DNA from: Armatimonadota bacterium
GTDB lineage: Bacteria; Sysuimicrobiota; Sysuimicrobiia; Sysuimicrobiales; Sysuimicrobiaceae
Assembly (NCBI GenBank): GCA_031432545.1
Contig: JAVKGX010000006.1
Span: 28,569 to 92,568 of the forward strand
DNA length: 64,000 nucleotides
Direction: 5' to 3'
Shown here piece after piece: positions 1 to 64,000 of this stretch. Numbering within the stretch: the first letter of the stretch is position 1; every line of letters begins with the position of its first letter. The position numbers and the translations under genes were made by a program. The notes under the pieces are model-generated. The model ran no database searches. It saw only the letters and a program-made list of their open reading frames with translations, and had not been told where the DNA came from.

Positions 1-1348
1 AGACCGCAAGGAACCGGACGAGGTAGGCGTAGACGAGCGTGAACGCCGTCCCGCTGAGGAGCAACCCGGTCGAGCGGCCGAACGTTTGGCGCGCCCACGC
101 GTCCACGGTGTTGTCCAACCAGCCGAACGGGATCAAAACGCCCACCGCGATCACCGCGCCGGGTACGGCATACCCGAGCGTCGCGATGCGCGCAGCCAAC
201 CGCATCAGCCGCGTGGGGGCCAAGCGCACCCCGTAGGCGACGACGCCGGCGACGACCACGGCCAGCGCAGCCGCCAGCGCGGCGAGCGTGAAGGTGTTGG
301 TGGCGAGGCGTACGAACGTGGCCCCGAACAGGGGGTCGCCGGCGACCCACGACAGGTGCATCAGCACGCCGGCGGGCAGCAGGAATCCGACCGCGGGCGG
401 AAGCGCGCAGGCGACCAACGCCCCCGTGGCGCGCACGCCTGCCAGTCGGTAGGCCGGCAGATCGTGGGTACCGACCGAAACGTGGTGGAATCGGCGCTGT
501 CCGCGTGACAGCCGCTCCACGCCGAGGACGGCGAACACGAACACCATCAACAGCGCGGCGAGTTTGGCGGCTCCGACCGGCGAGCCCAGGCTGAACCACG
601 TGAGGTAGATGCCGGTCGCAAAGGTGTCGACCTCGAAATGCTTGACGGTCCCGAAGTCCGCCAGCACCTCCATCGCCGCCAGAGCGACCCCCGCAGCGAT
701 GCCGGGCCGCGCCAGCGGCAGCGCCACCCGGAAGAACGTGCTCCACGGGCCGTGCCCGAGCGTGCGGCTCACCTCCAGCACGGCGACCGATTGCTCCAAG
801 AACGCCGCACGCGCAAGCATGTATACGTAGGGATACAGGGCGAAGGTCATGACGGCGACCGCGCCGCCCAACGATCGGATCTGGGGGAACCAGTAGTCGC
901 CCCGGCTCCAACCGAACCACTCGCGCAGCGCGCTCTGGACCGGTCCGGCGAACTGAAGCAGATCCGCGTAGGTGTACGCCAGCAGGTAGGCGGGGACCGC
1001 CATCGGCAACAGCAGCAGCCACTCGCACACGCGTCGTCCGGGGAAACGACACATCGTGACCAGCCAGGCGGTTCCCACGCCGATGACGAGTGAGCCGGTG
1101 CACACGCCCAGCACGAGCCACACGGTGTGGACGACGTAGCGCGGCAGCACCAGCGCCGCGAACTCGACCCAGATCCGGTCCGCCGGCACCAGCAGACTGG
1201 CCATGACCGCGACGACCGGCAGCGACAGGACGACGGCCACCGCGGCGGCCGCGGCGGGCAGAATCCAGTGCAGCGACGTTCCCGCCGCGTCGAGCCGCGG
1301 GGGAGGTGGGAGACGTCGCACGGCCTCCGTCCACGCAGGGATGCCCAC
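1..1348 (-). CDS. fbpB: Iron(III) ABC transporter permease, FbpB/FutB type (partial, C-terminus beyond left edge)
   Basis: Inner-membrane permease of a ferric-iron ABC importer. Reading from GTG at 1348 gives about 449 residues of strongly hydrophobic sequence that runs off the left edge. It shows many membrane spans and two permease-like halves, consistent with the fused two-domain FbpB family (usually about 540-560 residues, so about 100 are missing). A loop with LGHGPWSTFFRVALPLARPG (about residue 200) matches the EAA-type ATPase contact loop. The start follows a GGAGGGGGG stretch about 12 bases upstream, which itself lies in an intergenic repeat. It is 47 bases downstream of the iron-binding protein gene and is probably its operon partner; the ATPase should lie beyond the edge. 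Confidence 0.9.
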   Translation of the reverse strand, partial: MGIPAWTEAVRRLPPPPRLDAAGTSLHWILPAAAAAVAVVLSLPVVAVMASLLVPADRIWVEFAALVLPRYVVHTVWLVLGVCTGSLVIGVGTAWLVTMCRFPGRRVCEWLLLLPMAVPAYLLAYTYADLLQFAGPVQSALREWFGWSRGDYWFPQIRSLGGAVAVMTFALYPYVYMLARAAFLEQSVAVLEVSRTLGHGPWSTFFRVALPLARPGIAAGVALAAMEVLADFGTVKHFEVDTFATGIYLTWFSLGSPVGAAKLAALLMVFVFAVLGVERLSRGQRRFHHVSVGTHDLPAYRLAGVRATGALVACALPPAVGFLLPAGVLMHLSWVAGDPLFGATFVRLATNTFTLAALAAALAVVVAGVVAYGVRLAPTRLMRLAARIATLGYAVPGAVIAVGVLIPFGWLDNTVDAWARQTFGRSTGLLLSGTAFTLVYAYLVRFLAV

Positions 1349-1361
1349 AACCGCTCCCGTG

Positions 1362-1386
1362 CCCCCCTCCCCGAGGAGAGGGTCTC
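1362..1386 (-). repeat. Intergenic palindromic repeat, copy A
   Basis: On the minus strand this reads CCCTCTCC-TCGG-GGAGGGGGG, a GC-rich palindrome between the binding-protein and permease genes. The CCCTC...GGAGxGGG core recurs at 49464-49503, 52609-52660 and 63837-63899. The right arm supplies the purine-rich stretch that probably serves as ribosome binding site for the permease. The same hairpin could also reduce expression of the permease relative to the binding protein. Confidence 0.55.
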
Positions 1387-1395
1387 ACGACCGCT

Positions 1396-2433
1396 TCAGC
1401 GCCAGCCGGCCGCGATCATGATCTGCAGGGCGCGCGCACTGTTGGCGGCATACGCGCGCGCATTCAGCGAGTCCTCCAAGAACGCACCCAGGCCGAGGCC
1501 AGCCACGGGGCTGGGTACCCCGTCCAGGATCGGGTACTCGTAGTTGCCGCGGGCGAAGATCGCCTGGGCCCGCTCCGATGCGAGGTACTCGAGGAAGGTC
1601 ACCGCTGCCTGGCGGTTCGGCGCGGTGGCCACTACGCCTGCACCGCTGATGTTGACGTGGACCCCGCGCTCGCCTGGTCCCTGGTTGGGGAAGAAGATGC
1701 CCACCTTCTGGGCGACGGCGCGGTCGGATGCGCTGTGGGAGTTCACCAGCCGCACGTAATAGTAGTGGTTGACGATGGCGACGTCGCCTTCGCCTGCCGC
1801 GATCCCCTTGATCTGGTCGGTGTCGCCTCCCTGCGGCGGCCTCGCGAAGTTCGCCACCAGTCCGCGGACCCACTGCTCGGTGGCCTGCGCGCCGATGCGC
1901 TCGATCATCGCGCCGACCAGCGACTGATTGTAGACGTGGCTGGAGGAGCGCACCAGCAGCTTGCCTCGCCAGCGCGGATGCGCCAGGTCCTCGTAGGTGG
2001 ACAGGTCGGCAGGCCTTACACGGTCGCGAGCGTAGGCGATCACGCGCACACGCTTGGAGAACCCGAACCAGTAGCCCTCCGGGTCGCGCAGGCTGGCCGG
2101 GACCCGCTGGTTGAGCAGCGGCGAGGCGACGCGCTGGAACAGCTCGGCCTGCTGGGCCCTCCACAACCGACCCGCGTCGACCGTGATGAGCACGTCCGCG
2201 GGGCTATTGCGCCCCTCCGCTCGGATGCGCTCGATCAGCTGGTCGGCATCACCCTGGATGACGTTGACGCGGATTCCGGTGTGAGCGGTGAAGCCGTCCC
2301 ACAGGGCCTGGTCGGTGTCGTAGTGCCGCGCGGAGTAGATGTTGAGCCGACCGGTCTGGGCGACGACGGGAGAGGACATCGGAACGAAGACGAGCCACAG
2401 GACGGCGCAGACCACCAGCCAACGGGTTCGCAT
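1396..2433 (-). CDS. fbpA: Iron(III) ABC transporter substrate-binding protein
   Basis: Periplasmic or lipid-free extracellular ferric-ion binding protein, 345 residues. The start at 2433 is chosen because it begins a clear signal peptide (MRTRWLVVCAVLWLVF, cleavage near VVAQ) and has GGGGAGG about 10 bases upstream; an upstream ATG would add nine charged residues. The mature protein starts LNIYSARHYDTDQ, typical of FbpA/FutA. The NHYYYVRL motif near residue 220 carries the consecutive tyrosines that coordinate Fe3+ in this family. It is first in an operon with the permease, behind a promoter holding a DtxR-like box, so iron repression is expected. Confidence 0.95.
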   Translation of the reverse strand: MRTRWLVVCAVLWLVFVPMSSPVVAQTGRLNIYSARHYDTDQALWDGFTAHTGIRVNVIQGDADQLIERIRAEGRNSPADVLITVDAGRLWRAQQAELFQRVASPLLNQRVPASLRDPEGYWFGFSKRVRVIAYARDRVRPADLSTYEDLAHPRWRGKLLVRSSSHVYNQSLVGAMIERIGAQATEQWVRGLVANFARPPQGGDTDQIKGIAAGEGDVAIVNHYYYVRLVNSHSASDRAVAQKVGIFFPNQGPGERGVHVNISGAGVVATAPNRQAAVTFLEYLASERAQAIFARGNYEYPILDGVPSPVAGLGLGAFLEDSLNARAYAANSARALQIMIAAGWR

Positions 2434-2460
2434 GGGACGGGCACCTCCCCGTAGAGTCAA

Positions 2461-2483
2461 AAGTTGACTATCTAGGTCAACTT
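2461..2483. promoter_or_regulatory. Inverted repeat at the fbpA transcription start
   Basis: Perfect 8-base inverted repeat AAGTTGAC-N7-GTCAACTT lying just downstream of the predicted -10 box of the fbpA promoter, so a protein bound here would block initiation. It is distinct in sequence from the DtxR-like box further upstream. It could be a second site for the adjacent DtxR-family regulator or for another metal regulator. Confidence 0.6.
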
Positions 2484-2489
2484 ATTTTT

Positions 2490-2519
2490 AGGATATGGGC
2501 GCCATCTCTGGTTAGTCAA
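2490..2519 (-). promoter_or_regulatory. Promoter of the fbpA iron-uptake operon
   Basis: On the minus strand, TTGACT (2514-2519) and TATCCT (2490-2495) are separated by 18 bases, a good sigma-70-type promoter pointing into fbpA. The -35 box overlaps a DtxR-like operator and the -10 box abuts the 2461-2483 inverted repeat. Confidence 0.65.
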
Positions 2520-2539
2520 TCCTAACCTATAGGGGTAGG
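2512..2539. promoter_or_regulatory. DtxR/IdeR-like iron box(es)
   Basis: TTAGTCAATCCTAACCTAT (2512-2530) matches the right half of the established DtxR/IdeR consensus (TTAGGTTAGSCTAACCTAA) closely. It overlaps an imperfect dyad CCTAnCC-N5-GGnTAGG (2521-2539). Both sit over the -35 region of the fbpA promoter and directly downstream of the DtxR-family gene, so iron-dependent repression is the simplest reading. Confidence 0.65.
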
Positions 2540-2607
2540 ATCGGCCGGCAGGGTCCGGGACTCCTGACCTATGGTGTGATTCGGGAGCCGGCGGTGCGGG
2601 TACGAGC

Positions 2608-3279
2608 TCAGAGCCGACTCACGCGGACACGGGAGGCCGCCTCCGGGCCGATGGCCCTGCGGTGGCCGTTCGTCTGGAAGAAGATGGGCCCGTTGAAGGG
2701 TGCCACCTCCTCGACGAGCAGTTCGGCACCGGGCACCAGGCCGAGCGAGCCGAGGTAGCGCACGAGTTCGGCGTTCTCTTCCGGGATGCTGCGGACCCTG
2801 CCGCGCTCCCCCGCGCGCAGATCGGCGAGGCTCGCCTCGGGAAGCGAGTCGATGCGGCCGTCGCGGCACGGGATCGGCTGGCCGTGGGGGCAGTGGGTGG
2901 GCGAACCCAGGACGGCCTCCAGGCGTGCTTCCACCTCCGGGCTGATGACGTGCTCCATCTTGCACGCCTCGTCGTACACCCTGTCCAGAGCAAGCCCGAG
3001 GACGTCGGTGAGCAGGCGTTCGGCCAGGCGCAGGCGGCGCACGACGCGCACGGCGACGTCGTAGCCCTCGGGCGTCAGGGCCACGCCCTCTTCGGTGGGG
3101 CGAACGAACCTCTGCTGCTCCAGCCGCTTGAGCATCTCGGACGCCGACGGCACGGAGACGCCCATGAACTCCGCGACCTTCGAGACCGTCGGAGGCGGTG
3201 CGCTCTGCTGGATCGCAAACACCGCCTTGAGGTACATCTCGGTGCGTTCGGTCTTGGCGATGTCGTGCGTGGTCACCAT
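2608..3279 (-). CDS. Iron-dependent transcriptional repressor, DtxR family
   Basis: Metal-responsive DNA-binding repressor, 223 residues. N-terminal winged helix (TVSKVAEFMGVSVPSASEML), dimerisation and metal-binding domain, then a C-terminal FeoA/SH3-like domain (about residues 145-220). The EACKMEHVIS motif holds the Cys-x-x-Glu-His ligands of iron-type DtxR/IdeR, whereas manganese-type MntR has Glu in place of the Cys. This supports iron sensing. A longer upstream reading to 3408 is arginine-rich and not family-like, so ATG 3279 is preferred. A possible -10 box (TATGTT on the minus strand, 3303-3308) lies upstream. It is followed after 174 bases by the operator-bearing promoter of fbpA. 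Confidence 0.93.
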   Translation of the reverse strand: MVTTHDIAKTERTEMYLKAVFAIQQSAPPPTVSKVAEFMGVSVPSASEMLKRLEQQRFVRPTEEGVALTPEGYDVAVRVVRRLRLAERLLTDVLGLALDRVYDEACKMEHVISPEVEARLEAVLGSPTHCPHGQPIPCRDGRIDSLPEASLADLRAGERGRVRSIPEENAELVRYLGSLGLVPGAELLVEEVAPFNGPIFFQTNGHRRAIGPEAASRVRVSRL

Positions 3280-3368
3280 GCCCGACCCCCAGCCCAAACG
3301 ATAACATAGGACCACGGCGGCCCGCAGGCGGACGACGCCGGGATGCGCCGAGGGCAGAGAGAGCCGCA

Positions 3369-3755
3369 GTGGCCCACCGGAAACTTGCCTCCTTCCAGCG
3401 CCACGCAAACCTGATCCGCGCCGCGCGCAACTGGTACGAGTCGCACGGATACGCGCGCATCTTCGCGGACGTGCCGGGCATACGGCCGCCGCGTTCGATC
3501 CACATCGCCGGATCCGAACCCTCCCGGCCAGACCTCACTTGCCGCGACGCGCGCAATAAACTGGTCGTGGTCGAGGCGGAGACCTGCGACACCCTCGACC
3601 TGCCGGAAACCGCATCGCAGTGGCGTCTGTTCCGGCAGTACGCCGACGCCGCGGGCGGAGAGTTCCACCTGGTCGTCCCGGAGGAGTGCGCGCCGGCCGC
3701 ACAGCGCCGACTCCAGGTGCTGGGGATCCGGGCCGACCACGTCCTGGCGCTGTAG
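3369..3755 (+). CDS. Hypothetical protein, possible PD-(D/E)xK-type fold
   Basis: 128 residues from GTG 3369, with a purine-rich AGAGAGA stretch a few bases upstream. Not recognised. The central part reads RPDLTCRDARNKLVVVEAE, where an Asp in a PD pair followed by a strand with ExE resembles the active-site layout of PD-(D/E)xK nuclease-fold proteins. A later QW motif and a C-terminal alpha/beta segment (FHLVVPEEC) would fit such a fold. No membrane segment or signal is seen. It stands alone between the DtxR gene and the convergent end of the liv operon. Codon position bias favours this frame over the antisense ones. Function is unknown; the fold is inference only. Confidence 0.6.
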   Translation: MAHRKLASFQRHANLIRAARNWYESHGYARIFADVPGIRPPRSIHIAGSEPSRPDLTCRDARNKLVVVEAETCDTLDLPETASQWRLFRQYADAAGGEFHLVVPEECAPAAQRRLQVLGIRADHVLAL

Positions 3756-3772
3756 GAGGACAGCGCCCCGGG

Positions 3773-4477
3773 TCACACGCTAAGGTACCGCCGCCAGACG
3801 TCTGGGGCCGCGCGCAGCTCTTCTGAAGAGCCCTGCCAGACGACGCGGCCGCGCTCGAGCACGAAGTGGTGGTGGGCCAAGTCGAGCAGGCGGTGGACGT
3901 ACTTGTCAATGAGCAGGATCGCCTGGCCGCCTTCGTTCAGGCGGCGCAGGCAGCGCCAGATCTCCTCGCGCAGCATCGGAGCCAGCCCCTCGGTGGCCTC
4001 GTCGAGGATCAACAGATGTGGGTTCGTCATCAGGGCCCTGCCGATCGCGAGCATCTGCTGCTCGCCGCCCGACAGCTGGTCGCCGTAGCGGTTCAGCCGC
4101 TGGCCCAGACGAGGGAACAGGTCCACGACCCGGTCCAGCGTCCACGGGTGGGCGCTGCCGTTGCGGTTGGCGGCGAACGCGACGAGGTTCTCCCGCACGG
4201 TCAGGTTGGGGAAGACCTGGCGTCCCTCCGGCACGAGGGCAACCCCCAGGGCTGCGATCCGCTCCGGCGGCCAGCCCGCGATCGCGCGGCCGCGGAACTC
4301 CACCCGACCGGCGCGCGGGGGCACCAGACCGGTGATCGAGCGGACGGTGGTCGTCTTGCCCATGCCGTTGCGGCCCAGCAGCGTCACGACCTTCCCGTCC
4401 TCGACGGCGAGGTCGACGCCGAAAAGCACCTGGCTGTTCCCGTAAAACGTCTGCAGGCCTTCCACGCTTAGCAGCAT
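3773..4477 (-). CDS. livF: Branched-chain/aromatic amino acid ABC transporter ATPase LivF
   Basis: Cytoplasmic ATPase of a Liv-type importer, 234 residues, normal length. Walker A is GRNGMGKTTT (about residue 37), the signature is LSGGEQQ and Walker B is LLILDEATEGLAP. The NGMGKTT and EGLAP variants are typical of LivF rather than LivG. Its ATG shares one base with the livG stop (TGATG at 4479-4475), indicating translational coupling. It is the last gene of a long leftward operon that begins at the MarR gene at 12925, which ties the transporter to aromatic-acid catabolism rather than to branched-chain amino acids alone. Confidence 0.95.
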   Translation of the reverse strand: MLLSVEGLQTFYGNSQVLFGVDLAVEDGKVVTLLGRNGMGKTTTVRSITGLVPPRAGRVEFRGRAIAGWPPERIAALGVALVPEGRQVFPNLTVRENLVAFAANRNGSAHPWTLDRVVDLFPRLGQRLNRYGDQLSGGEQQMLAIGRALMTNPHLLILDEATEGLAPMLREEIWRCLRRLNEGGQAILLIDKYVHRLLDLAHHHFVLERGRVVWQGSSEELRAAPDVWRRYLSV

Positions 4478-5220
4478 CAAACCGCCTCCCCCAGGTACGC
4501 GCGGTGCACCTCGGGGTTGGCGCGGACCTCGTCGGGCCGACCGGAAGCCAGGACCCGGCCGTCCACCAGCACCGAGATCCGGTCCGCCGCGCCGAAGACG
4601 ACATCCATGTCGTGTTCGACGAGCAGGATCGTGACCTGCTTTTTCAGGTCTCGGATCAACTCCAGCATGCGCCGCGACTCCTCCAGACTCATGCCGGAGG
4701 TCGGCTCGTCCAGCAGCAGCAGCTTGGGACGGCAGGCCAGCGCCAGGGCCACCTCGACCTGGCGCTGCTCCCCGTGGGACAGCGCCTGCACCGGCACGTG
4801 CAGGCGGTCTGCGAGGCCGACCTGCCGTGCGAACGCGGCTGCCTCGTCTTCGAGGTCCCGCTCGCGGTACACGGGGTGCCAGAAGCCAAACGAGCTCCCC
4901 GTCCGCGCCTGGACCGCGAGGGCGAGGTTGTCCACGACGGTGTAGCCCCAGAACAGGTTGGTGACCTGGAACGTGCGGGCGATCCCCAGCAGCGTGCGCC
5001 GGTGCGCGGGCAGGCGGGTGACGTCGTCGCCGGCGAACGCGATCCTGCCCTCCGTCGGCGGCACGACACCCGCGACCAGGTTGATGAACGTCGTCTTGCC
5101 GGCGCCGTTGGGACCGATGAGCGCGTGGACCTCGCCGGGTGCGACGTCCAGGTCGCACCGCCACAGGGCAACCACCCCACCGAAGCGCTTGCTGAGACCG
5201 CGGACTTCCAGCAGGCTCAC
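4477..5220 (-). CDS. livG: Branched-chain/aromatic amino acid ABC transporter ATPase LivG
   Basis: Second ATPase of the Liv importer, 247 residues from GTG 5220. Walker A is GPNGAGKTTF, the signature region is LSHGEQRQVEVALAL and Walker B is LLLLDEPTSGMS, all LivG-like. The GTG overlaps the livM stop (GTGA, 5220-5217). Pairs with LivF under the LivH/LivM membrane channel. The signature SHGEQ rather than SGGQ is usual for LivG. Confidence 0.95.
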   Translation of the reverse strand: MSLLEVRGLSKRFGGVVALWRCDLDVAPGEVHALIGPNGAGKTTFINLVAGVVPPTEGRIAFAGDDVTRLPAHRRTLLGIARTFQVTNLFWGYTVVDNLALAVQARTGSSFGFWHPVYRERDLEDEAAAFARQVGLADRLHVPVQALSHGEQRQVEVALALACRPKLLLLDEPTSGMSLEESRRMLELIRDLKKQVTILLVEHDMDVVFGAADRISVLVDGRVLASGRPDEVRANPEVHRAYLGEAV

Positions 5221-6206
5221 CGGGGCCGCCCTTCCAGGATGCCCGCGATCCCACGCGGCGCGAGCAATACGACCGCGAGCAGTACTGCACCCACCCCCAG
5301 TTGCCAGTGGATCGTGACGCTGTGGAACACCTCCTCCAGCGCCACCATCGCCGCGGCTCCCAACACGCCGCCCCAGAACCTGCCCACCCCTCCGAGGATC
5401 ACCATCAGCATGAGGTGGCCGGACTGCGGCCAGCTCAGCATGTACGGAGACGCATACTGCGTGTAGTGGACCATCAGCACGCCCGCCAGCCCGGTGATCG
5501 CGCCCGAGACCGCGAAGGCGACCAGCTGGTACGGATAGGCGGAAAAGCCGATCGCCGTCGCCCGGGACTCGTTGTCCCGGATCGCCTGCAGCGCCCGCCC
5601 GAAACGGGCGTGCACGATCCTCCACAGCAACCACAGGCAGACCACCAAGACGGCCAAAACCAAGTAGTAGACCTCCACGTCGCCCAGCGGGAGCCCGAAG
5701 TCCGTCCGCGGCGCGCGCAGCCCGTCCTCGCCGCCGTACTGTTTGAAAGAGATCACGCCGTAGTAGAACATCTGCGCGAACGCGAGCGTGATCATGATGA
5801 AGTACAGACCTCGCGTGCGCAGACAGATCGCAGCGACCGCCGTCGCCACCGCTGCCGCCACGAGCACCGCGGTCGGCCATACCACCCACGCCGACGTCGT
5901 GCCTTCGCGAGCGAGGACGGCCACGGTGTACGCCCCCAGACCGAAGTAGGTCGCATGCCCGAAGCTCACCAGGCCGCCGAAGCCCAGGACGAGATTCAGG
6001 CCGCTGGCGGCCAAGGCGAACACCATCGCCTTCGTGACCAGGCCCATGTAGAACTCCAGGCCCCAGGCGACGGCCGCCGGCGGAAACAGCGCGACCAGGG
6101 CCGCGGGCAAGACGCCCAGCGCCGCCTTGGGCCACGCCGACCCCGGCGCCCGCGCGGCGACATCGGGGCTGGCCGTCACCGATCGGGTGTGCTCGTCCGC
6201 GGCCAC
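5217..6206 (-). CDS. livM: Branched-chain/aromatic amino acid ABC transporter permease LivM
   Basis: Inner-membrane channel subunit, 329 residues with about nine or ten hydrophobic segments. Motifs GLNLVLGFGGLVSFGHATYFGLGAY and RAIRDNES are hallmarks of LivM (first shortened here to its SFGHAxYFGLGAY core). GTG 6206 is chosen because GGAG lies six bases upstream and reading further upstream gives an arginine/serine-rich shadow of livH. It begins 13 bases after the livH stop and its own stop overlaps livG. Confidence 0.93.
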   Translation of the reverse strand: MAADEHTRSVTASPDVAARAPGSAWPKAALGVLPAALVALFPPAAVAWGLEFYMGLVTKAMVFALAASGLNLVLGFGGLVSFGHATYFGLGAYTVAVLAREGTTSAWVVWPTAVLVAAAVATAVAAICLRTRGLYFIMITLAFAQMFYYGVISFKQYGGEDGLRAPRTDFGLPLGDVEVYYLVLAVLVVCLWLLWRIVHARFGRALQAIRDNESRATAIGFSAYPYQLVAFAVSGAITGLAGVLMVHYTQYASPYMLSWPQSGHLMLMVILGGVGRFWGGVLGAAAMVALEEVFHSVTIHWQLGVGAVLLAVVLLAPRGIAGILEGRPR

Positions 6207-6219
6207 CGCCCACTCCGAG

Positions 6220-7149
6220 CTAGATCCGCACCGGGAACAACCCCTGCGGTCGGAAGAACAGCACGATCGCCATGAGGAGGTAGATGAGGATCGACGCCAG
6301 CGCCGGGCCGAGGTTCGACGCCACTTCGGGCGACGCCAGCCGCACCAGCAGCATCGGGAGGAACGCCCGGCCGGCCGTGTCCACCGTGCCCACGACGATC
6401 GCACCCAGCAGCGCGCCCTTGATCGATCCGATGCCCCCGATGACGACGACGACGAACGCCAGGATCAGGATGCTCTCGCCCATGCCGACCTGAACCGCGA
6501 GGATCGGTCCCAAAAGAGCGCCGGCCACCGCGCACAGGGCGGCGCCCGCGGCGAACACCACGGTGAAGACCTGCCGGATCGGCACCCCCATCGCCTGCGC
6601 CATCGCGCGGTTCGATGCGCCGGCCCGCACCCACATCCCGATGCGCGTCCGGTGGATCAGCAAGAACAACGCGACGGCCAGCCCCAGGCCCGCACCGATG
6701 ATCGTCAGGCGGTAGGCGGAGTATCCCAAGTCCGGCAACACCCGCACCGGCTGGGCCAGCTCCGAGGGGACCGACAGCAGCAGGGCGTGCGGACCCCAGA
6801 CGATCCGCACGCCCTCGTTGAAGATCAAGATCAGAGCGAACGTCGCCAGCACCTGCGTGAGGTGGTCGCGGGCGTACAGCCGTCGCAGCACCGAGACCTC
6901 CAGCAGCGTCCCGACGACCGCGGTGGCCGCGACCGCCAGCGCCGCGCCGACCCAGAAGGATCCGGTGACGCCGATGAAGGTGGCCGCCAGGTACGCCCCG
7001 ATCATGTACAGCGAGCCGTGCGCTAGGTTCACGACATCCATGATGCCCAGGACCAGCGTGAGACCGGCGGCGAGCAGGAACAGCATCAGGCCGAACTGCA
7101 GCCCGTTGAGCAGCTGCTCCACGACCAACGACAGTGGGATGTCCGACAT
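6220..7149 (-). CDS. livH: Branched-chain/aromatic amino acid ABC transporter permease LivH
   Basis: Inner-membrane channel subunit, 309 residues, about eight membrane segments. The DVVNLAHGSLYMIGAY motif near residue 38 and GGIGSIKGALLGAIVVG near the C-terminus are diagnostic of LivH. The gene follows livK by 60 bases, enough for a ribosome binding site but with no evident terminator. Partner of LivM in the substrate channel. Confidence 0.95.
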   Translation of the reverse strand: MSDIPLSLVVEQLLNGLQFGLMLFLLAAGLTLVLGIMDVVNLAHGSLYMIGAYLAATFIGVTGSFWVGAALAVAATAVVGTLLEVSVLRRLYARDHLTQVLATFALILIFNEGVRIVWGPHALLLSVPSELAQPVRVLPDLGYSAYRLTIIGAGLGLAVALFLLIHRTRIGMWVRAGASNRAMAQAMGVPIRQVFTVVFAAGAALCAVAGALLGPILAVQVGMGESILILAFVVVVIGGIGSIKGALLGAIVVGTVDTAGRAFLPMLLVRLASPEVASNLGPALASILIYLLMAIVLFFRPQGLFPVRI

Positions 7150-7209
7150 GGTCGCCTCGCGCGGGAACAGACACCGCTCCGCGGCGTCCTCCGACCGGAC
7201 GGGCGCCTC

Positions 7210-8382
7210 CTACAGGCGACAGCGGCCGACGTAGGCGTCGCCGTGGTTGCGGAAGATCGTGCCGCGCAACCGATTGACGATCTCGCCGTTGGTCTGCTCT
7301 TCGACCTGCCGCAGGTAGTAGTCCTGGATCGGATACCCGTTGCGGTTGAACCGGACGCGTCCGCGGGTGGTGTCGAAGCCCGCCAGGATCGCGCGCCGAA
7401 TGTCCGCCCTGCGGCCCAGGTCGCCCCCGACGGCCCGCAGAGCGTGGTCGAGGGCAAGCGCCGCGTCGTATCCCTGTGCCGCATAGAGCGCCGGCACCCG
7501 GTTGTAGGTGCGACGGAAGTCTTCGACGAACCGGCGGTTGATGGGGTTGAAGATCTCCAACGCCCAGTGCGAGCTGTTGAACACCCCCACCATCGGCCGC
7601 CCCACCGCGCGGATGATGTCGGCGTCGGCCGAAAATCCGGGCAGCAGCAGCGGGATCTCCCGCATCAGCCCAGCCTCCGCGTACTGCTTATTGAAGTTCA
7701 CCCCCATCGCACCCGGGTAGAAGGCGTACACGGCCCTGGGGCGGGCGGCACGGATCTGTGCGATCTCCGCCGAGTAGTCCAGCTGGCCCAGCCGCGTGTA
7801 CACCTCGCTCACCACGCGCCCCTTGTAAAAGCGCTTGAATCCGTTGAGCGCGTCGCGCCCGGCCGGGTAGTTCGGCGCGAGGATGAAGGCGGTCTCGTAC
7901 CCGCGCAGCTGCGCGTGGTGTCCCATGGCCTCGTGCAGGTTGTCGTTCTGCCAGGCGACGTTGACGAAGAATGGGTTGCACTGCTCGCCGGCGTACTCCG
8001 ACGGCCCTGCGTTGGGGCTGATGTAGAAGGTCTGGTTCGCGAACACCATCTCCCCGACCGCCAGCAGCACATTCGAGAAGATGATCCCGGTGACGAAGTC
8101 GACGCGGTCGCGCCGCAGCATGCGGTCCACCGCGGTGCGCGCGACCTCGGGGTTCTGCTCGTCGTCAGCGACCACGACCTCCACGCCCAGCCCGCCGAGC
8201 CGGTTGCCGAGGTGCCGCAGCGCGAGGTTGAAGCCGTCGCGCACGTCGATCCCCAGCGCCGCGCCGCCTCCGGACAGGGTGCTCACGAACCCGATCTTGA
8301 CGGCGCGCGGCTGCGCGCCGACGGGCAGCGCCGCCACCACCAGCAACGCAACGACGAGGTAAGCGATCCTGCAGCCGATCAT
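7210..8382 (-). CDS. livK: ABC transporter substrate-binding protein, LivK/Peripla_BP_6 family
   Basis: Secreted binding protein, 390 residues. The start at 8382 begins a signal peptide (MIGCRIAYLVVALLVVAALPVGAQ), and its ATG overlaps the RidA stop (ATGA). The mature protein has the type I periplasmic-binding layout: VKIGFVSTLSGGGAALG at the start, VDFVTGIIFSNV and PRAVYAFYPGAMGVNFNKQY. Peripla_BP_6 proteins bind branched-chain or aromatic amino acids, benzoates and amides. Its place directly behind a 2-aminobenzoate-type ligase and RidA suggests an aromatic substrate (anthranilate, kynurenine or tryptophan). That specificity is inference; Leu/Ile/Val remain possible. Confidence 0.92.
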   Translation of the reverse strand: MIGCRIAYLVVALLVVAALPVGAQPRAVKIGFVSTLSGGGAALGIDVRDGFNLALRHLGNRLGGLGVEVVVADDEQNPEVARTAVDRMLRRDRVDFVTGIIFSNVLLAVGEMVFANQTFYISPNAGPSEYAGEQCNPFFVNVAWQNDNLHEAMGHHAQLRGYETAFILAPNYPAGRDALNGFKRFYKGRVVSEVYTRLGQLDYSAEIAQIRAARPRAVYAFYPGAMGVNFNKQYAEAGLMREIPLLLPGFSADADIIRAVGRPMVGVFNSSHWALEIFNPINRRFVEDFRRTYNRVPALYAAQGYDAALALDHALRAVGGDLGRRADIRRAILAGFDTTRGRVRFNRNGYPIQDYYLRQVEEQTNGEIVNRLRGTIFRNHGDAYVGRCRL

Positions 8383-8813
8383 CGTTGTGTCCCCCCTTCC
8401 GGTGTGGGAATGACTGCCGTAGCCTCGATCTCCACCTTTGCGCGCGGTTCGACCAGAGCGGAGACCTCCACGACCGACATCGCCGGGTAGTGGCGGCCGA
8501 TGACCTCGCGGTAGACGGCACCCAGCGCCGGCAGGCTGCGCAGGTACTCCTCCCGATTGGTGATGTACCACGTGAGGCGCACCAAGTGGTCCGCTCGCGC
8601 GCCCGCGGCCGCCAGCAGCTCGACGACGTTGCGCAGCGCGCGGTCGACCTGCCCGACGAAGTCATCGGTCTCGAACTGGCCCTCGCGGTTCCAACCGAGC
8701 ATGCCGGCCAAGAAGACCAGACGACCGGAGGCCACAATCCCGTGGGCGTACCCCTGCGGCCGGGGCCACCCCGGCGGCTGGACGATCGCCCAAGCGTCGC
8801 CGGGCACCGTCAC
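8379..8813 (-). CDS. RidA/YjgF/YER057c/UK114 family protein
   Basis: Small trimeric enamine/imine deaminase family, 144 residues. Typical features are YAHGIVASGRLVFLAGMLG near the start and the C-terminal segment MSVVEVSALVEPRAKVEIEATAV, where the Arg (here in PRAK) contacts the carboxylate in RidA. Start and stop overlap both neighbours (ATGA each side), embedding it between the CoA ligase and livK. RidA-like proteins recur in clusters for aerobic 2-aminobenzoyl-CoA breakdown. A reasonable role is hydrolysis of the enamine/imine formed once the ring is reduced, releasing ammonia. That role is inferred. Confidence 0.9.
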   Translation of the reverse strand: MTVPGDAWAIVQPPGWPRPQGYAHGIVASGRLVFLAGMLGWNREGQFETDDFVGQVDRALRNVVELLAAAGARADHLVRLTWYITNREEYLRSLPALGAVYREVIGRHYPAMSVVEVSALVEPRAKVEIEATAVIPTPEGGTQR

Positions 8814-10431
8814 GGCCGCACCTCCCCGGCCTCGCGCTCACGCAGCACGTGACGCTGCAGCTTGCCCGTCAGCGTGCGCGGGAGTTCGGAGCAGAACTCG
8901 ATCGCCCGCGGGTACTTGTACGGGGCGATCCGCCGCTTGACAAACCCCTGCAGTTCCTGGCGGAGGTCTTCCGATGGTTCGAAGTCCGCACGCAGGACGA
9001 CGTAGGCCTTCACGACCTGCCCGCGTTCGGGGTCTGGGACCCCGGCGACGCCGCACTCGGCCACCGCCGGGTGCTCCAGCAGCGTGTCCTCCACTTCCGG
9101 CGGTGCGATGTTGTAGCCGGCGGAGATGATCAGGTCGTCGGTGCGCGCCTGGAAGTGAAAGTACCCGTCCTCGTCGAGCAAGCATGCGTCGCCGGTCACG
9201 TTCCAGCCGTGCTGCACGTACTGCCGCTGCCGCGCATCCGCCAGGTACCGGCATCCGGTGGGTCCGCGCACCGCGAGGCGACCGACCCGCCCCGGCGGCA
9301 ACACGTCGCCCCGTTCGTCGAGCAGACAGGCCTGGTAGCCAGGCACGGCCCTGCCGATGGCTCCGGGGCGGGCTTCTTCTTCTCGGTGGGAGACGAAGAT
9401 GTGCAGCATCTCGGTCGAACCGATGCCGTCGATGATCTCGACGCCGCTGACTTCCTTCCATTGGTTGCGGGTCGACGCCGGCAGCGGCTCGCCAGCCGAG
9501 ACGCACTTGTACAGATGTCGCGGGCGGTGTTGGCGCCACAGGGCCGCCAGCGCGCGATAGGCGGTTGGCGAGGTGAACAGCACGCGGACGCCGAACTCCG
9601 CCACTGCCGCGAGCAGCAGATCGGGAGAGGCGCGCTCCAGCAGCAGCGACGACGCGCCGATCCGCATCGGAAAGGCGACGAGACCGCCCAGCCCGTAGGT
9701 GAACGCCAGCGGCGGGCTGCCGGCAAACAGATCGTCCGGATCGGCCCGCAGCACGTGGGCGGCGAAGGTGTCGCAGATCGCCAGCACGTCCCGGTGGAAG
9801 TGCACGCACCCCTTGGGCTCGCCGGTGGTCCCCGAGGTGAAGGCGACGAGCGCCGGGTCGTCCGAGGATGTGTTCACCGGGTCGAAGTCTGCCGGATGCG
9901 TCGCGGCCAGCCGCTCCAGCTCGCCGCCCTCCCCCCAGTAGGCGATGCGGCGCAGCACCGGGGCGGCGGCGCGGGCATCCTCGAGCTCTGCCGACAGACG
10001 CGCGTCCGCCAGGGCGTGCGAGATGCGGGCTTTCTCGATGATCGGTACGAGTTCGCGGGCACGCAGCAGCGGCATCGTCGCCACCACCACGCCCCCGGCA
10101 CGGAGCACCGCGAACCAAGCCGCAACCAGCATCGGGGTGTTGGCCGAGCGCAGCAGCACGCGGTTGCCCGGCACCAGGCCCATGTCGCGAACCAGCACGT
10201 GCGCGATGCGATTGGAATGCTCCAGCAGCTGCCCGTAGGTCCACACGACGCCCGGCGCGCGGATGCAGGGCCTTTCGGGATGCCGGCGCGCCCCGCGGTC
10301 GAGCAGTTCGACCGTGCAGTTCAACCGATCGGGGTAGCGCAGCTCCGGGAGGTCGAAGACCAGCGGAGGCCACGCGTCGGGCGGTGGGAGGTTGTCCCGC
10401 ACGAATGTGTCCGCGTGCGCCGTCGCGGCCA

Positions 10432-10432
<1 letters not shown>
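8810..10432 (-). CDS. 2-aminobenzoate-CoA ligase-type AMP-dependent synthetase
   Basis: Acyl-adenylate-forming ligase of the benzoate-CoA ligase family, 540 residues. P-loop FTSGTTGEPKG (about residue 205), the family motif GIGSTEMLHIFVS (about 345), the hinge region and a C-terminal catalytic Lys in PRTLTGKLQR are all intact. ATG 10432 is chosen over the adjoining GTG because AGGAGGG lies six bases before it; it shares a base with the upstream stop (TGATG). Neighbouring genes (RidA, acyl-CoA dehydrogenase, crotonase, kynureninase island) point to anthranilate as substrate. Benzoate or a hydroxybenzoate cannot be excluded. Confidence 0.9.
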
Positions 10433-11595
<1,163 letters not shown>

Positions 11596-11618
11596 CGACA
11601 AAAGCCTCAAGGGGCGCG

Positions 11619-12437
11619 TCAGTCCCCGCGGAAGGTCGGCGCCTGCCGGTGGACGAACGCCTCGTAGCCGCGCCGGAAGTCCTGAGTGCTCATGCACAGG
11701 GCCTGCGCCTGGGCTTCGGCCTCGATCGCCTCGTCCAGCCCCATCGACCACTCCTGGTACAGCATCCGCTTGGTCATCGCGTGGGCAAACGTCGGACCGC
11801 CGGCGATCTCGCGCGCCAGACGCCGCACCGACGGCAACAGGTCGTCGGGCTCGCACAGCCGGTTGAAGAAGCCCCAGCGCGCGGCCTCCTCGCCGTCCAT
11901 CGTGCGTCCCGTGTACAGCAGCTCGGCGGCCCGGCCCTGCCCTACGATCCGGGGCAGCAGCGCGCACGCACCCATGTCGCACCCGGCCAAACCGACACGG
12001 TTGAACAGAAAAGCGATGCGGCTGCGCGCCGTCCCCAAGCGCAGGTCGGCGGCCATCGCCAGCGCCGCTCCCGCTCCGGCGCAGACCCCGTCCACCGCTG
12101 CGACGATCACCTGGGGACAGGTCAGCATCGCACAAACGACCGCGCCGGTCATGCGCGTGAAGCGCAAAAGGTCCGGCGCCCCCATGCGCACCAGAGGTCC
12201 GATGATCTCGTGCACGTCGCCGCCGGAGCAGAAGTCCTCGCCGGCTCCGCACACAACCACGGCCCGCACGTCGTCGGCGCGGCCGAGCATCTGGAACAGG
12301 TCGCGCAGCTCCCCGTACGTCTCGAAGGTCAGCGCGTTCTTGCGGGCCGGCCGGTTCAGCGTCACCGTCCCGACACCCTCGTCCACCTCCCACAGGAAGT
12401 GTTGGGCGCGGTAGTCGGCGAGTGGCACTCCCTTCAA
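11619..12437 (-). CDS. Enoyl-CoA hydratase/isomerase (crotonase) family protein
   Basis: Crotonase-fold protein, 272 residues from TTG 12437, which overlaps the MarR stop (TTGA); GGGAGG lies eight bases before it. The oxyanion-hole loop FCSGGD and the second glycine ([14 protein letters not shown]) are present. Both classical enoyl-CoA hydratase glutamates are missing: the CEL position reads AAL, and the second is replaced around FLFNRVGL. An Asp in GLAGCDMGA aligns with the catalytic Asp of dienoyl-CoA isomerases. It may therefore be an isomerase, ring-hydrolase or atypical hydratase acting on the alicyclic CoA intermediates. Confidence 0.9.
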
Positions 12438-12925
12438 TGTGCCGCCTCCCTCTTCCGCACGCTCTGCTTGAGCCGCCCCAGCAGCGCGTGCAGCGTCTCG
12501 ATGTCCTCCCCTGACAGGTCGGAGAAGAGTTCAACGATCCACGCCTCGTGCGTCCGCGCCATGCGTGCGAACGCCCTCCGGCCGGCCGGCGTCAGGTGCA
12601 CGAGGACGGAGCGCCGGTCCTGGGGGTCGGCGCGGCGTCGGATCCAGCCCTCCGCCTCGAGGCGGTCGACGAGGGCCGTCACGTTCCCGGTGGTGACCAT
12701 CATGCGCCGCGACAGCTCGCCCATGCGCAGCCCGCGGGGGTTGCGCTCCAGCTGCGCCAACAGGTCGAAGCGCGGCAGCGTGGTCCCGAACCGGCGGCGC
12801 AGCCGGCGGCGGATCTCGGCGGTGATGAGGTTGGTGCACGTGAGCAGGCGCAGCCACAGCCGGACCGCCCGGTGGTCGTCCGTGTGGAGGCGGCTTTCCA
12901 GGTCGGATGCTTCGGAGACCGCCAC
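12434..12925 (-). CDS. MarR family transcriptional regulator
   Basis: Winged-helix repressor, 163 residues from GTG 12925. The DNA-binding part reads [31 protein letters not shown], with the wing [16 protein letters not shown] following. First gene of a leftward operon of ten genes ending at livF, and divergent from the SDR-ligase-LLM-monooxygenase run. A 27-base imperfect palindrome lies between the two. MarR proteins in such clusters usually sense an aromatic acid or its CoA ester; the effector here is unknown. Confidence 0.93.
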
Positions 12926-12942
12926 GCCCGCCCTCAGAGTGC

Positions 12943-12969
12943 TTCAAGTTTGCGATTCTCGAACTTAAA
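12943..12969. promoter_or_regulatory. Probable MarR operator between divergent catabolic operons
   Basis: Imperfect palindrome with arms TTCAAGTT (12943-12950) and AACTTAAA (12962-12969); 10 of 13 base pairs around the centre at 12956 match. It is AT-rich in an otherwise GC-rich region, lies 18 bases before the MarR start codon and 60 bases before the SDR start codon, and is placed to control both operons. Size and symmetry fit MarR-family sites. Confidence 0.65.
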
Positions 12970-13028
12970 GGAATTTCCTCCTGCCCGCCAGGGGCTGCGC
13001 GCGGCTCCGGCGAAACACCGAACTGCGG

Positions 13029-13805
13029 ATGGATCTTCGGGGACGCGTGGCATTCGTCACCGGCGGCGGGCGGGGCGTGGGCCGGGCCTGCGCGGCAGAG
13101 ATCGCGCGCGCTGGCGCCGCGGTGGCCCTCGCCGCCCGCAGCGCGGACCAGATCGGTCGGGCGGCGGCGGAGGTCGAAGCCAGCGGAGGACGGGCGATCG
13201 GTGTGGTCTGCGACGTGACGGATCGGCGACAGGTCGAAGCAGCGGTGGCGCGGACGCGGGAGGAACTCGGCCCGGTCACGGTGCTGGTCGCCGCCGCCGG
13301 AATCGCCCGAGGCATGCCGTTTTCGGAGACCACCGACGCGGACTGGGAGGAGCACCTGCGCACCAACGCCACCGGCGCTTTCTACGCGATCCGCGCCGTG
13401 CTGCCCGACATGCTGGACGCCGGCTGGGGGCGCATCGTCGCGGTGGCCTCGGTGGCCTCGAAGGCCGCCTCCCGCTACACCGCCGCCTACACCGCCTCCA
13501 AGCACGCGCTGCTGGGCCTGATCCGGTCGGTGGCGATCGAGTACACCGACCGGGGAATCACGGCCAACGCGGTGTGCCCCGGATATCTGGCCACCGACAT
13601 GACCTTCCGCAACATCGAGCGGATCAGCGCCCGCAGCGGACGCCCGCCCGAGGAGGTTCGCAGGATCCTCGAACGGTTCAGCCCCCAGCGGCGCCTGTTC
13701 ACCGCCGAGGAGGTGGCCTCGCTCGTGGCGTTCCTGTGCAGCGACGCTGCACGGGGCATCAACGGACAGGGGTTGGTGCTGGACGGCGGGGCGGTAATGT
13801 CGTAG
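13029..13805 (+). CDS. SDR family NAD(P)-dependent oxidoreductase
   Basis: Classical short-chain dehydrogenase, 258 residues. Cofactor motif TGGGRGVGRA at the N-terminus, then AAAG in place of NNAG, an active-site Ser in VASVASK, the Y-x-x-x-K pair in AYTASKHAL, and the PGYLATDM loop. First gene of the rightward operon under the MarR operator, 10 bases before the second CoA ligase. In this context it may act as the 3-hydroxyacyl-CoA or ring-alcohol dehydrogenase step. Substrate is not determinable from sequence. Confidence 0.92.
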   Translation: MDLRGRVAFVTGGGRGVGRACAAEIARAGAAVALAARSADQIGRAAAEVEASGGRAIGVVCDVTDRRQVEAAVARTREELGPVTVLVAAAGIARGMPFSETTDADWEEHLRTNATGAFYAIRAVLPDMLDAGWGRIVAVASVASKAASRYTAAYTASKHALLGLIRSVAIEYTDRGITANAVCPGYLATDMTFRNIERISARSGRPPEEVRRILERFSPQRRLFTAEEVASLVAFLCSDAARGINGQGLVLDGGAVMS

Positions 13806-13815
13806 GGAGCGCGAC

Positions 13816-15372
13816 ATGGTCACCTACGAGGATGTGCCCGCGCGTTTCAACCTGACCCGCTACTTCCTCGACCGCCACCTCGAGGAAGGACGGCAGGACC
13901 GGACCGCGCTCGTCTGCGGCACCCGCCGGGTGACCTACGGCGAGCTGGCGAGCTTGGCCAACCGTGTGGGCAACGTCTTGCGGGAACTGGGCACCGAACC
14001 CGAACACCGGGTGCTGCTGGCGCTGTCCGACGGCGTAGAGTTCGTCGCGACCTGGTACGCGGCGCTGAAGATCGGTGCGGTCTCCGCCGAGGTGTACACG
14101 TTTTTGACCGTCGCGGATTACGCGTACTACCTGGACTACGTCCGCCCCCGTGTGGTTGTCACGGATCCCGTGACCCACGACCGGATCCGCGACGCGGCGC
14201 GCCAGACGAACTTCCGGGGCCGGATCCTGGCGGTGGGCGTGGAAGACCTGCGTCCGGGCGAGATCAGCTTTGACCGCGCGGTGGCCGAAGCACCTGATGA
14301 GCTGCGCGGGGAGGACACGGCCAAGGACGACTTCGCCCTGTGGAAGTTCACCACGGGCACGACGGGCCGGCCGAAGGCGGTCGTCCACTGCCACTACGCA
14401 CCCTATCTCAGCTTCTGGAACTACGCCCAGGAGGTGATCCGCTACAGGCCAGACGACGTGGTGCTGCCGGTGCCGAAGCTGTTCTTCGGGTACGCCCGCG
14501 ACTGCACGGCGCTGTTTCCGTTCGGCGTGGGCGCATCCGGCGTGGTCTTCCCGGAGCGTTCCACCCCTGAGCGCATGTTCGAGCTGATCGCCGCGCACCG
14601 CCCGACGATCCTCGTGCTGGTGCCGACGATGATCCACGCGATGCTCGCGCACGCCCAGGCCGGGCGGGCCGACCTGTCGTGCGTGCGCTTGGCGACCTCT
14701 GCGGGCGAGGCGTTGCCCGCGGAGCTGTATCACCGGTGGAAGGCCGCCTTCGGGGTCGAGGTGCTGGACGGCATCGGGTCGTCGGAGCTGTACCACATCT
14801 ACATTTCGAACCGGCTCGACGACGTGCTCCCGGGCAGCGTCGGGCGTCCGTGTCCCGGATACCGCGCCGAGGTCCGCAACCCGGAGGGCGCCTCCCTGCC
14901 CCCGGGCGAGGTCGGGGAGCTGTGGGTGTGGGGCGAGACCGCGGCGCTGCTGTACTGGAAGGATCGCGGCAAGTCCGTGCGCACCTTCCACGGCAACTGG
15001 GTGCGCACCGGCGACCTGTTCTCGCAGGACGAAGACGGCCGCTTCTTGTACCGGGGCCGAGCGGACGACCTGATGAAGGTGGGCGGCATCTGGGTCGCGC
15101 CGATGGAGATCGAGGCCTGCCTGCTCACGCATCCGCTGGTCGCCGAGTGTGCGGTCGTGCCCTATACAGAAGGCGGGCTGGTCCTGCCGCGCGCGTACGT
15201 CGTACTGCGGGAGCCACAGCGCGCCTCGCCGGAGGTCGCGCGTGAGCTGCAGGCGTACGTGCGGGGACGCCTCAGCCCGCACAAGTTCCCGCGGGACGTC
15301 CATTTCGCTGAATCGCTCCCGCGCACACCGTCGGGCAAGGTCGACCGCAAGCAACTGCGGAGCACCGAATGA
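13816..15372 (+). CDS. Benzoate-CoA ligase family protein (second paralogue)
   Basis: Acyl-adenylate ligase, 518 residues. P-loop FTTGTTGRPKA (about residue 178), GIGSSELYHIYIS (about 322; benzoate-CoA ligase family motif) and catalytic Lys in PRTPSGKVDR at the C-terminus. Clearly a distinct paralogue of the ligase at 8810-10432 rather than a recent copy. It is 10 bases after the SDR. It may take a different ring substrate (for example benzoate, salicylate or a substituted anthranilate), or the two may be differently induced. The N-terminal region is typical, with no signal or extra domain. Confidence 0.92.
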   Translation: MVTYEDVPARFNLTRYFLDRHLEEGRQDRTALVCGTRRVTYGELASLANRVGNVLRELGTEPEHRVLLALSDGVEFVATWYAALKIGAVSAEVYTFLTVADYAYYLDYVRPRVVVTDPVTHDRIRDAARQTNFRGRILAVGVEDLRPGEISFDRAVAEAPDELRGEDTAKDDFALWKFTTGTTGRPKAVVHCHYAPYLSFWNYAQEVIRYRPDDVVLPVPKLFFGYARDCTALFPFGVGASGVVFPERSTPERMFELIAAHRPTILVLVPTMIHAMLAHAQAGRADLSCVRLATSAGEALPAELYHRWKAAFGVEVLDGIGSSELYHIYISNRLDDVLPGSVGRPCPGYRAEVRNPEGASLPPGEVGELWVWGETAALLYWKDRGKSVRTFHGNWVRTGDLFSQDEDGRFLYRGRADDLMKVGGIWVAPMEIEACLLTHPLVAECAVVPYTEGGLVLPRAYVVLREPQRASPEVARELQAYVRGRLSPHKFPRDVHFAESLPRTPSGKVDRKQLRSTE

Positions 15373-15448
15373 TCGAAGCATTCGCAAACCGGCCGTGCTG
15401 GCGCGCAGAAGACGCCAAGGCCGGGGACCTAGCCATCGGAGGGGAGGG

Positions 15449-16297
15449 GTGAGCATCCGAATCGGCATCGGGCTCCCCAGCGGCGTCCCGGAGGTGAGGG
15501 GCGAGGTGATCATGCGCTGGGCGCTTCGCGCCGAGCAGGGGCCCTTCGCGAGCCTCGGCGTGATCGACCGTCTGGCCTACGACAGCTACGATCCGCTGAT
15601 CGCGCTGGCCGCGGCGGCCGGTGCGACGCAGCGTCTGAAGCTGGTCACCGCGATCCTCGTCGGACCGCTGCGCAACACTGCCCTGCTGGCGAAGGCGATT
15701 GCCTCGCTCGATCAACTGTCGGGCGGGCGGCTGGTCGTCGGGTTGGCGGTGGGCGCCCGGGAGGAGGACTACGACGCCGCCGGTGTCGACCACCGCGGAC
15801 GGGGCGCGCGGCTTTCCGAGCAGCTGCGCCGGCTGCGGCAGATCTGGGAAGAGGGCAGGATCGGTCCTCCGCCCGCCCGAGCCGGGGGGCCGCCGTTCCT
15901 CGTGGGTGGGTTCAGCGACGAGGCCTTCGCGCGGGCCGCCCGCTACGCCGACGGCTACTTCCACGGCGGCGGCCCACCCCGCGCGTTCGCGCGCGCCGCC
16001 CAGGCCGCCCGCGCCGCATGGGTCGACGCCGGCCGGCCGGGACGCCCGCAGCTGTGGGGGCAGGGCTACTTCGCCCTCGGCGACGACGCCATCGAGCAGG
16101 CCGTCCGCTACATGCGGGACTACTACGCGTTCACCGGCCCGTTCGTCGAGAAGATCGTCGAGCAGTTGCTGACCACGCCGCAGAGGATTGTCCAGTTCGT
16201 GGAAGGCTACGCCGAGGCGGGGTGCGACGAACTCGTCCTCTTGCCGGCTGTGGGAGACCTCGACCAGATCGACCGGCTCGCAGAGGCGCTGCCTTGA
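15449..16297 (+). CDS. LLM class (luciferase-like) flavin-dependent oxidoreductase
   Basis: TIM-barrel flavin oxidoreductase of the bacterial luciferase-like superfamily, 282 residues from GTG 15449, chosen because GGAGG sits six bases upstream. Recognisable segments are IRIGIGLPSG, RLKLVTAILVGPLRN, LAKAIASLDQLSGGRLVVGLAVG and PPFLVGGFSDEAFARAARYADGYFHGG. Members use reduced FMN or coenzyme F420; which is used here is not clear. It follows the ligase by 76 bases and its stop overlaps the TTG start of the fused monooxygenase (TTGA), so the two are made together. An LLM protein is not a standard member of 2-aminobenzoyl-CoA clusters. Confidence 0.88.
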   Translation: MSIRIGIGLPSGVPEVRGEVIMRWALRAEQGPFASLGVIDRLAYDSYDPLIALAAAAGATQRLKLVTAILVGPLRNTALLAKAIASLDQLSGGRLVVGLAVGAREEDYDAAGVDHRGRGARLSEQLRRLRQIWEEGRIGPPPARAGGPPFLVGGFSDEAFARAARYADGYFHGGGPPRAFARAAQAARAAWVDAGRPGRPQLWGQGYFALGDDAIEQAVRYMRDYYAFTGPFVEKIVEQLLTTPQRIVQFVEGYAEAGCDELVLLPAVGDLDQIDRLAEALP

Positions 16298-18408
16298 GGG
16301 TCGCCATCGTTGGCGGCGGACCCGCCGGCCTGTACCTCGCCCTGCTGCTGAAGAAGGCCGACCGCAGCCGCGAGATCACAGTCTTCGAGCGTAACCCGCC
16401 CGATGCGACCTACGGGTGGGGCGTGGTGTTCAGCGATCGCACGCTCGCCGAGTTCCGGGAGGCCGACTACCGGACCTATCGGGAGATCACCGACCGGTTC
16501 GTCCTGTGGGACGCGATCGACGTCTGGGTCCACGGCGAGCGGGTGCGTTGCGGCGGGCACGTCTTCGCGGGCATCGCACGCACGGCGCTGCTGGGCATCC
16601 TGCAGCGCCGCTGCGCGGACCTCGGCGTGCGGCTCGTCTTCCGCGCCGAGGTCACCCAACCATCCGACCTGCCGCCGCATGACGTGCTCGTGGGCGCCGA
16701 CGGTGTCCACAGCATCGTGCGCTCGTGGTACGAGGACGCCTTCCGGCCGACGATCGCGTACGGGCGCGCCCGGTACGTGTGGCTCGGGACGCGCCGCACG
16801 CTGGGGGCGTTCACGTTCGCGTTCCGCCCGACCGAGTGGGGGCTGTTCCAGGCCCACGCCTATCCGTACGACGGCCGCACGAGCACGTTCATCGTCGAGT
16901 GCGCCGAGACGACGTGGCGTCGGGCAGGCCTGCAGGAAGCCGACGAAGAGCAGACGCTGCGCCGATGCGAGGCCATCTTCGGGGACGTGCTGCGCGGGGA
17001 GCCACTGCTGTCGAACAACTCGCGGTGGATCCGCTTCCCCACCCTTCGTGCGCACGCCTGGCACTTTGGCAACGTGGTCTTGCTGGGCGATGCTGCCCAC
17101 ACCGCGCACTTCTCGATCGGTTCCGGTACCAAACTCGCGATGGAGGACGCGATCGTGCTCGCCAACGCCTTCGAGGCGCACCGGGACGTCGAGGCGGCGC
17201 TGCGCACCTACGAGGGCGAACGCCGGCCGATCGTCGAAGCGTTCCAGCGCGCCGCCGCGCAGAGCCAGCGGGCGTTCGAGACCACGGACCGCACGATCCG
17301 GCTGGACCCGATGCGGTTCGCGTTCCACCTGCTCACCCGAAGCGGCCGCATCTCTTACGACGATCTGCGGCTACGCGACCCGGCGTTCGTCGACCGCGTC
17401 GACGGGCACCTCGCGCGCGAACGGGACCGGCTGCGCCTGCCGCCCCCGCCCGCCCACCTCCCCTTCACCGTGTGCGGGCTGCGCCTGGACAACCGCGTCG
17501 TCCTGCGACCGGCGGCCGCGTGCGGCGCGACCGACGGCGTGCCAGCCAGTTCGCACCGGGATGCGCTGGCCCGACTCGCCTCGAGGGGGGCGGGGCTGGT
17601 GCTGACCGAGATCGTCGCGGTCCTGCCCGAAGGGCGCATCACGCCCGAAGACGCCGGGCTGTACCGACCGGAGCACGCGGCGGGTTGGGCAGCCATAGTC
17701 GGGGCGGTGCACGCGGAGGGGGCGAGGGTGGGCGCGGTCCTCGGACACGCCGGGCGCCGGGGCGCCACGCGGCCGCGCCGCTTCGGTGTGGACGTCCCCC
17801 TCCGCCAACCCTGGACCCTGCTGGCGCCCAGCCCCGTCCCGTACCTGCCCGAAAGCCCCGTCCCCAAGGAGATGACCGAAGCGGACATGGACGCGGTGCG
17901 GGCGGCCTACGTGCGGGCTGCCCGGATGGCGCGCGAGGCCGGCTTCGACCTGCTGCACCTGCACTTCGGATGCGGCTACCTGCTGGCGAGTTTCCTGTCT
18001 CCCCTGACGAACCGGCGCACCGACGCCTACGGCGGGACGCTCGAGAACCGTCTGCGGTTTCCGCTCGAGGTGTTCGCCGCGGTGCGCGGGGAGTGGTCGG
18101 GGCCCGTGGGGGTGGCCCTGCCCGCGTCGGACCGAGCGCGCCGCGGCATCGGCGAGGCCGACGCGCTGGCGATCGCCCAGGCGTTCAGGGACGCCGGATG
18201 CGATCTGGTCGAGGTCACCGCCGGCCAGACGGTCTCCGACGACGACCCGACCTATGGGCCGGGCTTTTTGGTGCCCTTCGCCGACGCGGTACGCAACGGG
18301 GTCGGTGTCGCGGTGCTCGTCGCGGGCGGCCTGGCCTCGATCGGCGACGTCAACACGCTGGTGGCCTCCGGCCGCGCCGATCTGTGCGTCCTGGAGCCGT
18401 GGGACTAG
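16294..18408 (+). CDS. Fused aromatic-CoA monooxygenase/reductase (2-aminobenzoyl-CoA or salicyloyl-CoA 5-hydroxylase type), reductase half divergent and short
   Basis: Two-domain flavoprotein, 704 residues. Residues 1-380: FAD monooxygenase, with VAIVGGGPAGLYLALLL at the N-terminus and LGDAAHTAHFSIGSGTKLAMEDA near 265. Residues 390-704: Old Yellow Enzyme-like reductase, with GHAGRRGATRP and ASFLSPLTNRRTDAYGGTLENR. Family proteins are usually about 760-780 residues; this one stops at RADLCVLEPWD, about 60 residues early, losing the last barrel helix. Two substrate-site features are altered: the SPM-Y strand near the domain start reads RPAAACGAT, and HxxHGY reads HFGCGY. TTG 16294 overlaps the LLM stop, with AGAGG eight bases upstream. 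The established family reaction hydroxylates and then reduces the ring of 2-aminobenzoyl-CoA. Confidence 0.88.
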   Translation: MRVAIVGGGPAGLYLALLLKKADRSREITVFERNPPDATYGWGVVFSDRTLAEFREADYRTYREITDRFVLWDAIDVWVHGERVRCGGHVFAGIARTALLGILQRRCADLGVRLVFRAEVTQPSDLPPHDVLVGADGVHSIVRSWYEDAFRPTIAYGRARYVWLGTRRTLGAFTFAFRPTEWGLFQAHAYPYDGRTSTFIVECAETTWRRAGLQEADEEQTLRRCEAIFGDVLRGEPLLSNNSRWIRFPTLRAHAWHFGNVVLLGDAAHTAHFSIGSGTKLAMEDAIVLANAFEAHRDVEAALRTYEGERRPIVEAFQRAAAQSQRAFETTDRTIRLDPMRFAFHLLTRSGRISYDDLRLRDPAFVDRVDGHLARERDRLRLPPPPAHLPFTVCGLRLDNRVVLRPAAACGATDGVPASSHRDALARLASRGAGLVLTEIVAVLPEGRITPEDAGLYRPEHAAGWAAIVGAVHAEGARVGAVLGHAGRRGATRPRRFGVDVPLRQPWTLLAPSPVPYLPESPVPKEMTEADMDAVRAAYVRAARMAREAGFDLLHLHFGCGYLLASFLSPLTNRRTDAYGGTLENRLRFPLEVFAAVRGEWSGPVGVALPASDRARRGIGEADALAIAQAFRDAGCDLVEVTAGQTVSDDDPTYGPGFLVPFADAVRNGVGVAVLVAGGLASIGDVNTLVASGRADLCVLEPWD

Positions 18409-18420
18409 GGGCGGATAAGG

Positions 18421-19212
18421 CTAGCCGCCGAAGCGGCCGGGCCGGTCCCGGCCGCCGGTCCCCCGCGTGAGCGCGCGGACCGTCTCGACGAGCATCTCGG
18501 CAAGGATCGCGAAGGTGGCTTCCCCTTCTTCGGCGGTCGCGTGTGCCGGCGATCCACAGTAGGCCCGGTCCAGGCCCATCGCCCGGAACTCGCGCACGCC
18601 GCGACCGATCGCCTCGACGAGGCTGACGGGTACGGCCGGCAGCGACCGCATCGTCTGCACGTCGACCAGATCCGGGCGTTCGGCGAGCACCAGCGACGTC
18701 TCGTACTGGCCTCCGTGGCAGGCACCGCTGCGGAACTCTTCGGTCAGTCGGCGCGCTCGGGCGCTGCGGGTCAGGTCGCAGAACCCGACGACGCAACCCG
18801 TGGTGGACTCGACCTCGTCCAGGGCTCGGTGGATCGTCCGTACGTGCTCGGGCTCGAAGTGGTTGTTGACGACGACGACGTACCGGAAGCCCTGCCCCAG
18901 CAGGGATGTGCAGATCCCCACGAGCACGCCGTGCAGCGTCTGCTCGGAAAACCCGACCGCACCGGAAAAGCCCGCCGCGTACCGTGTCACACCGTAGGGG
19001 ACGGGCGGCAACACCAACAGCCGTACGTCGGGATCGTCGGCGAGGCGATCGGCGGCGCGGCGGCACGTCCCCACGGAGATCAGCAGGTCGGTGGACAGCG
19101 GCGCGTGCGGCCCGTGCGGCTCGACCGCGCCGAGCGGGAGGAGCAAGACCGGCGCCCGCCCGCTACGCAGGAGCGCGTCGACGTCCGGCCAGCGCAGGTC
19201 GGCGAACTCCAT
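18421..19212 (-). CDS. Creatininase family amidohydrolase
   Basis: Metal-dependent amidohydrolase of the creatininase family, 263 residues. Ligand positions seen in creatininase are all kept: Glu and His in VEPHGPH, Asp in LSTDLL, His in VNNHFEPEH (normally NGHGGN) and Glu in QYETSLVLA. Start ATG 19212 has no Shine-Dalgarno; a TACAAT box ends six bases upstream, so the mRNA is probably leaderless. Divergent from tryptophan 2,3-dioxygenase across 120 bases and only 12 bases from the end of the monooxygenase. The family includes creatinine hydrolases, MftE peptidase and the archaeal ArfB formamide hydrolase, so a formylkynurenine hydrolase role is possible but unproven. Confidence 0.88.
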   Translation of the reverse strand: MEFADLRWPDVDALLRSGRAPVLLLPLGAVEPHGPHAPLSTDLLISVGTCRRAADRLADDPDVRLLVLPPVPYGVTRYAAGFSGAVGFSEQTLHGVLVGICTSLLGQGFRYVVVVNNHFEPEHVRTIHRALDEVESTTGCVVGFCDLTRSARARRLTEEFRSGACHGGQYETSLVLAERPDLVDVQTMRSLPAVPVSLVEAIGRGVREFRAMGLDRAYCGSPAHATAEEGEATFAILAEMLVETVRALTRGTGGRDRPGRFGG

Positions 19213-19218
19213 GTCCCG

Positions 19219-19224
19219 ATTGTA
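19219..19224 (-). promoter_or_regulatory. -10 box for leaderless creatininase-family gene
   Basis: TACAAT on the minus strand, six bases before ATG 19212, with no ribosome binding site between them. The transcript would start at or next to the start codon. No convincing -35 box is seen. Confidence 0.5.
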
Positions 19225-19277
19225 GTCGAAGGCGGCGCAGGGGTCCGCCAAACCTGGCGATGGCGCGGGGGCGGGGG

Positions 19278-19283
19278 TACTAT
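19278..19283 (+). promoter_or_regulatory. Candidate -10 box for the kynA-kynU operon
   Basis: TACTAT in a GC-rich stretch about 50 bases upstream of the dioxygenase start codon, in the same 120-base divergent region as the leaderless creatininase promoter. The -35 region is not recognisable, suggesting an activator or an extended promoter. Confidence 0.4.
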
Positions 19284-19332
19284 CGAGGAGCGAGGGCCCG
19301 CAGCGTCCGGACTCTCACGGGAGGCATCCGCC

Positions 19333-20154
19333 ATGCAGGCGCCGGCCAAGCCCCTTACGTACGGCAGGTACATCCGCACCGCAGAGCTGCTGCGTCTGCA
19401 GCAGCGCCTGAGCGACGCGCACGACGAGCTGCAGTTCATCGTCGTCCACCAGGTGTTCGAACTCTGGTTCCGGCTGATGATCTTCGAGCTCGAGAGCGTG
19501 CGGGGCGCGCTGGTGCGCGGCGACCTCCCGACCGCCGCCCGCCTGCTGCGGCGGGCCACGGAGATCGCCCGCGCGCTGCTCGTCGGGTTCGACGTCATCG
19601 AGACGATGCGCCCGTGGGACTTTCTGGAGTTCCGCTCGCAGCTCAAGCCCGCCAGCGGGTTCCAGAGCCGGCAGTTCCGCGAGATCGAGTTCCTGTCGGG
19701 AGCCAAGGACCCGCGCTACCTCGCAAGCTTCGAGCGGGAGCCCGAAGACCTGGCGGCGCTGCGGCGGCGGCTGGGAGAACCGACCGTCTGGGACGCGTTC
19801 ATCGAGTTGCTGCGCGGCCGCGGGCTTCCGACCGACGACGACGCGCAGATCCGTCAGACGCTCATCCGGATCCACAAGGATCCGTCGCTTGCGGATCTGT
19901 ACGAGCTGTCCGAAGCGATGATCGCCTACGACGAGATGTTCGCGCTGTGGCGGCGCCGCCACGTCCTGATGGTCGAGCGCATGATCGGAGCGCGTCCCGG
20001 GACCGGACAGGCCGACGTGCAGAAGACGATCGGCGAGCAGGCCTCCGACGAGCCGGCGTACTTCACCGGGGTCGGATACCTGCACGAGACCCTCTCGAAG
20101 AAGTTCTTCCCGCTGCTGTGGGAAACCAGGACGTTCGTGGAGCGTGACGCATGA
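19333..20154 (+). CDS. kynA: Tryptophan 2,3-dioxygenase
   Basis: Heme enzyme that opens the indole ring of L-tryptophan to N-formylkynurenine, 273 residues. The distal-His motif VVHQVFELWF, the substrate-binding FRSQLKPASGFQSRQFREIE and the proximal heme-His segment RRRHVLMVERMIG are present. Instead of the usual compact GTGGSSGxxYL, the chain reads GTGQ, then about 18 extra residues, then GVGYLHETLSKKFFPLLWE, an insertion beside the active site. ATG 19333 has GGGAGG eight bases upstream. Its stop overlaps kynU (ATGA), a clear kynurenine-pathway operon. Confidence 0.96.
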   Translation: MQAPAKPLTYGRYIRTAELLRLQQRLSDAHDELQFIVVHQVFELWFRLMIFELESVRGALVRGDLPTAARLLRRATEIARALLVGFDVIETMRPWDFLEFRSQLKPASGFQSRQFREIEFLSGAKDPRYLASFEREPEDLAALRRRLGEPTVWDAFIELLRGRGLPTDDDAQIRQTLIRIHKDPSLADLYELSEAMIAYDEMFALWRRRHVLMVERMIGARPGTGQADVQKTIGEQASDEPAYFTGVGYLHETLSKKFFPLLWETRTFVERDA

Positions 20155-21299
20155 CCGATTCCCTGCTGCGCTGGCGGAGCGAGTTCCCCATCCTCGCGCA
20201 CACCACCTATTTGGTGTCGCACTCGATGGGTGCGATGCCGCGTTCGGCGACCGACTGGCTGGCCCGCTACGGCAGGGAGTGGAGCGAGCAGGGCGTGGCG
20301 GCGTGGGAACGGTGGGAGCCCTACGTGCGCGAGCACGCAGACCGGATCGGCACGCTGATCGGTGCGCCTGCGGGCACCGTCGCGCTGCACCAGAACGTCT
20401 CGACCCTGTTCGGCATTTTGCTCAGCGGCCTCGTGCAGCCGGGCGGTCGCACGAAGGTGGTCGCCACCGACCTGAACTTCCCCACCCTGCTCTATGCCCT
20501 GCAGATGCACGAAGACCTGGGGCTGCGCCTCCACCGCATCCCCAGCCCCGACGGCATCACGATTCCCCTGGAAGCCTGGGAGGATGCGGTTGACGACCGG
20601 ACGCTGGCGGTGGTCGTCGACCACGGGATCTTCCGGTCGGGCGCCCTGCAGGACGTGGCAGCAATCACTCAGATCGCGCACCGCCACGGGGCGTGGTCGA
20701 TCGTGGACGCCTATCAGACCGTCGGCTGCGTGCCCGTGGATGTGCGGGCGTGGGGCGCGGACGCCGTACTGGGGGGTTCGCACAAGTGGCTGTGCGGAGG
20801 GCCCGGCGCCGCCTGGCTGTACGTGCAGTCGGACCGGTTGGCCTCCGTGCGGCCCCGGATGGTGGGATGGTTCAGCCACCGCGATCCGTTCGCATTCGAC
20901 CTGCGCATGGAGTTCGCCGCCGACGCCATGCGCTTTGCGACCGGCACGCCCGGGATCCCGGGCCTGTTCGCGGCGCGGGCCGGGCTGGAGATCGTGCTGG
21001 AAGTGGGTGCCGAGGCGATCCGGCAGAAGTCTGTGCGCTTCACCCAACGGATCATCGACCTGGCGGACGAGTACGGACTGCGCGTGAACACACCCCGCGA
21101 GGCATCAGCCAGGGGTGGCCTCGTCGTCGTCGACTTCCCCGGAGCCGAGGCGGCGACCCGGGAACTGGCGCGACGCAACGTCCTCGTCGACCACCGGCCC
21201 AGAGCCGGCATCCGCATCTCCGGACACTTCTACACCGCCGACGAGGAAATCGACCACGCGTTCGACGTGCTGCGGGAGTTCGCACGCCGCTCCGCGTGA
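20151..21299 (+). CDS. kynU: Kynureninase / class V aminotransferase-fold enzyme
   Basis: PLP enzyme that cleaves kynurenine to anthranilate and alanine, 382 residues. It has the kynureninase-like PLP site: VDAYQTVGCVPVDVRAWGAD followed by GGSHKWLCGGPG with the Schiff-base lysine, and FATGTPGIPGLFAARAG near residue 265. Translationally coupled to tryptophan 2,3-dioxygenase, which strongly supports kynureninase over cysteine desulfurase or other class V enzymes. It ends 24 bases from the convergent trpB2 gene. Confidence 0.9.
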   Translation: MTDSLLRWRSEFPILAHTTYLVSHSMGAMPRSATDWLARYGREWSEQGVAAWERWEPYVREHADRIGTLIGAPAGTVALHQNVSTLFGILLSGLVQPGGRTKVVATDLNFPTLLYALQMHEDLGLRLHRIPSPDGITIPLEAWEDAVDDRTLAVVVDHGIFRSGALQDVAAITQIAHRHGAWSIVDAYQTVGCVPVDVRAWGADAVLGGSHKWLCGGPGAAWLYVQSDRLASVRPRMVGWFSHRDPFAFDLRMEFAADAMRFATGTPGIPGLFAARAGLEIVLEVGAEAIRQKSVRFTQRIIDLADEYGLRVNTPREASARGGLVVVDFPGAEAATRELARRNVLVDHRPRAGIRISGHFYTADEEIDHAFDVLREFARRSA

Positions 21300-21323
21300 T
21301 TGCCCCGCCTGCCGGGGAGCACT

Positions 21324-22688
21324 CTATGCGGGCTGGAGCGGAGCCAGCTCAGCCATCGCCCGGCGCACCTCCTCTTCCGGGTACTCGAAGTCCGGCAGCT
21401 TGCCCGCGAGGTACTGCTCGTACGCCGCCAGGTCGAAGTGTCCGTGCCCGCTGAGGTTGAACAGGATCGCCTTCGACTCGCCTGCCTCGCGGCACCGGAT
21501 TGCCTCGTCGACGACGTAGCGGATCGCGTGCGCCGGCTCGGGGCCGGCCACGATGCCTTCGGTCCGCGCGAACAGCATCGCGGCCTCGAAAACCGGGTTC
21601 TGGGGATAGGCGTACGCCTCGATCACGCCTCGGTCGTACAGCATGCACACCAGCGGTGCGTCCCCGTGGTAGCGCAGGCCACCCGCGTGGATGGGCGCGG
21701 GGACGAACGTGTGCCCCAGGGTGTACATCTTGACCAGCGGGGTGGTCTGCGCGGTGTCGCCGAAGTCGTAGAGGTAGGCGCCCTTGGTGAGCGTCGGGCA
21801 AGCCGTCGGTTCGACCGCGACGATGCGGGTCTGTCGGCCCGCCAACTTGTCGGCGACGAACGGAAAGGACAGGCCGGCGAAGTTGCTCCCCCCACCGATG
21901 CAGCCGACCACGACGTCCGGGTAGTCGTCGAAGAGTTCCATCTGCCGCCTGGCCTCCAGCCCGATGACGGTCTGGTGCATCAAGACGTGGTTGAGCACGC
22001 TGCCCAGCGAGTACTTCGCGTCGTCATGGGTGGCCGCGTCCTCGACCGCCTCGCTGATCGCGATCCCCAGGCTACCCGGAGACTGCGGGTCGCGCTCGAG
22101 GATCCCCCGGCCCGCGTGGGTGCGGGGGCTGGGGCTGGGCAGCACCTCCGCGCCCCAGGTCTCCATGAGGATGCGCCGGTAGGGTTTCTGCTCGTAGGAG
22201 ACGCGCACCATGTAGACGGTGCACTCCAGCCCGAACATCCGGCATGCCCACGCCAGCGCCGACCCCCACTGGCCGGCCCCGGTCTCGGTCGTGAGCCGGC
22301 GGGCGCCGCTGGCCTTGGCGTAGTAGGCTTGGGCGACCGCGGTGTTCGGCTTGTGGCTGCCGGGCGGGCTCACACCCTCGTACTTGTAGTAGATGCGGGC
22401 GGGCGTATCCAGCGCCTGCTCCAGCTGCCGCGCCCGGTATAGGGGCGTGGGTCGGTACAGGCCGTAGATGTCGCGCACGGGCTGTGGGATCTCCACCCAA
22501 CGCTCGGAGGACACCTCCTGCAGGATGATATCCATGGGGAACAGCGGCGCCAGGTCGTCGGGGCCCACCGGTTGCTTCGTCCCTGGGTGCAGCACCGGCG
22601 GAGGCGGACTGGGGAGGTCCGGAACGATGTTGTACCACGCGCGCGGAACCTCGCTTTGGGGCAGCACCACCCTCGTCACGTCTGCCAT
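21324..22688 (-). CDS. trpB: TrpB2-type tryptophan synthase beta-like PLP enzyme
   Basis: PLP-dependent beta-replacement enzyme, 454 residues, the longer TrpB2 subclass (TrpB1 is about 400). It has the TrpB2 N-terminal extension ([20 protein letters not shown]), PLP lysine in [26 protein letters not shown], phosphate loop GCIGGGSNF and C-terminal [17 protein letters not shown] lies six bases before ATG 22688. TrpB2 makes tryptophan from serine and indole, often without a TrpA partner. No trpA is visible here. Its convergent position to the tryptophan-degrading operon is notable. Confidence 0.93.
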
Positions 22689-22804
22689 GGCCGGCCTCCT
22701 GGGGGAAATGGGCAGTCCTTCTCCACGCGGCCGATCGAATCCTGGCCCGGTCCGCCGGCCGGACAGCCGGGCCGCAAGCGAGCCAGCCTGCGCCGGGCTG
22801 CGGG

Positions 22805-23227
22805 TCAGCCACCCGCCGAGGAGACCAGGCGGTCGAGGATCCGCAAGAGCTCGTCCTCGTCGCGGTACCGCCACAGCTCGACATGGGGGTTTCCGGCCAC
22901 GAGCGCCGAGACGTCCGCACCGGCCTCGCACAGGCACACGACCCGCTTGCCCAGCATCTGGGCGCGCATGATCTCCATCCCCACGCCGATCGAGGGAACG
23001 GTGACCTCCGCGATCACCACGTCGGCCTGTTCGATCCAGGCCATGTCGCCCTCGTAGATCGCCCGGTCGTTTTTGCGTGTGGCCCGCTCGTGTTCCAGGA
23101 CGTCCGCCCGCCCGACGTGCGCGGTCAGCACCTGGTGGCCGCGCTGCTGCAGCCACGAGACGATCCGCGCGTAGCGCGGCTGCAACCGCCGGCCACCTCG
23201 TATGGCCCCACAGAAGTACACGCGCAT
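22805..23227 (-). CDS. Nucleoside 2-deoxyribosyltransferase-like (DNPH1-type) protein
   Basis: 140 residues, the size of 2'-deoxynucleoside 5'-phosphate N-hydrolase 1 and related proteins. N-terminal [11 protein letters not shown] resembles the family YxAGxIRGGR nucleotide loop; then [30 protein letters not shown] holds the conserved Asp/Glu catalytic region; VCLCEAG follows. It probably hydrolyses or transfers the base of deoxynucleotides in salvage or pool cleaning. It lies between trpB2 and gcdH on the same strand with 47- and 116-base gaps, so linkage to them is loose. Confidence 0.8.
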
Positions 23228-23274
23228 CGCAGCTGGGAATCGACGAGCCGCTGCCGTCGACCTCGATCCGTCGC

Positions 23275-24468
23275 TCAGAAGGCGTCGTGGCCCGTGATCT
23301 CGCGGCCGACGATCAGAGTGTGGATGTCGTATGTCCCCTCGTAGGTGTCGACGGACTCCAGGTTGGCGGCGTGGCGCATGGCGTGGTACTCGACCGTGAT
23401 GCCGTACCCGCCGAGGATCAAGCGGGCCTGTCGCGCCACCTCCAGGGCGGCGCGCACGTTGTGGCGCTTGGCCAGCGAGACCTGCGTGTAGCGCATCCGC
23501 CCGGCATCCTTGAGCTGGCCCAACCGGTGCGCGAGGAGCTGCGAGGCGGTGATGCGGGTGAGCATGTCCACCAGGCGCTCCTGGATGATCTGCGTCGCCG
23601 CGATCGGCCGGCCGAACGCGATCCGTTCCCCGGCGTAGGCCAGCGCCTCCTCGAAGCACGCCACCGCTGCCCCGATCGCGCCCCACGCGATCCCGTACCG
23701 CGCCTGGGTCAGGCACCCCAGGGCCTTGCCCAGGCCAACGCCCTCGGGCAGCGCGTGGTCGTCGGGAACTTCGACGTCTTCCAGCACCAGTTCGGAGGTC
23801 ACCGACGCGCGCATCGAAGCCTTCGTGTGGATTTCGTGGGCCGCAAAGCCCGGGGTGTCGGTCGGCACGATGAACCCGCGGACGGTGTCGGTCTCGTCCT
23901 TGGCCCACACGATGGCCACGTGCGCGATCGACCCGCTGGTGATCCACATCTTGGTGCCCGTGATCGCCCAGCCGCGCGACGTCTTGCGCGCACGCGTGTT
24001 CATCGCGGCGGGGTCGCTGCCGGCGGTCGGCTCGGTCAGGCCGAAGCACCCGATCAGCTCGCCCCGCGCCAGCCGCGGCAGGTAGTGGCGCCTTTGCTCT
24101 TCGCTGCCGTACGCGTAGATCGGGTACATGACGAGCGCACCCTGGACGCTGGCGAAGGACCGGATGCCGCTGTCCCCCCGCTCCAGTTCCTGCATCAGCA
24201 GCCCGTAGGCGATGTTGTCCAAGCCCGCGCACTCGTACTCCGCCGGCAGGTTCGCGCCGTACACCCCCAGCTCGCCGAGCCTGGGCACCAGTTCCATCGG
24301 GAAGATGCCGTCCAGCCACCAGCGCCCGATCCGCGGGATCACCTCGCGGTCGACGAACCGTCGGACGGTGTCGCGCGCCGCCCGCTGCACGTCCGTGAGC
24401 AGATCTTCCGTGACGTAGAAATCCGTCGGACTGACCTTGTTGACCGTGCCGACCTCCTGCACCGTCAC
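23275..24468 (-). CDS. gcdH: Glutaryl-CoA dehydrogenase
   Basis: FAD enzyme that oxidises and decarboxylates glutaryl-CoA to crotonyl-CoA, 397 residues. The match to known glutaryl-CoA dehydrogenases is close: [20 protein letters not shown] (with the Arg that binds the glutaryl carboxylate), [27 protein letters not shown]-like [12 protein letters not shown], and C-terminal [20 protein letters not shown] with the catalytic Glu. GTG 24468 overlaps the TldE stop (GTGA); GTG 24462 with better spacing from AGGAGG is an alternative. Glutaryl-CoA is the common end point of lysine, tryptophan and reductive aromatic-CoA degradation, so it fits the island upstream. Confidence 0.93.
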
Positions 24469-25781
24469 TCCCCTCCTGCGAACGACAGGTCGCCGACCTC
24501 GACCGTCGGAGCTCCGAACGCGGTACCGGCGAACCACCAGTCGAGGTCGGTGCCCACCGCGCCGACCCTCTCCAGCAACGCCAAAAAGTCCCCGGCGATG
24601 GCAAAGTCCTCCACCGCGTGGACGACCTCACCGCCGTCGACCCACAACCCCAGGCCCTGCACCGAGAACTCACCGGTGATGGGGTTGGCGCCGGCGTGGA
24701 CCCCCATCAGCTCGGTGACGACGACGCCGCGCTCCCGGCGCAGTCCGTCTGCCGGCTTCACGTAGAGGTTCGTCGGTGCCACTCCCAACACCCCTCGGTA
24801 GCCGCGCGAGGCGTGCCCCGTGTTCGGGTGTTCCAGCGCGTGGGCGGTCTGTGAGTTCGTGAGGTAGCTGCACAGGACGCCCCGCTCGACCAGGACCACC
24901 GGGCGGGCCGAAGTCCCCTCCGCGTCGAACGGCCGGCTGGCCAGACCCTCCGGCAGCGTGGGGTCGTCCACCAGGGTCACGAGCTCCGAGGCGATCCTCT
25001 CGCCCAGCCTGCCGACCAGTCGGCTCTTGCCCTCCACCACCGCCTTGCCGCTCCACAGGGGCCAGAACGCCCACAACAGCTGCGCAAAGGCCTTGGGCTC
25101 GAAGTAGGCGACGTAGCGCCCTGTCCTCAACGGCCGCGCGTCGAGCAGGCGCGCGGTGCGCTCCACCAGCCGCAGCGAGGTGCGGCCGGGATCCAGCGCG
25201 TCGAATCGCACCGACCAGTCCATGTCGGCGGACTGCTTTATGCTGTCGCCTTCCCGCATCACCACCGTCGCGCCGATTCCGGCCACGCCGGTGCGGTACC
25301 GGCCGGCCGCACCCTCGGTGGAGCCCAGGCTGACCTCGCGTTCGCGCTCGGTGTAGATCGCCGCCGGAACCCGGTGCGTGCGCGGATCGGCCCGCAGGCC
25401 CGCCTCCATGTCGAGGGTGGCCTGCTGCTTGCGCTCCATCGAAGCGTCAAAGCTTTGCCCCAGGCGACCCCATTCGCCCAGGTCGGTGCCCTCGGGCAGG
25501 AATCCGACGGCCTCGTGCTGCAGCGCGGCGTTCTCCTCGGCTTCCTGCAGCACCCAGTCCAGCGCCTCCGGGCTGAGGTGCTCGCTGTACGCGTACCCGA
25601 CGCGCTCGCGCACGACCACCCGGATGCCCACGCCCGCCTGCGTCGCGCGCGTGAGCTGTTCGAGCCTTCCGCCGTGGGCGCGCAGCGTGAGCTCCCGGTC
25701 CCGCAGCCCCAGGACTTCCGCCTGGATGCCCCTGCGCCGCGCGCGCTCGAGCACGTAGCGGCGGGCTTCGTCGAGCGTCAT
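24465..25781 (-). CDS. pmbA: TldE/PmbA family metallopeptidase subunit
   Basis: Subunit of the TldD/TldE metalloprotease, 438 residues. Its N-terminal half (AVLGLRDRELTLRAHGGRLEQL-type strand, ATQAGVGIRVVVRERVGYAYS) and C-terminal half (NLYVKPADGL, GVHAGANPITGEFSVQGLGLWVDGG) follow the TldE pattern. It lacks the HExxxH zinc motif, as expected for TldE. The start overlaps the TldD stop (ATGA). The complex degrades unfolded or small peptides and processes some peptide natural products. Confidence 0.93.
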   Translation of the reverse strand: MTLDEARRYVLERARRRGIQAEVLGLRDRELTLRAHGGRLEQLTRATQAGVGIRVVVRERVGYAYSEHLSPEALDWVLQEAEENAALQHEAVGFLPEGTDLGEWGRLGQSFDASMERKQQATLDMEAGLRADPRTHRVPAAIYTEREREVSLGSTEGAAGRYRTGVAGIGATVVMREGDSIKQSADMDWSVRFDALDPGRTSLRLVERTARLLDARPLRTGRYVAYFEPKAFAQLLWAFWPLWSGKAVVEGKSRLVGRLGERIASELVTLVDDPTLPEGLASRPFDAEGTSARPVVLVERGVLCSYLTNSQTAHALEHPNTGHASRGYRGVLGVAPTNLYVKPADGLRRERGVVVTELMGVHAGANPITGEFSVQGLGLWVDGGEVVHAVEDFAIAGDFLALLERVGAVGTDLDWWFAGTAFGAPTVEVGDLSFAGGE

Positions 25782-27175
25782 CGCGCCTCTCCGCCGACTA
25801 CGATCTCGGAGACGAGCAGGTGGGGTTGGCCCACCTCGACCGGAACCGCGCCCGACAGGCTCCCGCACATCCCCGGTGCGGTCTTTAGGTCAGAGGACAC
25901 CGCGACGACCCTCCGGATGGATTCCGGGCCCTTGCCCACGAGCATCGCCCCACGCACCGGCTCTTCCACGCGCCCCCGGCGGATGACGTAGCCTTCGCGC
26001 ACCGCGAAGTTGTACTCCCCCGATCCCGGCTTGACCTGCCCGCCGCCCATGTCCTTGGCGTACAGCCCGAACTCGATGCCCTCGAACAGCGCCTCGACCG
26101 GCGTGGTGCCGGGCGCGATGAACGTGTTGCGCATCCGCGATGTCGGCGCCACCGTGTAGTCCTGCCGCCGGCCCGACCCGGTCGGCGCGTACCCGGTCAC
26201 GAGCGCGCCCCAGCGGTCCACCATGTAGCTGCGGAGCACGCCGCTCTCGATCAGCACGGTGCGCTGCGTGGCCATGCCCTCGTCGTCGATCTCGCTGCTG
26301 CCCCAGCCGTGCGGCGTCGTGCCGTCATCGATGTACGTGACAACGGAACTGGCGACCTGTTCGCCGAGCCTGTCGGTCAGCACCGAAGCCTTCTTCGCGA
26401 CGGACGTCGTCTCCAGCAGGTGACCCAGCGCCTCGTGGAAGATCACCCCGCCGAAGGCGTTGCCGATCACCACGGGCATCGCCCCGGCCGGGGCCCGCTT
26501 GGCGCGCAGCAGCGTCATCGCCTGTTCGCCCGCCTTCCGGCCCACTTCGGCCGGGGGGCAACAATCGAACAGTTCCAAGCCGACGCTCAGACCCGGTGCG
26601 GCAAATCCGGTCTGCACGTCGCCGTTGCGCTGGGCGATCGTGGTCACAACGAGGCGGGTACGCACCCTCCGGTCCTCGGCCCAGCCACCCTCGGAGTTGC
26701 AGACCAGCACCTCCTGATCCCACTCCAGCAGCGAACACTCGACGTCGCGCACCTCGGGCGCCACGCGGGCGGCAGCGTCGGCTTCCCGCAGGCGTTCCAG
26801 GCGGTAGGACTTCGGATGCTCGTCGAACGGAACCGACGGGGCGTGCAGGCCGCGCGGCGCGTGGCGTCGGAAATCCAGCCCACCCCGGCCGCGGGCATCG
26901 ACCCGACCCGCCTCTCCCCGCAGGCGCGTGAGGTCCTCGGCCACCTCGAGCAGGCCCGGTGCGGTGAGGTCGTTCGTGTACGCGTAGACGACGTCAGTCC
27001 CGTAGAACAGCCGCAAACCCGCACCGTACTCGATCCCGCTGGTGGCCTCCTGGACGCCGCCGTTGAGGACGCGCATCGCGCGACGGCGCGACCGCTCGAC
27101 GTACAGCTCGGCGAAGTCGACCCCTCGGGCGCGCGCGAGCGTGAGGATATCGGAAACGAGCGCTTCGTCGAGCAC
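25778..27175 (-). CDS. tldD: TldD family metallopeptidase
   Basis: Catalytic partner of TldE, 465 residues from GTG 27175 with GGAGG four bases upstream. The zinc motif is HEALGH (in GGVIFHEALGHLLE, about residue 240). The downstream segment GWGSSEIDDEGMATQRTVLIESGVL and the C-terminal GSGEYNFAVREGYVIRRG are typical. Cytoplasmic. No precursor peptide gene was found alongside, so a general proteolytic role is more likely than peptide maturation. Confidence 0.94.
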   Translation of the reverse strand: MLDEALVSDILTLARARGVDFAELYVERSRRRAMRVLNGGVQEATSGIEYGAGLRLFYGTDVVYAYTNDLTAPGLLEVAEDLTRLRGEAGRVDARGRGGLDFRRHAPRGLHAPSVPFDEHPKSYRLERLREADAAARVAPEVRDVECSLLEWDQEVLVCNSEGGWAEDRRVRTRLVVTTIAQRNGDVQTGFAAPGLSVGLELFDCCPPAEVGRKAGEQAMTLLRAKRAPAGAMPVVIGNAFGGVIFHEALGHLLETTSVAKKASVLTDRLGEQVASSVVTYIDDGTTPHGWGSSEIDDEGMATQRTVLIESGVLRSYMVDRWGALVTGYAPTGSGRRQDYTVAPTSRMRNTFIAPGTTPVEALFEGIEFGLYAKDMGGGQVKPGSGEYNFAVREGYVIRRGRVEEPVRGAMLVGKGPESIRRVVAVSSDLKTAPGMCGSLSGAVPVEVGQPHLLVSEIVVGGEAR

Positions 27176-27271
27176 GATGCCTCCCTGGGTCGGTCGCGGG
27201 CGGCGGCAGCGAAGAGGATTCTCCGGGGCGTACGGAAATCCTGTCGTTGCGCTTCGCCGCGGCGATGCGGG

Positions 27272-28645
27272 CTAGTGGACGCCGGTCGTCACAAGCGGCC
27301 GTCCAGCCTGCGCCAACCGGCGCGCGAGTTCGTCGCGCCCGCGCGCGAGCTGCGAGTCCACGCCGCGATCGAGATCCTCGAGGGTGAGCTCGACTTCGAC
27401 GTCGGGGCGCAGCCCGTTGCCTTCCAGCACCACGCCGCGCGAGGTTGTCATGCGCGCGATGGCGACGCTCAACCCGGCGCCGCCCGGCAGCGGGAAGGTG
27501 ATGCTGACCAGCACCGCCCCGGCCGTCCGCGTCCCGACGAGCGTCCCGCGGCCGTGCTCCTGCAGAGCTGCAGCCAGCAGTTCGCTGGCAGACGCCGTCC
27601 CGTCGTCCACCAGGACCACCAGGGGCGTAATCTGGTGGAGCACCGGACCAGTACGGGTCACCTGCGTCTGCCGTCCGTCGCGGCGGCTGTCCATGGTGTA
27701 GATGGGCAGCCCCGCCGGCAAGAGCATGTCGGCGACCCGGTTCAGCTCCGCCACGAACCCTCCGGGGTTGGAACGCAGGTCCAGCAGCATACCCCGCATG
27801 CCCTGCGCCTGCAGGTCCTCAATCGCACGGCGCACCAGGTTCGCCGACCCCTGCGTGAACTGCCCGAACCGTATGTAGCCGATGCCGCCTTCGAGCATCC
27901 GATGCTCGACGGCCGGGACGACGATCGGCTCGCGCACGATCAGGAACGACAGCGGCGTCGGCTGCCCGGGGCGCTGCACGACAACCGTCACCGGTGTGCC
28001 CTGCGGCCCGCGGATGCGGTTGGAGACGTCCTCCGTCGTCATGCCCTCCGTGCTCTGCCCGTCGATCGCGACGATCCGGTCGAACGGCCTCAGCCCCGAC
28101 CGCTCGGCCGGCGTGCCCGGGAACACCAGCTTGATGTAGAAGCGGCCGGCGCGCGGCATCAGCAGGATCCCGATCCCCGTGAACCCCGCCTGGTTCTGCT
28201 GCTGGCGGCGGCGCTCGGCGAGGCGCTCGGGCGTGATGAAGCCGGTGTGCGAATCGCCCATGCTCGCGGCCATCGCCTGCGCGGCGGCGTACTGGAGCTG
28301 GGTCTGGGTGACACGCCCGGCCGCGACCGCCAGCGCTTGATCGAACCGCGCCTGGAACTCGACCCGCGCACCGACCTCGTCCGTCGCCGCCAGGTCGGGC
28401 AGCGTGGCCGTGACGCCGGCCCTGGACAGCGCCTGCCGAAGCCCGCCCAACGCCGCCGCCAGAAGGCGGACCGGGTCGGGCCGATCGACGTGCTCGTTCT
28501 TGAGCAGGTCGAGGACCGCGAAGACCAACGAGGCGTCCGCGGCCGCTGCGGGTCGGATGCCACCCAGCCCCGTGGGGACGCTGGTCACGATCGCCAGCGA
28601 GAGAATCAGCGCGGCAAGGGCCCTGCGAGCACGGACACGGTGCAC
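27272..28645 (-). CDS. S41 family (C-terminal processing-like) peptidase with PDZ domain
   Basis: Secreted or periplasmic serine peptidase, 457 residues. Signal peptide at the N-terminus, helical region to about 150, PDZ domain about 150-240 (GFTGIGILLMPRAGRFYIK, GLRPFDRIVAIDG), then the S41 core (GGIGYIRFGQF, LLLDLRSNPGG) with nucleophile Ser in VDDGTASASELLAAAL. The position that normally supplies the general-base Lys (KTFGKG in CtpA) reads RTAGAVLV, so the classical Ser-Lys dyad is absent. Several GGAGG copies precede ATG 28645 and a TACAAT box lies at 28689-28694. Confidence 0.9.
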   Translation of the reverse strand: MHRVRARRALAALILSLAIVTSVPTGLGGIRPAAAADASLVFAVLDLLKNEHVDRPDPVRLLAAALGGLRQALSRAGVTATLPDLAATDEVGARVEFQARFDQALAVAAGRVTQTQLQYAAAQAMAASMGDSHTGFITPERLAERRRQQQNQAGFTGIGILLMPRAGRFYIKLVFPGTPAERSGLRPFDRIVAIDGQSTEGMTTEDVSNRIRGPQGTPVTVVVQRPGQPTPLSFLIVREPIVVPAVEHRMLEGGIGYIRFGQFTQGSANLVRRAIEDLQAQGMRGMLLDLRSNPGGFVAELNRVADMLLPAGLPIYTMDSRRDGRQTQVTRTGPVLHQITPLVVLVDDGTASASELLAAALQEHGRGTLVGTRTAGAVLVSITFPLPGGAGLSVAIARMTTSRGVVLEGNGLRPDVEVELTLEDLDRGVDSQLARGRDELARRLAQAGRPLVTTGVH

Positions 28646-28688
28646 GGCTCCTCCTCCTCGGGGGCTGGCGCCCCTAACTTCCTATGCG

Positions 28689-28694
28689 ATTGTA
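28689..28694 (-). promoter_or_regulatory. Candidate -10 box for the S41 peptidase gene
   Basis: TACAAT on the minus strand, about 44 bases before the start codon, in the 83-base gap after the SAM hydrolase gene. No clear -35 box. A short hairpin of the form GGGGC...GCCCC lies between it and the ribosome binding site. Confidence 0.4.
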
Positions 28695-28728
28695 ACGCTG
28701 TGGTGAGCGCGGCCGCTTGCGCCGCGTG

Positions 28729-29538
28729 TCATGGAATCGGCGCGTGCTCGGGCGCAGGCGAGATGCGGACGTCCGCGCCGGGGCCCGCACCGAGGCGCAC
28801 CGCCGCGCTGCCCTCGCGCACGGCGATCTCAACCAGGCCGTCGCTGCCGGAAAGGACGAGCAGGGCCCCCACCTCCGCCTGACCGTAGGTGTCCACCACC
28901 CGCGCGCGGTGCGTCCTTCCCTCGATCCGAACGTCCACGAAGCCCGGCAGACCGCGGATCCACTGGGCGGGGATGTTGGTCGCGAGGTTGCCGAACGGAT
29001 CCGCGGCGATGACCTCGCCGGCGATCTCCTCACCGACCAGGCGGGGCGGACCCCAGAGCCGGTCCACCGGATCTCCGACCTCCGGGCCCACGGCGTCGAA
29101 CGGGAACCCCAACGCCAGCCAGCGCGCGCAGACCGCGAAGATGTCACGTCCGTGGAAGGTCGCGCAGACCTCGGGTCGGCGCAGGTCCGGGTGCATGATC
29201 TCGCGCGCCCGGGGTGAGCCGGCGGCCCGCGCAGCAAGCATCAGCAGCCCGTTGTCCGGGCCCACGAACAAGAACCCCCCGGAGCGTACGGCCAGCGCGC
29301 GACGCTCGGTCCCCACGCCGGGGTCGACGACCGCCACGTGCACCGTCCCCGCGGGGAAAGCACCGGATGCCGCGTACAGGGCGTATGCGCCGTGGCGTAC
29401 GTCGTGCCGTCGGATGCCGTGGGTGATGTCGACCACCCGCAGGCCGGACCCCGGCGCGGGGGCGAGGATCACGCCCCGCATCTGCGCCGGGTAGGCGCTG
29501 TCGGCGCCGAAGTCGGTGAGCAGCGTGACGATCCGCAT
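28729..29538 (-). CDS. S-adenosyl-L-methionine hydroxide adenosyltransferase (SAM hydrolase, DUF62)
   Basis: Hydrolyses S-adenosylmethionine to adenosine and methionine, 269 residues. The two-domain layout is intact: N-terminal IVTLLTDFGADSAYPAQMRG with the nucleotide-binding Asp, VDITHGIRRHDVRHGAYAL, VVDPGVGTERRALAV and FVGPDNGLL; C-terminal beta-barrel beginning near GEVIAADPFGNLATNI. ATG 29538 starts the family N-terminus exactly. The gene is preceded by a strong hairpin and stands before the S41 peptidase. Its physiological role in other bacteria is SAM pool control. Confidence 0.93.
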   Translation of the reverse strand: MRIVTLLTDFGADSAYPAQMRGVILAPAPGSGLRVVDITHGIRRHDVRHGAYALYAASGAFPAGTVHVAVVDPGVGTERRALAVRSGGFLFVGPDNGLLMLAARAAGSPRAREIMHPDLRRPEVCATFHGRDIFAVCARWLALGFPFDAVGPEVGDPVDRLWGPPRLVGEEIAGEVIAADPFGNLATNIPAQWIRGLPGFVDVRIEGRTHRARVVDTYGQAEVGALLVLSGSDGLVEIAVREGSAAVRLGAGPGADVRISPAPEHAPIP

Positions 29539-29580
29539 CGTGCCGCGTGGACGGAGCGGTGGGCTTTCGGGAATGACAGG

Positions 29581-29605
29581 AGGGGATCCGCCCCGCGGAT
29601 CCCCT
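29581..29605 (-). terminator. Perfect 10-bp hairpin between small secreted gene and SAM hydrolase
   Basis: AGGGGATCCG and CGGATCCCCT form a perfect 10-base-pair stem with a 5-base loop, 34 bases after the stop of the small secreted protein gene at 29639. There is no U-run on either strand, so it is a candidate intrinsic-like or Rho-assisted terminator, or an mRNA 3'-end stabiliser. Confidence 0.55.
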
Positions 29606-29638
29606 CGCACAGACGGTCCGTCCGATCGGGACCGCTCC

Positions 29639-29863
29639 CTACTGGCCTTGCTGCTGGCGGACGACGCGCGACGCCTCCGCGTAGGAGATCCACTGCCCGG
29701 TCTGCTGGAAGACCAACCAGCGGAGGTAACCGGGCAGCGACATGAAGTTCGCCTCCGGCGAGAACGGCCTGAGGTTGGCGACGTTCGGATACTCCTGGCC
29801 GAACGCCGGCGCCACGGACACCGCCAGGATCAGGGTCACGAGCGTCAGCAGACGCACAGGCAT
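29639..29863 (-). CDS. Small secreted protein of unknown function
   Basis: 74 residues from ATG 29863. A clear signal peptide (PVRLLTLVTLILAVSVAPAFGQ) is followed by a mature peptide of about 51 residues with several aromatic residues and a polar C-terminus (ASRVVRQQQGQ). GGAGGTG directly precedes the ATG, spaced closer than usual. It is not recognised as any family. It is followed by a strong hairpin and appears to be its own transcription unit. Real coding is supported by the signal peptide and position, but not by any known homologue. Confidence 0.6.
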   Translation of the reverse strand: MPVRLLTLVTLILAVSVAPAFGQEYPNVANLRPFSPEANFMSLPGYLRWLVFQQTGQWISYAEASRVVRQQQGQ

Positions 29864-29991
29864 CACCTCCGGATCATGGAATCGGCAGGCCGGGTGCCGG
29901 CGGGCGTCCGGCGGCCCCGTCGTGGCCTCCATCTTCCCACAATTACGAAGAGAGCGGTGAGCCGGTTCCGTCCTGTGCGACGCGCAAGCCG

Positions 29992-30021
29992 TTGGCGTCG
30001 ATCTGCGATGGGCGGTATCCT
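29992..30021 (+). promoter_or_regulatory. Promoter of the YggT gene
   Basis: TTGGCG (29992-29997) and TATCCT (30016-30021) separated by 18 bases, 24 bases before ATG 30046, with a GGGAG ribosome binding site in between. Confidence 0.45.
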
Positions 30022-30045
30022 CATCGCGGGAGCGGACGAGCCGTC

Positions 30046-30321
30046 ATGAACGAACTCATCTTCCTCGTCGACCGCGCGTTCTACGTGTACAACCTCGTTC
30101 TCCTGGCCCGCGTCCTCATGAGCTGGCTTCCCGGCGTCGATTCGCGCAATCCGATCGTGCAGTTGCTGGTGCGCCTGACCGATCCCGTCCTCGAACCCCT
30201 GCGCCGCGTGATCCCGCCGGTCGCGATGATCGACATCTCTCCGATCGTGGCGTTGGTGCTGCTGGAGGTGGTGCGGCGCCTGGTCCTGGGGACCCTGATC
30301 GCCGCGGTGTCGGGCTTGTAG
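30046..30321 (+). CDS. YggT family membrane protein
   Basis: 91 residues with two hydrophobic segments separated by the family loop SWLPGVDSRNPIVQLLVRLTDPVLEPLRRVIPP (shown by its key residues: SWLP, RNP, LTDPVLEPLRR). This is the YggT/YlmG pattern, an inner-membrane protein linked in other organisms to cell-envelope or division functions and osmotic response. No division genes surround it here. ATG 30046 is chosen because GGGAG lies upstream and the family N-terminus starts there. Confidence 0.88.
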   Translation: MNELIFLVDRAFYVYNLVLLARVLMSWLPGVDSRNPIVQLLVRLTDPVLEPLRRVIPPVAMIDISPIVALVLLEVVRRLVLGTLIAAVSGL

Positions 30322-30325
30322 GGGG

Positions 30326-31225
30326 TCAGCCGACGAGCAACCGCAGTACGGCGGTGACCGTCACGAAACTGGCCGCGGTGGTTGCAAAGACCGCGCTCGC
30401 CACGAACGCGGGCCGGCACCGAAACTCCGCGGCGAAGAGGAACGCGTTCACGGCGGCCGGCATCGCGCTCTGCACGATCGCGACGCTGCGGGCGAGGCCG
30501 GTCAGGTTCATGGCGGCCGCCACCCCGATCGCCATCAGCGGCGCGACGCCCAGCCGCAGGATGCCCACGGCGAGCAGCTCGGGAGAGTATCGGACGCTTT
30601 CTGCCTGCGAGAGCTGGATCCCGAGGGTGACGAGCAGCAGCGGGATCGCACCAGCGCCCAGCACGGCGACCGAACGCGCCAAAGCGTCCGGCAACGTCCA
30701 ACCCGCGGCCGACGCCAGTCCTGCGCCGACCGACGCGTACAGGAGCGGCAGCCGCAGCACGCTTCCCACGGCCCGTCGAAGACCACCGGCGACACCCCAC
30801 GCCGCGATGAGCCCGCCCAGGATGGCGCCCGCGGTCGCGTTGGCGACGAAGACGAAGACCGCCAACCGAAAGCCCTGCTCGCCGAAGGCGAACAGGCAGA
30901 CGGGCAAGCCATAGTTGCCGGCATTGTACATCACCACCGGAAGCAAGAAACTCGACCGCTCCGCTCCCCGCAGCCGCAACGCAGCTGCCGTGCCCAGACC
31001 CACGATCAGCAGCAAGAGCAGGTGCACGAGTGCGAACGCGATCAGGGCCCTGCCGTCGCCCTCGCCCCAGGGATACCTGAGCAGCGAGTCCAGGACGAGT
31101 GCCGGCGTGAACAGGTACATCGCGACGGACGAGAGCGACGACACCTCGACGGCGCGCCGCTTCCCGAGCGCGAACCCCGCCCCGATCAGCAGGAGGACGG
31201 GCGCGATGACGTTGACGAGAAACAT
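30326..31225 (-). CDS. AEC family (auxin efflux carrier) transporter
   Basis: Membrane transporter, 299 residues with about ten hydrophobic spans. Typical elements are LLIGAGFALGKRR at the N-terminus, the MYNAGNYGLPVCLFAFGEQG motif (asparagine/glycine in the broken helix) about residue 98, and PAAVNAFLFAAEF near 255. AEC members export or take up carboxylates such as malate or malonate, or auxin-like acids. Substrate is unknown. It ends four bases from the convergent YggT gene. Confidence 0.9.
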   Translation of the reverse strand: MFLVNVIAPVLLLIGAGFALGKRRAVEVSSLSSVAMYLFTPALVLDSLLRYPWGEGDGRALIAFALVHLLLLLIVGLGTAAALRLRGAERSSFLLPVVMYNAGNYGLPVCLFAFGEQGFRLAVFVFVANATAGAILGGLIAAWGVAGGLRRAVGSVLRLPLLYASVGAGLASAAGWTLPDALARSVAVLGAGAIPLLLVTLGIQLSQAESVRYSPELLAVGILRLGVAPLMAIGVAAAMNLTGLARSVAIVQSAMPAAVNAFLFAAEFRCRPAFVASAVFATTAASFVTVTAVLRLLVG

Positions 31226-31297
31226 GTGCCGGCAGACCGCCGAAGGCCGTCGGCCCTGGTCCGCAGCAGGCCCGCGGCGGCGACGGAGCGTATCCCG

Positions 31298-31759
31298 CTA
31301 TCTCGGCGCAGCGACCTTTTTCTTCCGGGCCTTGGCGCGACCGGACTTGCCGTCGGGGCTGGGCAGTTCCTCTTCCCAGGTGATGATGCTGTGGAAGTAG
31401 ACGCGATCGCCCTCGTCGAGGCCGCGGGTGACTTCCGTGATGTGTACGTTCTTAGCACCGAACTCCCGCAGGGCGTACTCCACCGCCTCCTCCGGCTTGG
31501 CGTCATCCCCGCAGGTGTAGATGTCCAAGGCGACGTAACCGGTCTCCGGCCAGGTGTGGACCGACAGGTGGGACTCGGAGATCACGACCACGCCGCTCAC
31601 GCCCACGGGGGTGAACCGATGGAAGGAGATCGCCCAGATCTGGACCTCGGCGACCTGGGCCGCCCGGGTGAGGATCTGCTCGACGCGTTCCACCTTGCTG
31701 ATGACGTCGGGGTCGCAACCCGACGCCTCGACGATGTAGTGGTGTCCCACCGTGTCCAT
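31298..31759 (-). CDS. speH: S-adenosylmethionine decarboxylase proenzyme (prokaryotic class 1b type)
   Basis: Makes decarboxylated SAM for spermidine synthesis, 153 residues. The self-cleavage site is ESHLSVHTWPE, with the Ser that becomes the pyruvoyl group; CGDD supplies the proton-donor Cys. The C-terminal tail is longer than usual and basic (KSGRAKARKKK), a possible nucleic-acid or membrane contact. ATG 31759 begins the family-like sequence; reading further upstream gives a non-family arginine-rich stretch. No spermidine synthase gene is visible in this window. The 160-base gap upstream holds no other recognised feature. Confidence 0.94.
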   Translation of the reverse strand: MDTVGHHYIVEASGCDPDVISKVERVEQILTRAAQVAEVQIWAISFHRFTPVGVSGVVVISESHLSVHTWPETGYVALDIYTCGDDAKPEEAVEYALREFGAKNVHITEVTRGLDEGDRVYFHSIITWEEELPSPDGKSGRAKARKKKVAAPR

Positions 31760-31920
31760 CGGCGGCCCCCGGTTTTCGCGTTCGCGCGCGTGATCTCGAC
31801 CCCCAAACAGACGCATCCCCAGGCGCAGACGCCGCGCCCAGGGACCGTATGGAATCAACAGTCATGCTACGGGCAATCGGCAGGGCAGGTCAAGGTCCGC
31901 TCGGGCCGGTCGATTCGTCG

Positions 31921-32379
31921 CTAGGGAAACAGCCGGCGCCACCCGGCCACCGCGCCGGTCGAGGCGAGGGTCACTGCGATCCCGGCGAGCACTACGCCCG
32001 CGGCGACGGCCAGCCAGGACTTTGCGCGCGGCAGGCCGAGCAGCCAGGCGGCCAGGGTCCCGGAGTACGCGCCCGTGCCCGGCAGCGGCACGGCGACGAA
32101 CAGCGTCAGCCCCAGCAGCTGGTAGCGCTCCACGTAGGATCTGCCCCTCTCGCGGACGCGCTCCACCTGCCGCCGGACCCACCCGATACGGGAGAACCAG
32201 CGCTCGTAGAACCACTCCAGCGCGAACCACCCCGGGACGATGACGAGCAGGTTGACGACCGTGCAGACGAAGAAGACCTCGAGCGGGGCAAACCCGCGGG
32301 CGATCCCCAGCGGGATCGAACCCCGCAGCTCGATCCACGGGACCAGGCTGAGCGAGGCGATCCACAGCAACTGCGTCAC
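31921..32379 (-). CDS. Small multi-drug export family membrane protein (COG2426)
   Basis: 152 residues with four or so membrane segments. The start (LVPWIELRGSIPLGIARG) is diagnostic of the small multidrug export protein family (PF06695); FVAVPLPGTGAYSGTLAAWLLGL near residue 95 is the second conserved loop. Despite the family name a transport role is poorly established. Its ATG overlaps the stop of the thioesterase gene (ATGA). Confidence 0.85.
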   Translation of the reverse strand: MTQLLWIASLSLVPWIELRGSIPLGIARGFAPLEVFFVCTVVNLLVIVPGWFALEWFYERWFSRIGWVRRQVERVRERGRSYVERYQLLGLTLFVAVPLPGTGAYSGTLAAWLLGLPRAKSWLAVAAGVVLAGIAVTLASTGAVAGWRRLFP

Positions 32380-33335
32380 CGGGCCGCCGCCAGCCGCGCC
32401 GCGCGCACCTGCCGGCGGGCGGATGCTTCCTCCCAGCGCCGGCGCTCCTCGGGGGTCTGGGGTTCGTAGGGCGGCAGCGGCTGGGGCCGGCCTTCGAAGT
32501 CCATGTGGACCATCGTCACGAACGTACTGCAGGTGTGGGCGATCTCGCCGGTAAGCGGGTTCTCGGAGAGCACGCGCACGCCGATCTCCATCGAGGTCCG
32601 GCCGACGGCGTTGAGGGCCGCCCGGTAGTGCACGATCTCACCGACGCGGATGGGGTGGACGAAGTCCAGCGCGTCCACCGATGCGGTCACCACCGGGCCG
32701 CGGGCGTACCGCAGCGCGACGATGGACGCGACCTGGTCGAGATCCATCATCACGCTGCCCGCAAACATCAGATTCCCGGCGATGGCGTCTTCCGGGAACA
32801 CGATCCGGCACACCTCCAGGAAGTGGCGTGTGGGCCTGTCGCCCTCCTCCGGCGGTCTGCGGTGCGCCGCGATACGCGACGACCGCCGTTCGCGCCGCTG
32901 CTTGGCCAGCGCGTGCATCCGCTCTTCCTCGTCGCCCTCGGGCACGATGCGCACGCCCACCGGCCGCGGGCGGCCGCCCTCGTCCACGGCCACGAACGCC
33001 AGGTGGGCGGTCGTCGTCCGGTGCCGCTGGCCGGTGGTGGGCATCTCGGCGTGCACGACGACGTCGACTTCCATGGACGACCGGCCGACGTCGGTGACCA
33101 CGGCGTCCAGCGTCACGATGTCACTGAGCAGCACCGGATGTAGGAAGTCCAAGTCGTCCATGGCCCCGAGCACGACCATCCCTCGGCTCAGCCGCGATGC
33201 CGCAAGCGTGCCGGCAGTTGCGATCCACGCCATCATCCGCCCACCGTACAGCGAGCCCCGGACGTTGATGTGCTCGGGGAAGACGATCTGGACCATCTCG
33301 GCGCGCGTCTGGGCGATGTTTACGGTCCGGGACAT
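32376..33335 (-). CDS. Tandem hotdog-domain acyl-CoA thioesterase
   Basis: 319 residues with two hotdog domains: domain 1 about residues 5-120 (FPEHINVRGSLYGGRMMAWI) and domain 2 about 170-285 (FPEDAIAGNLMFAGSVMMDLDQVASI), each followed by an acotA-type DFxHPxxxG strand (DDLDFLHPV, DALDFVHPI). Like eukaryotic ACOT7 and some bacterial homologues. In domain 1 the usual catalytic Asn/Asp helix reads MMAWIATAG; in domain 2 it reads MMDLDQVAS, so the second domain probably carries the active Asp. Translationally coupled to the downstream membrane protein. Chain length specificity is unknown. Confidence 0.9.
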   Translation of the reverse strand: MSRTVNIAQTRAEMVQIVFPEHINVRGSLYGGRMMAWIATAGTLAASRLSRGMVVLGAMDDLDFLHPVLLSDIVTLDAVVTDVGRSSMEVDVVVHAEMPTTGQRHRTTTAHLAFVAVDEGGRPRPVGVRIVPEGDEEERMHALAKQRRERRSSRIAAHRRPPEEGDRPTRHFLEVCRIVFPEDAIAGNLMFAGSVMMDLDQVASIVALRYARGPVVTASVDALDFVHPIRVGEIVHYRAALNAVGRTSMEIGVRVLSENPLTGEIAHTCSTFVTMVHMDFEGRPQPLPPYEPQTPEERRRWEEASARRQVRAARLAAAR

Positions 33336-33380
33336 GCAACCTCCCCGGTCGACGGTCGGCAGACGGTCGGTGACGGCCCG

Positions 33381-35159
33381 CTATTGGCTGTCGAGCCTGG
33401 GTGCCGTGCCTTCCACCGTCTGTTCGATCCGCACCCAGCCACGGTACCAGGACGTGATCGGCAGGCGGCGGTCGCGCCCGAGGGCCTTCGGCGTGATCTT
33501 GATCCCGGGCGGGGCCTGGCGGCGCTTGTACTCGCTGCGGTCGACCATCCTCACGACCCTGGCCACCGTATTTGCGTCGAACCCCGCGCGCACGATTTCC
33601 TCGGGCGGCACGTCGTGTTCCACGTAGCGTTCCAGGATCGGATCGAGGACGTCATACGGCGGGAGGGTGTCCTGGTCGGTCTGGTTCGGCCGGAGTTCGG
33701 CGGTCGGAGCCCGGGTCAGCACACCCTCGGGGATCACCCGCCCGCGCGCGTTGCGGTGGCGCGCGAGCGCATACACCAGCGTCTTCGGAACGTCCTTCAG
33801 AACCGCAAACCCCCCCGCCATGTCGCCGTACAGCGTCGCGTAGCCCACGCTCAGCTCGCTCTTGTTGCCGGTGGTGAGCACGATGCCGCCGAACTTGTTC
33901 GTCAGCGCCATCAACAGGTTGCCGCGGATCCGTGCTTGGATGTTTTCCTCGGTGACGTCCTCCGCCGTCCCGGCGAACGTGTCCTGCAGTGCCCGGAGGT
34001 ATGCTTCGAAGATGCCGCCGATGGGGATCGTGATGGTCCGCATACCCAGGGCGCGGGCAAGCTCTTCGGCGAACCGCACGCTGTCGGGCGATGTGTACGC
34101 CGATGGCATCACCACGCCGGTCACGGCCTCGGGCCCCAACGCGTCGGCGGCGATCGTCGCGGCCAGCGATGAGTCGACCCCGCCCGACAACCCGACGAAC
34201 ACCCGCCCAAATCCATTCTTGCGGACGTAGTCGCGGGTCCCGAGCACGAGCGCCCTGTACACCTCGTCCAGGTCCGCCAACGGCTCGTGCACGACGGGCT
34301 CCACCGCGGGTTGCGCGGGGCGATTGGGCTGCGGAACCGCGACGACCGGCGTCAGGTGCCCCGCGTCGGGGACGAACCGGTCACTCTCGTCGAAGGCGGT
34401 GCGCCGCGCGCGCCCGCGACGTGCGGCGGCGACGTCGATGTCACAGAGGATGAGGGCTTCCTCGAACTGGGGGCCGCGCACCAGCAGCCTGCCCTGGGCG
34501 TCGAACACCACACTCGCACCGTCGAAGACCAGTTCGTCCTGGCCGCCGACCATGTTCAGGTAGCAGACCACCACGCCGCAGTCCCGCGCGCGTGTGCGCA
34601 ACATCTCCTCCCGCTCCCGCCACTTGCCGCGGTGATACGGGGACCCGTTGATGTTGAACACCACCAGCGCGCCCGCCCTGGCCTGCAGCGCGCACGGGCC
34701 GTCGGGGAACCAGATGTCCTCGCAGATGTTGACGCCGACGGGAACGCGGCCCAGGTGGAACACCGGAGCCACCTCCCCCGGGGCGAAGTAGCGCTTCTCG
34801 TCGAAGACGCCGTAGTTGGGCAGCAGCCGCTTGTGGTAGACGCCCGCGATGCGCCCTTCCGCGCAGACCGCAGCCGCGTTGTAGAGGTGGTTCCGCCGGT
34901 CCGCGAACCCGACCACGGCGACGACGTCGCGGGCGTGCCGCGCGATCTCCTGCATGGCACGCAGGTTGGCCTCGACGAAGTCGGGCTTCAGCAGCAGGTC
35001 CTCGGGCGGGTAGCCGGTGACCGCGAGTTCGGGGAACAGGACGACGTGCGCGCCCGCGGACCGGGCGTGCCCGATCCGTTCGACGATCCGGCGGGTGTTG
35101 CCCTCCAGGTCGCCGACGACCGGGTTGATCTGGGCCATCGCGACGCGCAGCGTCCTCAT
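33381..35159 (-). CDS. nadE: Glutamine-hydrolysing NAD(+) synthase
   Basis: Final step of NAD synthesis, 592 residues. The N-terminal nitrilase-type glutaminase (1-260) has the triad Glu in FPELAVTGYPPEDLL, Lys in YHKRLLPNYGVFDE and Cys in NICEDIWFP. The C-terminal synthetase (about 300-592) has the PP-loop VGLSGGVDSSLAATIA and the TGNKSELSVGYATLYGDMAGG signature. ATG 35159 is chosen with AGGGG upstream. Length and domain order are standard for the two-domain enzyme. Confidence 0.96.
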   Translation of the reverse strand: MRTLRVAMAQINPVVGDLEGNTRRIVERIGHARSAGAHVVLFPELAVTGYPPEDLLLKPDFVEANLRAMQEIARHARDVVAVVGFADRRNHLYNAAAVCAEGRIAGVYHKRLLPNYGVFDEKRYFAPGEVAPVFHLGRVPVGVNICEDIWFPDGPCALQARAGALVVFNINGSPYHRGKWREREEMLRTRARDCGVVVCYLNMVGGQDELVFDGASVVFDAQGRLLVRGPQFEEALILCDIDVAAARRGRARRTAFDESDRFVPDAGHLTPVVAVPQPNRPAQPAVEPVVHEPLADLDEVYRALVLGTRDYVRKNGFGRVFVGLSGGVDSSLAATIAADALGPEAVTGVVMPSAYTSPDSVRFAEELARALGMRTITIPIGGIFEAYLRALQDTFAGTAEDVTEENIQARIRGNLLMALTNKFGGIVLTTGNKSELSVGYATLYGDMAGGFAVLKDVPKTLVYALARHRNARGRVIPEGVLTRAPTAELRPNQTDQDTLPPYDVLDPILERYVEHDVPPEEIVRAGFDANTVARVVRMVDRSEYKRRQAPPGIKITPKALGRDRRLPITSWYRGWVRIEQTVEGTAPRLDSQ

Positions 35160-35208
35160 CCCCCTAGACAATACAAAGGCCCAGGGTCGGGGGCCAGAGC
35201 GGCGGGCC

Positions 35209-36579
35209 CTAGCCGGCAGCCTTCACGTAGTGGAAGAACCGGACCACCGCCTCGATCCCACGCCACATCAGCGGCAGGTTGACCTTCTCGTTGGGGGCGT
35301 GCACGTTGTCGTCGGGCAGCCCGAAGCCGGTGACGACCACGGGCTGGCCCAGCAGCCGCGCGAACAGGTCCACCACCGGCACCGAACCCCCCTGGCGGAT
35401 GAACCGCGTGGGCGCCCCGTACGCGTCCGTCCACGCCCGGGCGGCCGCCTGTACCGCCGGCACCTCCGGAGAGATCACCCACGGCCTGCCCGTGTGCAGC
35501 TTGCGGACGTCGACCCGATAGACGGGGTGCGTGTTCTTGCGGACGTACCTCTCGAAGGCCCGGAACACCCGGTCTGGGTTCTGGTCGGGGACCAGCCGCA
35601 TGCTCACCTTGGCCAGACACCGAGCCGGCAGCACGGTCTTGGCACCGGGTCCGACGAATCCACCGCCCATCCCGTGGATCTCCAGCGTCGGGCGCGACCA
35701 CAGGCGCTCCCACAGGGAACGGCCTTCCTCACCGAGCGTCCCCTGCACGCCGATGGCCCGCATCCACTCCCGTTCGTCCACCGGCAGCTCGCGCCACGAG
35801 CGCAGTTCTGCTTCGCTGGGATCCCGCACGGTCCGGTAGTAGCCGGGGATGCGGATGCGGTGCTTGCGGTCCCGCAGCGACGCCAGCACGCGCACCATCT
35901 CGTGGAACGGATTCGGCGCCGCGCCGCCGAACACACCGGAGTGGAGGTCCGTGGTCGGGCCTTGCATCTCGATCTCGGTGTAGAGGATGCCGCGCAGGCC
36001 GACGGTGATCGCCGGCACGCCAGTAGCGAAGAACCCGGAATCCATCACGAACGCGCAGTCGGCGCGCAGACGACGCTTGTGGCGCGACACGTAGGCAGCG
36101 ACCTCGACGCCCCCGCTCTCTTCTTCCCCCTCGACGAGCAACTTGACGTTGACCGGCAGCCCGTCGGTGGCGAGCAACGCCTCGATGGCCTTCACCGTGG
36201 CGAAGACCTGCCCCTTGTCGTCGCACGCCCCGCGCGCGTACAGGTTCTCGCCCCGCACGACCGGCTCGAACGGCGCAGACGCCCACAGGTCCAGGGGATC
36301 CACCGGCTGCACGTCGTAGTGCCCGTACACCAGCACCGTGGGCGCGCCGGGGGCGCCCATCCACTCTGCGTACACGAGGGGATGGCGTCGGTCGGACGGT
36401 ACGACCTCGACCTTCCTCACCCCGATCCGCTTGAGGTGGTCGGCGAGCCACTGTGCGGCGCGCTCGCAGTCGGCTGCGTGTTCGGGAAGCGCGCTGATGC
36501 TGGGGATCCGCAGCCACTCCCCCAACTCCCGCAGGAAGCGGTCGCGGTTGTCCTGCGCGTAGGCAAATGCTCCCTCCAT
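35209..36579 (-). CDS. M20 family dipeptidase / metallohydrolase
   Basis: Zinc-dependent exopeptidase, 456 residues. Metal-ligand motifs are VYGHYDVQPVD, ARGACDDKGQ, EGEEESGG and, near the C-terminus, DDNVHAPNEKV. The dimerisation (lid) domain lies about 190-340. The pattern is that of M20 dipeptidases (DapE/CPG2 relatives, carnosinase-like). ATG 36579 has GGGGAGGA upstream; the open frame continues far upstream but only antisense to the S9 peptidase. Divergent from the S9 peptidase, 153 bases apart. Substrate could be dipeptides or N-acyl amino acids. Confidence 0.93.
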   Translation of the reverse strand: MEGAFAYAQDNRDRFLRELGEWLRIPSISALPEHAADCERAAQWLADHLKRIGVRKVEVVPSDRRHPLVYAEWMGAPGAPTVLVYGHYDVQPVDPLDLWASAPFEPVVRGENLYARGACDDKGQVFATVKAIEALLATDGLPVNVKLLVEGEEESGGVEVAAYVSRHKRRLRADCAFVMDSGFFATGVPAITVGLRGILYTEIEMQGPTTDLHSGVFGGAAPNPFHEMVRVLASLRDRKHRIRIPGYYRTVRDPSEAELRSWRELPVDEREWMRAIGVQGTLGEEGRSLWERLWSRPTLEIHGMGGGFVGPGAKTVLPARCLAKVSMRLVPDQNPDRVFRAFERYVRKNTHPVYRVDVRKLHTGRPWVISPEVPAVQAAARAWTDAYGAPTRFIRQGGSVPVVDLFARLLGQPVVVTGFGLPDDNVHAPNEKVNLPLMWRGIEAVVRFFHYVKAAG

Positions 36580-36732
36580 CGCCGGTCCTCCCCGTGTGGC
36601 AACCGCGGGTCGCCCCCATGCCCGCGCCAGGGTTGGATTCGCTCCCCCTGCCCGCGCCGCCTGCTGCCCGCCGGACGTTGGGCACCCGTTGCGGCTGCGG
36701 CGGGCGGCGTACATAGTAAGGGAGGTGGACGC

Positions 36733-38601
36733 ATGATCCCCACTCCCGCCGCGAACCTCAAGAGCGACCCGCTGCGCAGCGCCCGGAGGGCCGGGGCGCA
36801 ACCGCTCGATGTGCAGACGCTCTACCACGCCCGCCGGGTGACCGCGCTGCGCTGGTCGCCCGACGGCACAGACATCTACTTCGAGACGAACATCACCGGA
36901 CGGTACAACATCTGGCGCGTCGGTGCGGACGGCGGGTGGCCGATCCAGATCACGGTGTCCGACGAGTGGACGCACCTGGAGGACCCGGCGCCGGACGGCC
37001 GCTGGCTCGTCTACACACAGGACGTCGGCGGCAACGAGAAGCCCAACATCTACCTGCTGCCGCCCACCGGCGGCCCGGCGCGCAACGTCACGAACACTGA
37101 AGGTGTCGCGTACCACGCGATCCAATGGTTGCCGCGCCAGGGCCGGCTGTTGTTTTCCGCCGAACGCGAAGCCCCCGGCGCCTACATGGTCTATCTCCTC
37201 GACCCGCAGACCGGTGACGTCGAGCGCGTGGCCGGCAACGAGACCGGCGAGTGCATCCACCTCCGCAGCAGCCCCGACGGCCGCCACCTGGCACTGGTAA
37301 GGACGCGGGACTTCCACCACACCGGCGTGACCGTGCTGGACCTGAGATCAGGCGAGGAACGCGTGCTCGTGCCGATCGACGAGACGACCGCGACGTACGC
37401 GGTCGACTGGACGCGCGATGGCAGGGGCCTGTTCATCGTCTCCAACCGCACCCCCTGGGAATGCGACACCGCGGGATTGCTCGATGTGGCGACGGGTGCG
37501 ATCCGCTGGCTGACCGCCTCGGAGTGGGAGACCTACGTCGTGTGCGTCTCCCCGGTCGAGGAGCGGTACGTCTACTACCGCAACGAGGCGGGCACGCACC
37601 ACGTCTTCGTCCGCGATCTGGGAGACCACGAAGTCCGAATCCCGCTGCCCCCGGGCGTGCTCACGCACGGCACGGCGCGGTTCTCGCCGGACGGTGGGCG
37701 CGTCGCCTTGCTCTACGAGTCGGCCGGCAGCCCCCCGGAGATCTGGGTCTACGACCTGCGGACGGACGAGGTTCGACAGATCAGCCAATCGCTCGTGGGC
37801 GGATTGACGCCGGACCACTTCGTGGTGCCACAGCTCGTCACATATCCGTCGTTCGACGGGACGCCAATCGCCGCGTTCGTCTACCTGCCGCCCAACGCCG
37901 AACCCGACCGGACCTGTCCGGGTATCGTCTACGTGCACGGGGGGCCCGCCTGGCAGCACAGCAACGGTTGGTTCCCCAACCTCCAGTACCTGGTGTCGCA
38001 CGGTTTCGTCGTGATCGCACCCAACTACCGGGGGTCGACGGGGTTCGGCCGGCCGTTCGAGGAGTCCAACCGTCGCGACCTCGGCGGCGGCGACCTGCGC
38101 GACGTCGTCGCGTCCGCGGACTTCCTCCGACAGACCGGCTACGTGGACCCCCGGCGGATCGCGGTGATGGGCGGTTCGTACGGCGGCTACATGACGCTGA
38201 TGGCGCTGACGAAGTACCCGGAGGTGTGGGCCGCGGGCGTGGCAATCGTCCCGTTCGCCAACTGGTTCACCGAGTACCAGAACGAGGATCCGACGCTGCA
38301 GGCGTACGACCGGATGATGATGGGAGACCCCGAGGAGGACACCGAGCTGTGGCGCGAGCGGTCGCCGATCTTCTTCGTCGACCGCATCCGCGCGCCCCTG
38401 CTGCTGCTCGCCGGCGCCAACGACATCCGCTGCCCTCCGGAAGAAACCCGGCAGATCGTCGAGGCGGTACGAGAGGCCGGCGGCGTGGCCGAGGCGAAGA
38501 TCTACGACGACGAGGGACACGGGTTCGCCCGGCGAGAGAACCAGATCGACGCGTTCCGCCGGACCGCGGACTTCCTGAGCAAGCACCTGGGACGGCCCTG
38601 A
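36733..38601 (+). CDS. S9 family prolyl oligopeptidase / acylaminoacyl peptidase
   Basis: 622 residues. N-terminal seven-bladed propeller-like domain (about 30-360, with repeated WSPDGT, PDGRWL, SPDGRH, SPDGGR blades) and C-terminal alpha/beta hydrolase. Catalytic Ser in GGSYGGYM (about residue 481), Asp in AGANDIRCP and His in DEGHGF. GGAGGTGGAC precedes ATG 36733; a TACATA -10-like box lies at 36710-36715. Cytoplasmic peptide or acyl-peptide hydrolase. It starts a run of co-oriented peptidase genes (M42, then M17). Confidence 0.95.
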   Translation: MIPTPAANLKSDPLRSARRAGAQPLDVQTLYHARRVTALRWSPDGTDIYFETNITGRYNIWRVGADGGWPIQITVSDEWTHLEDPAPDGRWLVYTQDVGGNEKPNIYLLPPTGGPARNVTNTEGVAYHAIQWLPRQGRLLFSAEREAPGAYMVYLLDPQTGDVERVAGNETGECIHLRSSPDGRHLALVRTRDFHHTGVTVLDLRSGEERVLVPIDETTATYAVDWTRDGRGLFIVSNRTPWECDTAGLLDVATGAIRWLTASEWETYVVCVSPVEERYVYYRNEAGTHHVFVRDLGDHEVRIPLPPGVLTHGTARFSPDGGRVALLYESAGSPPEIWVYDLRTDEVRQISQSLVGGLTPDHFVVPQLVTYPSFDGTPIAAFVYLPPNAEPDRTCPGIVYVHGGPAWQHSNGWFPNLQYLVSHGFVVIAPNYRGSTGFGRPFEESNRRDLGGGDLRDVVASADFLRQTGYVDPRRIAVMGGSYGGYMTLMALTKYPEVWAAGVAIVPFANWFTEYQNEDPTLQAYDRMMMGDPEEDTELWRERSPIFFVDRIRAPLLLLAGANDIRCPPEETRQIVEAVREAGGVAEAKIYDDEGHGFARRENQIDAFRRTADFLSKHLGRP

Positions 38602-38618
38602 GCCGGGGAGGCTTGCAG

Positions 38619-39689
38619 ATGTACGACACGATGCAGATGCTGCGCGAGATCACCGAGGCGCCCGGCGTGCCCGGGTTCGAGGAGCCGGTGCGGCAGGTGA
38701 TGCACAAGTACCTGAGCCCCCTCGGCGAGATCCTCCACGACCGCCTGGGCAGCATCGTCGCCCGCAAGGAAGGAAGCGCCGCACAACCCAAGGTGATCGT
38801 CGCCGGGCACATGGACGAGATCGGCTTCTTGGTGACCCGCATCACCGACGAAGGCTACGTGAAGTTCCAGACGCTGGGCGGGTGGTGGTCCCAGGTGATG
38901 CTGGCCCAGCGGGTGCAGGTGCTCACGCGCCGGGGCCCCGTGCTGGGGGTGATCGGCAGCAAGCCGCCGCACATCCTGCAGGAAGAGGAGCGCAAGAAGG
39001 CCGTCGAGATCAAGGACCTGTACATCGACGTCGGGGCGTCCGATCGCGAGGAGGCGCAGCGGTTTGGCATCCGCCCGGGCGATCCGATCGTGCCCACGAC
39101 ACCGTTCACCGTTATGCGCAACGACAGGCTGTTGATGGCCAAGGCGTGGGACAACCGGTTCGGCTGCGCGGCGATGATCGAGATCCTGCGGGCCCTGCAG
39201 GACATCGACCACCCCAACACCGTCTACGGCGTGGGCAACGTCCAGGAGGAAGTGGGACTGCGCGGCGCGCAGACCACCGCCCACCTCGTGCAGCCCGACA
39301 TCGGCATCGCGCTGGACACGGGCATCGCCGGCGACACGCCGGGGATCAAACCGGACGAGGCGCAGGGAAAGCTGGGGCGGGGGCCGGTCATCTTCCTGTA
39401 CGACGGCTCCATGATCCCCCACGTGCGGCTGCGCGACCTGGTGATCGAGATCGCTGAGTCGGAGGGCATCCCCTACCAGTTCGACCACGTTGCGCGCGGT
39501 GGCACCGACGCGGGCAAGATCCACGTCTTCGGCACCGGCGTACCCTCCATCGTGATCGGCGCGCCGGTGCGCTACATCCACAGCCACAACGCGATCTTGC
39601 ACCGCGACGACTTCGACAACGCCGTCCGCCTGTGCGTCGCCCTCATCCAGCGACTGGACCGCGCAACCGTGGAGCGGATCGCAGCGTGA
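38619..39689 (+). CDS. M42 family metallopeptidase (tetrahedral aminopeptidase / glutamyl aminopeptidase)
   Basis: 356 residues. Metal and catalytic motifs are AGHMDEIGF, AWDNRFGC, VQEEVGLRG and DTGIAGDTPG. The PDZ-like/beta-barrel dimerisation region lies about 70-165. M42 enzymes form 12-subunit tetrahedra that trim peptides. It follows the S9 peptidase by 17 bases with GGGGAGG eight bases before the ATG, so the two are likely co-expressed for peptide use. Confidence 0.95.
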   Translation: MYDTMQMLREITEAPGVPGFEEPVRQVMHKYLSPLGEILHDRLGSIVARKEGSAAQPKVIVAGHMDEIGFLVTRITDEGYVKFQTLGGWWSQVMLAQRVQVLTRRGPVLGVIGSKPPHILQEEERKKAVEIKDLYIDVGASDREEAQRFGIRPGDPIVPTTPFTVMRNDRLLMAKAWDNRFGCAAMIEILRALQDIDHPNTVYGVGNVQEEVGLRGAQTTAHLVQPDIGIALDTGIAGDTPGIKPDEAQGKLGRGPVIFLYDGSMIPHVRLRDLVIEIAESEGIPYQFDHVARGGTDAGKIHVFGTGVPSIVIGAPVRYIHSHNAILHRDDFDNAVRLCVALIQRLDRATVERIAA

Positions 39690-39711
39690 CCGAACCGCCG
39701 AAGGCCCCACG

Positions 39712-40542
39712 ATGAACGCCTCCGGTCTGCTCGACAGCCTGGCGACGGCCGACGGACGCCGGCGGTTCGGACTGTGGATGCTGGCGCTGTGCCTGGCCGG
39801 CGCGCTCGCGACCGCTGCGGTCCTGGGATGGCACCGCTGGTTCTTCGCAGTGATCCTGTGGCTGGGGGGCGTCTATGTGCCGGCACGCCTGGTCGCCGAG
39901 GTCCTCGGCGCACGGGGCCGCCGGATGCAGGACCGCTACCGGCAAGCGCTGCCCGACCGCATCACGCGCGGCAACCTGCCGCTGGTCGCCCGGGGTCTGT
40001 ACGAGCGGGACGTGCTGATGCCGCGCATCGTAACGCCACCGTACGCCGCCAAGGTCACGGAAACCGTGATCGCCGTCGGGAACGAGGCGTTCGACCGCGC
40101 GGATGCCGGAGAGGAGATCCGACGGGCCGCCGTGCGTTTTGCCGCTGTCGCCGACGGCTGGATGAGCGAGATGCGTCTGGTCCGAGAGGCTGACCCCGCC
40201 TCCACAAACATCCAGGCGCGCTGGCACGACATCCGGTCACTGTCCGTCCTCGCCGCCGCAACGCGTGTGCTGGTTGCGCTGTACGAGGAAATCGCCCGCC
40301 AGCCCTTCTACGGACCCGCCATCGACGCCCAGCAGATCCGCGACTTCCTCGACGCGTCGCTGGATTACCTGGACCGCGCGGCGATCGACCCGGACGTTCC
40401 CCCCTGGACGGGCTCGCTGCTGGGCCTGTGGACGGCCGAGAGCACGGAGCTGCGGGCGCGATGGGATGCGTTCGTCTCCGTGCAGGGACCCGCCCCTTCC
40501 CGGATCTCGGCAGTTTTAGAGATCGCGATGGGGCCGCGTTGA
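39712..40542 (+). CDS. Uncharacterised membrane-anchored protein
   Basis: 276 residues, not recognised. Two adjacent hydrophobic segments near the N-terminus (LWMLALCLAGALATAAVLG and FFAVILWLGGVYVPARLVAEVLG) are followed by a long, mainly helical soluble domain of about 200 residues rich in Arg, Ala, Asp and Glu. It follows the M42 gene by 22 bases and precedes the cyclodeaminase homologue by 10, so it lies inside the rightward peptidase/amino-acid operon. No catalytic motif is seen. It could be a membrane scaffold or an operon-specific accessory protein. Confidence 0.7.
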   Translation: MNASGLLDSLATADGRRRFGLWMLALCLAGALATAAVLGWHRWFFAVILWLGGVYVPARLVAEVLGARGRRMQDRYRQALPDRITRGNLPLVARGLYERDVLMPRIVTPPYAAKVTETVIAVGNEAFDRADAGEEIRRAAVRFAAVADGWMSEMRLVREADPASTNIQARWHDIRSLSVLAAATRVLVALYEEIARQPFYGPAIDAQQIRDFLDASLDYLDRAAIDPDVPPWTGSLLGLWTAESTELRARWDAFVSVQGPAPSRISAVLEIAMGPR

Positions 40543-40552
40543 CCCTGCGCAG

Positions 40553-41536
40553 ATGACGGACGCTTCGGAAGGCCGAGGTCTGCTGTTGCTCACCGAGGCC
40601 GAGGTCGCGGCGTTGCTCCCCATGCCGGACCTGATCCGCACCTTGGAGGACGCCTTCCGCGCCAAGGCGGCCGGCGAAGCCACGAACCAACCGCGGACCC
40701 GGGTGGTGGCGGCGGCCGGCGGCGTGCTGCACGTCATGTCCGCCGCCTGGGACGCGGGGGGCGTCATGGGGTTGAAGGCCTACACCACCGGCCCAGGGGG
40801 CGCACGGTTCGTCGTCCACCTGTACCGAACCGACGGCACGCCGTTGGCGCTGATGCAGGCGGACGTGTTGGGCCAGCGCCGCACCGGGGCGGCCACGGGG
40901 CTGGCGACCCGATGTATGGCCCGCCCGGACGCGTTCGCCGTGGCGATCCTGGGCAGCGGGTGGCAGGCGCGGACACAACTGGAGGCCGTGTGTGCCGTGC
41001 GCACGATCGAGCGGGCCACAGTCTACAGCCGGACGCCCCAGCGACGCGAGCGCTTCGCGGCCGAGATGTCCGAGCGGCTCGGCGTCCCCGTCGAGGCCGC
41101 GCCGTCGGCAAAGGGGGCAGTGCGGGAGGCCGACATCGTCTGCACGATCACCTCTTCGCGCGATCCCGTGCTGCTGGGAGAGTGGTTAGAGCCTGGGATG
41201 CACGTCAACGCCGCGGGGGTGAACTGGGCCAACCGCCGTGAACTCGACGCGGAGGCGGTGCGGCGGGCGGCGCGGGTCGCCGTCGACGACTTGGCGCAGG
41301 CGAGGGTCGAGTGCGGCGACCTGATCTGGGCGGCTTCCGAGGGTGCGTTCGCCTGGGGGAGTGCGATCGAGCTGGCGGACGTGGTGGCCGGACGGGTGGT
41401 GGGCCGTGCGTCGCCGGACGAGATCACCCTGTTCGCCTCCCAGGGGATCGCCCTGGAGGACATCGCCGCTGCGAAGCTCGCCTACGACAACGCGATCGCC
41501 GGCGACATCGGCCGCCGCTTCGATCTCGGTTCCTGA
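40553..41536 (+). CDS. Ornithine cyclodeaminase / mu-crystallin family protein
   Basis: 327 residues with an N-terminal dimerisation half and a C-terminal Rossmann domain (FAVAILGSGWQARTQLEAVCAV, GxGxxA-type loop). Family motifs near the start (LTEAEVAALLPMPDLIRTLEDAF) and NAAGVNWANRRELD in place of the common GSxxPxxxE region are present. Members include ornithine cyclodeaminases, alanine and ketimine reductases and iminosuccinate/strombine-type enzymes, so the substrate is uncertain. It sits in a run of peptide and amino-acid genes. Confidence 0.9.
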   Translation: MTDASEGRGLLLLTEAEVAALLPMPDLIRTLEDAFRAKAAGEATNQPRTRVVAAAGGVLHVMSAAWDAGGVMGLKAYTTGPGGARFVVHLYRTDGTPLALMQADVLGQRRTGAATGLATRCMARPDAFAVAILGSGWQARTQLEAVCAVRTIERATVYSRTPQRRERFAAEMSERLGVPVEAAPSAKGAVREADIVCTITSSRDPVLLGEWLEPGMHVNAAGVNWANRRELDAEAVRRAARVAVDDLAQARVECGDLIWAASEGAFAWGSAIELADVVAGRVVGRASPDEITLFASQGIALEDIAAAKLAYDNAIAGDIGRRFDLGS

Positions 41537-41613
41537 GCGCCACCTCCTCCGCCTGTCCTGGGAACAGGGTCCGGCGAGAGGGACCGAGCACCGAAGCCAA
41601 CGGAGGTGACCTG

Positions 41614-43083
41614 GTGGAAGTCACGACGACCGCATCGAGCTGGAACGAGGTACGCGCGGACGTCTTGGCGGTGCTGCTCGAAGAGGGCGACCCGCTGGCT
41701 GCCCTGGCCGACGTGGACCGCGCGCTCGGCGGCTGGATTGCCGACGCGGTTCGGCCCGCGGACTACATGGCCAGGCGCGACAGGACGCTGCTTTTGTTCA
41801 CGCACGGCAAGGCGGCAACCGGACGCATGCTGCTGGTGGGCATGGGCGCGCCCACAGAGGGGCACGAACGCGCCGACGGCGTACGGCGCGCGGCCGCCTT
41901 GGCCGCCCGGGAGGCGCGCACGCTGCGGGCGAGGCGTCTGGCGGTGTGGTGTCCGGGCATCGATCCGCGCGACAGCGCTGCGGCGATCGTCGAGGGTGCC
42001 CATCTGGGTGCGTATCGATACGAGGCCTACAAGAAGTCCGACGAGCCGCGCATCGAGCACCTGCAGATCCTCGCACCGCGCAACCGGCAGACCCAGGGCG
42101 CCCTGCAGCGTGCGCGGGTGATGGCCGAGGCCACGTGCTTTGCGCGCGACCTCGTCAACGGGCCGCCCAACGAGGTCACCCCCACCTCGCTCGCCCAGAC
42201 GGCACGTTCGATCGCCCGTCAGACCGGCCTGCGCCTTACCGTCTACGGTCCAGAACAGCTGCGGCGCATGGGCGCCGGTGGCATCCTTGCCGTCGGGCAG
42301 GGCAGCCGCCAGCCGCAGCAGATGATCGTCCTGGAATACCGGCCGCACCGCACCCAGAAGACCTATGCGCTGGTCGGCAAGGGCGTGACGTTCGACGCCG
42401 GCGGCCTGGACATCAAGACGCACGAGGGGATGGAGACGATGAAGTCCGACATGGCGGGCGCGGCGGCGGTGCTGGCGGCGATGCGGGCGCTGCCGACGCT
42501 CGACGTGCGGCACCGTGTGTACGGGGTCGTCGGCGCCGTCGAGAACATGCTCGGGGGGGCGGCGTTCAAGCCGGGCGACATCGTGCGCGCGATGAACGGC
42601 AAGACGATCGAGATCAACAACACGGACGCCGAGGGCCGCGTCGTCCTCGCCGACTGCTTCAGCTACGTCGTCCGGCACAACCCCGACGCCATCGTGGATC
42701 TCGCCACGCTGACCGGCGCGGCGATGGTCGCGCTCGGCCACCACGCGGCAGCGGTGATCGGCAACGACCGGGCGCTCGTGGGGGACTTGATCCGCGCCGG
42801 ACAGGCGGCGGGCGAGCGCATCTGGGAGCTGCCGTTGTACGAGGAGTTCGCAGAAGCGATGCGCAGCGACGTCGCGGACCTGAAGAACTCCGGGGGGCGG
42901 TACGGCGGCGCACAGAAGGGCGCAGCGTTCCTGCGCGAGTTCACCGGTGGCCGCCCCTGGGCCCACCTCGACATCGCCGGCCCGGCCTTCCTCGACAAGT
43001 CCGAAGGGCAAGCGCCGCACCTGCCCAGGGGCGCCACCGGCTTCGGGGTGCGTACCCTGCTGCGGTGGTTGCTGTCGGCGTAG
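41614..43083 (+). CDS. pepA: M17 leucyl aminopeptidase
   Basis: Cytosolic hexameric zinc/manganese aminopeptidase, 489 residues. Two-metal motifs are all present: VGKGVTFDAGGL, GMETMKSDMAGAAAV and the signature NTDAEGRVVLAD; the bicarbonate-site Arg is in the last. GTG 41614 is chosen because GGAGGTGA lies five bases upstream; there is no better start before it. The C-terminus GATGFGVRTLLRWL is typical. Third peptidase in the rightward cluster. Confidence 0.95.
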   Translation: MEVTTTASSWNEVRADVLAVLLEEGDPLAALADVDRALGGWIADAVRPADYMARRDRTLLLFTHGKAATGRMLLVGMGAPTEGHERADGVRRAAALAAREARTLRARRLAVWCPGIDPRDSAAAIVEGAHLGAYRYEAYKKSDEPRIEHLQILAPRNRQTQGALQRARVMAEATCFARDLVNGPPNEVTPTSLAQTARSIARQTGLRLTVYGPEQLRRMGAGGILAVGQGSRQPQQMIVLEYRPHRTQKTYALVGKGVTFDAGGLDIKTHEGMETMKSDMAGAAAVLAAMRALPTLDVRHRVYGVVGAVENMLGGAAFKPGDIVRAMNGKTIEINNTDAEGRVVLADCFSYVVRHNPDAIVDLATLTGAAMVALGHHAAAVIGNDRALVGDLIRAGQAAGERIWELPLYEEFAEAMRSDVADLKNSGGRYGGAQKGAAFLREFTGGRPWAHLDIAGPAFLDKSEGQAPHLPRGATGFGVRTLLRWLLSA

Positions 43084-43085
43084 GG

Positions 43086-43337
43086 ATGCGCGGCCACCCG
43101 CTCGTCGACGTGATCGGCTGGACCGGCGCGGCCGCGCTGCTGGCGGCGTACGCTCTCGTCTCCACCCGCCGCCTCGGCGGGGCCTCGGTGCCCTACCAGC
43201 TGCTGAACGCCTTCGGCAGCGTCCTGCTGGGGATCAACAGCGTGTACTACGGGGCGTTTCCCTCCGCCTTCGTGAACACCATCTGGCTGGGCATCGCCGT
43301 GTACGCGCTCCATCGGGCGCGGGCCGTGCGCCGATGA
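43086..43337 (+). CDS. CBU_0592-like small membrane protein
   Basis: 83 residues with three hydrophobic segments: VIGWTGAAALLAAYALVS, PYQLLNAFGSVLLGINSVYYGAFPS (key residues: YQLLNxxGS) and FVNTIWLGIAVYALHRA. The YQLLNxxGSxxLxxxS pattern is characteristic of the CBU_0592 family of unknown function. It begins two bases after the M17 stop with no clear ribosome binding site, suggesting coupled translation. Confidence 0.82.
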   Translation: MRGHPLVDVIGWTGAAALLAAYALVSTRRLGGASVPYQLLNAFGSVLLGINSVYYGAFPSAFVNTIWLGIAVYALHRARAVRR

Positions 43338-43368
43338 CGATGCGGCGAGGTCGAACGGGCGCCCGGCC

Positions 43369-43860
43369 CTACCGGTTGTCGGCCAGGCGCCGCCGGGCCT
43401 CCTCGATCAGCCGCTGCGCGGATCCCGCACCCTCCCACCCGTAGATCTCTACCGGCTTGCGCTCGAGGTTCTTGTACACGGCAAAGAAGTGCTCGACCTC
43501 CTTGAGGAAGTGCGGAGGGACGTGCTCCAGCTCGTAGATCCCGGCGAAGCGCGGGTCGCCGACGGGTACGGCCAGCACCTTCTGGTCCCTGCCCTTCTCG
43601 TCGCGCATGTCCAGCACGCCGATCGGCCGGACCTCGACCAGGCACCCAGGAAACGTCGGCTCGTAGGTGAAGATCAGGACGTCCAGGTGGTCCCCGTCTT
43701 CGGCCACCGTCTCCTCGATGTATCCGTAGTCGGCCGGGTAGTGCAGCGGCGAGTACAGAACCCTCTCGAGCCGGATCCCGCCGTGCGCGGGATCTATCTC
43801 GTACTTGTTCCGGCTCCCCTTGGGGATCTCGACGCGGGCGAGCACCGTCGTGTTCTTCAA
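43369..43860 (-). CDS. ppa: Inorganic pyrophosphatase (family I)
   Basis: Hydrolyses pyrophosphate, 163 residues. Signature residues are present: YPADYGYI, EDGDHLDVLI (catalytic Asp pair; the usual Pro is His) and KVLAVPVGDPRF, with lysines in GSRNKYE. TTG 43860 is the likely start: AAGGAG lies six bases upstream and it overlaps the preceding stop (TTGA), giving the correct family N-terminus. An ATG nine codons upstream lies inside the neighbour and has no ribosome binding site. Translationally coupled to the MBL hydrolase. Confidence 0.94.
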   Translation of the reverse strand: MKNTTVLARVEIPKGSRNKYEIDPAHGGIRLERVLYSPLHYPADYGYIEETVAEDGDHLDVLIFTYEPTFPGCLVEVRPIGVLDMRDEKGRDQKVLAVPVGDPRFAGIYELEHVPPHFLKEVEHFFAVYKNLERKPVEIYGWEGAGSAQRLIEEARRRLADNR

Positions 43861-44525
43861 GCTTTCTCCTTCCAGTCCATCACCCACACCTCCCGCTGGT
43901 CGGGCAGCGGCAGCGCCTTCACCCGGTGGCCGACGCGCGTGATGCCCCTCTTGCCCTGCAGGAAACCGTCGAGCGTGGCGATCGGCCAGTCCCCGTTGAC
44001 CTCGGTCTTGTAGTGCATGGGGATCACGACCCGCGGCCGGAGTCGGTCGATGACCGAGTCGGCGGTCTTCGCGTCGATCGTGTAGTGGCCACCTACTGGG
44101 ATCATCAGGATGTCCGGGTTGCGGGCCGCCCGCGCTGCCGCGTTGTCCAGGTCGTGCCCCAGGTCGCCGGCATGCAGTACCTTCACGGCGTTGCCCTCGA
44201 TGCAGAACATCGCATTCTTGCCGCGCTGCGAACCCTGCGTCTCGTCGTGGTACGTGGGAATGGCCGAGATCTTGACGTCGCGAAACGTCTCCGAGACCTC
44301 CGCGAAGTCCCGTCCGTCGTTGGCCAGGCCGCGGATCACCTTCGGCGAGCCCGCCGCCATCGGAAGGTGGTTGTGGTCGAAGTGCTCGTGGCTGATCAGC
44401 ACCAGGTCGGCTTCAACCCGCGGGATCGGATACCCGACCTGCTCGTTGAACGGATCGATGAGAATGCGCGTCCCTTCCTTGGTCTCCAGGAGGAAGCACG
44501 CGTGGCCGAAGTAGGTGATCTTCAT
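43857..44525 (-). CDS. MBL-fold metal-dependent hydrolase (UlaG/COG2220-like)
   Basis: 222 residues. Zinc-binding motif SHEHFDHNH, then HAGDLGH and IPMHYKTE complete the metallo-beta-lactamase ligand set. The start MKITYFGHACFLLE is typical of COG2220 proteins that act on lactones or phosphoesters, with activity mostly undefined. First gene of a two-gene unit with pyrophosphatase. The purine-rich gap to the divergent amidohydrolase is 98 bases. Confidence 0.9.
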   Translation of the reverse strand: MKITYFGHACFLLETKEGTRILIDPFNEQVGYPIPRVEADLVLISHEHFDHNHLPMAAGSPKVIRGLANDGRDFAEVSETFRDVKISAIPTYHDETQGSQRGKNAMFCIEGNAVKVLHAGDLGHDLDNAAARAARNPDILMIPVGGHYTIDAKTADSVIDRLRPRVVIPMHYKTEVNGDWPIATLDGFLQGKRGITRVGHRVKALPLPDQREVWVMDWKEKA

Positions 44526-44611
44526 GGCTCCGCCCCCTTCCTCGGTTCTCGGTCTAACGATTCCCCGCCGACCGCTCGCTCTCCTCGCCCGCCGCCGGCC
44601 GTCCCGTCGGA

Positions 44612-44617
44612 TACACT
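44612..44617 (+). promoter_or_regulatory. -10 box for a leaderless amidohydrolase transcript
   Basis: TACACT, six bases before ATG 44624, with no Shine-Dalgarno sequence in between. The predicted transcription start coincides with the start codon. Confidence 0.5.
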
Positions 44618-44623
44618 GTTCCC

Positions 44624-46408
44624 ATGTGGACCCACCGTTCCCTCGACGAGATCCAGACCCTCATGGCCGTCGCGCGCGGAGAACGGCCTGCCGACCTGGC
44701 GCTGGTCGGTGGCCAGGTCCTGCTCGTGCAGTCGGGTGAGATCCGCCCCGGCGACGTCGCAGTCGCCGGACGTCGCATCGCCTACGTCGGCCCCGACCGG
44801 CCGGTGGTGGGCCCCCAGACGCGCGTGGTGGACTGCACCGGGAAGATCGTGGCCCCCGGCTACATCGAGCCCCACTGCCACCCGGCCCCGATGGCGAACC
44901 CAGTCGAGTACGCCCGAGCGCTGCTGCGCACGGGCACGACGACGGTCGTTGCCGACACGCTGTTCTTGCTGTCACACGCCGATCCGGGATTGTGGGGCGA
45001 GTTCTTGGAGATCTTCAACCGGATGCCCGTTCAGTTCCTGTGGTTCTTGCGGCTGCACCCGCAGGCCCACAGTCCGGACGAGGATCGCTTCGAGCTGGAC
45101 CTGCTGGAGACCGTTCTGCCGCTGGCCTCGGTCGTGACGGTCGGCGAGGTCACCCGTTGGGCTGACCTGTACCGGGGAGACGAGTCTCTGCTGCGCAAGG
45201 TTCAGCGGGCGCGCCGGGCGGGCAAGCGTGCGGAAGGCCACAACCCCGGGGTGTCGTACGCGCGTCTGCAGGCCCTCGTCGCCGCCGGGCTGTCGTCGGA
45301 CCACGAGGCGATCGACACCGACCAGGCCCGCGAACGTCTGCGCGCCGGCCTGTACGTGATGCTGCGGCACTCCTCGCTGCGCCGAGATCTGCCCGAGCTC
45401 GCCGTCGTCGCCCTCGGCGCCGGACCGGCCATCGGGCGGGTGATGATGACCGCCGACGGGGCGGATCCTGCATTCATCCGGCGGTACGGGTACATGGACG
45501 GTCTGGTCCGCGTCGCCATGCACGGCGGCATCCCGCCGATCTGCGCGTACGCGATGGCGACGATGAACCCGGCCACCTACTACGGGCTCGACGAGGAGAT
45601 TGGGACGGTCGCGCCCGGCCGCCTGGCGGACCTGCTGGTGCTGCGCTCCCTGGAAGACCCGACGCCGGAACTCGTCGTCGCGAAGGGGCAGATCGCCGCG
45701 GAGGCGGGAAGGGTGCTCGCGCCGTTCCCCCAGATCGAGTGGGAGCGCTACTTCCCGGCGCGCTATGCCCCCGCGTGGCATCCGCGTCCGGAGTGGTTCG
45801 TGCTCCGCGGCGAGGGTCGGACGCTCTCCGTTCCCGCCATCCGGCTCGAGAACCCCGTGATCACGCGGCGTGAGGACCTGACGCTGCGCGTGCGCGACGG
45901 GCTTGCCGACCTGCCAGAAGGAGTGGTTTTGGTTGCGCTTTTGGACCATCGCGCGCGGTGGATCGTGCGCACGGCGCTGGTGAACTTCGTCCGCCGGTTG
46001 GGAGGGCTCGCCTCGACCTACAACGTGGCCAACGAGATCCTGGTATACGGACAGGATCCCGACGACATGGCCGCTGCGACCCGCCGCGTGCTGGAACTGG
46101 GCGGCGGGGTGGTGCTCGTGGAAGGCGGCCGGACGGTGTTCGAATTCCCGCTGCCCCACATCGGGATGGCCGGACCGCAGCCGTTCGACGAGGTCGCCGA
46201 CCGGATCGAACGGCTGACCGAGCTGCTCGCCGCGCGCGGCTACCCGCACCACGATGTACCGTACACGCTGATGTTTTTGCCGTTCGACTCCCTGCCGGAC
46301 CTGCGCCTCACCTACCGTGGGCTGTGGGACGTCAAGGCGGGCCGCTCGATCCTGCCCCGCGAGATGCTGTCCGCGGAGCAGGACTCACCGCCGGACCGGG
46401 CCAAGTAG
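44624..46408 (+). CDS. Adenine deaminase-like amidohydrolase, YerA type
   Basis: 594 residues. Amidohydrolase metal motif GYIEPHCHPAPM, then KRAEGHNPGVS, GLSSDHEAI and the C-terminal adenine-deaminase domain (from about 400, ending in a cysteine-free LPREMLS tail). It resembles Bacillus YerA more than canonical Ade: the HEIAN motif of true adenine deaminases is missing, and the TDDR motif reads TADGA. The actual substrate may therefore differ from adenine. Leaderless start. Six bases separate its stop from a uricase remnant, and a canonical Ade gene follows. Confidence 0.88.
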   Translation: MWTHRSLDEIQTLMAVARGERPADLALVGGQVLLVQSGEIRPGDVAVAGRRIAYVGPDRPVVGPQTRVVDCTGKIVAPGYIEPHCHPAPMANPVEYARALLRTGTTTVVADTLFLLSHADPGLWGEFLEIFNRMPVQFLWFLRLHPQAHSPDEDRFELDLLETVLPLASVVTVGEVTRWADLYRGDESLLRKVQRARRAGKRAEGHNPGVSYARLQALVAAGLSSDHEAIDTDQARERLRAGLYVMLRHSSLRRDLPELAVVALGAGPAIGRVMMTADGADPAFIRRYGYMDGLVRVAMHGGIPPICAYAMATMNPATYYGLDEEIGTVAPGRLADLLVLRSLEDPTPELVVAKGQIAAEAGRVLAPFPQIEWERYFPARYAPAWHPRPEWFVLRGEGRTLSVPAIRLENPVITRREDLTLRVRDGLADLPEGVVLVALLDHRARWIVRTALVNFVRRLGGLASTYNVANEILVYGQDPDDMAAATRRVLELGGGVVLVEGGRTVFEFPLPHIGMAGPQPFDEVADRIERLTELLAARGYPHHDVPYTLMFLPFDSLPDLRLTYRGLWDVKAGRSILPREMLSAEQDSPPDRAK

Positions 46409-46414
46409 TGCACG

Positions 46415-46585
46415 ATGGCCGCCCAGGCGCCCTGTCCCTCGATCGGGATCGCCTATGCGCGCCACGGCAAGGCCGACGTGAACGTGTACCGGATCGAAAG
46501 AGACCGCCTGTTCGCGATCGCCCTGACCCTCCAAGCTTTGGGCGAGGCGCTCCTCCTTTCCTACTGCGGGAGATCAACCGCATGA
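46415..46585 (+). pseudogene. Uricase (urate oxidase) N-terminal remnant
   Basis: A 56-codon reading frame whose product contains YARHGKADVNVYRIERDR and [14 protein letters not shown]. These correspond to the YGKxxVxxYR and GEAFLPSxTxGDN regions at the start of the uricase domain of Bacillus PucL. The product then runs into a stop (CGRSTA*), so about 80% of a uricase is missing, including the GDN loop and all later active-site residues. It lies between two adenine deaminase homologues, in a purine-catabolic setting. Confidence 0.6.
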
Positions 46586-46719
46586 GCCGGGGCGCGTTCG
46601 TCCGCGCGCTCGGCTGGATCTTCGAGGGCTCGCCGTGGGTTGCCGAGGCGGTGGTCGACCGGCGCCGGATCAGCGCGGCCTCGCGCACGGAGCATCCAGA
46701 ACACGGAGGCTGTCCATGA
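46564..46719 (+). pseudogene. OHCU decarboxylase N-terminal remnant
   Basis: Shifted by two frame positions from the uricase remnant, the sequence reads [18 protein letters not shown] then [17 protein letters not shown]. This is the unmistakable start of 2-oxo-4-hydroxy-4-carboxy-5-ureidoimidazoline decarboxylase (LNxMxxxxFxxxLGxIFEHSPWIAE). A stop follows after about 20 more unrelated codons, so the catalytic core is lost. From ATG 46582 it could still be made as a 45-residue peptide. Its stop overlaps the start of the Ade gene (ATGA), which may keep it translated for coupling. Confidence 0.65.
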
Positions 46720-48491
46720 ACCGGCTGTCCGTTCCTCCGCTGCACGCCGTCACCCGGAGGCTGGCGGCCGTAGCGGCTGGACGGGAGCCGCCGGAACGGG
46801 TACTGCGCGCGCCGCGCCTGCTGTCGACCTCCACCCAGCGCACTCTGCCCGACCGCGAGATCTGGATTTGCGCCGGCCGCATCGCCGCGGTCCGGCCGCG
46901 CGGTACGTTCTCGGGCGACGGCGCGGCCGTCGTCGACTGCGACGGCACGCTGGCACCCGGGCTGGTGGATCCGCATGTGCACATCGAGAGCAGCATGATG
47001 ACGGCGGGCGCCTACGCCGAGGCGGCGCTGCGCAACGGCACGACGACCGTCTTCTGCGACAGCCACGAGATCGCCAACGTCTGCGACCTCCAAGGCGTGG
47101 AGTGGATGCTTCAGGACGGGCGGCAGGCGGCGCTGTCCGTCTACCTCACGGTACCCAGTACCGTCCCGGCCACCTCCGCCGCTCTGGAGACCGCCGGCGG
47201 CGACCTCGGACCGGACAAGATCGGCGCGGTCTTCGACCGCTGGCCCGAGGCGGTGGCCCTGGGCGAGAAGATGGACTTCGTGCAGGTCGTCCAGGGCGAC
47301 GACCGCAGCCACGCGATCCTCGCGGAAGCCCTCCGCCGCGGGCGTCCGGTGTGCGGCCACGTCTACGGCCGAGAATTCGTGACCCCGTACACCGCCAGCG
47401 GGGTCACCGACACGCACGAGGCCATCGACGCGCAGATCGCCGAAGACCTACTGGAAGCGGGTGTCTGGCTGTTCGTGCGCGGCGGACCACCCACGACGCC
47501 CTGGCACAGCCTGCCAGACGCGATCCGGGTCGTGACCGAGATGGGCGCCAGCGCCCAGCGGGTGTGCGTATGCACCGACGACCGTGACGCCGACGACCTG
47601 TTCGGGTTCGGCCTGGACTGGGTGGTGCGGCAGGCGATCGCGGCGGGCGTCCGGCCGGAGGTCGCCTGGAGCATGGGATCCCTCAACCCCGCCACCCGCT
47701 ACGGCCTCGACGCCGAGGTCGGGGTGCTCGCGCCCGGCCGGAGGGCGGACGTGGTGTTGCTCGACGACGCCTTCAGGGTCCGGAAGACCTGGTACGGCGG
47801 GGTGCTCGCCGTCGACGAGGGCGAGACGACGGAGGCGCTGGAAGCCGCCGTCGGGGCGCGCTACCGGTATCCCGCGGAGGCGTACCGGACGATTCGGTTG
47901 GACGACGATCCGCACCTGGTGCCCGCGGCACCGGATCGGCCGCGCACCGCCAACGTCATGCGGCCCGCCCCCGGGATCCTGCTGCACCACGAGCGGATTG
48001 AACTCGGGCCGGGACCCTGGTCACAGCTGCTGGCGCGCCACGATCTGTGCTTCGTCGCGGTCGTCGAGCGCCACGGGCGGGGCGGCGGGGTCGCGCACGG
48101 CCTGCTGCGGGGCTTCGGGCTGCGCGACGGAGCGGTGGCGAGCAGCGTGGGGCACGACGCCCACAACCTGATCGTCGCCGGCACCTCCGAAGACGACATG
48201 CGGACCGCGCTGCAGACGGTTCGGCGTCAGGGCGGAGGGGTTTGTGCCGTGCGCCAGGGCAAGGTGCTGGCGGCCGTTCCGCTGCCCATCGCGGGGTTGA
48301 TGTCTGACAAGCGCGCCGCGGAGGTCGCCAGGGAGACGACCGATCTCAAGCGCGTGTGGACCGAGTTGGGCTGCACCCTGCCCTACATGGGCTTCAACCT
48401 GATCTCGCTGTCGGTCATCCCCCAGATCCGGCTCACCGACCGCGGGCTCGTGCTCGTTCCCCAGATGCAGATCGTCCCGTTGTTCGAGTAG
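46716..48491 (+). CDS. ade: Adenine deaminase
   Basis: Converts adenine to hypoxanthine and ammonia, 591 residues. Canonical metal and active-site motifs are present: [39 protein letters not shown] and [11 protein letters not shown], with the C-terminal domain from about 420 ([33 protein letters not shown]). GGAGG lies six bases before ATG 46716. Length is normal. Distinct from the upstream YerA-like paralogue and better matched to true Ade. Confidence 0.93.
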
Positions 48492-48570
48492 GTGCGTTTG
48501 TTGTCGGCCCGTCGAGCACCCTCCGGCCCAGCAGTCGTCCGCGGTGCCGTGGACAGCAGGCCGCTTCCGC

Positions 48571-49404
48571 CTACCACACGGCGAACACCCGGCAGGGGCC
48601 GCCCGAACCGCCGGCGACCTTGGGCGCGCCGACGAACACCCAGGCGCCGCTGGGAGGGATGCGGGCCAGGTTGGCGAGGTTCTCCAACCCCCACCGGTTG
48701 GCCGGCAGCCACGTCGTGTGCACCCTGAAATCCTGAGAGGGACCGAAGTCCAGGCTCAACGTGTCCACCCCGATGCCAACCACCTGGCGTTCGTGGAGCA
48801 AGAACGCCGCCGCGTCGGGGTGGAAGCCGGGGAAGTGCATGACACCCGACGCGTCCGGGTTGCGGAACTGCCGGGAACTGCCCACGCGCGACTCCCACCC
48901 GCTGTGCATGAATACCGCCGCGCCGCGCGGCAGGCGGCCGTAGCGCCGCTCCCACGCGCGGATGTCGTCCACGGTCAGCCGTGTGTCCGGGTCCCGCGCG
49001 GCGCGTTCGTGCACGTGGACCACCGCAACCGGGGCGATCAGACTCGAAGGCGGCAGCTGTTCGACGGTGCGCGCGTCCTCACCGAAGTGCGCCGGGGCGT
49101 CCATGTGCGTGCCGATGTGCTCGAAGTAGCTGATGTTCAGCCCGTAGTAGCCGTCGCGCCGCACCGTGACGGCCACCTCGGACTTGAACACCGGGGAGCC
49201 GCCGAAGGACGGGAACGTCGGTTTCAACGTGTGCGTCAGGTCGCGGACGTTGCTGACCCGTCCGAGCATCGGCGCCGCCAGCGCCTCGGAGGCGCCGATC
49301 CACTGCGTGCCCAGCGCGGCCACCACAGCAGCGCCGGCCGTCCGGAGGAACTCCCGACGGCCCACCACTCGATCCACCGCTTCCATGACCATCGGTCCGC
49401 ACAT
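48571..49404 (-). CDS. Tat-exported cyclase family (KynB-like) hydrolase
   Basis: 277 residues. N-terminal twin-arginine signal (GRREFLRTAGAAVVAALG) followed by a cyclase-family domain (PF04199) with the metal motif HIGTHMDAPAHF and the C-terminal catalytic region GIGVDTLSLDFGPSQDFRVH. The family includes arylformamidase KynB and polyketide cyclases. Most KynB enzymes are cytoplasmic; a Tat signal places this one outside the membrane. ATG 49404 is one of three close candidates (also 49392 and 49386) and has GGGGGTGG upstream. It could hydrolyse formylkynurenine or an unrelated cyclic amide or ester. Confidence 0.85.
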   Translation of the reverse strand: MCGPMVMEAVDRVVGRREFLRTAGAAVVAALGTQWIGASEALAAPMLGRVSNVRDLTHTLKPTFPSFGGSPVFKSEVAVTVRRDGYYGLNISYFEHIGTHMDAPAHFGEDARTVEQLPPSSLIAPVAVVHVHERAARDPDTRLTVDDIRAWERRYGRLPRGAAVFMHSGWESRVGSSRQFRNPDASGVMHFPGFHPDAAAFLLHERQVVGIGVDTLSLDFGPSQDFRVHTTWLPANRWGLENLANLARIPPSGAWVFVGAPKVAGGSGGPCRVFAVW

Positions 49405-49463
49405 CTCACACCACCCCCTTCGGTCAAGTCGCCTGTACCCGAAGTCACGGACTCCCACCTGAC

Positions 49464-49503
49464 GACCGGCCCTCTTTCCGCAAAAGGGCTGGTGTGAGGG
49501 CCC
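49464..49503 (-). repeat. Intergenic palindromic repeat, copy B
   Basis: On the minus strand GGCCCTCACACCAGCCC, a TTTTGC loop, then GAAAGAGGGCCGGT. It shares the GCCCTCACxCCA...GAGxGGGxCGGT frame of the copies at 52609-52660 and 63837-63899. It follows directly after the SDR stop at 49504 and may act as its terminator hairpin. Confidence 0.5.
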
Positions 49504-50256
49504 CTACAAAGCGCTCACACCGCCATCCACGATCAGTTCCGCGCCGGTGATCCAGCCCGCCTCGTCCGAACACAGGAACACGACGGCTGCGGCGACGTCT
49601 TCCGGTTTGCCCAGCCGCCGCAGCGGGTAGGCGGCCGCGCGTTCCCTCCACTCCCGCTCCGTCCAGCGCTGCCAGACGGTTGCGTTCAGTTCGGTCGGGA
49701 CGAACCCGGGGAGGACCGCGTTCACACGTATCCCCTCCGGACCGTGGCGGACCGCCAGCGAGCGCGTCAGCGCGGACACCGCTCCCTTCGTCGCGCAGTA
49801 CAGGGGCGTATTGGCGACACCGCGGATCGCCGAGATCGACGACACGTTGCAGATAACGCCCCGACGGCGCGCGGCCATGACCGGCAACGCGTGCTTGCAG
49901 GCGAGCACCACGCCCTTGAGGTTGACGTCGGTGATGCGGTAGTAGTCCTTTTCCGATTCCTCCGTGATCGGCACGCGACGGGTCAGTACGCCGGCGTTGT
50001 TGACGAGGATGTCGAGCGTTCCGCCCCACTGCACCGCCGCCTGGACCAGCCGCCGCACGTCGTCCTCAACCGACACGTCGGCCGGCACGAAGCAGCTGTC
50101 GGCCCCCAGCTGCGATGCCAGTTCCTCGCCGCGCTCCACGCGGCGGCCGGACAGCACGACGCGCGCCCCCCGCTCGCGGAGCGCGCGGCAGATCGCCGTT
50201 CCGATCCCCGACGTCGCGCCGGTGACCAGAGCGACCTTCCCGTCCAGCGCGAACAC
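49504..50256 (-). CDS. SDR family oxidoreductase (FabG-like)
   Basis: 250 residues from GTG 50256. Cofactor loop VTGATSGIGTA, NNAG, catalytic Ser in CNVSSISAI, Y-x-x-x-K in LYCATKGAV and the PGFVPTEL loop. Standard classical SDR of unknown substrate. It ends a short leftward unit with the GYD protein three bases upstream. No aromatic or purine context decides its role. Confidence 0.92.
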   Translation of the reverse strand: MFALDGKVALVTGATSGIGTAICRALRERGARVVLSGRRVERGEELASQLGADSCFVPADVSVEDDVRRLVQAAVQWGGTLDILVNNAGVLTRRVPITEESEKDYYRITDVNLKGVVLACKHALPVMAARRRGVICNVSSISAIRGVANTPLYCATKGAVSALTRSLAVRHGPEGIRVNAVLPGFVPTELNATVWQRWTEREWRERAAAYPLRRLGKPEDVAAAVVFLCSDEAGWITGAELIVDGGVSAL

Positions 50257-50259
50257 GGC

Positions 50260-50544
50260 TCAGCGGATCAGCTTCGTGAACTCATCCAGGGGCATCGCGG
50301 CCAGGGTCTCGATGTGCACGCTCCCCCGCGACGCCAGTTCGACCGACGCCCGCATCACCGACGCGATGTCCGGCGCCTCCACGACGTTCACGAAGTCGTA
50401 CGGGCCCAGCACCGCGTACTGCTGCTGGACCTTCACGCCCATGCCGGCCAGCTCCTCGTTCACTTCCTGGATGCGCCCGGGGTTCTTGCGGATGGTCTCG
50501 GCGCCGGCTTCGGTCAGGCGGCTCAGCATGATGAACGTGGCCAC
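50260..50544 (-). CDS. GYD domain-containing protein
   Basis: 94 residues from GTG 50544, chosen because GGAGGTGAG lies upstream. The product has FIMLSRLTEAGAETIRKNP at the start and the defining VLGPYDFVNVVEAPD motif (GxYD) near residue 60; a small ferredoxin-like alpha/beta fold is expected. GYD proteins have no firm function; some are dimeric sensors or oxidoreductase-associated proteins. It overlaps in operon fashion with the SDR and is divergent from the SAHH-like gene. Confidence 0.85.
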   Translation of the reverse strand: MATFIMLSRLTEAGAETIRKNPGRIQEVNEELAGMGVKVQQQYAVLGPYDFVNVVEAPDIASVMRASVELASRGSVHIETLAAMPLDEFTKLIR

Positions 50545-50571
50545 GTGGCTCACCTCCGGAGGTTTGGCTTT

Positions 50572-50603
50572 TTGACTTGCCGGAAAGGTGCGATCATTAT
50601 AGT
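50572..50603 (+). promoter_or_regulatory. Promoter giving a nearly leaderless SAHH-like transcript
   Basis: TTGACT (50572-50577) with either CATTAT (50595-50600, 17-base spacer) or TATAGT (50598-50603) as -10 box. The start codon GTG 50612 comes only 8-11 bases later, with no Shine-Dalgarno, so the transcript has little or no leader. Confidence 0.55.
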
Positions 50604-50611
50604 CCTGGCCC

Positions 50612-51778
50612 GTGGCGCCGCGAAAGGTTGACATCTTGGACGACTTTCGCACGCACCTCGCCTATCTGCACCGACAGATACACGTGACCCGGGAGGCAAT
50701 CCGCCGGTTCGCCGAGCGCGACCTCCGCGGGGTACGGATCGTCTTCTCGATCCACCTCGACATCAAGGTCGTGCCCGTCGTCGAAGCGGTCGTCCGGACG
50801 GGCGCCCAGACGGTGGTGCTCACCTGCAACCCGCTCACCGTCCGCGACGAGGTCGTCCGGTATCTGGCGGCCGTCGGCGCGCAGGTGGACGCGCGGTACG
50901 GGATGAGCGAACGGCAACGACTGGACGCCGTGGACCGGGCCATCGCGCAGTCCCCGCAGTTCATCTGCGAGATGGGCGGGGACGTCCAGCACCGGCTGGT
51001 GACGGTCTACCCGGAGGCCGCCTCGGTGGTGCGCGCCGGGATGGAGGCCACCGGCACCGGCATCCTCCGCCTCCAGGGGCTCTCGCTGCCCTTCCCCGTG
51101 TTCAACTGGGACGACCTCCCGCTCAAGCAGGGTCTGCACAACCGCTACCTGGTCGGTCTCACGGTCTGGAACACGTTCCTCGAAGTGGCGAGGGTGACGC
51201 TGTACGGCAAGCGCGTGCTCGTCGTCGGATACGGGCTGGTCGGCGAGGGCATCGCCGCCTACGCCCGCCGGCTCGGCGCCGTACCCTTGGTCGCCGACCC
51301 CGACCCTGCCCGGCAGATCTTCGCACGCCACAACGGCTGCGTGGTGACCACCATCGAAGAGGCGCTCCCGCAGGCAGAGATCGTCGTCACGGCCACCGGC
51401 CGGGAACGCGTCGTGCGCGAGGAACACTTCCCGCTGCTGCGGGAAGGAGCATTCCTCCTCAACGCGGGGCACAGCTCGCGCGAGATCGACGTCGACGCGC
51501 TGCGCCGCTGCCCCCTCCGATCCGTGCGGCCGCACCTGGAGGAGATCGAAATCGGAGACCGCCGGATCTACCTGCTCGCCCAGGGCGCGATGTTCAACCT
51601 GGCGGCCGGACCGGGCGACCCCTACGACGCCTTCGACGTCACCTCCGCGCTGATGCTGGAGGGCATCGGCTACATGCTCGACCACCACGCCGAACACCCG
51701 CCGGGCGTGCAGCTCATGCCCACGGTCGTGGAGCGATCGGTGGCTGCGATGGCCGCCTTTCCGTGGACGACGGCGTAG
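50612..51778 (+). CDS. Divergent S-adenosylhomocysteine hydrolase homologue
   Basis: 388 residues from GTG 50612. The Rossmann NAD domain (VLVVGYGLVGEGIAAYARRLGA, about 205-225) and overall layout follow adenosylhomocysteinase, but the protein is shorter (usual 420-470). In the catalytic DxxxKxxxDN region it reads DDLPLKQGLHNRY: the Lys and Asn are kept but Asp is His. The N-terminal HxTxxT substrate region is not seen, and the usual KPDHYRY C-terminal NAD-contact tail is absent. The protein may act on a different thioether-nucleoside or be a non-hydrolytic relative. Near-leaderless expression. Confidence 0.82.
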   Translation: MAPRKVDILDDFRTHLAYLHRQIHVTREAIRRFAERDLRGVRIVFSIHLDIKVVPVVEAVVRTGAQTVVLTCNPLTVRDEVVRYLAAVGAQVDARYGMSERQRLDAVDRAIAQSPQFICEMGGDVQHRLVTVYPEAASVVRAGMEATGTGILRLQGLSLPFPVFNWDDLPLKQGLHNRYLVGLTVWNTFLEVARVTLYGKRVLVVGYGLVGEGIAAYARRLGAVPLVADPDPARQIFARHNGCVVTTIEEALPQAEIVVTATGRERVVREEHFPLLREGAFLLNAGHSSREIDVDALRRCPLRSVRPHLEEIEIGDRRIYLLAQGAMFNLAAGPGDPYDAFDVTSALMLEGIGYMLDHHAEHPPGVQLMPTVVERSVAAMAAFPWTTA

Positions 51779-51795
51779 TCGCCAACGCGGCGGAC

Positions 51796-52608
51796 ATGGA
51801 TATCATGGATGGCGTGGAGGACGTGCGGATCCGGCCACTGGACTCCGTAGATCGGCTGCGCGACGTCGAGCGGCTGCAGGTCGAGGTGTGGGGAATGAGC
51901 GACCGGGAGGTCGTGCCCTACCACCAGCTGTTGGCGGCGGTGCGCAACGGCGGACTGGTCCTGGGCGCCTTCGCCGCGGAGGAACTCGTGGGGTTCTGCT
52001 ACGGCTTCCCCGGGGTCCGGGACGGCGAGCCGGTCTTCTGCTCGCACATGACCGGTGTGCTGCCGGCGTGGCAGACCCACGACGTCGGCTACCGACTAAA
52101 GTGCGCGCAGCGCGAGTGGGCGATCGCACAGGGGTACAGCCGCATGGTCTGGACGTACGATCCCCTCCAAAGCCTCAATGCCTACTTCAACCTGCACAAG
52201 CTAGGGGCGGAGGCCCGACGCTACTACGTCGACTACTACGGCGAGATGGACGACGAGCTCAACCGGGGGCTGCCCAGCGACCGCATCGAGGTCGACTGGT
52301 GGCTTCGGGCACCGGAGGTGGTCCGGCGGCTTGCCGGGCGCCGGGTCGCCCGCCAGACCGCGGACGCCGCCCCGGTGCTGCAGGCCGAGGGGTGGCGGCC
52401 CGGCGAGGTCGGCGAGCCCGGGGCCGCGGTCGTCCGCATCGAGATCCCGCGCGCGCTGCGCGCACTGCGCGACCAGGATCCGGACGCGGCGCTGGCGTGG
52501 CGGCTGGCCACGCGGCAGGCGTTCCAGCGGTGCTTTCAGCGGGGGTACGTGGCGGTGGACTTTGTGCCCTCCAGGCAGAGCGGGTTCTACATTCTGCAAC
52601 AGGGGTGA
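51796..52608 (+). CDS. GNAT-superfamily acetyl/succinyltransferase (COG3375-like)
   Basis: About 270 residues. N-terminal acyltransferase fold: IRPLDSVDRLRDVERLQVEVWG, LVLGAFAAEELVGFCYGFPG, and HMTGVLPAWQTHDVGYRLKCAQREWAIAQGY with the acyl-CoA loop around VGYRLK. Length (longer than typical GNATs) and the MVWTYDPLQSLNAYFNLHKLGA segment match the COG3375 group often found beside N-succinylamino-acid racemases. ATG 51796 is one of several nearby starts (51763, 51805). It lies 57 bases before the racemase, separated by an intergenic repeat. Confidence 0.85.
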   Translation: MDIMDGVEDVRIRPLDSVDRLRDVERLQVEVWGMSDREVVPYHQLLAAVRNGGLVLGAFAAEELVGFCYGFPGVRDGEPVFCSHMTGVLPAWQTHDVGYRLKCAQREWAIAQGYSRMVWTYDPLQSLNAYFNLHKLGAEARRYYVDYYGEMDDELNRGLPSDRIEVDWWLRAPEVVRRLAGRRVARQTADAAPVLQAEGWRPGEVGEPGAAVVRIEIPRALRALRDQDPDAALAWRLATRQAFQRCFQRGYVAVDFVPSRQSGFYILQQG

Positions 52609-52660
52609 GCCCTCACCCCACCCGCTCCCAGGGAGAGGGTCGGTGGGCCTGAACCGGGGG
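52609..52660 (+). repeat. Intergenic palindromic repeat, copy C
   Basis: Reads GCCCTCACCCCACCCGCTCCC, then AGGGAGAGGGTCGGTGGGCC. It matches copy D (63837-63899, minus strand) nearly base for base in the GCCCTCAxCCCA-CCCGCTCCC-GGAGxGGGxCGGTG frame. It fills almost the whole gap between the acyltransferase and racemase genes. Confidence 0.6.
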
Positions 52661-52665
52661 ACTGG

Positions 52666-53772
52666 ATGCGCGTCGAATCGGTGGAGCTCCGCGTGGTCGA
52701 GATGCCGCTGCGGTTTCCGTTCGAGACGAGCTTCGGCCGCGAGGAAGTGAAACGCTGCCTGCTCGTCGCGGCGCGGTCTGATGGCCTCACGGGATGGGGG
52801 GAAGTCGTCGCGTCGCCGGCGCCCCTGTACAACGAGGAGACGATCGAGACCGCCTGGCACGTGCTGCGCGACTTTTTGATCCCGATCGTCTGCAGCGAAG
52901 AGATCGAGGATCCGAACTCATTCAGCCGCCGCGCCTCGCACATCCGCCGCAACCACATGGCCAAGGCAGGGCTGGAGGCAGCGCTGTGGGACCTGTACTG
53001 TCAGCGCGAGGGCGTCACGCTCGCCCAGGCGGTGGGCGGCGAGCGGACACAGGTCGAAGTCGGCGTCAGCCTCGGCATCGAACACCGCACCGCGGACCTG
53101 TTGAACCGGATCGAGGCGTTCCTCACGCAGGGCTACCGGCGGGTCAAGATCAAGATCAAGCCCGGCTACGACGTGCCGGTCGTGCGTGAGGTCCGCCGCG
53201 CGTTTCCCCACCTCCGCCTCCAGGTCGACGCCAACTCCGCGTACACGCTCGAGGACGCTGCGCTGTTCGAGGCTATGGACGAGTACGACCTGCTGCTGAT
53301 CGAACAGCCGCTGGCCGAAGACGACATCGTGGACCACGCAAAGCTGCAGGCGCGCCTGCGCACCTCGGTCTGCCTGGACGAGTCGATCGTGCACCCCCAC
53401 GACGCCCGGAAGGCGATCGAGCTCGGCTCGTGCCGCGTCGTCAACATCAAGCAGGGGCGCATGGGCGGTCTCACGCGCGCGGTCAAGACCCACGACCTGT
53501 GCGAATCCCACGGCGTACCGGTTTGGTGCGGGGGGATGCTCGAAACCGGCATCGGCCGCCTGCTGAACCTGGCTTTGGCGGCGCTGCCGAACTTCCGGTT
53601 GCCCGGTGACATCTCCGCCAGCGACCGTTACTTCGAGCGGGACCTGATCGATCCCCCGGTCGAACTCAATCCGGACGGTACGATCGACGTCCCCTCCGAC
53701 ATCGGGATCGCGCCCCGGGTCGACAGACGGCGGGTGGAGGAGGTCACGCTGCGGCGCCAGACCTTCCCCTGA
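52666..53772 (+). CDS. o-Succinylbenzoate synthase / N-succinylamino-acid racemase family enzyme
   Basis: Enolase-superfamily enzyme of the MenC type 2/NSAR group, 368 residues. Catalytic lysines are in the KIKIKPG motif (K-x-K, about residue 165) and VVNIKQGRMGG (about 265); metal ligands are Asp in QVDANSAY, Glu in IEQPLAEDD and Asp in CLDESI. No other menaquinone genes are nearby, while an NSAR-associated GNAT gene is immediately upstream. N-acylamino-acid racemisation is therefore the better guess. The promiscuity of this family makes MenC activity possible too. Confidence 0.9.
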   Translation: MRVESVELRVVEMPLRFPFETSFGREEVKRCLLVAARSDGLTGWGEVVASPAPLYNEETIETAWHVLRDFLIPIVCSEEIEDPNSFSRRASHIRRNHMAKAGLEAALWDLYCQREGVTLAQAVGGERTQVEVGVSLGIEHRTADLLNRIEAFLTQGYRRVKIKIKPGYDVPVVREVRRAFPHLRLQVDANSAYTLEDAALFEAMDEYDLLLIEQPLAEDDIVDHAKLQARLRTSVCLDESIVHPHDARKAIELGSCRVVNIKQGRMGGLTRAVKTHDLCESHGVPVWCGGMLETGIGRLLNLALAALPNFRLPGDISASDRYFERDLIDPPVELNPDGTIDVPSDIGIAPRVDRRRVEEVTLRRQTFP

Positions 53773-53779
53773 CGGTGGC

Positions 53780-54382
53780 TCAGGGATCGGCGAGGCTGCT
53801 CAACAGCCGTTCCCAGTCGCCTGGGGTGTCCACGTCGGTGGATGCCGCCGGGATCGGCACGACGCGGCAGTCGCTGCGGCGGGCCTCGATCACGGCTTTG
53901 GCGCCTGCGTCGCCGTGCAGGGCGCAGAGCTCACCGAACAGCGATCGGTCGAAGACGGCCGGAACACCGACGGTGCCGCCGTAGGACGCCGCGACGATGG
54001 GGACCCCGCCGGCTTCGTACTCCGCAACCAGTCTGCGCAAATCGTCCGCGGTCACCAGGGGCTGGTCGGCGAGCGTGACCAGTACGGCCTGCACAGATCC
54101 AGCCGCCTCCACGCCCCGGCGCACAGACCCGCTCAACCCTTCCGCGTAGCGCGGATTGTAGACCACCTCGACGTCCAGGCCGTCCAGCTCCCTGCGCACA
54201 CGCTCGGCCTCCGCCCCGACGACCACGATCACCCGCCGGCAGACGGACCGCGCCGCCTCGACGGCGCGCCGCACCAGACTCATGCCGGACAGGCGCAAGA
54301 GCACCTTGGGGCGCCCCATCCGCCGGCTCGGCCCGGCTGCGAGGACGACGCAGACGATTTCGGGGGCGGCTTGTGCGGTCAC
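53780..54382 (-). CDS. mocA: MocA-type molybdenum cofactor cytidylyl/guanylyltransferase
   Basis: Adds a nucleotide to molybdopterin for xanthine-dehydrogenase or CO-dehydrogenase type enzymes, 200 residues. The nucleotidyltransferase start VCVVLAAGPSRRMGRPK and the ADQPL metal motif (VTLADQPLVT) are intact. GTG 54382 overlaps the XdhC stop (GTGA). Last gene of the leftward MoxR-CoxE-XdhC-MocA operon. Confidence 0.93.
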   Translation of the reverse strand: MTAQAAPEIVCVVLAAGPSRRMGRPKVLLRLSGMSLVRRAVEAARSVCRRVIVVVGAEAERVRRELDGLDVEVVYNPRYAEGLSGSVRRGVEAAGSVQAVLVTLADQPLVTADDLRRLVAEYEAGGVPIVAASYGGTVGVPAVFDRSLFGELCALHGDAGAKAVIEARRSDCRVVPIPAASTDVDTPGDWERLLSSLADP

Positions 54383-55494
54383 GTCGCCGCAGCGTGGATC
54401 GCCGCCCGGCGTTCGCGCAAATGGCCGCCCGCCCGCCCGCTGCGCGCAGCGAGGATCTCCGCCACGATCGCGACGGCGATCTGCTCGGGGCCCTCGGCGC
54501 CGATGTCCAGCCCCACGGGCGCGAAGATCCGGCCGCGCAGTGCCTCGGAGGGTCGTACGCCCTCGTCTGCCAGCTCCCGCAGGATCTTCTCCGTGCGCTG
54601 ACGCGGGCCCAGCAGGCCGAGGTAGGCGGGTGGTTCCGGCCAGGTCAGGAAGGAGCGGACGAGATTGCGGTCGTGCAGGTAGTTGTGCGTCATCACGACG
54701 ATACACGTGCGGTCGTCGGGTCGGATTTCCTCGGCCGCTCGCGGAAACTCCGTGACGACGAACGCGTGCGCCTCGGGAAACCGCTCTGGCGTCAGGAACT
54801 TCTCGCGCCGGTCGAGCACCACCGTTCGGAAGCCAACCGCATCAGCGAAGCGGACCAGCGGGATCGCGTCGTGGCCCGCCCCGCAGACGACCAGGCGGGG
54901 CGGCGGTTGGATTGGTTCGACGAAGACCTCGATGCCTTCGATCTCCGCCCGGGACGGGCGCCCGGACGCCAGCGCCCTCGCCGCCAGCCGCCTGGCCTCG
55001 CGGTCGAGGGAGGGGTCGCCGAGCGTGCCCGCATGGGTGCGGTCGTCTTCCCAGACGATCCGCCTGCCCAGGTGCGGCGAGTCCTCGGGGCCGATCACTG
55101 TGACCACCGCCAGCGATGCCCCCTTCTCCACCGCGCGGGCCAAAAACTCCTGCGGCGACGGCTCCGTGGCGTCGATGCGCTCGACCAGCACGTCGATGAC
55201 GCCGTTGCACCCGAGTCCCAGGCCCCACACCGCTTCGTCGTCGGCTGTCAGGTCGTAGTGCAGTCGCCGCGGCCGGCCGTCGCGCATGACCTCCTCGGCC
55301 ACGATCTGCACGTCGCCCTCCAGACACCCACCGGAGATCGAGCCGACGGTGTGGCCGGTGGCGGTGACCAGCAGCCGCGCCCCCTCGCGCCGGTAGGTGG
55401 ATCCCCGCGCCCCGACGACCGTCGCCAGCGCACACGCCTGCCCGCTCGCCTGAGTCCGACGGATCGCTGCCACCACGTCACGCAGTTCCCGCAT
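54379..55494 (-). CDS. xdhC: XdhC/CoxI family molybdoenzyme maturation protein
   Basis: 371 residues. N-terminal XdhC/CoxI domain (ALATVVGARGSTYRREGARLLV, GSISGGCLEGDV with the conserved Cys) and C-terminal Rossmann domain (LVVCGAGHDAIPLVRFADAVG, GLLGPRQRTEKIL). These proteins bind Moco, promote sulfuration and hand it to the apo-hydroxylase. Coupled to mocA by overlap and 57 bases after the CoxE gene. Confidence 0.94.
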   Translation of the reverse strand: MRELRDVVAAIRRTQASGQACALATVVGARGSTYRREGARLLVTATGHTVGSISGGCLEGDVQIVAEEVMRDGRPRRLHYDLTADDEAVWGLGLGCNGVIDVLVERIDATEPSPQEFLARAVEKGASLAVVTVIGPEDSPHLGRRIVWEDDRTHAGTLGDPSLDREARRLAARALASGRPSRAEIEGIEVFVEPIQPPPRLVVCGAGHDAIPLVRFADAVGFRTVVLDRREKFLTPERFPEAHAFVVTEFPRAAEEIRPDDRTCIVVMTHNYLHDRNLVRSFLTWPEPPAYLGLLGPRQRTEKILRELADEGVRPSEALRGRIFAPVGLDIGAEGPEQIAVAIVAEILAARSGRAGGHLRERRAAIHAAAT

Positions 55495-55551
55495 CGCCCT
55501 TCCCCCGGATCGACCTTCCTCCCATCGTGGCTTGACCGGCGCCGGACACCG

Positions 55552-56694
55552 CTACTGCCCTGCGCGCCTGGCCAGAGCCCGCTCCAGCTCGTGCAGGCTG
55601 TCGACGTTGTGCGCAGAAGCAAAGACATCCACGTACGGCAGTGCCGCCTGCATGCCCCGCGTGAGCGGCTGGTAGCCGGGACTGCCCAACAGCGGGTTGA
55701 GCCACACGACGCGAGCCGCCCGCTCCTGGATCTCACGCATCGCCCGCCGCAGCGCGTCCGTCTCGCCGGTGTCCCAGCCGTCGCTGACGATGATCACGAC
55801 GGTGCGCCGGTCCAGCAGGTGCCCGTGTGCATCCAGAAACTGCCGCAGGCTGGCCCCGATCTTCGTGCCGCCCGACCAGTTCGGCACCGTCTGGCTGAGA
55901 CGGTCGAGCGCGGCGCGCAACGACCGCGACCGCAGGGCCGACGTCACGCGCGTCAGCGAAGTACTGAAGACGAACGATTCGACGCGACCGATGGCCTCCT
56001 GCAGCGCGTAGACGAACTGGATCAAGAATCGGCTGTACACATCCATCGAGCCTGAGACGTCGCACAGCAGCACCACGCGCGTCTTCCGGATGCGGCGCCT
56101 GCGAAACGCCAGCTCCGGCAGCTCACCGCCCCAGCGCAGGTGCAGCCGCAGCGTCCTCCGCATGTCGATCGTGTGGCTGTGGCGTGCGCGACGGGCGCGC
56201 CGGCTCATCCGCGTGGCGATGCGGCGTGCGATGGTCACCACGAGCGCGGCGATCTCGTCGAGCTCGTGGGCCGCAAAGCTGGAGAAGTCCTTGCGGCTCA
56301 ATACCTCCTGCGCGCTGTAGCCGGGCACTTCCTGTTCGCCTTCGCCCGTCTGTTGGGTCGCCCATCGCTGCACGGAAGCTGCGCCCTGGCCCTCGGACTC
56401 GCCCACACGCCCCTGGGAGGACTCACCGTCAGGTTGGGGTCGCTCCCAGCGCATCCCCTGCGCGGACCAGTACAGGGGGAAGAGCTCATCGAACGTCGTG
56501 AGGTCCTGGTGGCTGTGGGCGAGGGTCGTCCGCAGCGCCAGCCGGAACTGGGTGGGGTCGAGGATGTCCACGCGGGACAGCGCTTGCAGCGCGTCTGCGA
56601 TCTCAGCCGGTCCGGACAGCACACCCCGGCCGCGCAGTCTCCGCGCGAACTCCACGACGTGCTGGGTCAGATCACCGAAATCGGGGCGATGCAT
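55552..56694 (-). CDS. coxE: CoxE-like VWA domain protein
   Basis: 380 residues. C-terminal von Willebrand A domain with MIDAS motif CDVSGSMDVYSRF (about residue 215) and later SGGTKIG and IIVSDGWDTGE. The N-terminal helical region ends in an acidic/glutamine-rich linker. Works with the MoxR ATPase to insert or activate the metal centre of CO-dehydrogenase-type hydroxylases. It overlaps moxR by 23 bases. Confidence 0.94.
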   Translation of the reverse strand: MHRPDFGDLTQHVVEFARRLRGRGVLSGPAEIADALQALSRVDILDPTQFRLALRTTLAHSHQDLTTFDELFPLYWSAQGMRWERPQPDGESSQGRVGESEGQGAASVQRWATQQTGEGEQEVPGYSAQEVLSRKDFSSFAAHELDEIAALVVTIARRIATRMSRRARRARHSHTIDMRRTLRLHLRWGGELPELAFRRRRIRKTRVVLLCDVSGSMDVYSRFLIQFVYALQEAIGRVESFVFSTSLTRVTSALRSRSLRAALDRLSQTVPNWSGGTKIGASLRQFLDAHGHLLDRRTVVIIVSDGWDTGETDALRRAMREIQERAARVVWLNPLLGSPGYQPLTRGMQAALPYVDVFASAHNVDSLHELERALARRAGQ

Positions 56695-57667
56695 CGCCGC
56701 CCCTCACCGTCTTCTCCACCCGCTCCAACGCGCGCTCCATCGGCTCGCCGTCGCGCTGGGCCTCCGCGATCGCGGCCAGCGCGGAATCCAGCCACGGGCC
56801 GCGCACCCGGGCCTGGTCCTCCTGATGTTTGCAGATGCAGCCGATCGTCTCCTCGACGCTGGCGCGGTCCAGGTTCTCGCGGTGCAACCGCATGAGCGCG
56901 GCGCTCCAGTCCAACGTCTCGGCGACACCCGGGACCTTCGACAGATCCAGGCGCCGCACCAGGCGCATGAACGCCGTGATCTGTTCGGCGAGTCTGCGCG
57001 AGATGCCGGGCACCTTCGTCCGCACGATCCGCAGTTCCTTTTGGAAGTCCGGGTAGTCGATCCACAGGTACAGACACCGGCGGCGCAGCGCGTCGCTCAG
57101 CTCCCGGGTCCGGTTGCTGGTCAGCACGACGTAGGGCACGTGCTGCGCGCGGATCGTGCCGATCTCGGGAATCGTGATCTGCCAGTCGCTGAGCACCTCC
57201 AGCAGGAATGCCTCGAACTCCTCGTCGACCCGGTCGACTTCGTCGATGAGCAACACCGGAGGCCTGTGGTGGGTGATCGCCTGGAGGAGCGGTCGGCGCA
57301 GGAGGAACGGCTCGGAGAAGATCGCGTGCTCCTTTTCCTCCAGCGTACGGTCGCCCTGCTCCTCCAGGCGGATGCGCAGCATCTGCTTCTGGTAGTTCCA
57401 CTCGTACAGCGCCGTGTTGACGTCCAACCCCTCGTAACACTGGAGGCGGATCAGGTCGGTGCCCAGCGCCCGAGCCATCACCTTCGCGATCTCCGTCTTG
57501 CCCACGCCCGCCGCACCCTCGACGAGCAGCGGCTTGTGCAGTTCGATCGAGAGGAAGACGGCGGTGGCGATCTCCCGTCCGGCGATGTAGCCTTGATTCT
57601 CCAGCGCGGCGACGATCTGCTCGATGTCCCCGAGCGTGGGGCGCCGTGCCGGTTGCGTTTCGCTCAT
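56672..57667 (-). CDS. MoxR family AAA ATPase (CoxD-like)
   Basis: 331 residues. Walker A VEGAAGVGKTE (about residue 50), Walker B VLLIDEVDRVDEEF, sensor-1 VVLTSNRTRELSDALRRRC. Hexameric chaperone-type ATPase partnered with a VWA protein. First gene of the maturation operon with its own promoter at 57675-57703 and AAGG near the ATG. The order MoxR-CoxE-XdhC-MocA parallels coxDE plus accessory genes in CO-dehydrogenase clusters, but no coxMSL-like genes are in this window. Confidence 0.95.
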   Translation of the reverse strand: MSETQPARRPTLGDIEQIVAALENQGYIAGREIATAVFLSIELHKPLLVEGAAGVGKTEIAKVMARALGTDLIRLQCYEGLDVNTALYEWNYQKQMLRIRLEEQGDRTLEEKEHAIFSEPFLLRRPLLQAITHHRPPVLLIDEVDRVDEEFEAFLLEVLSDWQITIPEIGTIRAQHVPYVVLTSNRTRELSDALRRRCLYLWIDYPDFQKELRIVRTKVPGISRRLAEQITAFMRLVRRLDLSKVPGVAETLDWSAALMRLHRENLDRASVEETIGCICKHQEDQARVRGPWLDSALAAIAEAQRDGEPMERALERVEKTVRGGDASPRFR

Positions 57668-57674
57668 ACCTTAG

Positions 57675-57703
57675 ATAGTCGAGGGTCCGTCCTCATGGGT
57701 CAA
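57675..57703 (-). promoter_or_regulatory. Promoter of the moxR-coxE-xdhC-mocA operon
   Basis: On the minus strand TTGACC (57698-57703), a 17-base spacer and GACTAT (57675-57680), 7 bases before ATG 57667. A short leader carrying AAGG follows. Confidence 0.5.
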
Positions 57704-57760
57704 GGGTCGAGGGAGCGGCGGTCCGTGGCCGCGGCGTGATCGGATGCCTCAACGCCGCGC

Positions 57761-57766
57761 TACAAT
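57761..57766 (+). promoter_or_regulatory. -10 box of the nitrilase-family gene
   Basis: TACAAT, 23 bases before ATG 57790, followed by a good GGGAGG ribosome binding site. No clear -35 box at the expected place. Confidence 0.45.
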
Positions 57767-57789
57767 GAGGGCATCGGGAGGTGGGCGGC

Positions 57790-58692
57790 ATGAAGGAGTT
57801 CGTGGCAGCGGGTGTGCAGATCGCGGCGGTACCCAACGACGTGCGGGCCAACCTGGACAAGGCGGTGGACTGGCTCCACCGCGCGGTCCGCGAGACGGAC
57901 GCCGAGCTGGTCGTCTTCCCCGAGACGATCACCACTGGCTTCGCCACGGGGCTTTCGGCCGAGGCGCTGTGGGACCTGGTCAGCGAGATCCCCGGGCCGA
58001 TCAGCGAGCCGATCCAGCGGGCCGCCCGGGCACTGGGCGTCCACGTCGTCTGGCCTACCTACTCACGGGGACCCACCCGCGGGGTCGTGTACAACACCTC
58101 GGCGCTCATCGGTCCGGACGGCGAGATCCTTGGCCAGTACCACAAGACGCACCCATTCCCGGCGGAGAACGCCGAGCGCGGCGGCTGGTGCACGCCCGGT
58201 GCGCGCGCCGAGGTGGTCGAAACCGAGCTGGGGACCATCGGGATGATCATCTGCTACGACGGCGACTTCCCGGAGCTGTCGCGCGTGCTGGCCGTCAAGG
58301 GCGCCGAGATCATCACCCGCCCGTCCGCGTTGCTGCGGTCGTTCGACATCTGGCAGATGACGAACATGGCGCGCGCGTACGACAACCACGTGTACGTACT
58401 CGCGGTCAACGCCGTCGGCCCGGATGCCGAGGGGAACCTGTACTTCGGCCACTCGATGTTCGTCAACCCGATCGCCTGGAGGTTGTGCCAGGCCCGCGGG
58501 CAGGAGGAGATCGTGGCCGCCAGGCTTGACCCCGATCCGATGCGGTACGTGTCTTGGGGCACGCGCTCGGTGCAGTCCTTCGACCACCTCGAAGACCGCA
58601 ACCTGCAGGTCTACGCGGAAGGCCTGCGCCCGGCCCGCAGCCGCTTCGAGCCCGGTAGACGCCTGCCGCGTCGCGAACGGGCCCCAGCCTAG
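57790..58692 (+). CDS. Nitrilase superfamily carbon-nitrogen hydrolase (amidase type)
   Basis: 300 residues. The Glu-Lys-Cys triad is present: Glu in VVFPETITTG, Lys in QYHKTHPFP, Cys in MIICYDGDFPE. ATG 57790 is preferred over GTG 57781 because GGGAGGTG is eight bases upstream. Members cleave amides, nitriles or carbamoyl groups. The substrate is not evident; a purine or pyrimidine ureide or an aliphatic amide is possible. It stands alone between divergent moxR and the convergent TRAP operon. Confidence 0.9.
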   Translation: MKEFVAAGVQIAAVPNDVRANLDKAVDWLHRAVRETDAELVVFPETITTGFATGLSAEALWDLVSEIPGPISEPIQRAARALGVHVVWPTYSRGPTRGVVYNTSALIGPDGEILGQYHKTHPFPAENAERGGWCTPGARAEVVETELGTIGMIICYDGDFPELSRVLAVKGAEIITRPSALLRSFDIWQMTNMARAYDNHVYVLAVNAVGPDAEGNLYFGHSMFVNPIAWRLCQARGQEEIVAARLDPDPMRYVSWGTRSVQSFDHLEDRNLQVYAEGLRPARSRFEPGRRLPRRERAPA

Positions 58693-58770
58693 CGGATCCG
58701 AACCCTCAGTTGCGCCGCTGCCGGCCGGCGCGGCCGAGGTCGCCGCGTTGCACTAGGCCGACACCCGGCG

Positions 58771-60840
58771 TCAGTCCGAAGCGACCTGCGCGGCGGGGAC
58801 GGGGCGCAGCCGCTGCAACAGCACCACCGCGGCGAGCAGAGCGAAGCCAACCGTGTCGGTGACGATCCCCGGTCGGATCAGCGACAGCGCAGCCACCAGC
58901 AGCATCCCGCGCTCGACCCACGACGTCGGGCGGAACAGGTAGCCTACGACCGCCCCGGCCAGGCACATGGTCCCGACCGCGCCGGTGAGGAAGCTCCAGG
59001 CGATGTCGTACCAGTGACCCTGCATCAGCAGCGAGGGTCCGAAGACGAACATGTAGGGCACGATGAAGCCGGCGAGCGCGAACCTCACGCCCAGCCAGGC
59101 CGTCTCCCACATCGGTGCCCGCGCCAGGCTGGCCGCGGCGAAGCTGGCCAGCGCCACCGGCGGCGTCAGCGCCGACAGGCACGCGAAGTAGAACAGGAAC
59201 AGGTGGGCCGCCAGTGGCGGGATGTTGAGCTGGATCAACGCCGGTGCCAGCGTGCTGGCCATGATCGCGTACGCGGCGGTCGTCGGCAGTCCCATGCCCA
59301 GGATCAGCGCCACCACCATCGCGGCGAGCAGCACCGGCAGGATCGCGCCCCCCGACAGCGACAGCAGCGCCAGCGACAGCTTCTCACCCAGACCCGTCAG
59401 CGACAGGATGCCGACGACCATACCGGCGCCTGCGGTGGTGGCCGCGATCTCGATCGACCGAACCGACCCGTCGTACATGGCGTCCAGGATGCGCCTCACC
59501 CCGGCCCGCGTCTGCGGCTGCACCAGGTACAAGGCCGCCACCGCCACCCCGAATACGGCGAGGCTCCACAGCACCGACAACCCCAACCGCGTGGCCGCCA
59601 CGTATGCGGCGATGGCGGCGACCAGCCACGGGTGCCCCAGATTCCCCTCGCGGCTCAGCCACGACGCCAGCACCGTGGCCCCTAGCGCCCACAGCGCCGC
59701 CCGAAACGGCGAGTAGTCGAACACCATGATCAGCGTCAGCATCAGCGCGAGCGGGACGATCAGATACCCGTGGCGGAACAGGACGTCGCGCAGGACCGGC
59801 AGGCGCTCGCGGGGCAGGCCGTGCAGGTCGCTGCGGGCGGCGTACAGGTCGATCATCCAGTAGGCGGCGACGAAGTACAGCAACGCGGGGATGATCGCTG
59901 CGACCGCGATGCGCGAATACGGCACGCCGATGATGTCGGCCATCAAAAACGCTGCAGCGCCCATGACCGGCGGCACGATCTGGCCGCCGGTGGAGTTCAT
60001 CGCCTCGATCGCGCCGGCGACCGGGCCGCGGAACCCCGTGGACTTCATCAGCGGCACGTTGATGACCCCGTCCACCATCACGTTCGCGGCCGACGATCCC
60101 GACGCGGTCCCGAACAGCGCGCTGGTCAGGATGGACACCTTGGCCGGGCCCCCGCGCCGGTGCCCGGCCAGGCTGAGCCCCACGTTGACGATGAACTGGC
60201 CGATGCCCGACACTTCCATGAACGCGCCGAACAGGATGAACAGGTACACGTAGCGGGCCGAGGCCGCGATCGGCGTGCCGTAGATCCCGTTGTCGCTGAA
60301 CAAAAAGGACACCGTCGTCGCGAAGTCGAACCCGCGGTGGCGCAGCATCCCGGGCAGGTACGGCCCGACGAACGCGTACAGCACGAACAACGCGGCCAGA
60401 ATCGGCATCGCCCAGCCGGTGGCCCGCCGCACCGTTTCCACCACGACGACGATCAGTGCCACACCGGCGATCACGTCGTAGCGGTTCGGCAGCACGCCCG
60501 CGCGGCCGGTGATCTCCATGAAATACAAAAGCTGGTAGGCGACGATCGCCACGCTGGCGGCGACGAGCGTCCAGTCCCACCACGTGGGGGCGGGACTGCC
60601 ACGCTTGCGGGCTGGGATCAGCAGGAACGCGAGCACCGAAGCGAACATCAGGTGCGTCGCGTACATCTTCTGGGGATCGGTGGAGTAAAAGCCCAGGACG
60701 ACGATGTGGAAGACCGCCATCGCGACGCCGACCCAGCGCACGAGCTGCAGCATCGTCCCGCTCAGCGGTCGCGTGCGGAACTCGGAGGTTTCGCCGAGTT
60801 GCTCGGCGGAGACTTCCAGACGGCCCTGTGGCTCTGCCAT
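58771..60840 (-). CDS. TRAP transporter fused 4TM/12TM permease
   Basis: Single-chain TRAP permease of the TAXI type, 689 residues with about 17 membrane spans. DctQ-like part to about 180, then the DctM-like domain with GTASGSSAANVMVDGVINVPLMK, GGQIVPPVMGAAAFLMAD and GLPTTAAYAIMASTLAPAL. ATG 60840 (MAEPQ) is preferred over an earlier alanine/arginine-rich extension. Driven by sodium or proton gradient; moves organic acids or amino acids. Downstream partner of the TAXI binding protein, 91 bases apart with a hairpin in between. Confidence 0.95.
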   Translation of the reverse strand: MAEPQGRLEVSAEQLGETSEFRTRPLSGTMLQLVRWVGVAMAVFHIVVLGFYSTDPQKMYATHLMFASVLAFLLIPARKRGSPAPTWWDWTLVAASVAIVAYQLLYFMEITGRAGVLPNRYDVIAGVALIVVVVETVRRATGWAMPILAALFVLYAFVGPYLPGMLRHRGFDFATTVSFLFSDNGIYGTPIAASARYVYLFILFGAFMEVSGIGQFIVNVGLSLAGHRRGGPAKVSILTSALFGTASGSSAANVMVDGVINVPLMKSTGFRGPVAGAIEAMNSTGGQIVPPVMGAAAFLMADIIGVPYSRIAVAAIIPALLYFVAAYWMIDLYAARSDLHGLPRERLPVLRDVLFRHGYLIVPLALMLTLIMVFDYSPFRAALWALGATVLASWLSREGNLGHPWLVAAIAAYVAATRLGLSVLWSLAVFGVAVAALYLVQPQTRAGVRRILDAMYDGSVRSIEIAATTAGAGMVVGILSLTGLGEKLSLALLSLSGGAILPVLLAAMVVALILGMGLPTTAAYAIMASTLAPALIQLNIPPLAAHLFLFYFACLSALTPPVALASFAAASLARAPMWETAWLGVRFALAGFIVPYMFVFGPSLLMQGHWYDIAWSFLTGAVGTMCLAGAVVGYLFRPTSWVERGMLLVAALSLIRPGIVTDTVGFALLAAVVLLQRLRPVPAAQVASD

Positions 60841-60874
60841 GCGCACCCGGTCACACGCGGCGGCCGATGCGGGT

Positions 60875-60897
60875 GGGGCGGGGACGCGCCCCGCCCC
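60875..60897 (-). repeat. Intercistronic hairpin between TAXI protein and TRAP permease
   Basis: GGGGCGGGG (60875-60883) and CCCCGCCCC (60889-60897) form a perfect nine-base-pair stem with a five-base ACGCG loop. There is no U-run. It is placed where differential expression of abundant binding protein versus permease is usual. Confidence 0.5.
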
Positions 60898-60931
60898 TAC
60901 CGACGACCGGCTGCCCAAGGGTGGATCCTGC

Positions 60932-61912
60932 CTACCTCGGCGGCATCTGTGTGGGCCGCAGCTGAACCCTCCTCTCCTGGTAGAGCCGGATGGCGCCCGG
61001 GTGCAGCGGGAGGTTGATGTAGAAGATGTTCACGGGTGTGGTCTCAGCGCTCGTCGGGTGCACCGTCATCAGCGTTTCCTGATTCTCAAAGATCGTTTTG
61101 GTCAACTCGTAGACGAAGTCGTCCGGCATGTCGCGGTGCACGAACGCTGCATTCCACATCTGCACCGTCCGGATCACCTGATCCTGCCCGCGGTAGACGT
61201 TCGCCCGGATCGCCGCGGGCGACAGGTACGGGAACTCCTCGGTGATCCGGTTGATCTGGTCGGGCGTGAACCCGAAGAACCGCACCGGCCGCGTGATCGA
61301 CAACTCCAGCCACGCCGGCACCGGCACCCCGATCACCCCGAAGTTCGCGTCCACCAGGCCGTCGCGCAGCGCGTTCGCCCCCTCGGCGAACGACAGGTTG
61401 ACGATCCGGCGCGGGCGGATCCCGAACAGCTCGAACACCTTCGTGCCCACGAACTCCGCCGACCCGCCGCGCGGACCGAGGTCCACCGTCCGGCCACCGA
61501 GGTCGGCGACCGACCGGATCCCGCTGTCGGCGCGCGTCACCCAGTGCGCAAAGGACGTGTACATCGGCCACGTGAACCGGATCGTGTTGTGGGGCGTGCC
61601 GCGGGCCCACCCGATGCCCTGGTAGCCTTCGAACGCGGGGCCCATCGTCGTCATCCCCACCTCGATCTGCTTGGCGTGCACAAGCTGGATGTTCTGTACC
61701 GGACCGCCTGTGACCCGGTTGCTGGCGGCGATGCTCATCTTCTCCTGGATGATCTTCACGTACCCGCCGGCGACCACGTGGTACACGCCGCCGATAGACG
61801 CCGACCCGATGGTGACGCTCCTCGGCCAGTTCGGTCTCGGCTGCCCGAGGGCCGGCAGGGCCCCCAGCACCAGCACCAGAAACGCGATGGACAACCGGTA
61901 CAGACTCCTCAT
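60932..61912 (-). CDS. TAXI family TRAP transporter solute-binding protein
   Basis: 326 residues. Signal peptide (SLYRLSIAFLVLVLGALPALGQ), then VTIGSASIGGVYHVVAGGYVKII, family motifs SNRVTGGPVQNIQLVHAKQIEVG and DLGPRGGSAEFVGTKVF (each shortened to key residues GGVYH, TGG-NIQL, GPRGG). GGGAGG lies before ATG 61912. TAXI proteins bind glutamate, glutamine or other carboxylates. Forms an operon with the TRAP permease. Confidence 0.95.
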   Translation of the reverse strand: MRSLYRLSIAFLVLVLGALPALGQPRPNWPRSVTIGSASIGGVYHVVAGGYVKIIQEKMSIAASNRVTGGPVQNIQLVHAKQIEVGMTTMGPAFEGYQGIGWARGTPHNTIRFTWPMYTSFAHWVTRADSGIRSVADLGGRTVDLGPRGGSAEFVGTKVFELFGIRPRRIVNLSFAEGANALRDGLVDANFGVIGVPVPAWLELSITRPVRFFGFTPDQINRITEEFPYLSPAAIRANVYRGQDQVIRTVQMWNAAFVHRDMPDDFVYELTKTIFENQETLMTVHPTSAETTPVNIFYINLPLHPGAIRLYQERRVQLRPTQMPPR

Positions 61913-62074
61913 CGATCCTCCCCCCTCGGTCGTGTCTGGATCTCCGTCCCCAACCCACGTCGGATCCCTGCACGATCGTCGCGCGGATCCGCCAGGTACA
62001 CCCCGCCGTTGTTCGGTGGTTCGCGCAGCGAGTGCCGAACTCCTACGCACCCGCCCCGAGGGGGGCCGCCGGCG

Positions 62075-63799
62075 TCAGGACAGCTCCCGCAGTTCTTCCC
62101 CCAGGGCGGCCGCCAGCGGGGCCACGACGCCGGCATCCATGGCAAAGCGCAGCCCCGCCGCCGCGAACAGGTCGGGCAGCGGCCGCGATCCGCCGAGTGC
62201 GAGCGCGGCCCGGTAGCGCCGCACCGCCCCCGCGTAGTCGTCGCGCGACGCCAGCCACAGCTGCAGCGCCCCCAGCTGGGCGATCCCGTACTCGATGTAG
62301 TACAGGGGGTGCAGGAAGATGTGCAGCTGTGCGTGCCAGGCGTGGGCTTCGGCCTCCTCGTAGCCCGACCAGTCGATCCCCGGCCGGAACCGACGTGACA
62401 GCTCAAGCCACTTCGCACGGCGTTCGTCGCGGGTGTGCTCGGGGTGCGTGTAGATCCAGTGCTGGAACGCGTCGACGATCGCGATCCACGGCATCAACCG
62501 CACGACCCCCTCGAAGAAGTCCCGCCGGGCGCGCCGCGCGTCGTCGGGGTCAGGGTAGAAGACCTCCAGGTGGGGCAGGGCCAGCACCTCCATACCCATC
62601 GAGGCGACCTCGGCGAATTCCAGCGGCGCGTGCCGGTACTTCAGCAGGGGTTCTTCGCGCGCGGCGAGGGCGTGGAAGGCGTGCCCTCCCTCGTGGACAA
62701 TCGTCCGGACGTCGCCGTCCCGGCCCACGGCGTTCATGAAGATGAACGGCCAGCGCCGCTCGTGCATCGTGGCCTGGTAGCCTCCCGGGGCCTTGCCCTT
62801 GCGGCTGTCCAGGTCGAGCAGGTCCCGTTCAACCATGAAGCGGAACTGCTCGCCGAGGGCGGGGGTCACCCGCGCAAAGACCCGCTCGCACTTCTCGACC
62901 AGCTCACCCGCGTGCTCGAACGGCCGCAGCGGGCTTCGACCGAGCGGATCGACGTCCAGGTCCCACGGACGGAGCGCGTCGAGCCCCAACCGAGCCCGGC
63001 GCTCCTCGTACAGCCGTTGCACGACCGGCACGACGTGCTCGGCCACGGCCGCGTGGAACCGCTCGCAGTCCTCCGGGGTGTAGTCCCACCGGCCCTTGGC
63101 GCGGAACCCGTAGTCGAGGTAGTTGGTGAAGCCGGCGTTGCGGGCGATCTGCTGGCGCAGCGAGAGGAGTTGCTCGTAGATGGCCTCGATCGCCTCGCGC
63201 TCCTGCAGGCGGCGGCCGACGATGCGTTCCCAGGCTTCCTGCCGCACCGATCGGTCCGGCTCTTCCAAAAACCGCGCCATCTGCTGGAGCGTGCGCTCCT
63301 CGCCGCGGTAGTGAACCGTCATGCCCCCGGTGATCTTCTGGTACTGCTGCTGGAGCTCGGCCTCCCGGACGTGCAGCGGGATGTTCTCTTCGCGGAAGAG
63401 CTCGACGTCGTTGGCCGTGTCGCGGTCGAAGACGAAGTAGCGGTCCTGCGGCAGCCCGTGGCGGTGTGGGGTCGCCAGGTACTTCTTCTTGAGCGCGAAG
63501 ACCATCGGTTCCAGTCTGGGCCGGATCTCGCGGACGAAGTGCAGGTAGGCCTGCTCGCGCTGCGGATCGTCCGTCTGCTGGGTCATCGCCACGTACCGTC
63601 GGCTCCCTTCCTCGGCGACGGCGGACTGCAGTTCGCTCAGGTCTTCCAGCCACCGCTGCAGGGCCGCCGACGAGTCGATCTTCCGGTCCAGCAGTTCCCG
63701 GAACAGCGGCTCGATGTGCGCCCAGTCGCCCATGTTCGCGTCGGTGGGCACGAACCGGCGCGGGAAGGTCTTGCGCGGATCGACGGTCGCTACGCTCAT
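62075..63799 (-). CDS. M3 family oligoendopeptidase
   Basis: Zinc metallopeptidase of the PepF/M3B type, 574 residues. Zinc motif HEGGHAFH (about residue 350) with a downstream Glu in FAEVASMGMEVLALP. The mostly helical body is typical of oligopeptidases of this family. ATG 63799 has GGGAGG upstream and starts the family-like N-terminus; earlier in-frame sequence lies in an intergenic repeat. The 162-base gap downstream holds no recognisable feature. Confidence 0.95.
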   Translation of the reverse strand: MSVATVDPRKTFPRRFVPTDANMGDWAHIEPLFRELLDRKIDSSAALQRWLEDLSELQSAVAEEGSRRYVAMTQQTDDPQREQAYLHFVREIRPRLEPMVFALKKKYLATPHRHGLPQDRYFVFDRDTANDVELFREENIPLHVREAELQQQYQKITGGMTVHYRGEERTLQQMARFLEEPDRSVRQEAWERIVGRRLQEREAIEAIYEQLLSLRQQIARNAGFTNYLDYGFRAKGRWDYTPEDCERFHAAVAEHVVPVVQRLYEERRARLGLDALRPWDLDVDPLGRSPLRPFEHAGELVEKCERVFARVTPALGEQFRFMVERDLLDLDSRKGKAPGGYQATMHERRWPFIFMNAVGRDGDVRTIVHEGGHAFHALAAREEPLLKYRHAPLEFAEVASMGMEVLALPHLEVFYPDPDDARRARRDFFEGVVRLMPWIAIVDAFQHWIYTHPEHTRDERRAKWLELSRRFRPGIDWSGYEEAEAHAWHAQLHIFLHPLYYIEYGIAQLGALQLWLASRDDYAGAVRRYRAALALGGSRPLPDLFAAAGLRFAMDAGVVAPLAAALGEELRELS

Positions 63800-63836
63800 G
63801 CCTGCCTCCCTACGGTCGAGAGAAAACTGAGCCGGG

Positions 63837-63899
63837 TCGCCCTCCCCCGCGCGGGCACCGCCCCCCTCCGTCGGGAGCGGGCTGGGTTGAGGGCCCGAC
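63837..63899 (-). repeat. Intergenic palindromic repeat, copy D
   Basis: On the minus strand GGGCCCTCAACCCAGCCCG, then CTCCCGACGGAGGGGGGCGGT and a second short palindrome CCCGCGCGGG. It is the best match to copy C (52609-52660). It lies upstream of the M3 peptidase gene, between it and the terminator of the preceding gene. Confidence 0.6.
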
Positions 63900-63908
63900 A
63901 TTACAAAA

Positions 63909-63926
63909 CCCCGGGAGCACCCGGGG
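63909..63926 (-). terminator. Rho-independent terminator of the GGDEF-tail gene
   Basis: On the minus strand CCCCGGG, loop TGCT, CCCGGGG followed by TTTTG: a seven-base-pair GC stem and a short U-run, 35 bases after the stop codon at 63961. The clearest intrinsic terminator in the window. Confidence 0.75.
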
Positions 63927-63960
63927 TCAAGGGAAGTCTAGCACAACCCGCCGGCCGGTT

Positions 63961-64000
63961 TCAGGAAGCTTCCACGCGGTTGCCGCCGGCGCGCTTGGCA
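63961..64000 (-). CDS. C-terminal end of a probable GGDEF (diguanylate cyclase) protein
   Basis: Only the last 12 codons are inside the window; they read AKRAGGNRVEAS followed by TGA. This matches the AlYxAKxxGrNRV ending of GGDEF domains, which synthesise cyclic di-GMP. A terminator follows 35 bases later. The identification rests on this short motif alone. Confidence 0.6.
   Translation of the reverse strand, partial: AKRAGGNRVEAS

What the first reader, a model, noticed from the sequence alone, without database searches (positions are those of the whole stretch)
3773..24468. A tryptophan-to-glutaryl-CoA catabolic island running through anthraniloyl-CoA
Seen: tryptophan 2,3-dioxygenase and kynureninase in one operon; two benzoate/2-aminobenzoate-type CoA ligases; a fused aromatic-CoA monooxygenase/reductase; RidA, acyl-CoA dehydrogenase, crotonase, SDR; a MarR regulator; a Liv transporter in the same operon; glutaryl-CoA dehydrogenase close by. 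Known: 2-aminobenzoyl-CoA monooxygenase/reductase and the ligase define the aerobic CoA route for anthranilate first described in Azoarcus evansii. Inference: the whole path from tryptophan to crotonyl-CoA is encoded within about 20 kb. Physical union of kynurenine and hybrid CoA branches with a dedicated importer seems unusual.
Basis: partly seen in the sequence, partly recalled or inferred. Interest (0 to 1): 0.75.

Follow-up and report, generated by a model that had tools for sequence, protein, structure and literature searches.

The report
Tryptophan-to-glutaryl-CoA island with altered reductase

Summary
One ligase is 51% identical to an anthranilate-CoA ligase proven in Arthrobacter, and glutaryl-CoA dehydrogenase is clear. 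'Unusual' is only partly right. The cluster is conserved in the organism's own family (Armatimonadota lineage); tryptophan dioxygenase plus the fusion gene recur in 28 of 80 loci fetched through one cluster gene, mostly Pseudonocardiaceae, and a haloarchaeon has an equivalent set. The path itself is known; I found no description of the clustered form. Two genes were missed. (1) A luciferase-like oxidoreductase (LLM) gene overlaps the fusion gene's start. In 41 fusions with an adjacent LLM the reductase half never keeps all three catalytic residues checked (0/41); 17/19 without LLM do, and 11 of 11 further ones keep both histidines. LLM has probably taken over the dearomatising reduction. It is not obligately F420-dependent: this genome lacks CofD. 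(2) A creatininase-family hydrolase lies between fusion and dioxygenase. Its carriers nearly always have the dioxygenase (34/37) and mostly lack KynB, so it may be the missing formamidase; unproven, because it sits even closer to the ligase.

The parts
3773..4486 (-). LivF ATPase of branched-chain-type ABC importer
   Evidence: PF00005; conserved next to cluster in relatives
4477..5226 (-). LivG ATPase (start approximate)
   Evidence: PF00005 + PF12399
5217..6230 (-). LivM permease (start approximate)
   Evidence: PF02653
6220..7149 (-). LivH permease
   Evidence: PF02653
7210..8385 (-). Liv-type substrate-binding protein (start approximate)
   Evidence: PF13458 E 3.5e-67; nearest solved structure 4evq
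8379..8813 (-). RidA-family enamine/imine hydrolase
   Evidence: PF01042
8810..10435 (-). CoA ligase 1, anthranilate-CoA ligase type
   Evidence: 51% id to Arthrobacter Rue61a proven anthranilate-CoA ligase; nearest PDB 4wv3 anthranilate-CoA ligase E 1e-85
10432..11622 (-). acyl-CoA dehydrogenase (start approximate)
   Evidence: PF00441/PF02770/PF02771
11619..12437 (-). crotonase (enoyl-CoA hydratase family, PRK08258 group)
   Evidence: NF006107 460 bits over cut-off 330
12434..12925 (-). MarR regulator
   Evidence: PF12802/PF01047
13029..13805 (+). SDR dehydrogenase
   Evidence: PF13561
13816..15372 (+). CoA ligase 2, benzoate-CoA ligase family
   Evidence: TIGR02262 487.6 bits over cut-off 375; beside the creatininase in 76/80 loci
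15449..16297 (+). LLM-class (luciferase-like) oxidoreductase, overlaps the fusion gene start
   Evidence: PF00296; TIGR03619-like; 51-80% id to LLM beside the fusion in 30 other loci incl. haloarchaea
16294..18408 (+). fused FAD monooxygenase / OYE-type reductase (2-aminobenzoyl-CoA monooxygenase/reductase-like); reductase site altered (C560, A608)
   Evidence: PF01494 + PF00724; PRK08255 857 bits, cut-off 1078; motif table
18421..19251 (-). creatininase-family metallohydrolase, candidate formamidase (true start may be the ATG near 19212)
   Evidence: PF02633 E 2.7e-51; co-occurrence
19333..20154 (+). tryptophan 2,3-dioxygenase
   Evidence: PF03301; PDB 2nox E 6e-40
20151..21299 (+). kynureninase
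   Evidence: PF22580 + PF00266; PDB 1qz9 E 4e-42; below NCBIfam cut-off
23275..24456 (-). glutaryl-CoA dehydrogenase
   Evidence: PDB 2eba E 2e-152 and 1siq E 1e-118

Best explanation
A tryptophan-catabolic cluster of a known route in a variant form. Steps: (1) the dioxygenase makes N-formylkynurenine; (2) the formyl group is removed, most likely by the creatininase-family hydrolase, before or after (3) kynureninase releases alanine and anthranilate; (4) ligase 1 and/or 2 makes anthraniloyl-CoA; (5) the FAD half of the fusion hydroxylates C5; (6) the separate LLM enzyme, not the decayed OYE half, performs the dearomatising hydride transfer to 2-amino-5-oxocyclohexene-carbonyl-CoA; (7) RidA, SDR, ACAD and crotonase deaminate and open the ring to glutaryl-CoA; (8) glutaryl-CoA dehydrogenase gives crotonyl-CoA. 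The Liv system probably imports the aromatic acid; MarR probably senses a CoA thioester. Shown: gene identities, conservation, loss of reductase residues beside LLM. Inferred: all substrates, step 2, step 6, import, regulation. The confidence is for the variant reading with LLM doing step 6; the plain pathway reading alone is about 0.85, the formamidase role of the creatininase about 0.5.
For: Gene assignments. Ligase 1 is 51% id to a proven anthranilate-CoA ligase (PMC3534580). The cluster is kept in the own family, and dioxygenase + fusion + ligase 2 + creatininase occur together in 28 of 80 loci of other lineages. Archaeal parallel: Natronococcus sp. CG52 has LLM-fusion-ACAD-Liv-ligase-hydrolase-kynU-IDO. 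Step 6: LLM directly before the fusion in 29 of 38 fetched loci and in all annotated haloarchaeal ones; catalytic H, H, R all kept in 0/41 with LLM and 17/19 without; 11/11 later-found fusions without adjacent LLM keep HxxH; LLM is better conserved than the OYE half in 30/30 loci; the no-LLM fusions are one clade, and genus g3 of the own family holds that motif-intact type in the same cluster. Step 2: 34/37 creatininase-carrier genomes have the dioxygenase, 12/12 in Mycobacteriales within about 5 kb; KynB is absent from the own genome and from most carriers; metal ligands E44, H46, D55, H131, E133 and H179 are conserved while the creatinine-gating Trp positions are not.
Against: No biochemistry. 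On the tree the LLM label is essentially one split, so Fisher values overstate independence. The OYE half is kept as a domain (49% id), so it may retain another role. The creatininase gene sits closer to ligase 2 (76/80) than to the dioxygenase (62/80); in Dormibacterota it lies with ligase and fusion away from the dioxygenase; G002, G047 and G067 have both a KynB-type gene and the creatininase. Dioxygenase, kynureninase and fusion score below their NCBIfam cut-offs.
Confidence: 0.6

Rival explanations
1. Ordinary 2-aminobenzoyl-CoA route exactly as in Azoarcus: the fusion does both steps itself, and LLM and the creatininase are bystanders or accessory enzymes.
For: All core genes of the canonical route are present; clusters without LLM or creatininase exist and are presumably sufficient.
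Against: The window's fusion has Cys in place of the second His and Ala in place of the flavin-site Arg; no LLM-associated fusion keeps all three residues. LLM is coupled to the fusion in three bacterial phyla and in haloarchaea.
Confidence: 0.2
2. The creatininase-family enzyme is not a formamidase but a hydrolase of the CoA branch, working with ligase 2 (for example on an amide, enamine or ring intermediate).
For: Next to ligase 2 in 76/80 loci, same strand in 73; in Dormibacterota with fusion and ligase but not with the dioxygenase; three genomes also have KynB-type genes.
Against: 154 plasmid records with the fusion gene have no such creatininase; clusters in Azospirillum and Arthrobacter lack it; no step of the CoA branch is evidently missing, whereas the formamidase is.
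Confidence: 0.35
3. The ligases and fusion act on another aromatic acid (benzoate, salicylate), and the dioxygenase-kynureninase pair is a separate neighbour.
For: Ligase 2 belongs to the benzoate-CoA ligase family; NCBI names the fusion family salicylyl-CoA 5-hydroxylase/oxidoreductase.
Against: Ligase 1 is closest to anthranilate-CoA ligases; RidA (amine removal) is in the cluster; kyn genes and fusion recur together across phyla.
Confidence: 0.1

Closest known systems
2-aminobenzoyl-CoA (abm) pathway of Azoarcus evansii (Schuhle et al. 2001, summarised in PMC4539516)
   Same: Anthranilate-CoA ligase, fused monooxygenase/reductase, beta-oxidation-like enzymes
   Different: Here joined to tryptophan breakdown, with a separate LLM enzyme and a decayed reductase site, plus a creatininase-family hydrolase; the Azoarcus cluster itself was not compared here
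Anthranilate degradation on pAL1 of Arthrobacter sp. Rue61a (PMC3534580)
   Same: Ligase (51% id) and fusion (45% id), RidA; CoA esters detected by its authors
   Different: No LLM, no creatininase, no kyn genes in the cluster
Kynurenine pathway to anthranilate (KynA, KynB, KynU)
   Same: Tryptophan 2,3-dioxygenase and kynureninase in one operon
   Different: No KynB (TIGR03035) in this genome; candidate formamidase from another family
Creatininase family (creatininase, MftE; ArfB formamide hydrolase from memory)
   Same: Fold (best hits 3a6k, 1j2t) and metal-ligand residues
   Different: Positions of W154 and W174 that gate creatinine are not conserved; scores far below creatininase and MftE cut-offs

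Membership tests
2-aminobenzoyl-CoA monooxygenase/reductase | FAD monooxygenase fused to OYE-type reductase | tested here: met
2-aminobenzoyl-CoA monooxygenase/reductase | intact OYE catalytic residues (HxxH, flavin Arg) | tested here: not met
   H557 kept, C560 and A608 replaced
2-aminobenzoyl-CoA monooxygenase/reductase | NCBIfam PRK08255 cut-off | tested here: not met
   857.6 of 1078 bits
2-aminobenzoyl-CoA monooxygenase/reductase | activity on 2-aminobenzoyl-CoA | not testable with these tools
   needs enzyme assay
Anthranilate-CoA ligase (ligase 1) | sequence relation to a proven enzyme | tested here: met
   51% id over 534 residues to Rue61a ligase
Tryptophan 2,3-dioxygenase | Pfam cut-off and solved relatives | tested here: met
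   TIGR03036 below its cut-off (199.9 of 390.7)
Kynureninase | PLP fold with kynureninase C-terminal domain | tested here: met
   PF22580; 1qz9; TIGR01814 below its cut-off
KynB kynurenine formamidase | TIGR03035 match in the genome | tested here: not met
   no match at E 1e-20 in the own genome
Creatininase family | PF02633 and metal ligands | tested here: met
Creatinine amidohydrolase proper | creatinine-gating Trp154 and Trp174 | tested here: not met
   aligned to C158 and G176
Formamidase function of the creatininase gene | hydrolysis of N-formylkynurenine or N-formylanthranilate | not testable with these tools
   only genomic association
F420-dependent LLM enzyme | F420 biosynthesis in the genome (CofD) | tested here: not met
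   only a 26-bit fragment in the own genome
Glutaryl-CoA dehydrogenase | closest solved relatives | tested here: met
   2eba, 3sf6, 1siq; (NF045552 below its cut-off)

The most novel reading that the evidence does not exclude
Two enzyme replacements in one pathway: an LLM-family dearomatising reductase acting on a CoA-bound aromatic in place of the OYE half of 2-aminobenzoyl-CoA monooxygenase/reductase, and a creatininase-fold formamidase as a further unrelated solution for the formyl step of tryptophan breakdown.
Probability: 0.3. Interest if true: 0.72.

Novelty: new variant of a known kind. Interest (0 to 1): 0.58.

Why it matters
If right, it explains a fused enzyme family whose reductase half is losing its catalytic site, names a function for a conserved LLM subfamily in bacteria and haloarchaea, and gives a candidate for the missing formamidase in many actinobacteria. 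All three can be tested with purified proteins.

Tried and rejected
F420-dependence of LLM as a general rule: rejected, since CofD is absent from this genome and from LLM carriers G001, G002, G047 and G060, although it is present in others and cofH and npdG lie in a Natronosalvus cluster. KynB complementarity as proof of the formamidase role: inconclusive, because Mycobacteriales with the dioxygenase mostly lack TIGR03035 whether or not they carry the creatininase, and three genomes have both. Deinococcus cyclase as KynB in the formamidase slot: only 49 bits of 223. Structure search of the LLM model does not separate FMN from F420 enzymes. Literature searches for creatininase plus kynurenine formamidase or anthranilate, F420 plus aminobenzoyl-CoA, and kynureninase plus aminobenzoyl-CoA or anthranilate-CoA ligase found nothing relevant. 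The 3-hydroxyanthranilate (NAD) branch was not tested.
Full report
Setting. The window lies in a 2.19 Mb genome of 21 contigs; the window is about 70% GC. Its relatives are labelled Armatimonadota/Armatimonadetes in public records. Only 43 genomes of its phylum are held.

Observation. Minus-strand block: LivF, LivG, LivM, LivH, binding protein, RidA, CoA ligase 1, acyl-CoA dehydrogenase, crotonase, MarR (3773-12925). Plus-strand block: SDR, CoA ligase 2, an LLM-class oxidoreductase, the monooxygenase/reductase fusion (13029-18408), then tryptophan dioxygenase and kynureninase (19333-21299, overlapping by 4 bp). Glutaryl-CoA dehydrogenase lies at 23275-24456.

Substrate assignment. Ligase 1 is 51% identical over 534 residues to the ligase beside the fusion gene on pAL1 of Arthrobacter sp. 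Rue61a. That ligase was shown to have anthranilate-CoA ligase activity in E. coli, and anthraniloyl-CoA was found in anthranilate-grown cells (PMC3534580). That the RefSeq gene at L180:10333-11988 is ARUE_113p00220 is inferred from its place next to the fusion. The nearest solved structure of ligase 1 is anthranilate-CoA ligase 4wv3. Ligase 2 is a benzoate-CoA ligase family protein and may also act on anthranilate, since it is the only ligase found in most of the actinobacterial clusters. The glutaryl-CoA dehydrogenase is firm. The binding protein's best solved relative is 4evq; from memory, that and 4ey3 bind hydroxylated benzoates, so an aromatic-acid importer is a lead, not a result.

Conservation. 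In the own family the cluster is kept: genus g3 has creatininase, ligase 2, SDR, Liv, binding protein, RidA, ligase 1, ACAD, crotonase, MarR, fusion, kynureninase, dioxygenase in one run; genus g2 splits it over two places. A scan of GTDB genomes with the creatininase alignment gave 80 loci, mostly Pseudonocardiaceae, with Dormibacterota, Chloroflexi, Gemmatimonadota and Symbiobacteriaceae. Ligase 2 lies within 4 kb of the creatininase in 76 of 80, the dioxygenase is in 62, the fusion in 38, and dioxygenase plus fusion plus ligase 2 in 28. The typical operon is LLM-fusion-creatininase-ligase 2-SDR-crotonase-RidA-ACAD, divergent from dioxygenase-kynureninase with a PaaX-like regulator between (regulator judged by reading the sequence only). 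Where the fusion is not local it is mostly found elsewhere in the genome (19 of 21 genomes). In the haloarchaeon Natronococcus sp. CG52 an equivalent set has LLM, fusion, ACAD, Liv, ligase, an alpha/beta hydrolase, kynureninase and indoleamine dioxygenase. So the physical union is recurrent. The metabolic route tryptophan-anthranilate-aminobenzoyl-CoA is, from memory, already proposed for Cupriavidus; the abm genes of C. necator JMP134 are mentioned in PMC2842291. I found no paper on the clustered form.

Decay of the reductase half. I aligned 60 fusions. The OYE motif HxxH (YqjM H164 and H167, numbering from memory) is kept in 17 of 19 fusions without an adjacent LLM gene and in 4 of 41 with one. 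With the flavin-site Arg (R215 in YqjM numbering, from memory; aligned) the split is sharper: all three residues are kept in 0 of 41 LLM-associated fusions and 17 of 19 others. The window's protein has H557, C560, A608. The FAD half keeps its motifs in both groups. As a check on new data, 11 fusions found afterwards without LLM beside them all read HCAHGYL. LLM proteins are 59% identical to the window's on average, the FAD half 57%, the OYE half 49%; LLM exceeds the OYE half in 30 of 30. On the tree the fusions without LLM form one clade (99/100), apart from one long-branched second copy in G001, so the LLM label changed about once or twice; Fisher values (2e-9; 3e-13) therefore overstate the case. 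What is more nearly independent is that the replaced residues differ between lineages (D, N, Q, C, S, L, Y). Genus g3 of the own family carries the motif-intact fusion (about 48% identity) in the same cluster while its neighbours are 62-83% identical to the window's (LivM lower), which looks like replacement of one type by the other.

Cofactor of LLM. The protein resembles F420-dependent LLM enzymes, and F420 genes lie in a Natronosalvus cluster. But CofD is absent from this complete genome and from several other LLM carriers, and present in others. So in this organism FMN is more likely. The AlphaFold model (pLDDT 90.5) matches both FMN and F420 members. LLM-family F420 enzymes that reduce an aromatic ring (picrate hydride transferases) are a precedent known from memory.

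Creatininase gene. The fold is creatininase (pLDDT 87.7; best hits 3a6k and 1j2t). The metal-ligand positions and H179 are conserved; the two tryptophans that gate creatinine are not. Orthologues occur in 8 of 43 genomes of the phylum, 7 with the dioxygenase (3 of the other 35 have it; Fisher 3e-5; relatedness not corrected). In Mycobacteriales 12 of 249 have it, all with the dioxygenase within about 5 kb. 34 of 37 carriers have the dioxygenase somewhere. KynB is absent from the own genome and from most carriers, but G002, G047 and G067 have a KynB-type gene as well. No plasmid record carries the creatininase although 154 carry the fusion, so the CoA branch does not need it in general. Creatininase-family formamide hydrolysis has a precedent (archaeal ArfB, from memory). 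A formamidase acting on N-formylkynurenine or N-formylanthranilate is my leading guess (about 0.5), with a hydrolase of the CoA branch as the serious rival, because the gene's tightest neighbour is ligase 2.

Verdict. An intact, conserved tryptophan-to-glutaryl-CoA cluster; a new variant of a known pathway, with two testable enzyme replacements. The LLM-for-OYE replacement is the better supported of the two.

Noticed in passing
window 21324-22688 (-): A stand-alone TrpB-like (TrpB2) gene ends beside kynureninase; TrpB or TrpB2 genes also flank the fusion or kyn clusters in several Pseudonocardiaceae loci (e.g. L091, L097, L104) and in haloarchaea (L177, L178, L186, L187).
   Followed up: partly
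window 22805-23260 (-); L187:8779-9761: A nucleoside 2-deoxyribosyltransferase-like gene between TrpB2 and glutaryl-CoA dehydrogenase; two such genes also lie near the fusion cluster of Haladaptatus pallidirubidus.
   Followed up: no
L064 (G003:C4), 8193-8978 and 10357-11187: Two neighbouring tryptophan dioxygenase genes without a detectable kynureninase or fusion gene nearby.
   Followed up: no
L035 (G001), 3382-5313: A second, shortened and very divergent fusion gene without the OYE motif and without LLM beside it, about 9 kb from the LLM-associated copy.
   Followed up: no
window 48571-49458 (-): A PF04199 cyclase-family gene 27 kb away, one of four in the genome; none reaches E 1e-20 for KynB (TIGR03035).
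   Followed up: partly
window 44624-48491 (+): Two adenine-deaminase-like amidohydrolases, one close after the other.
   Followed up: no
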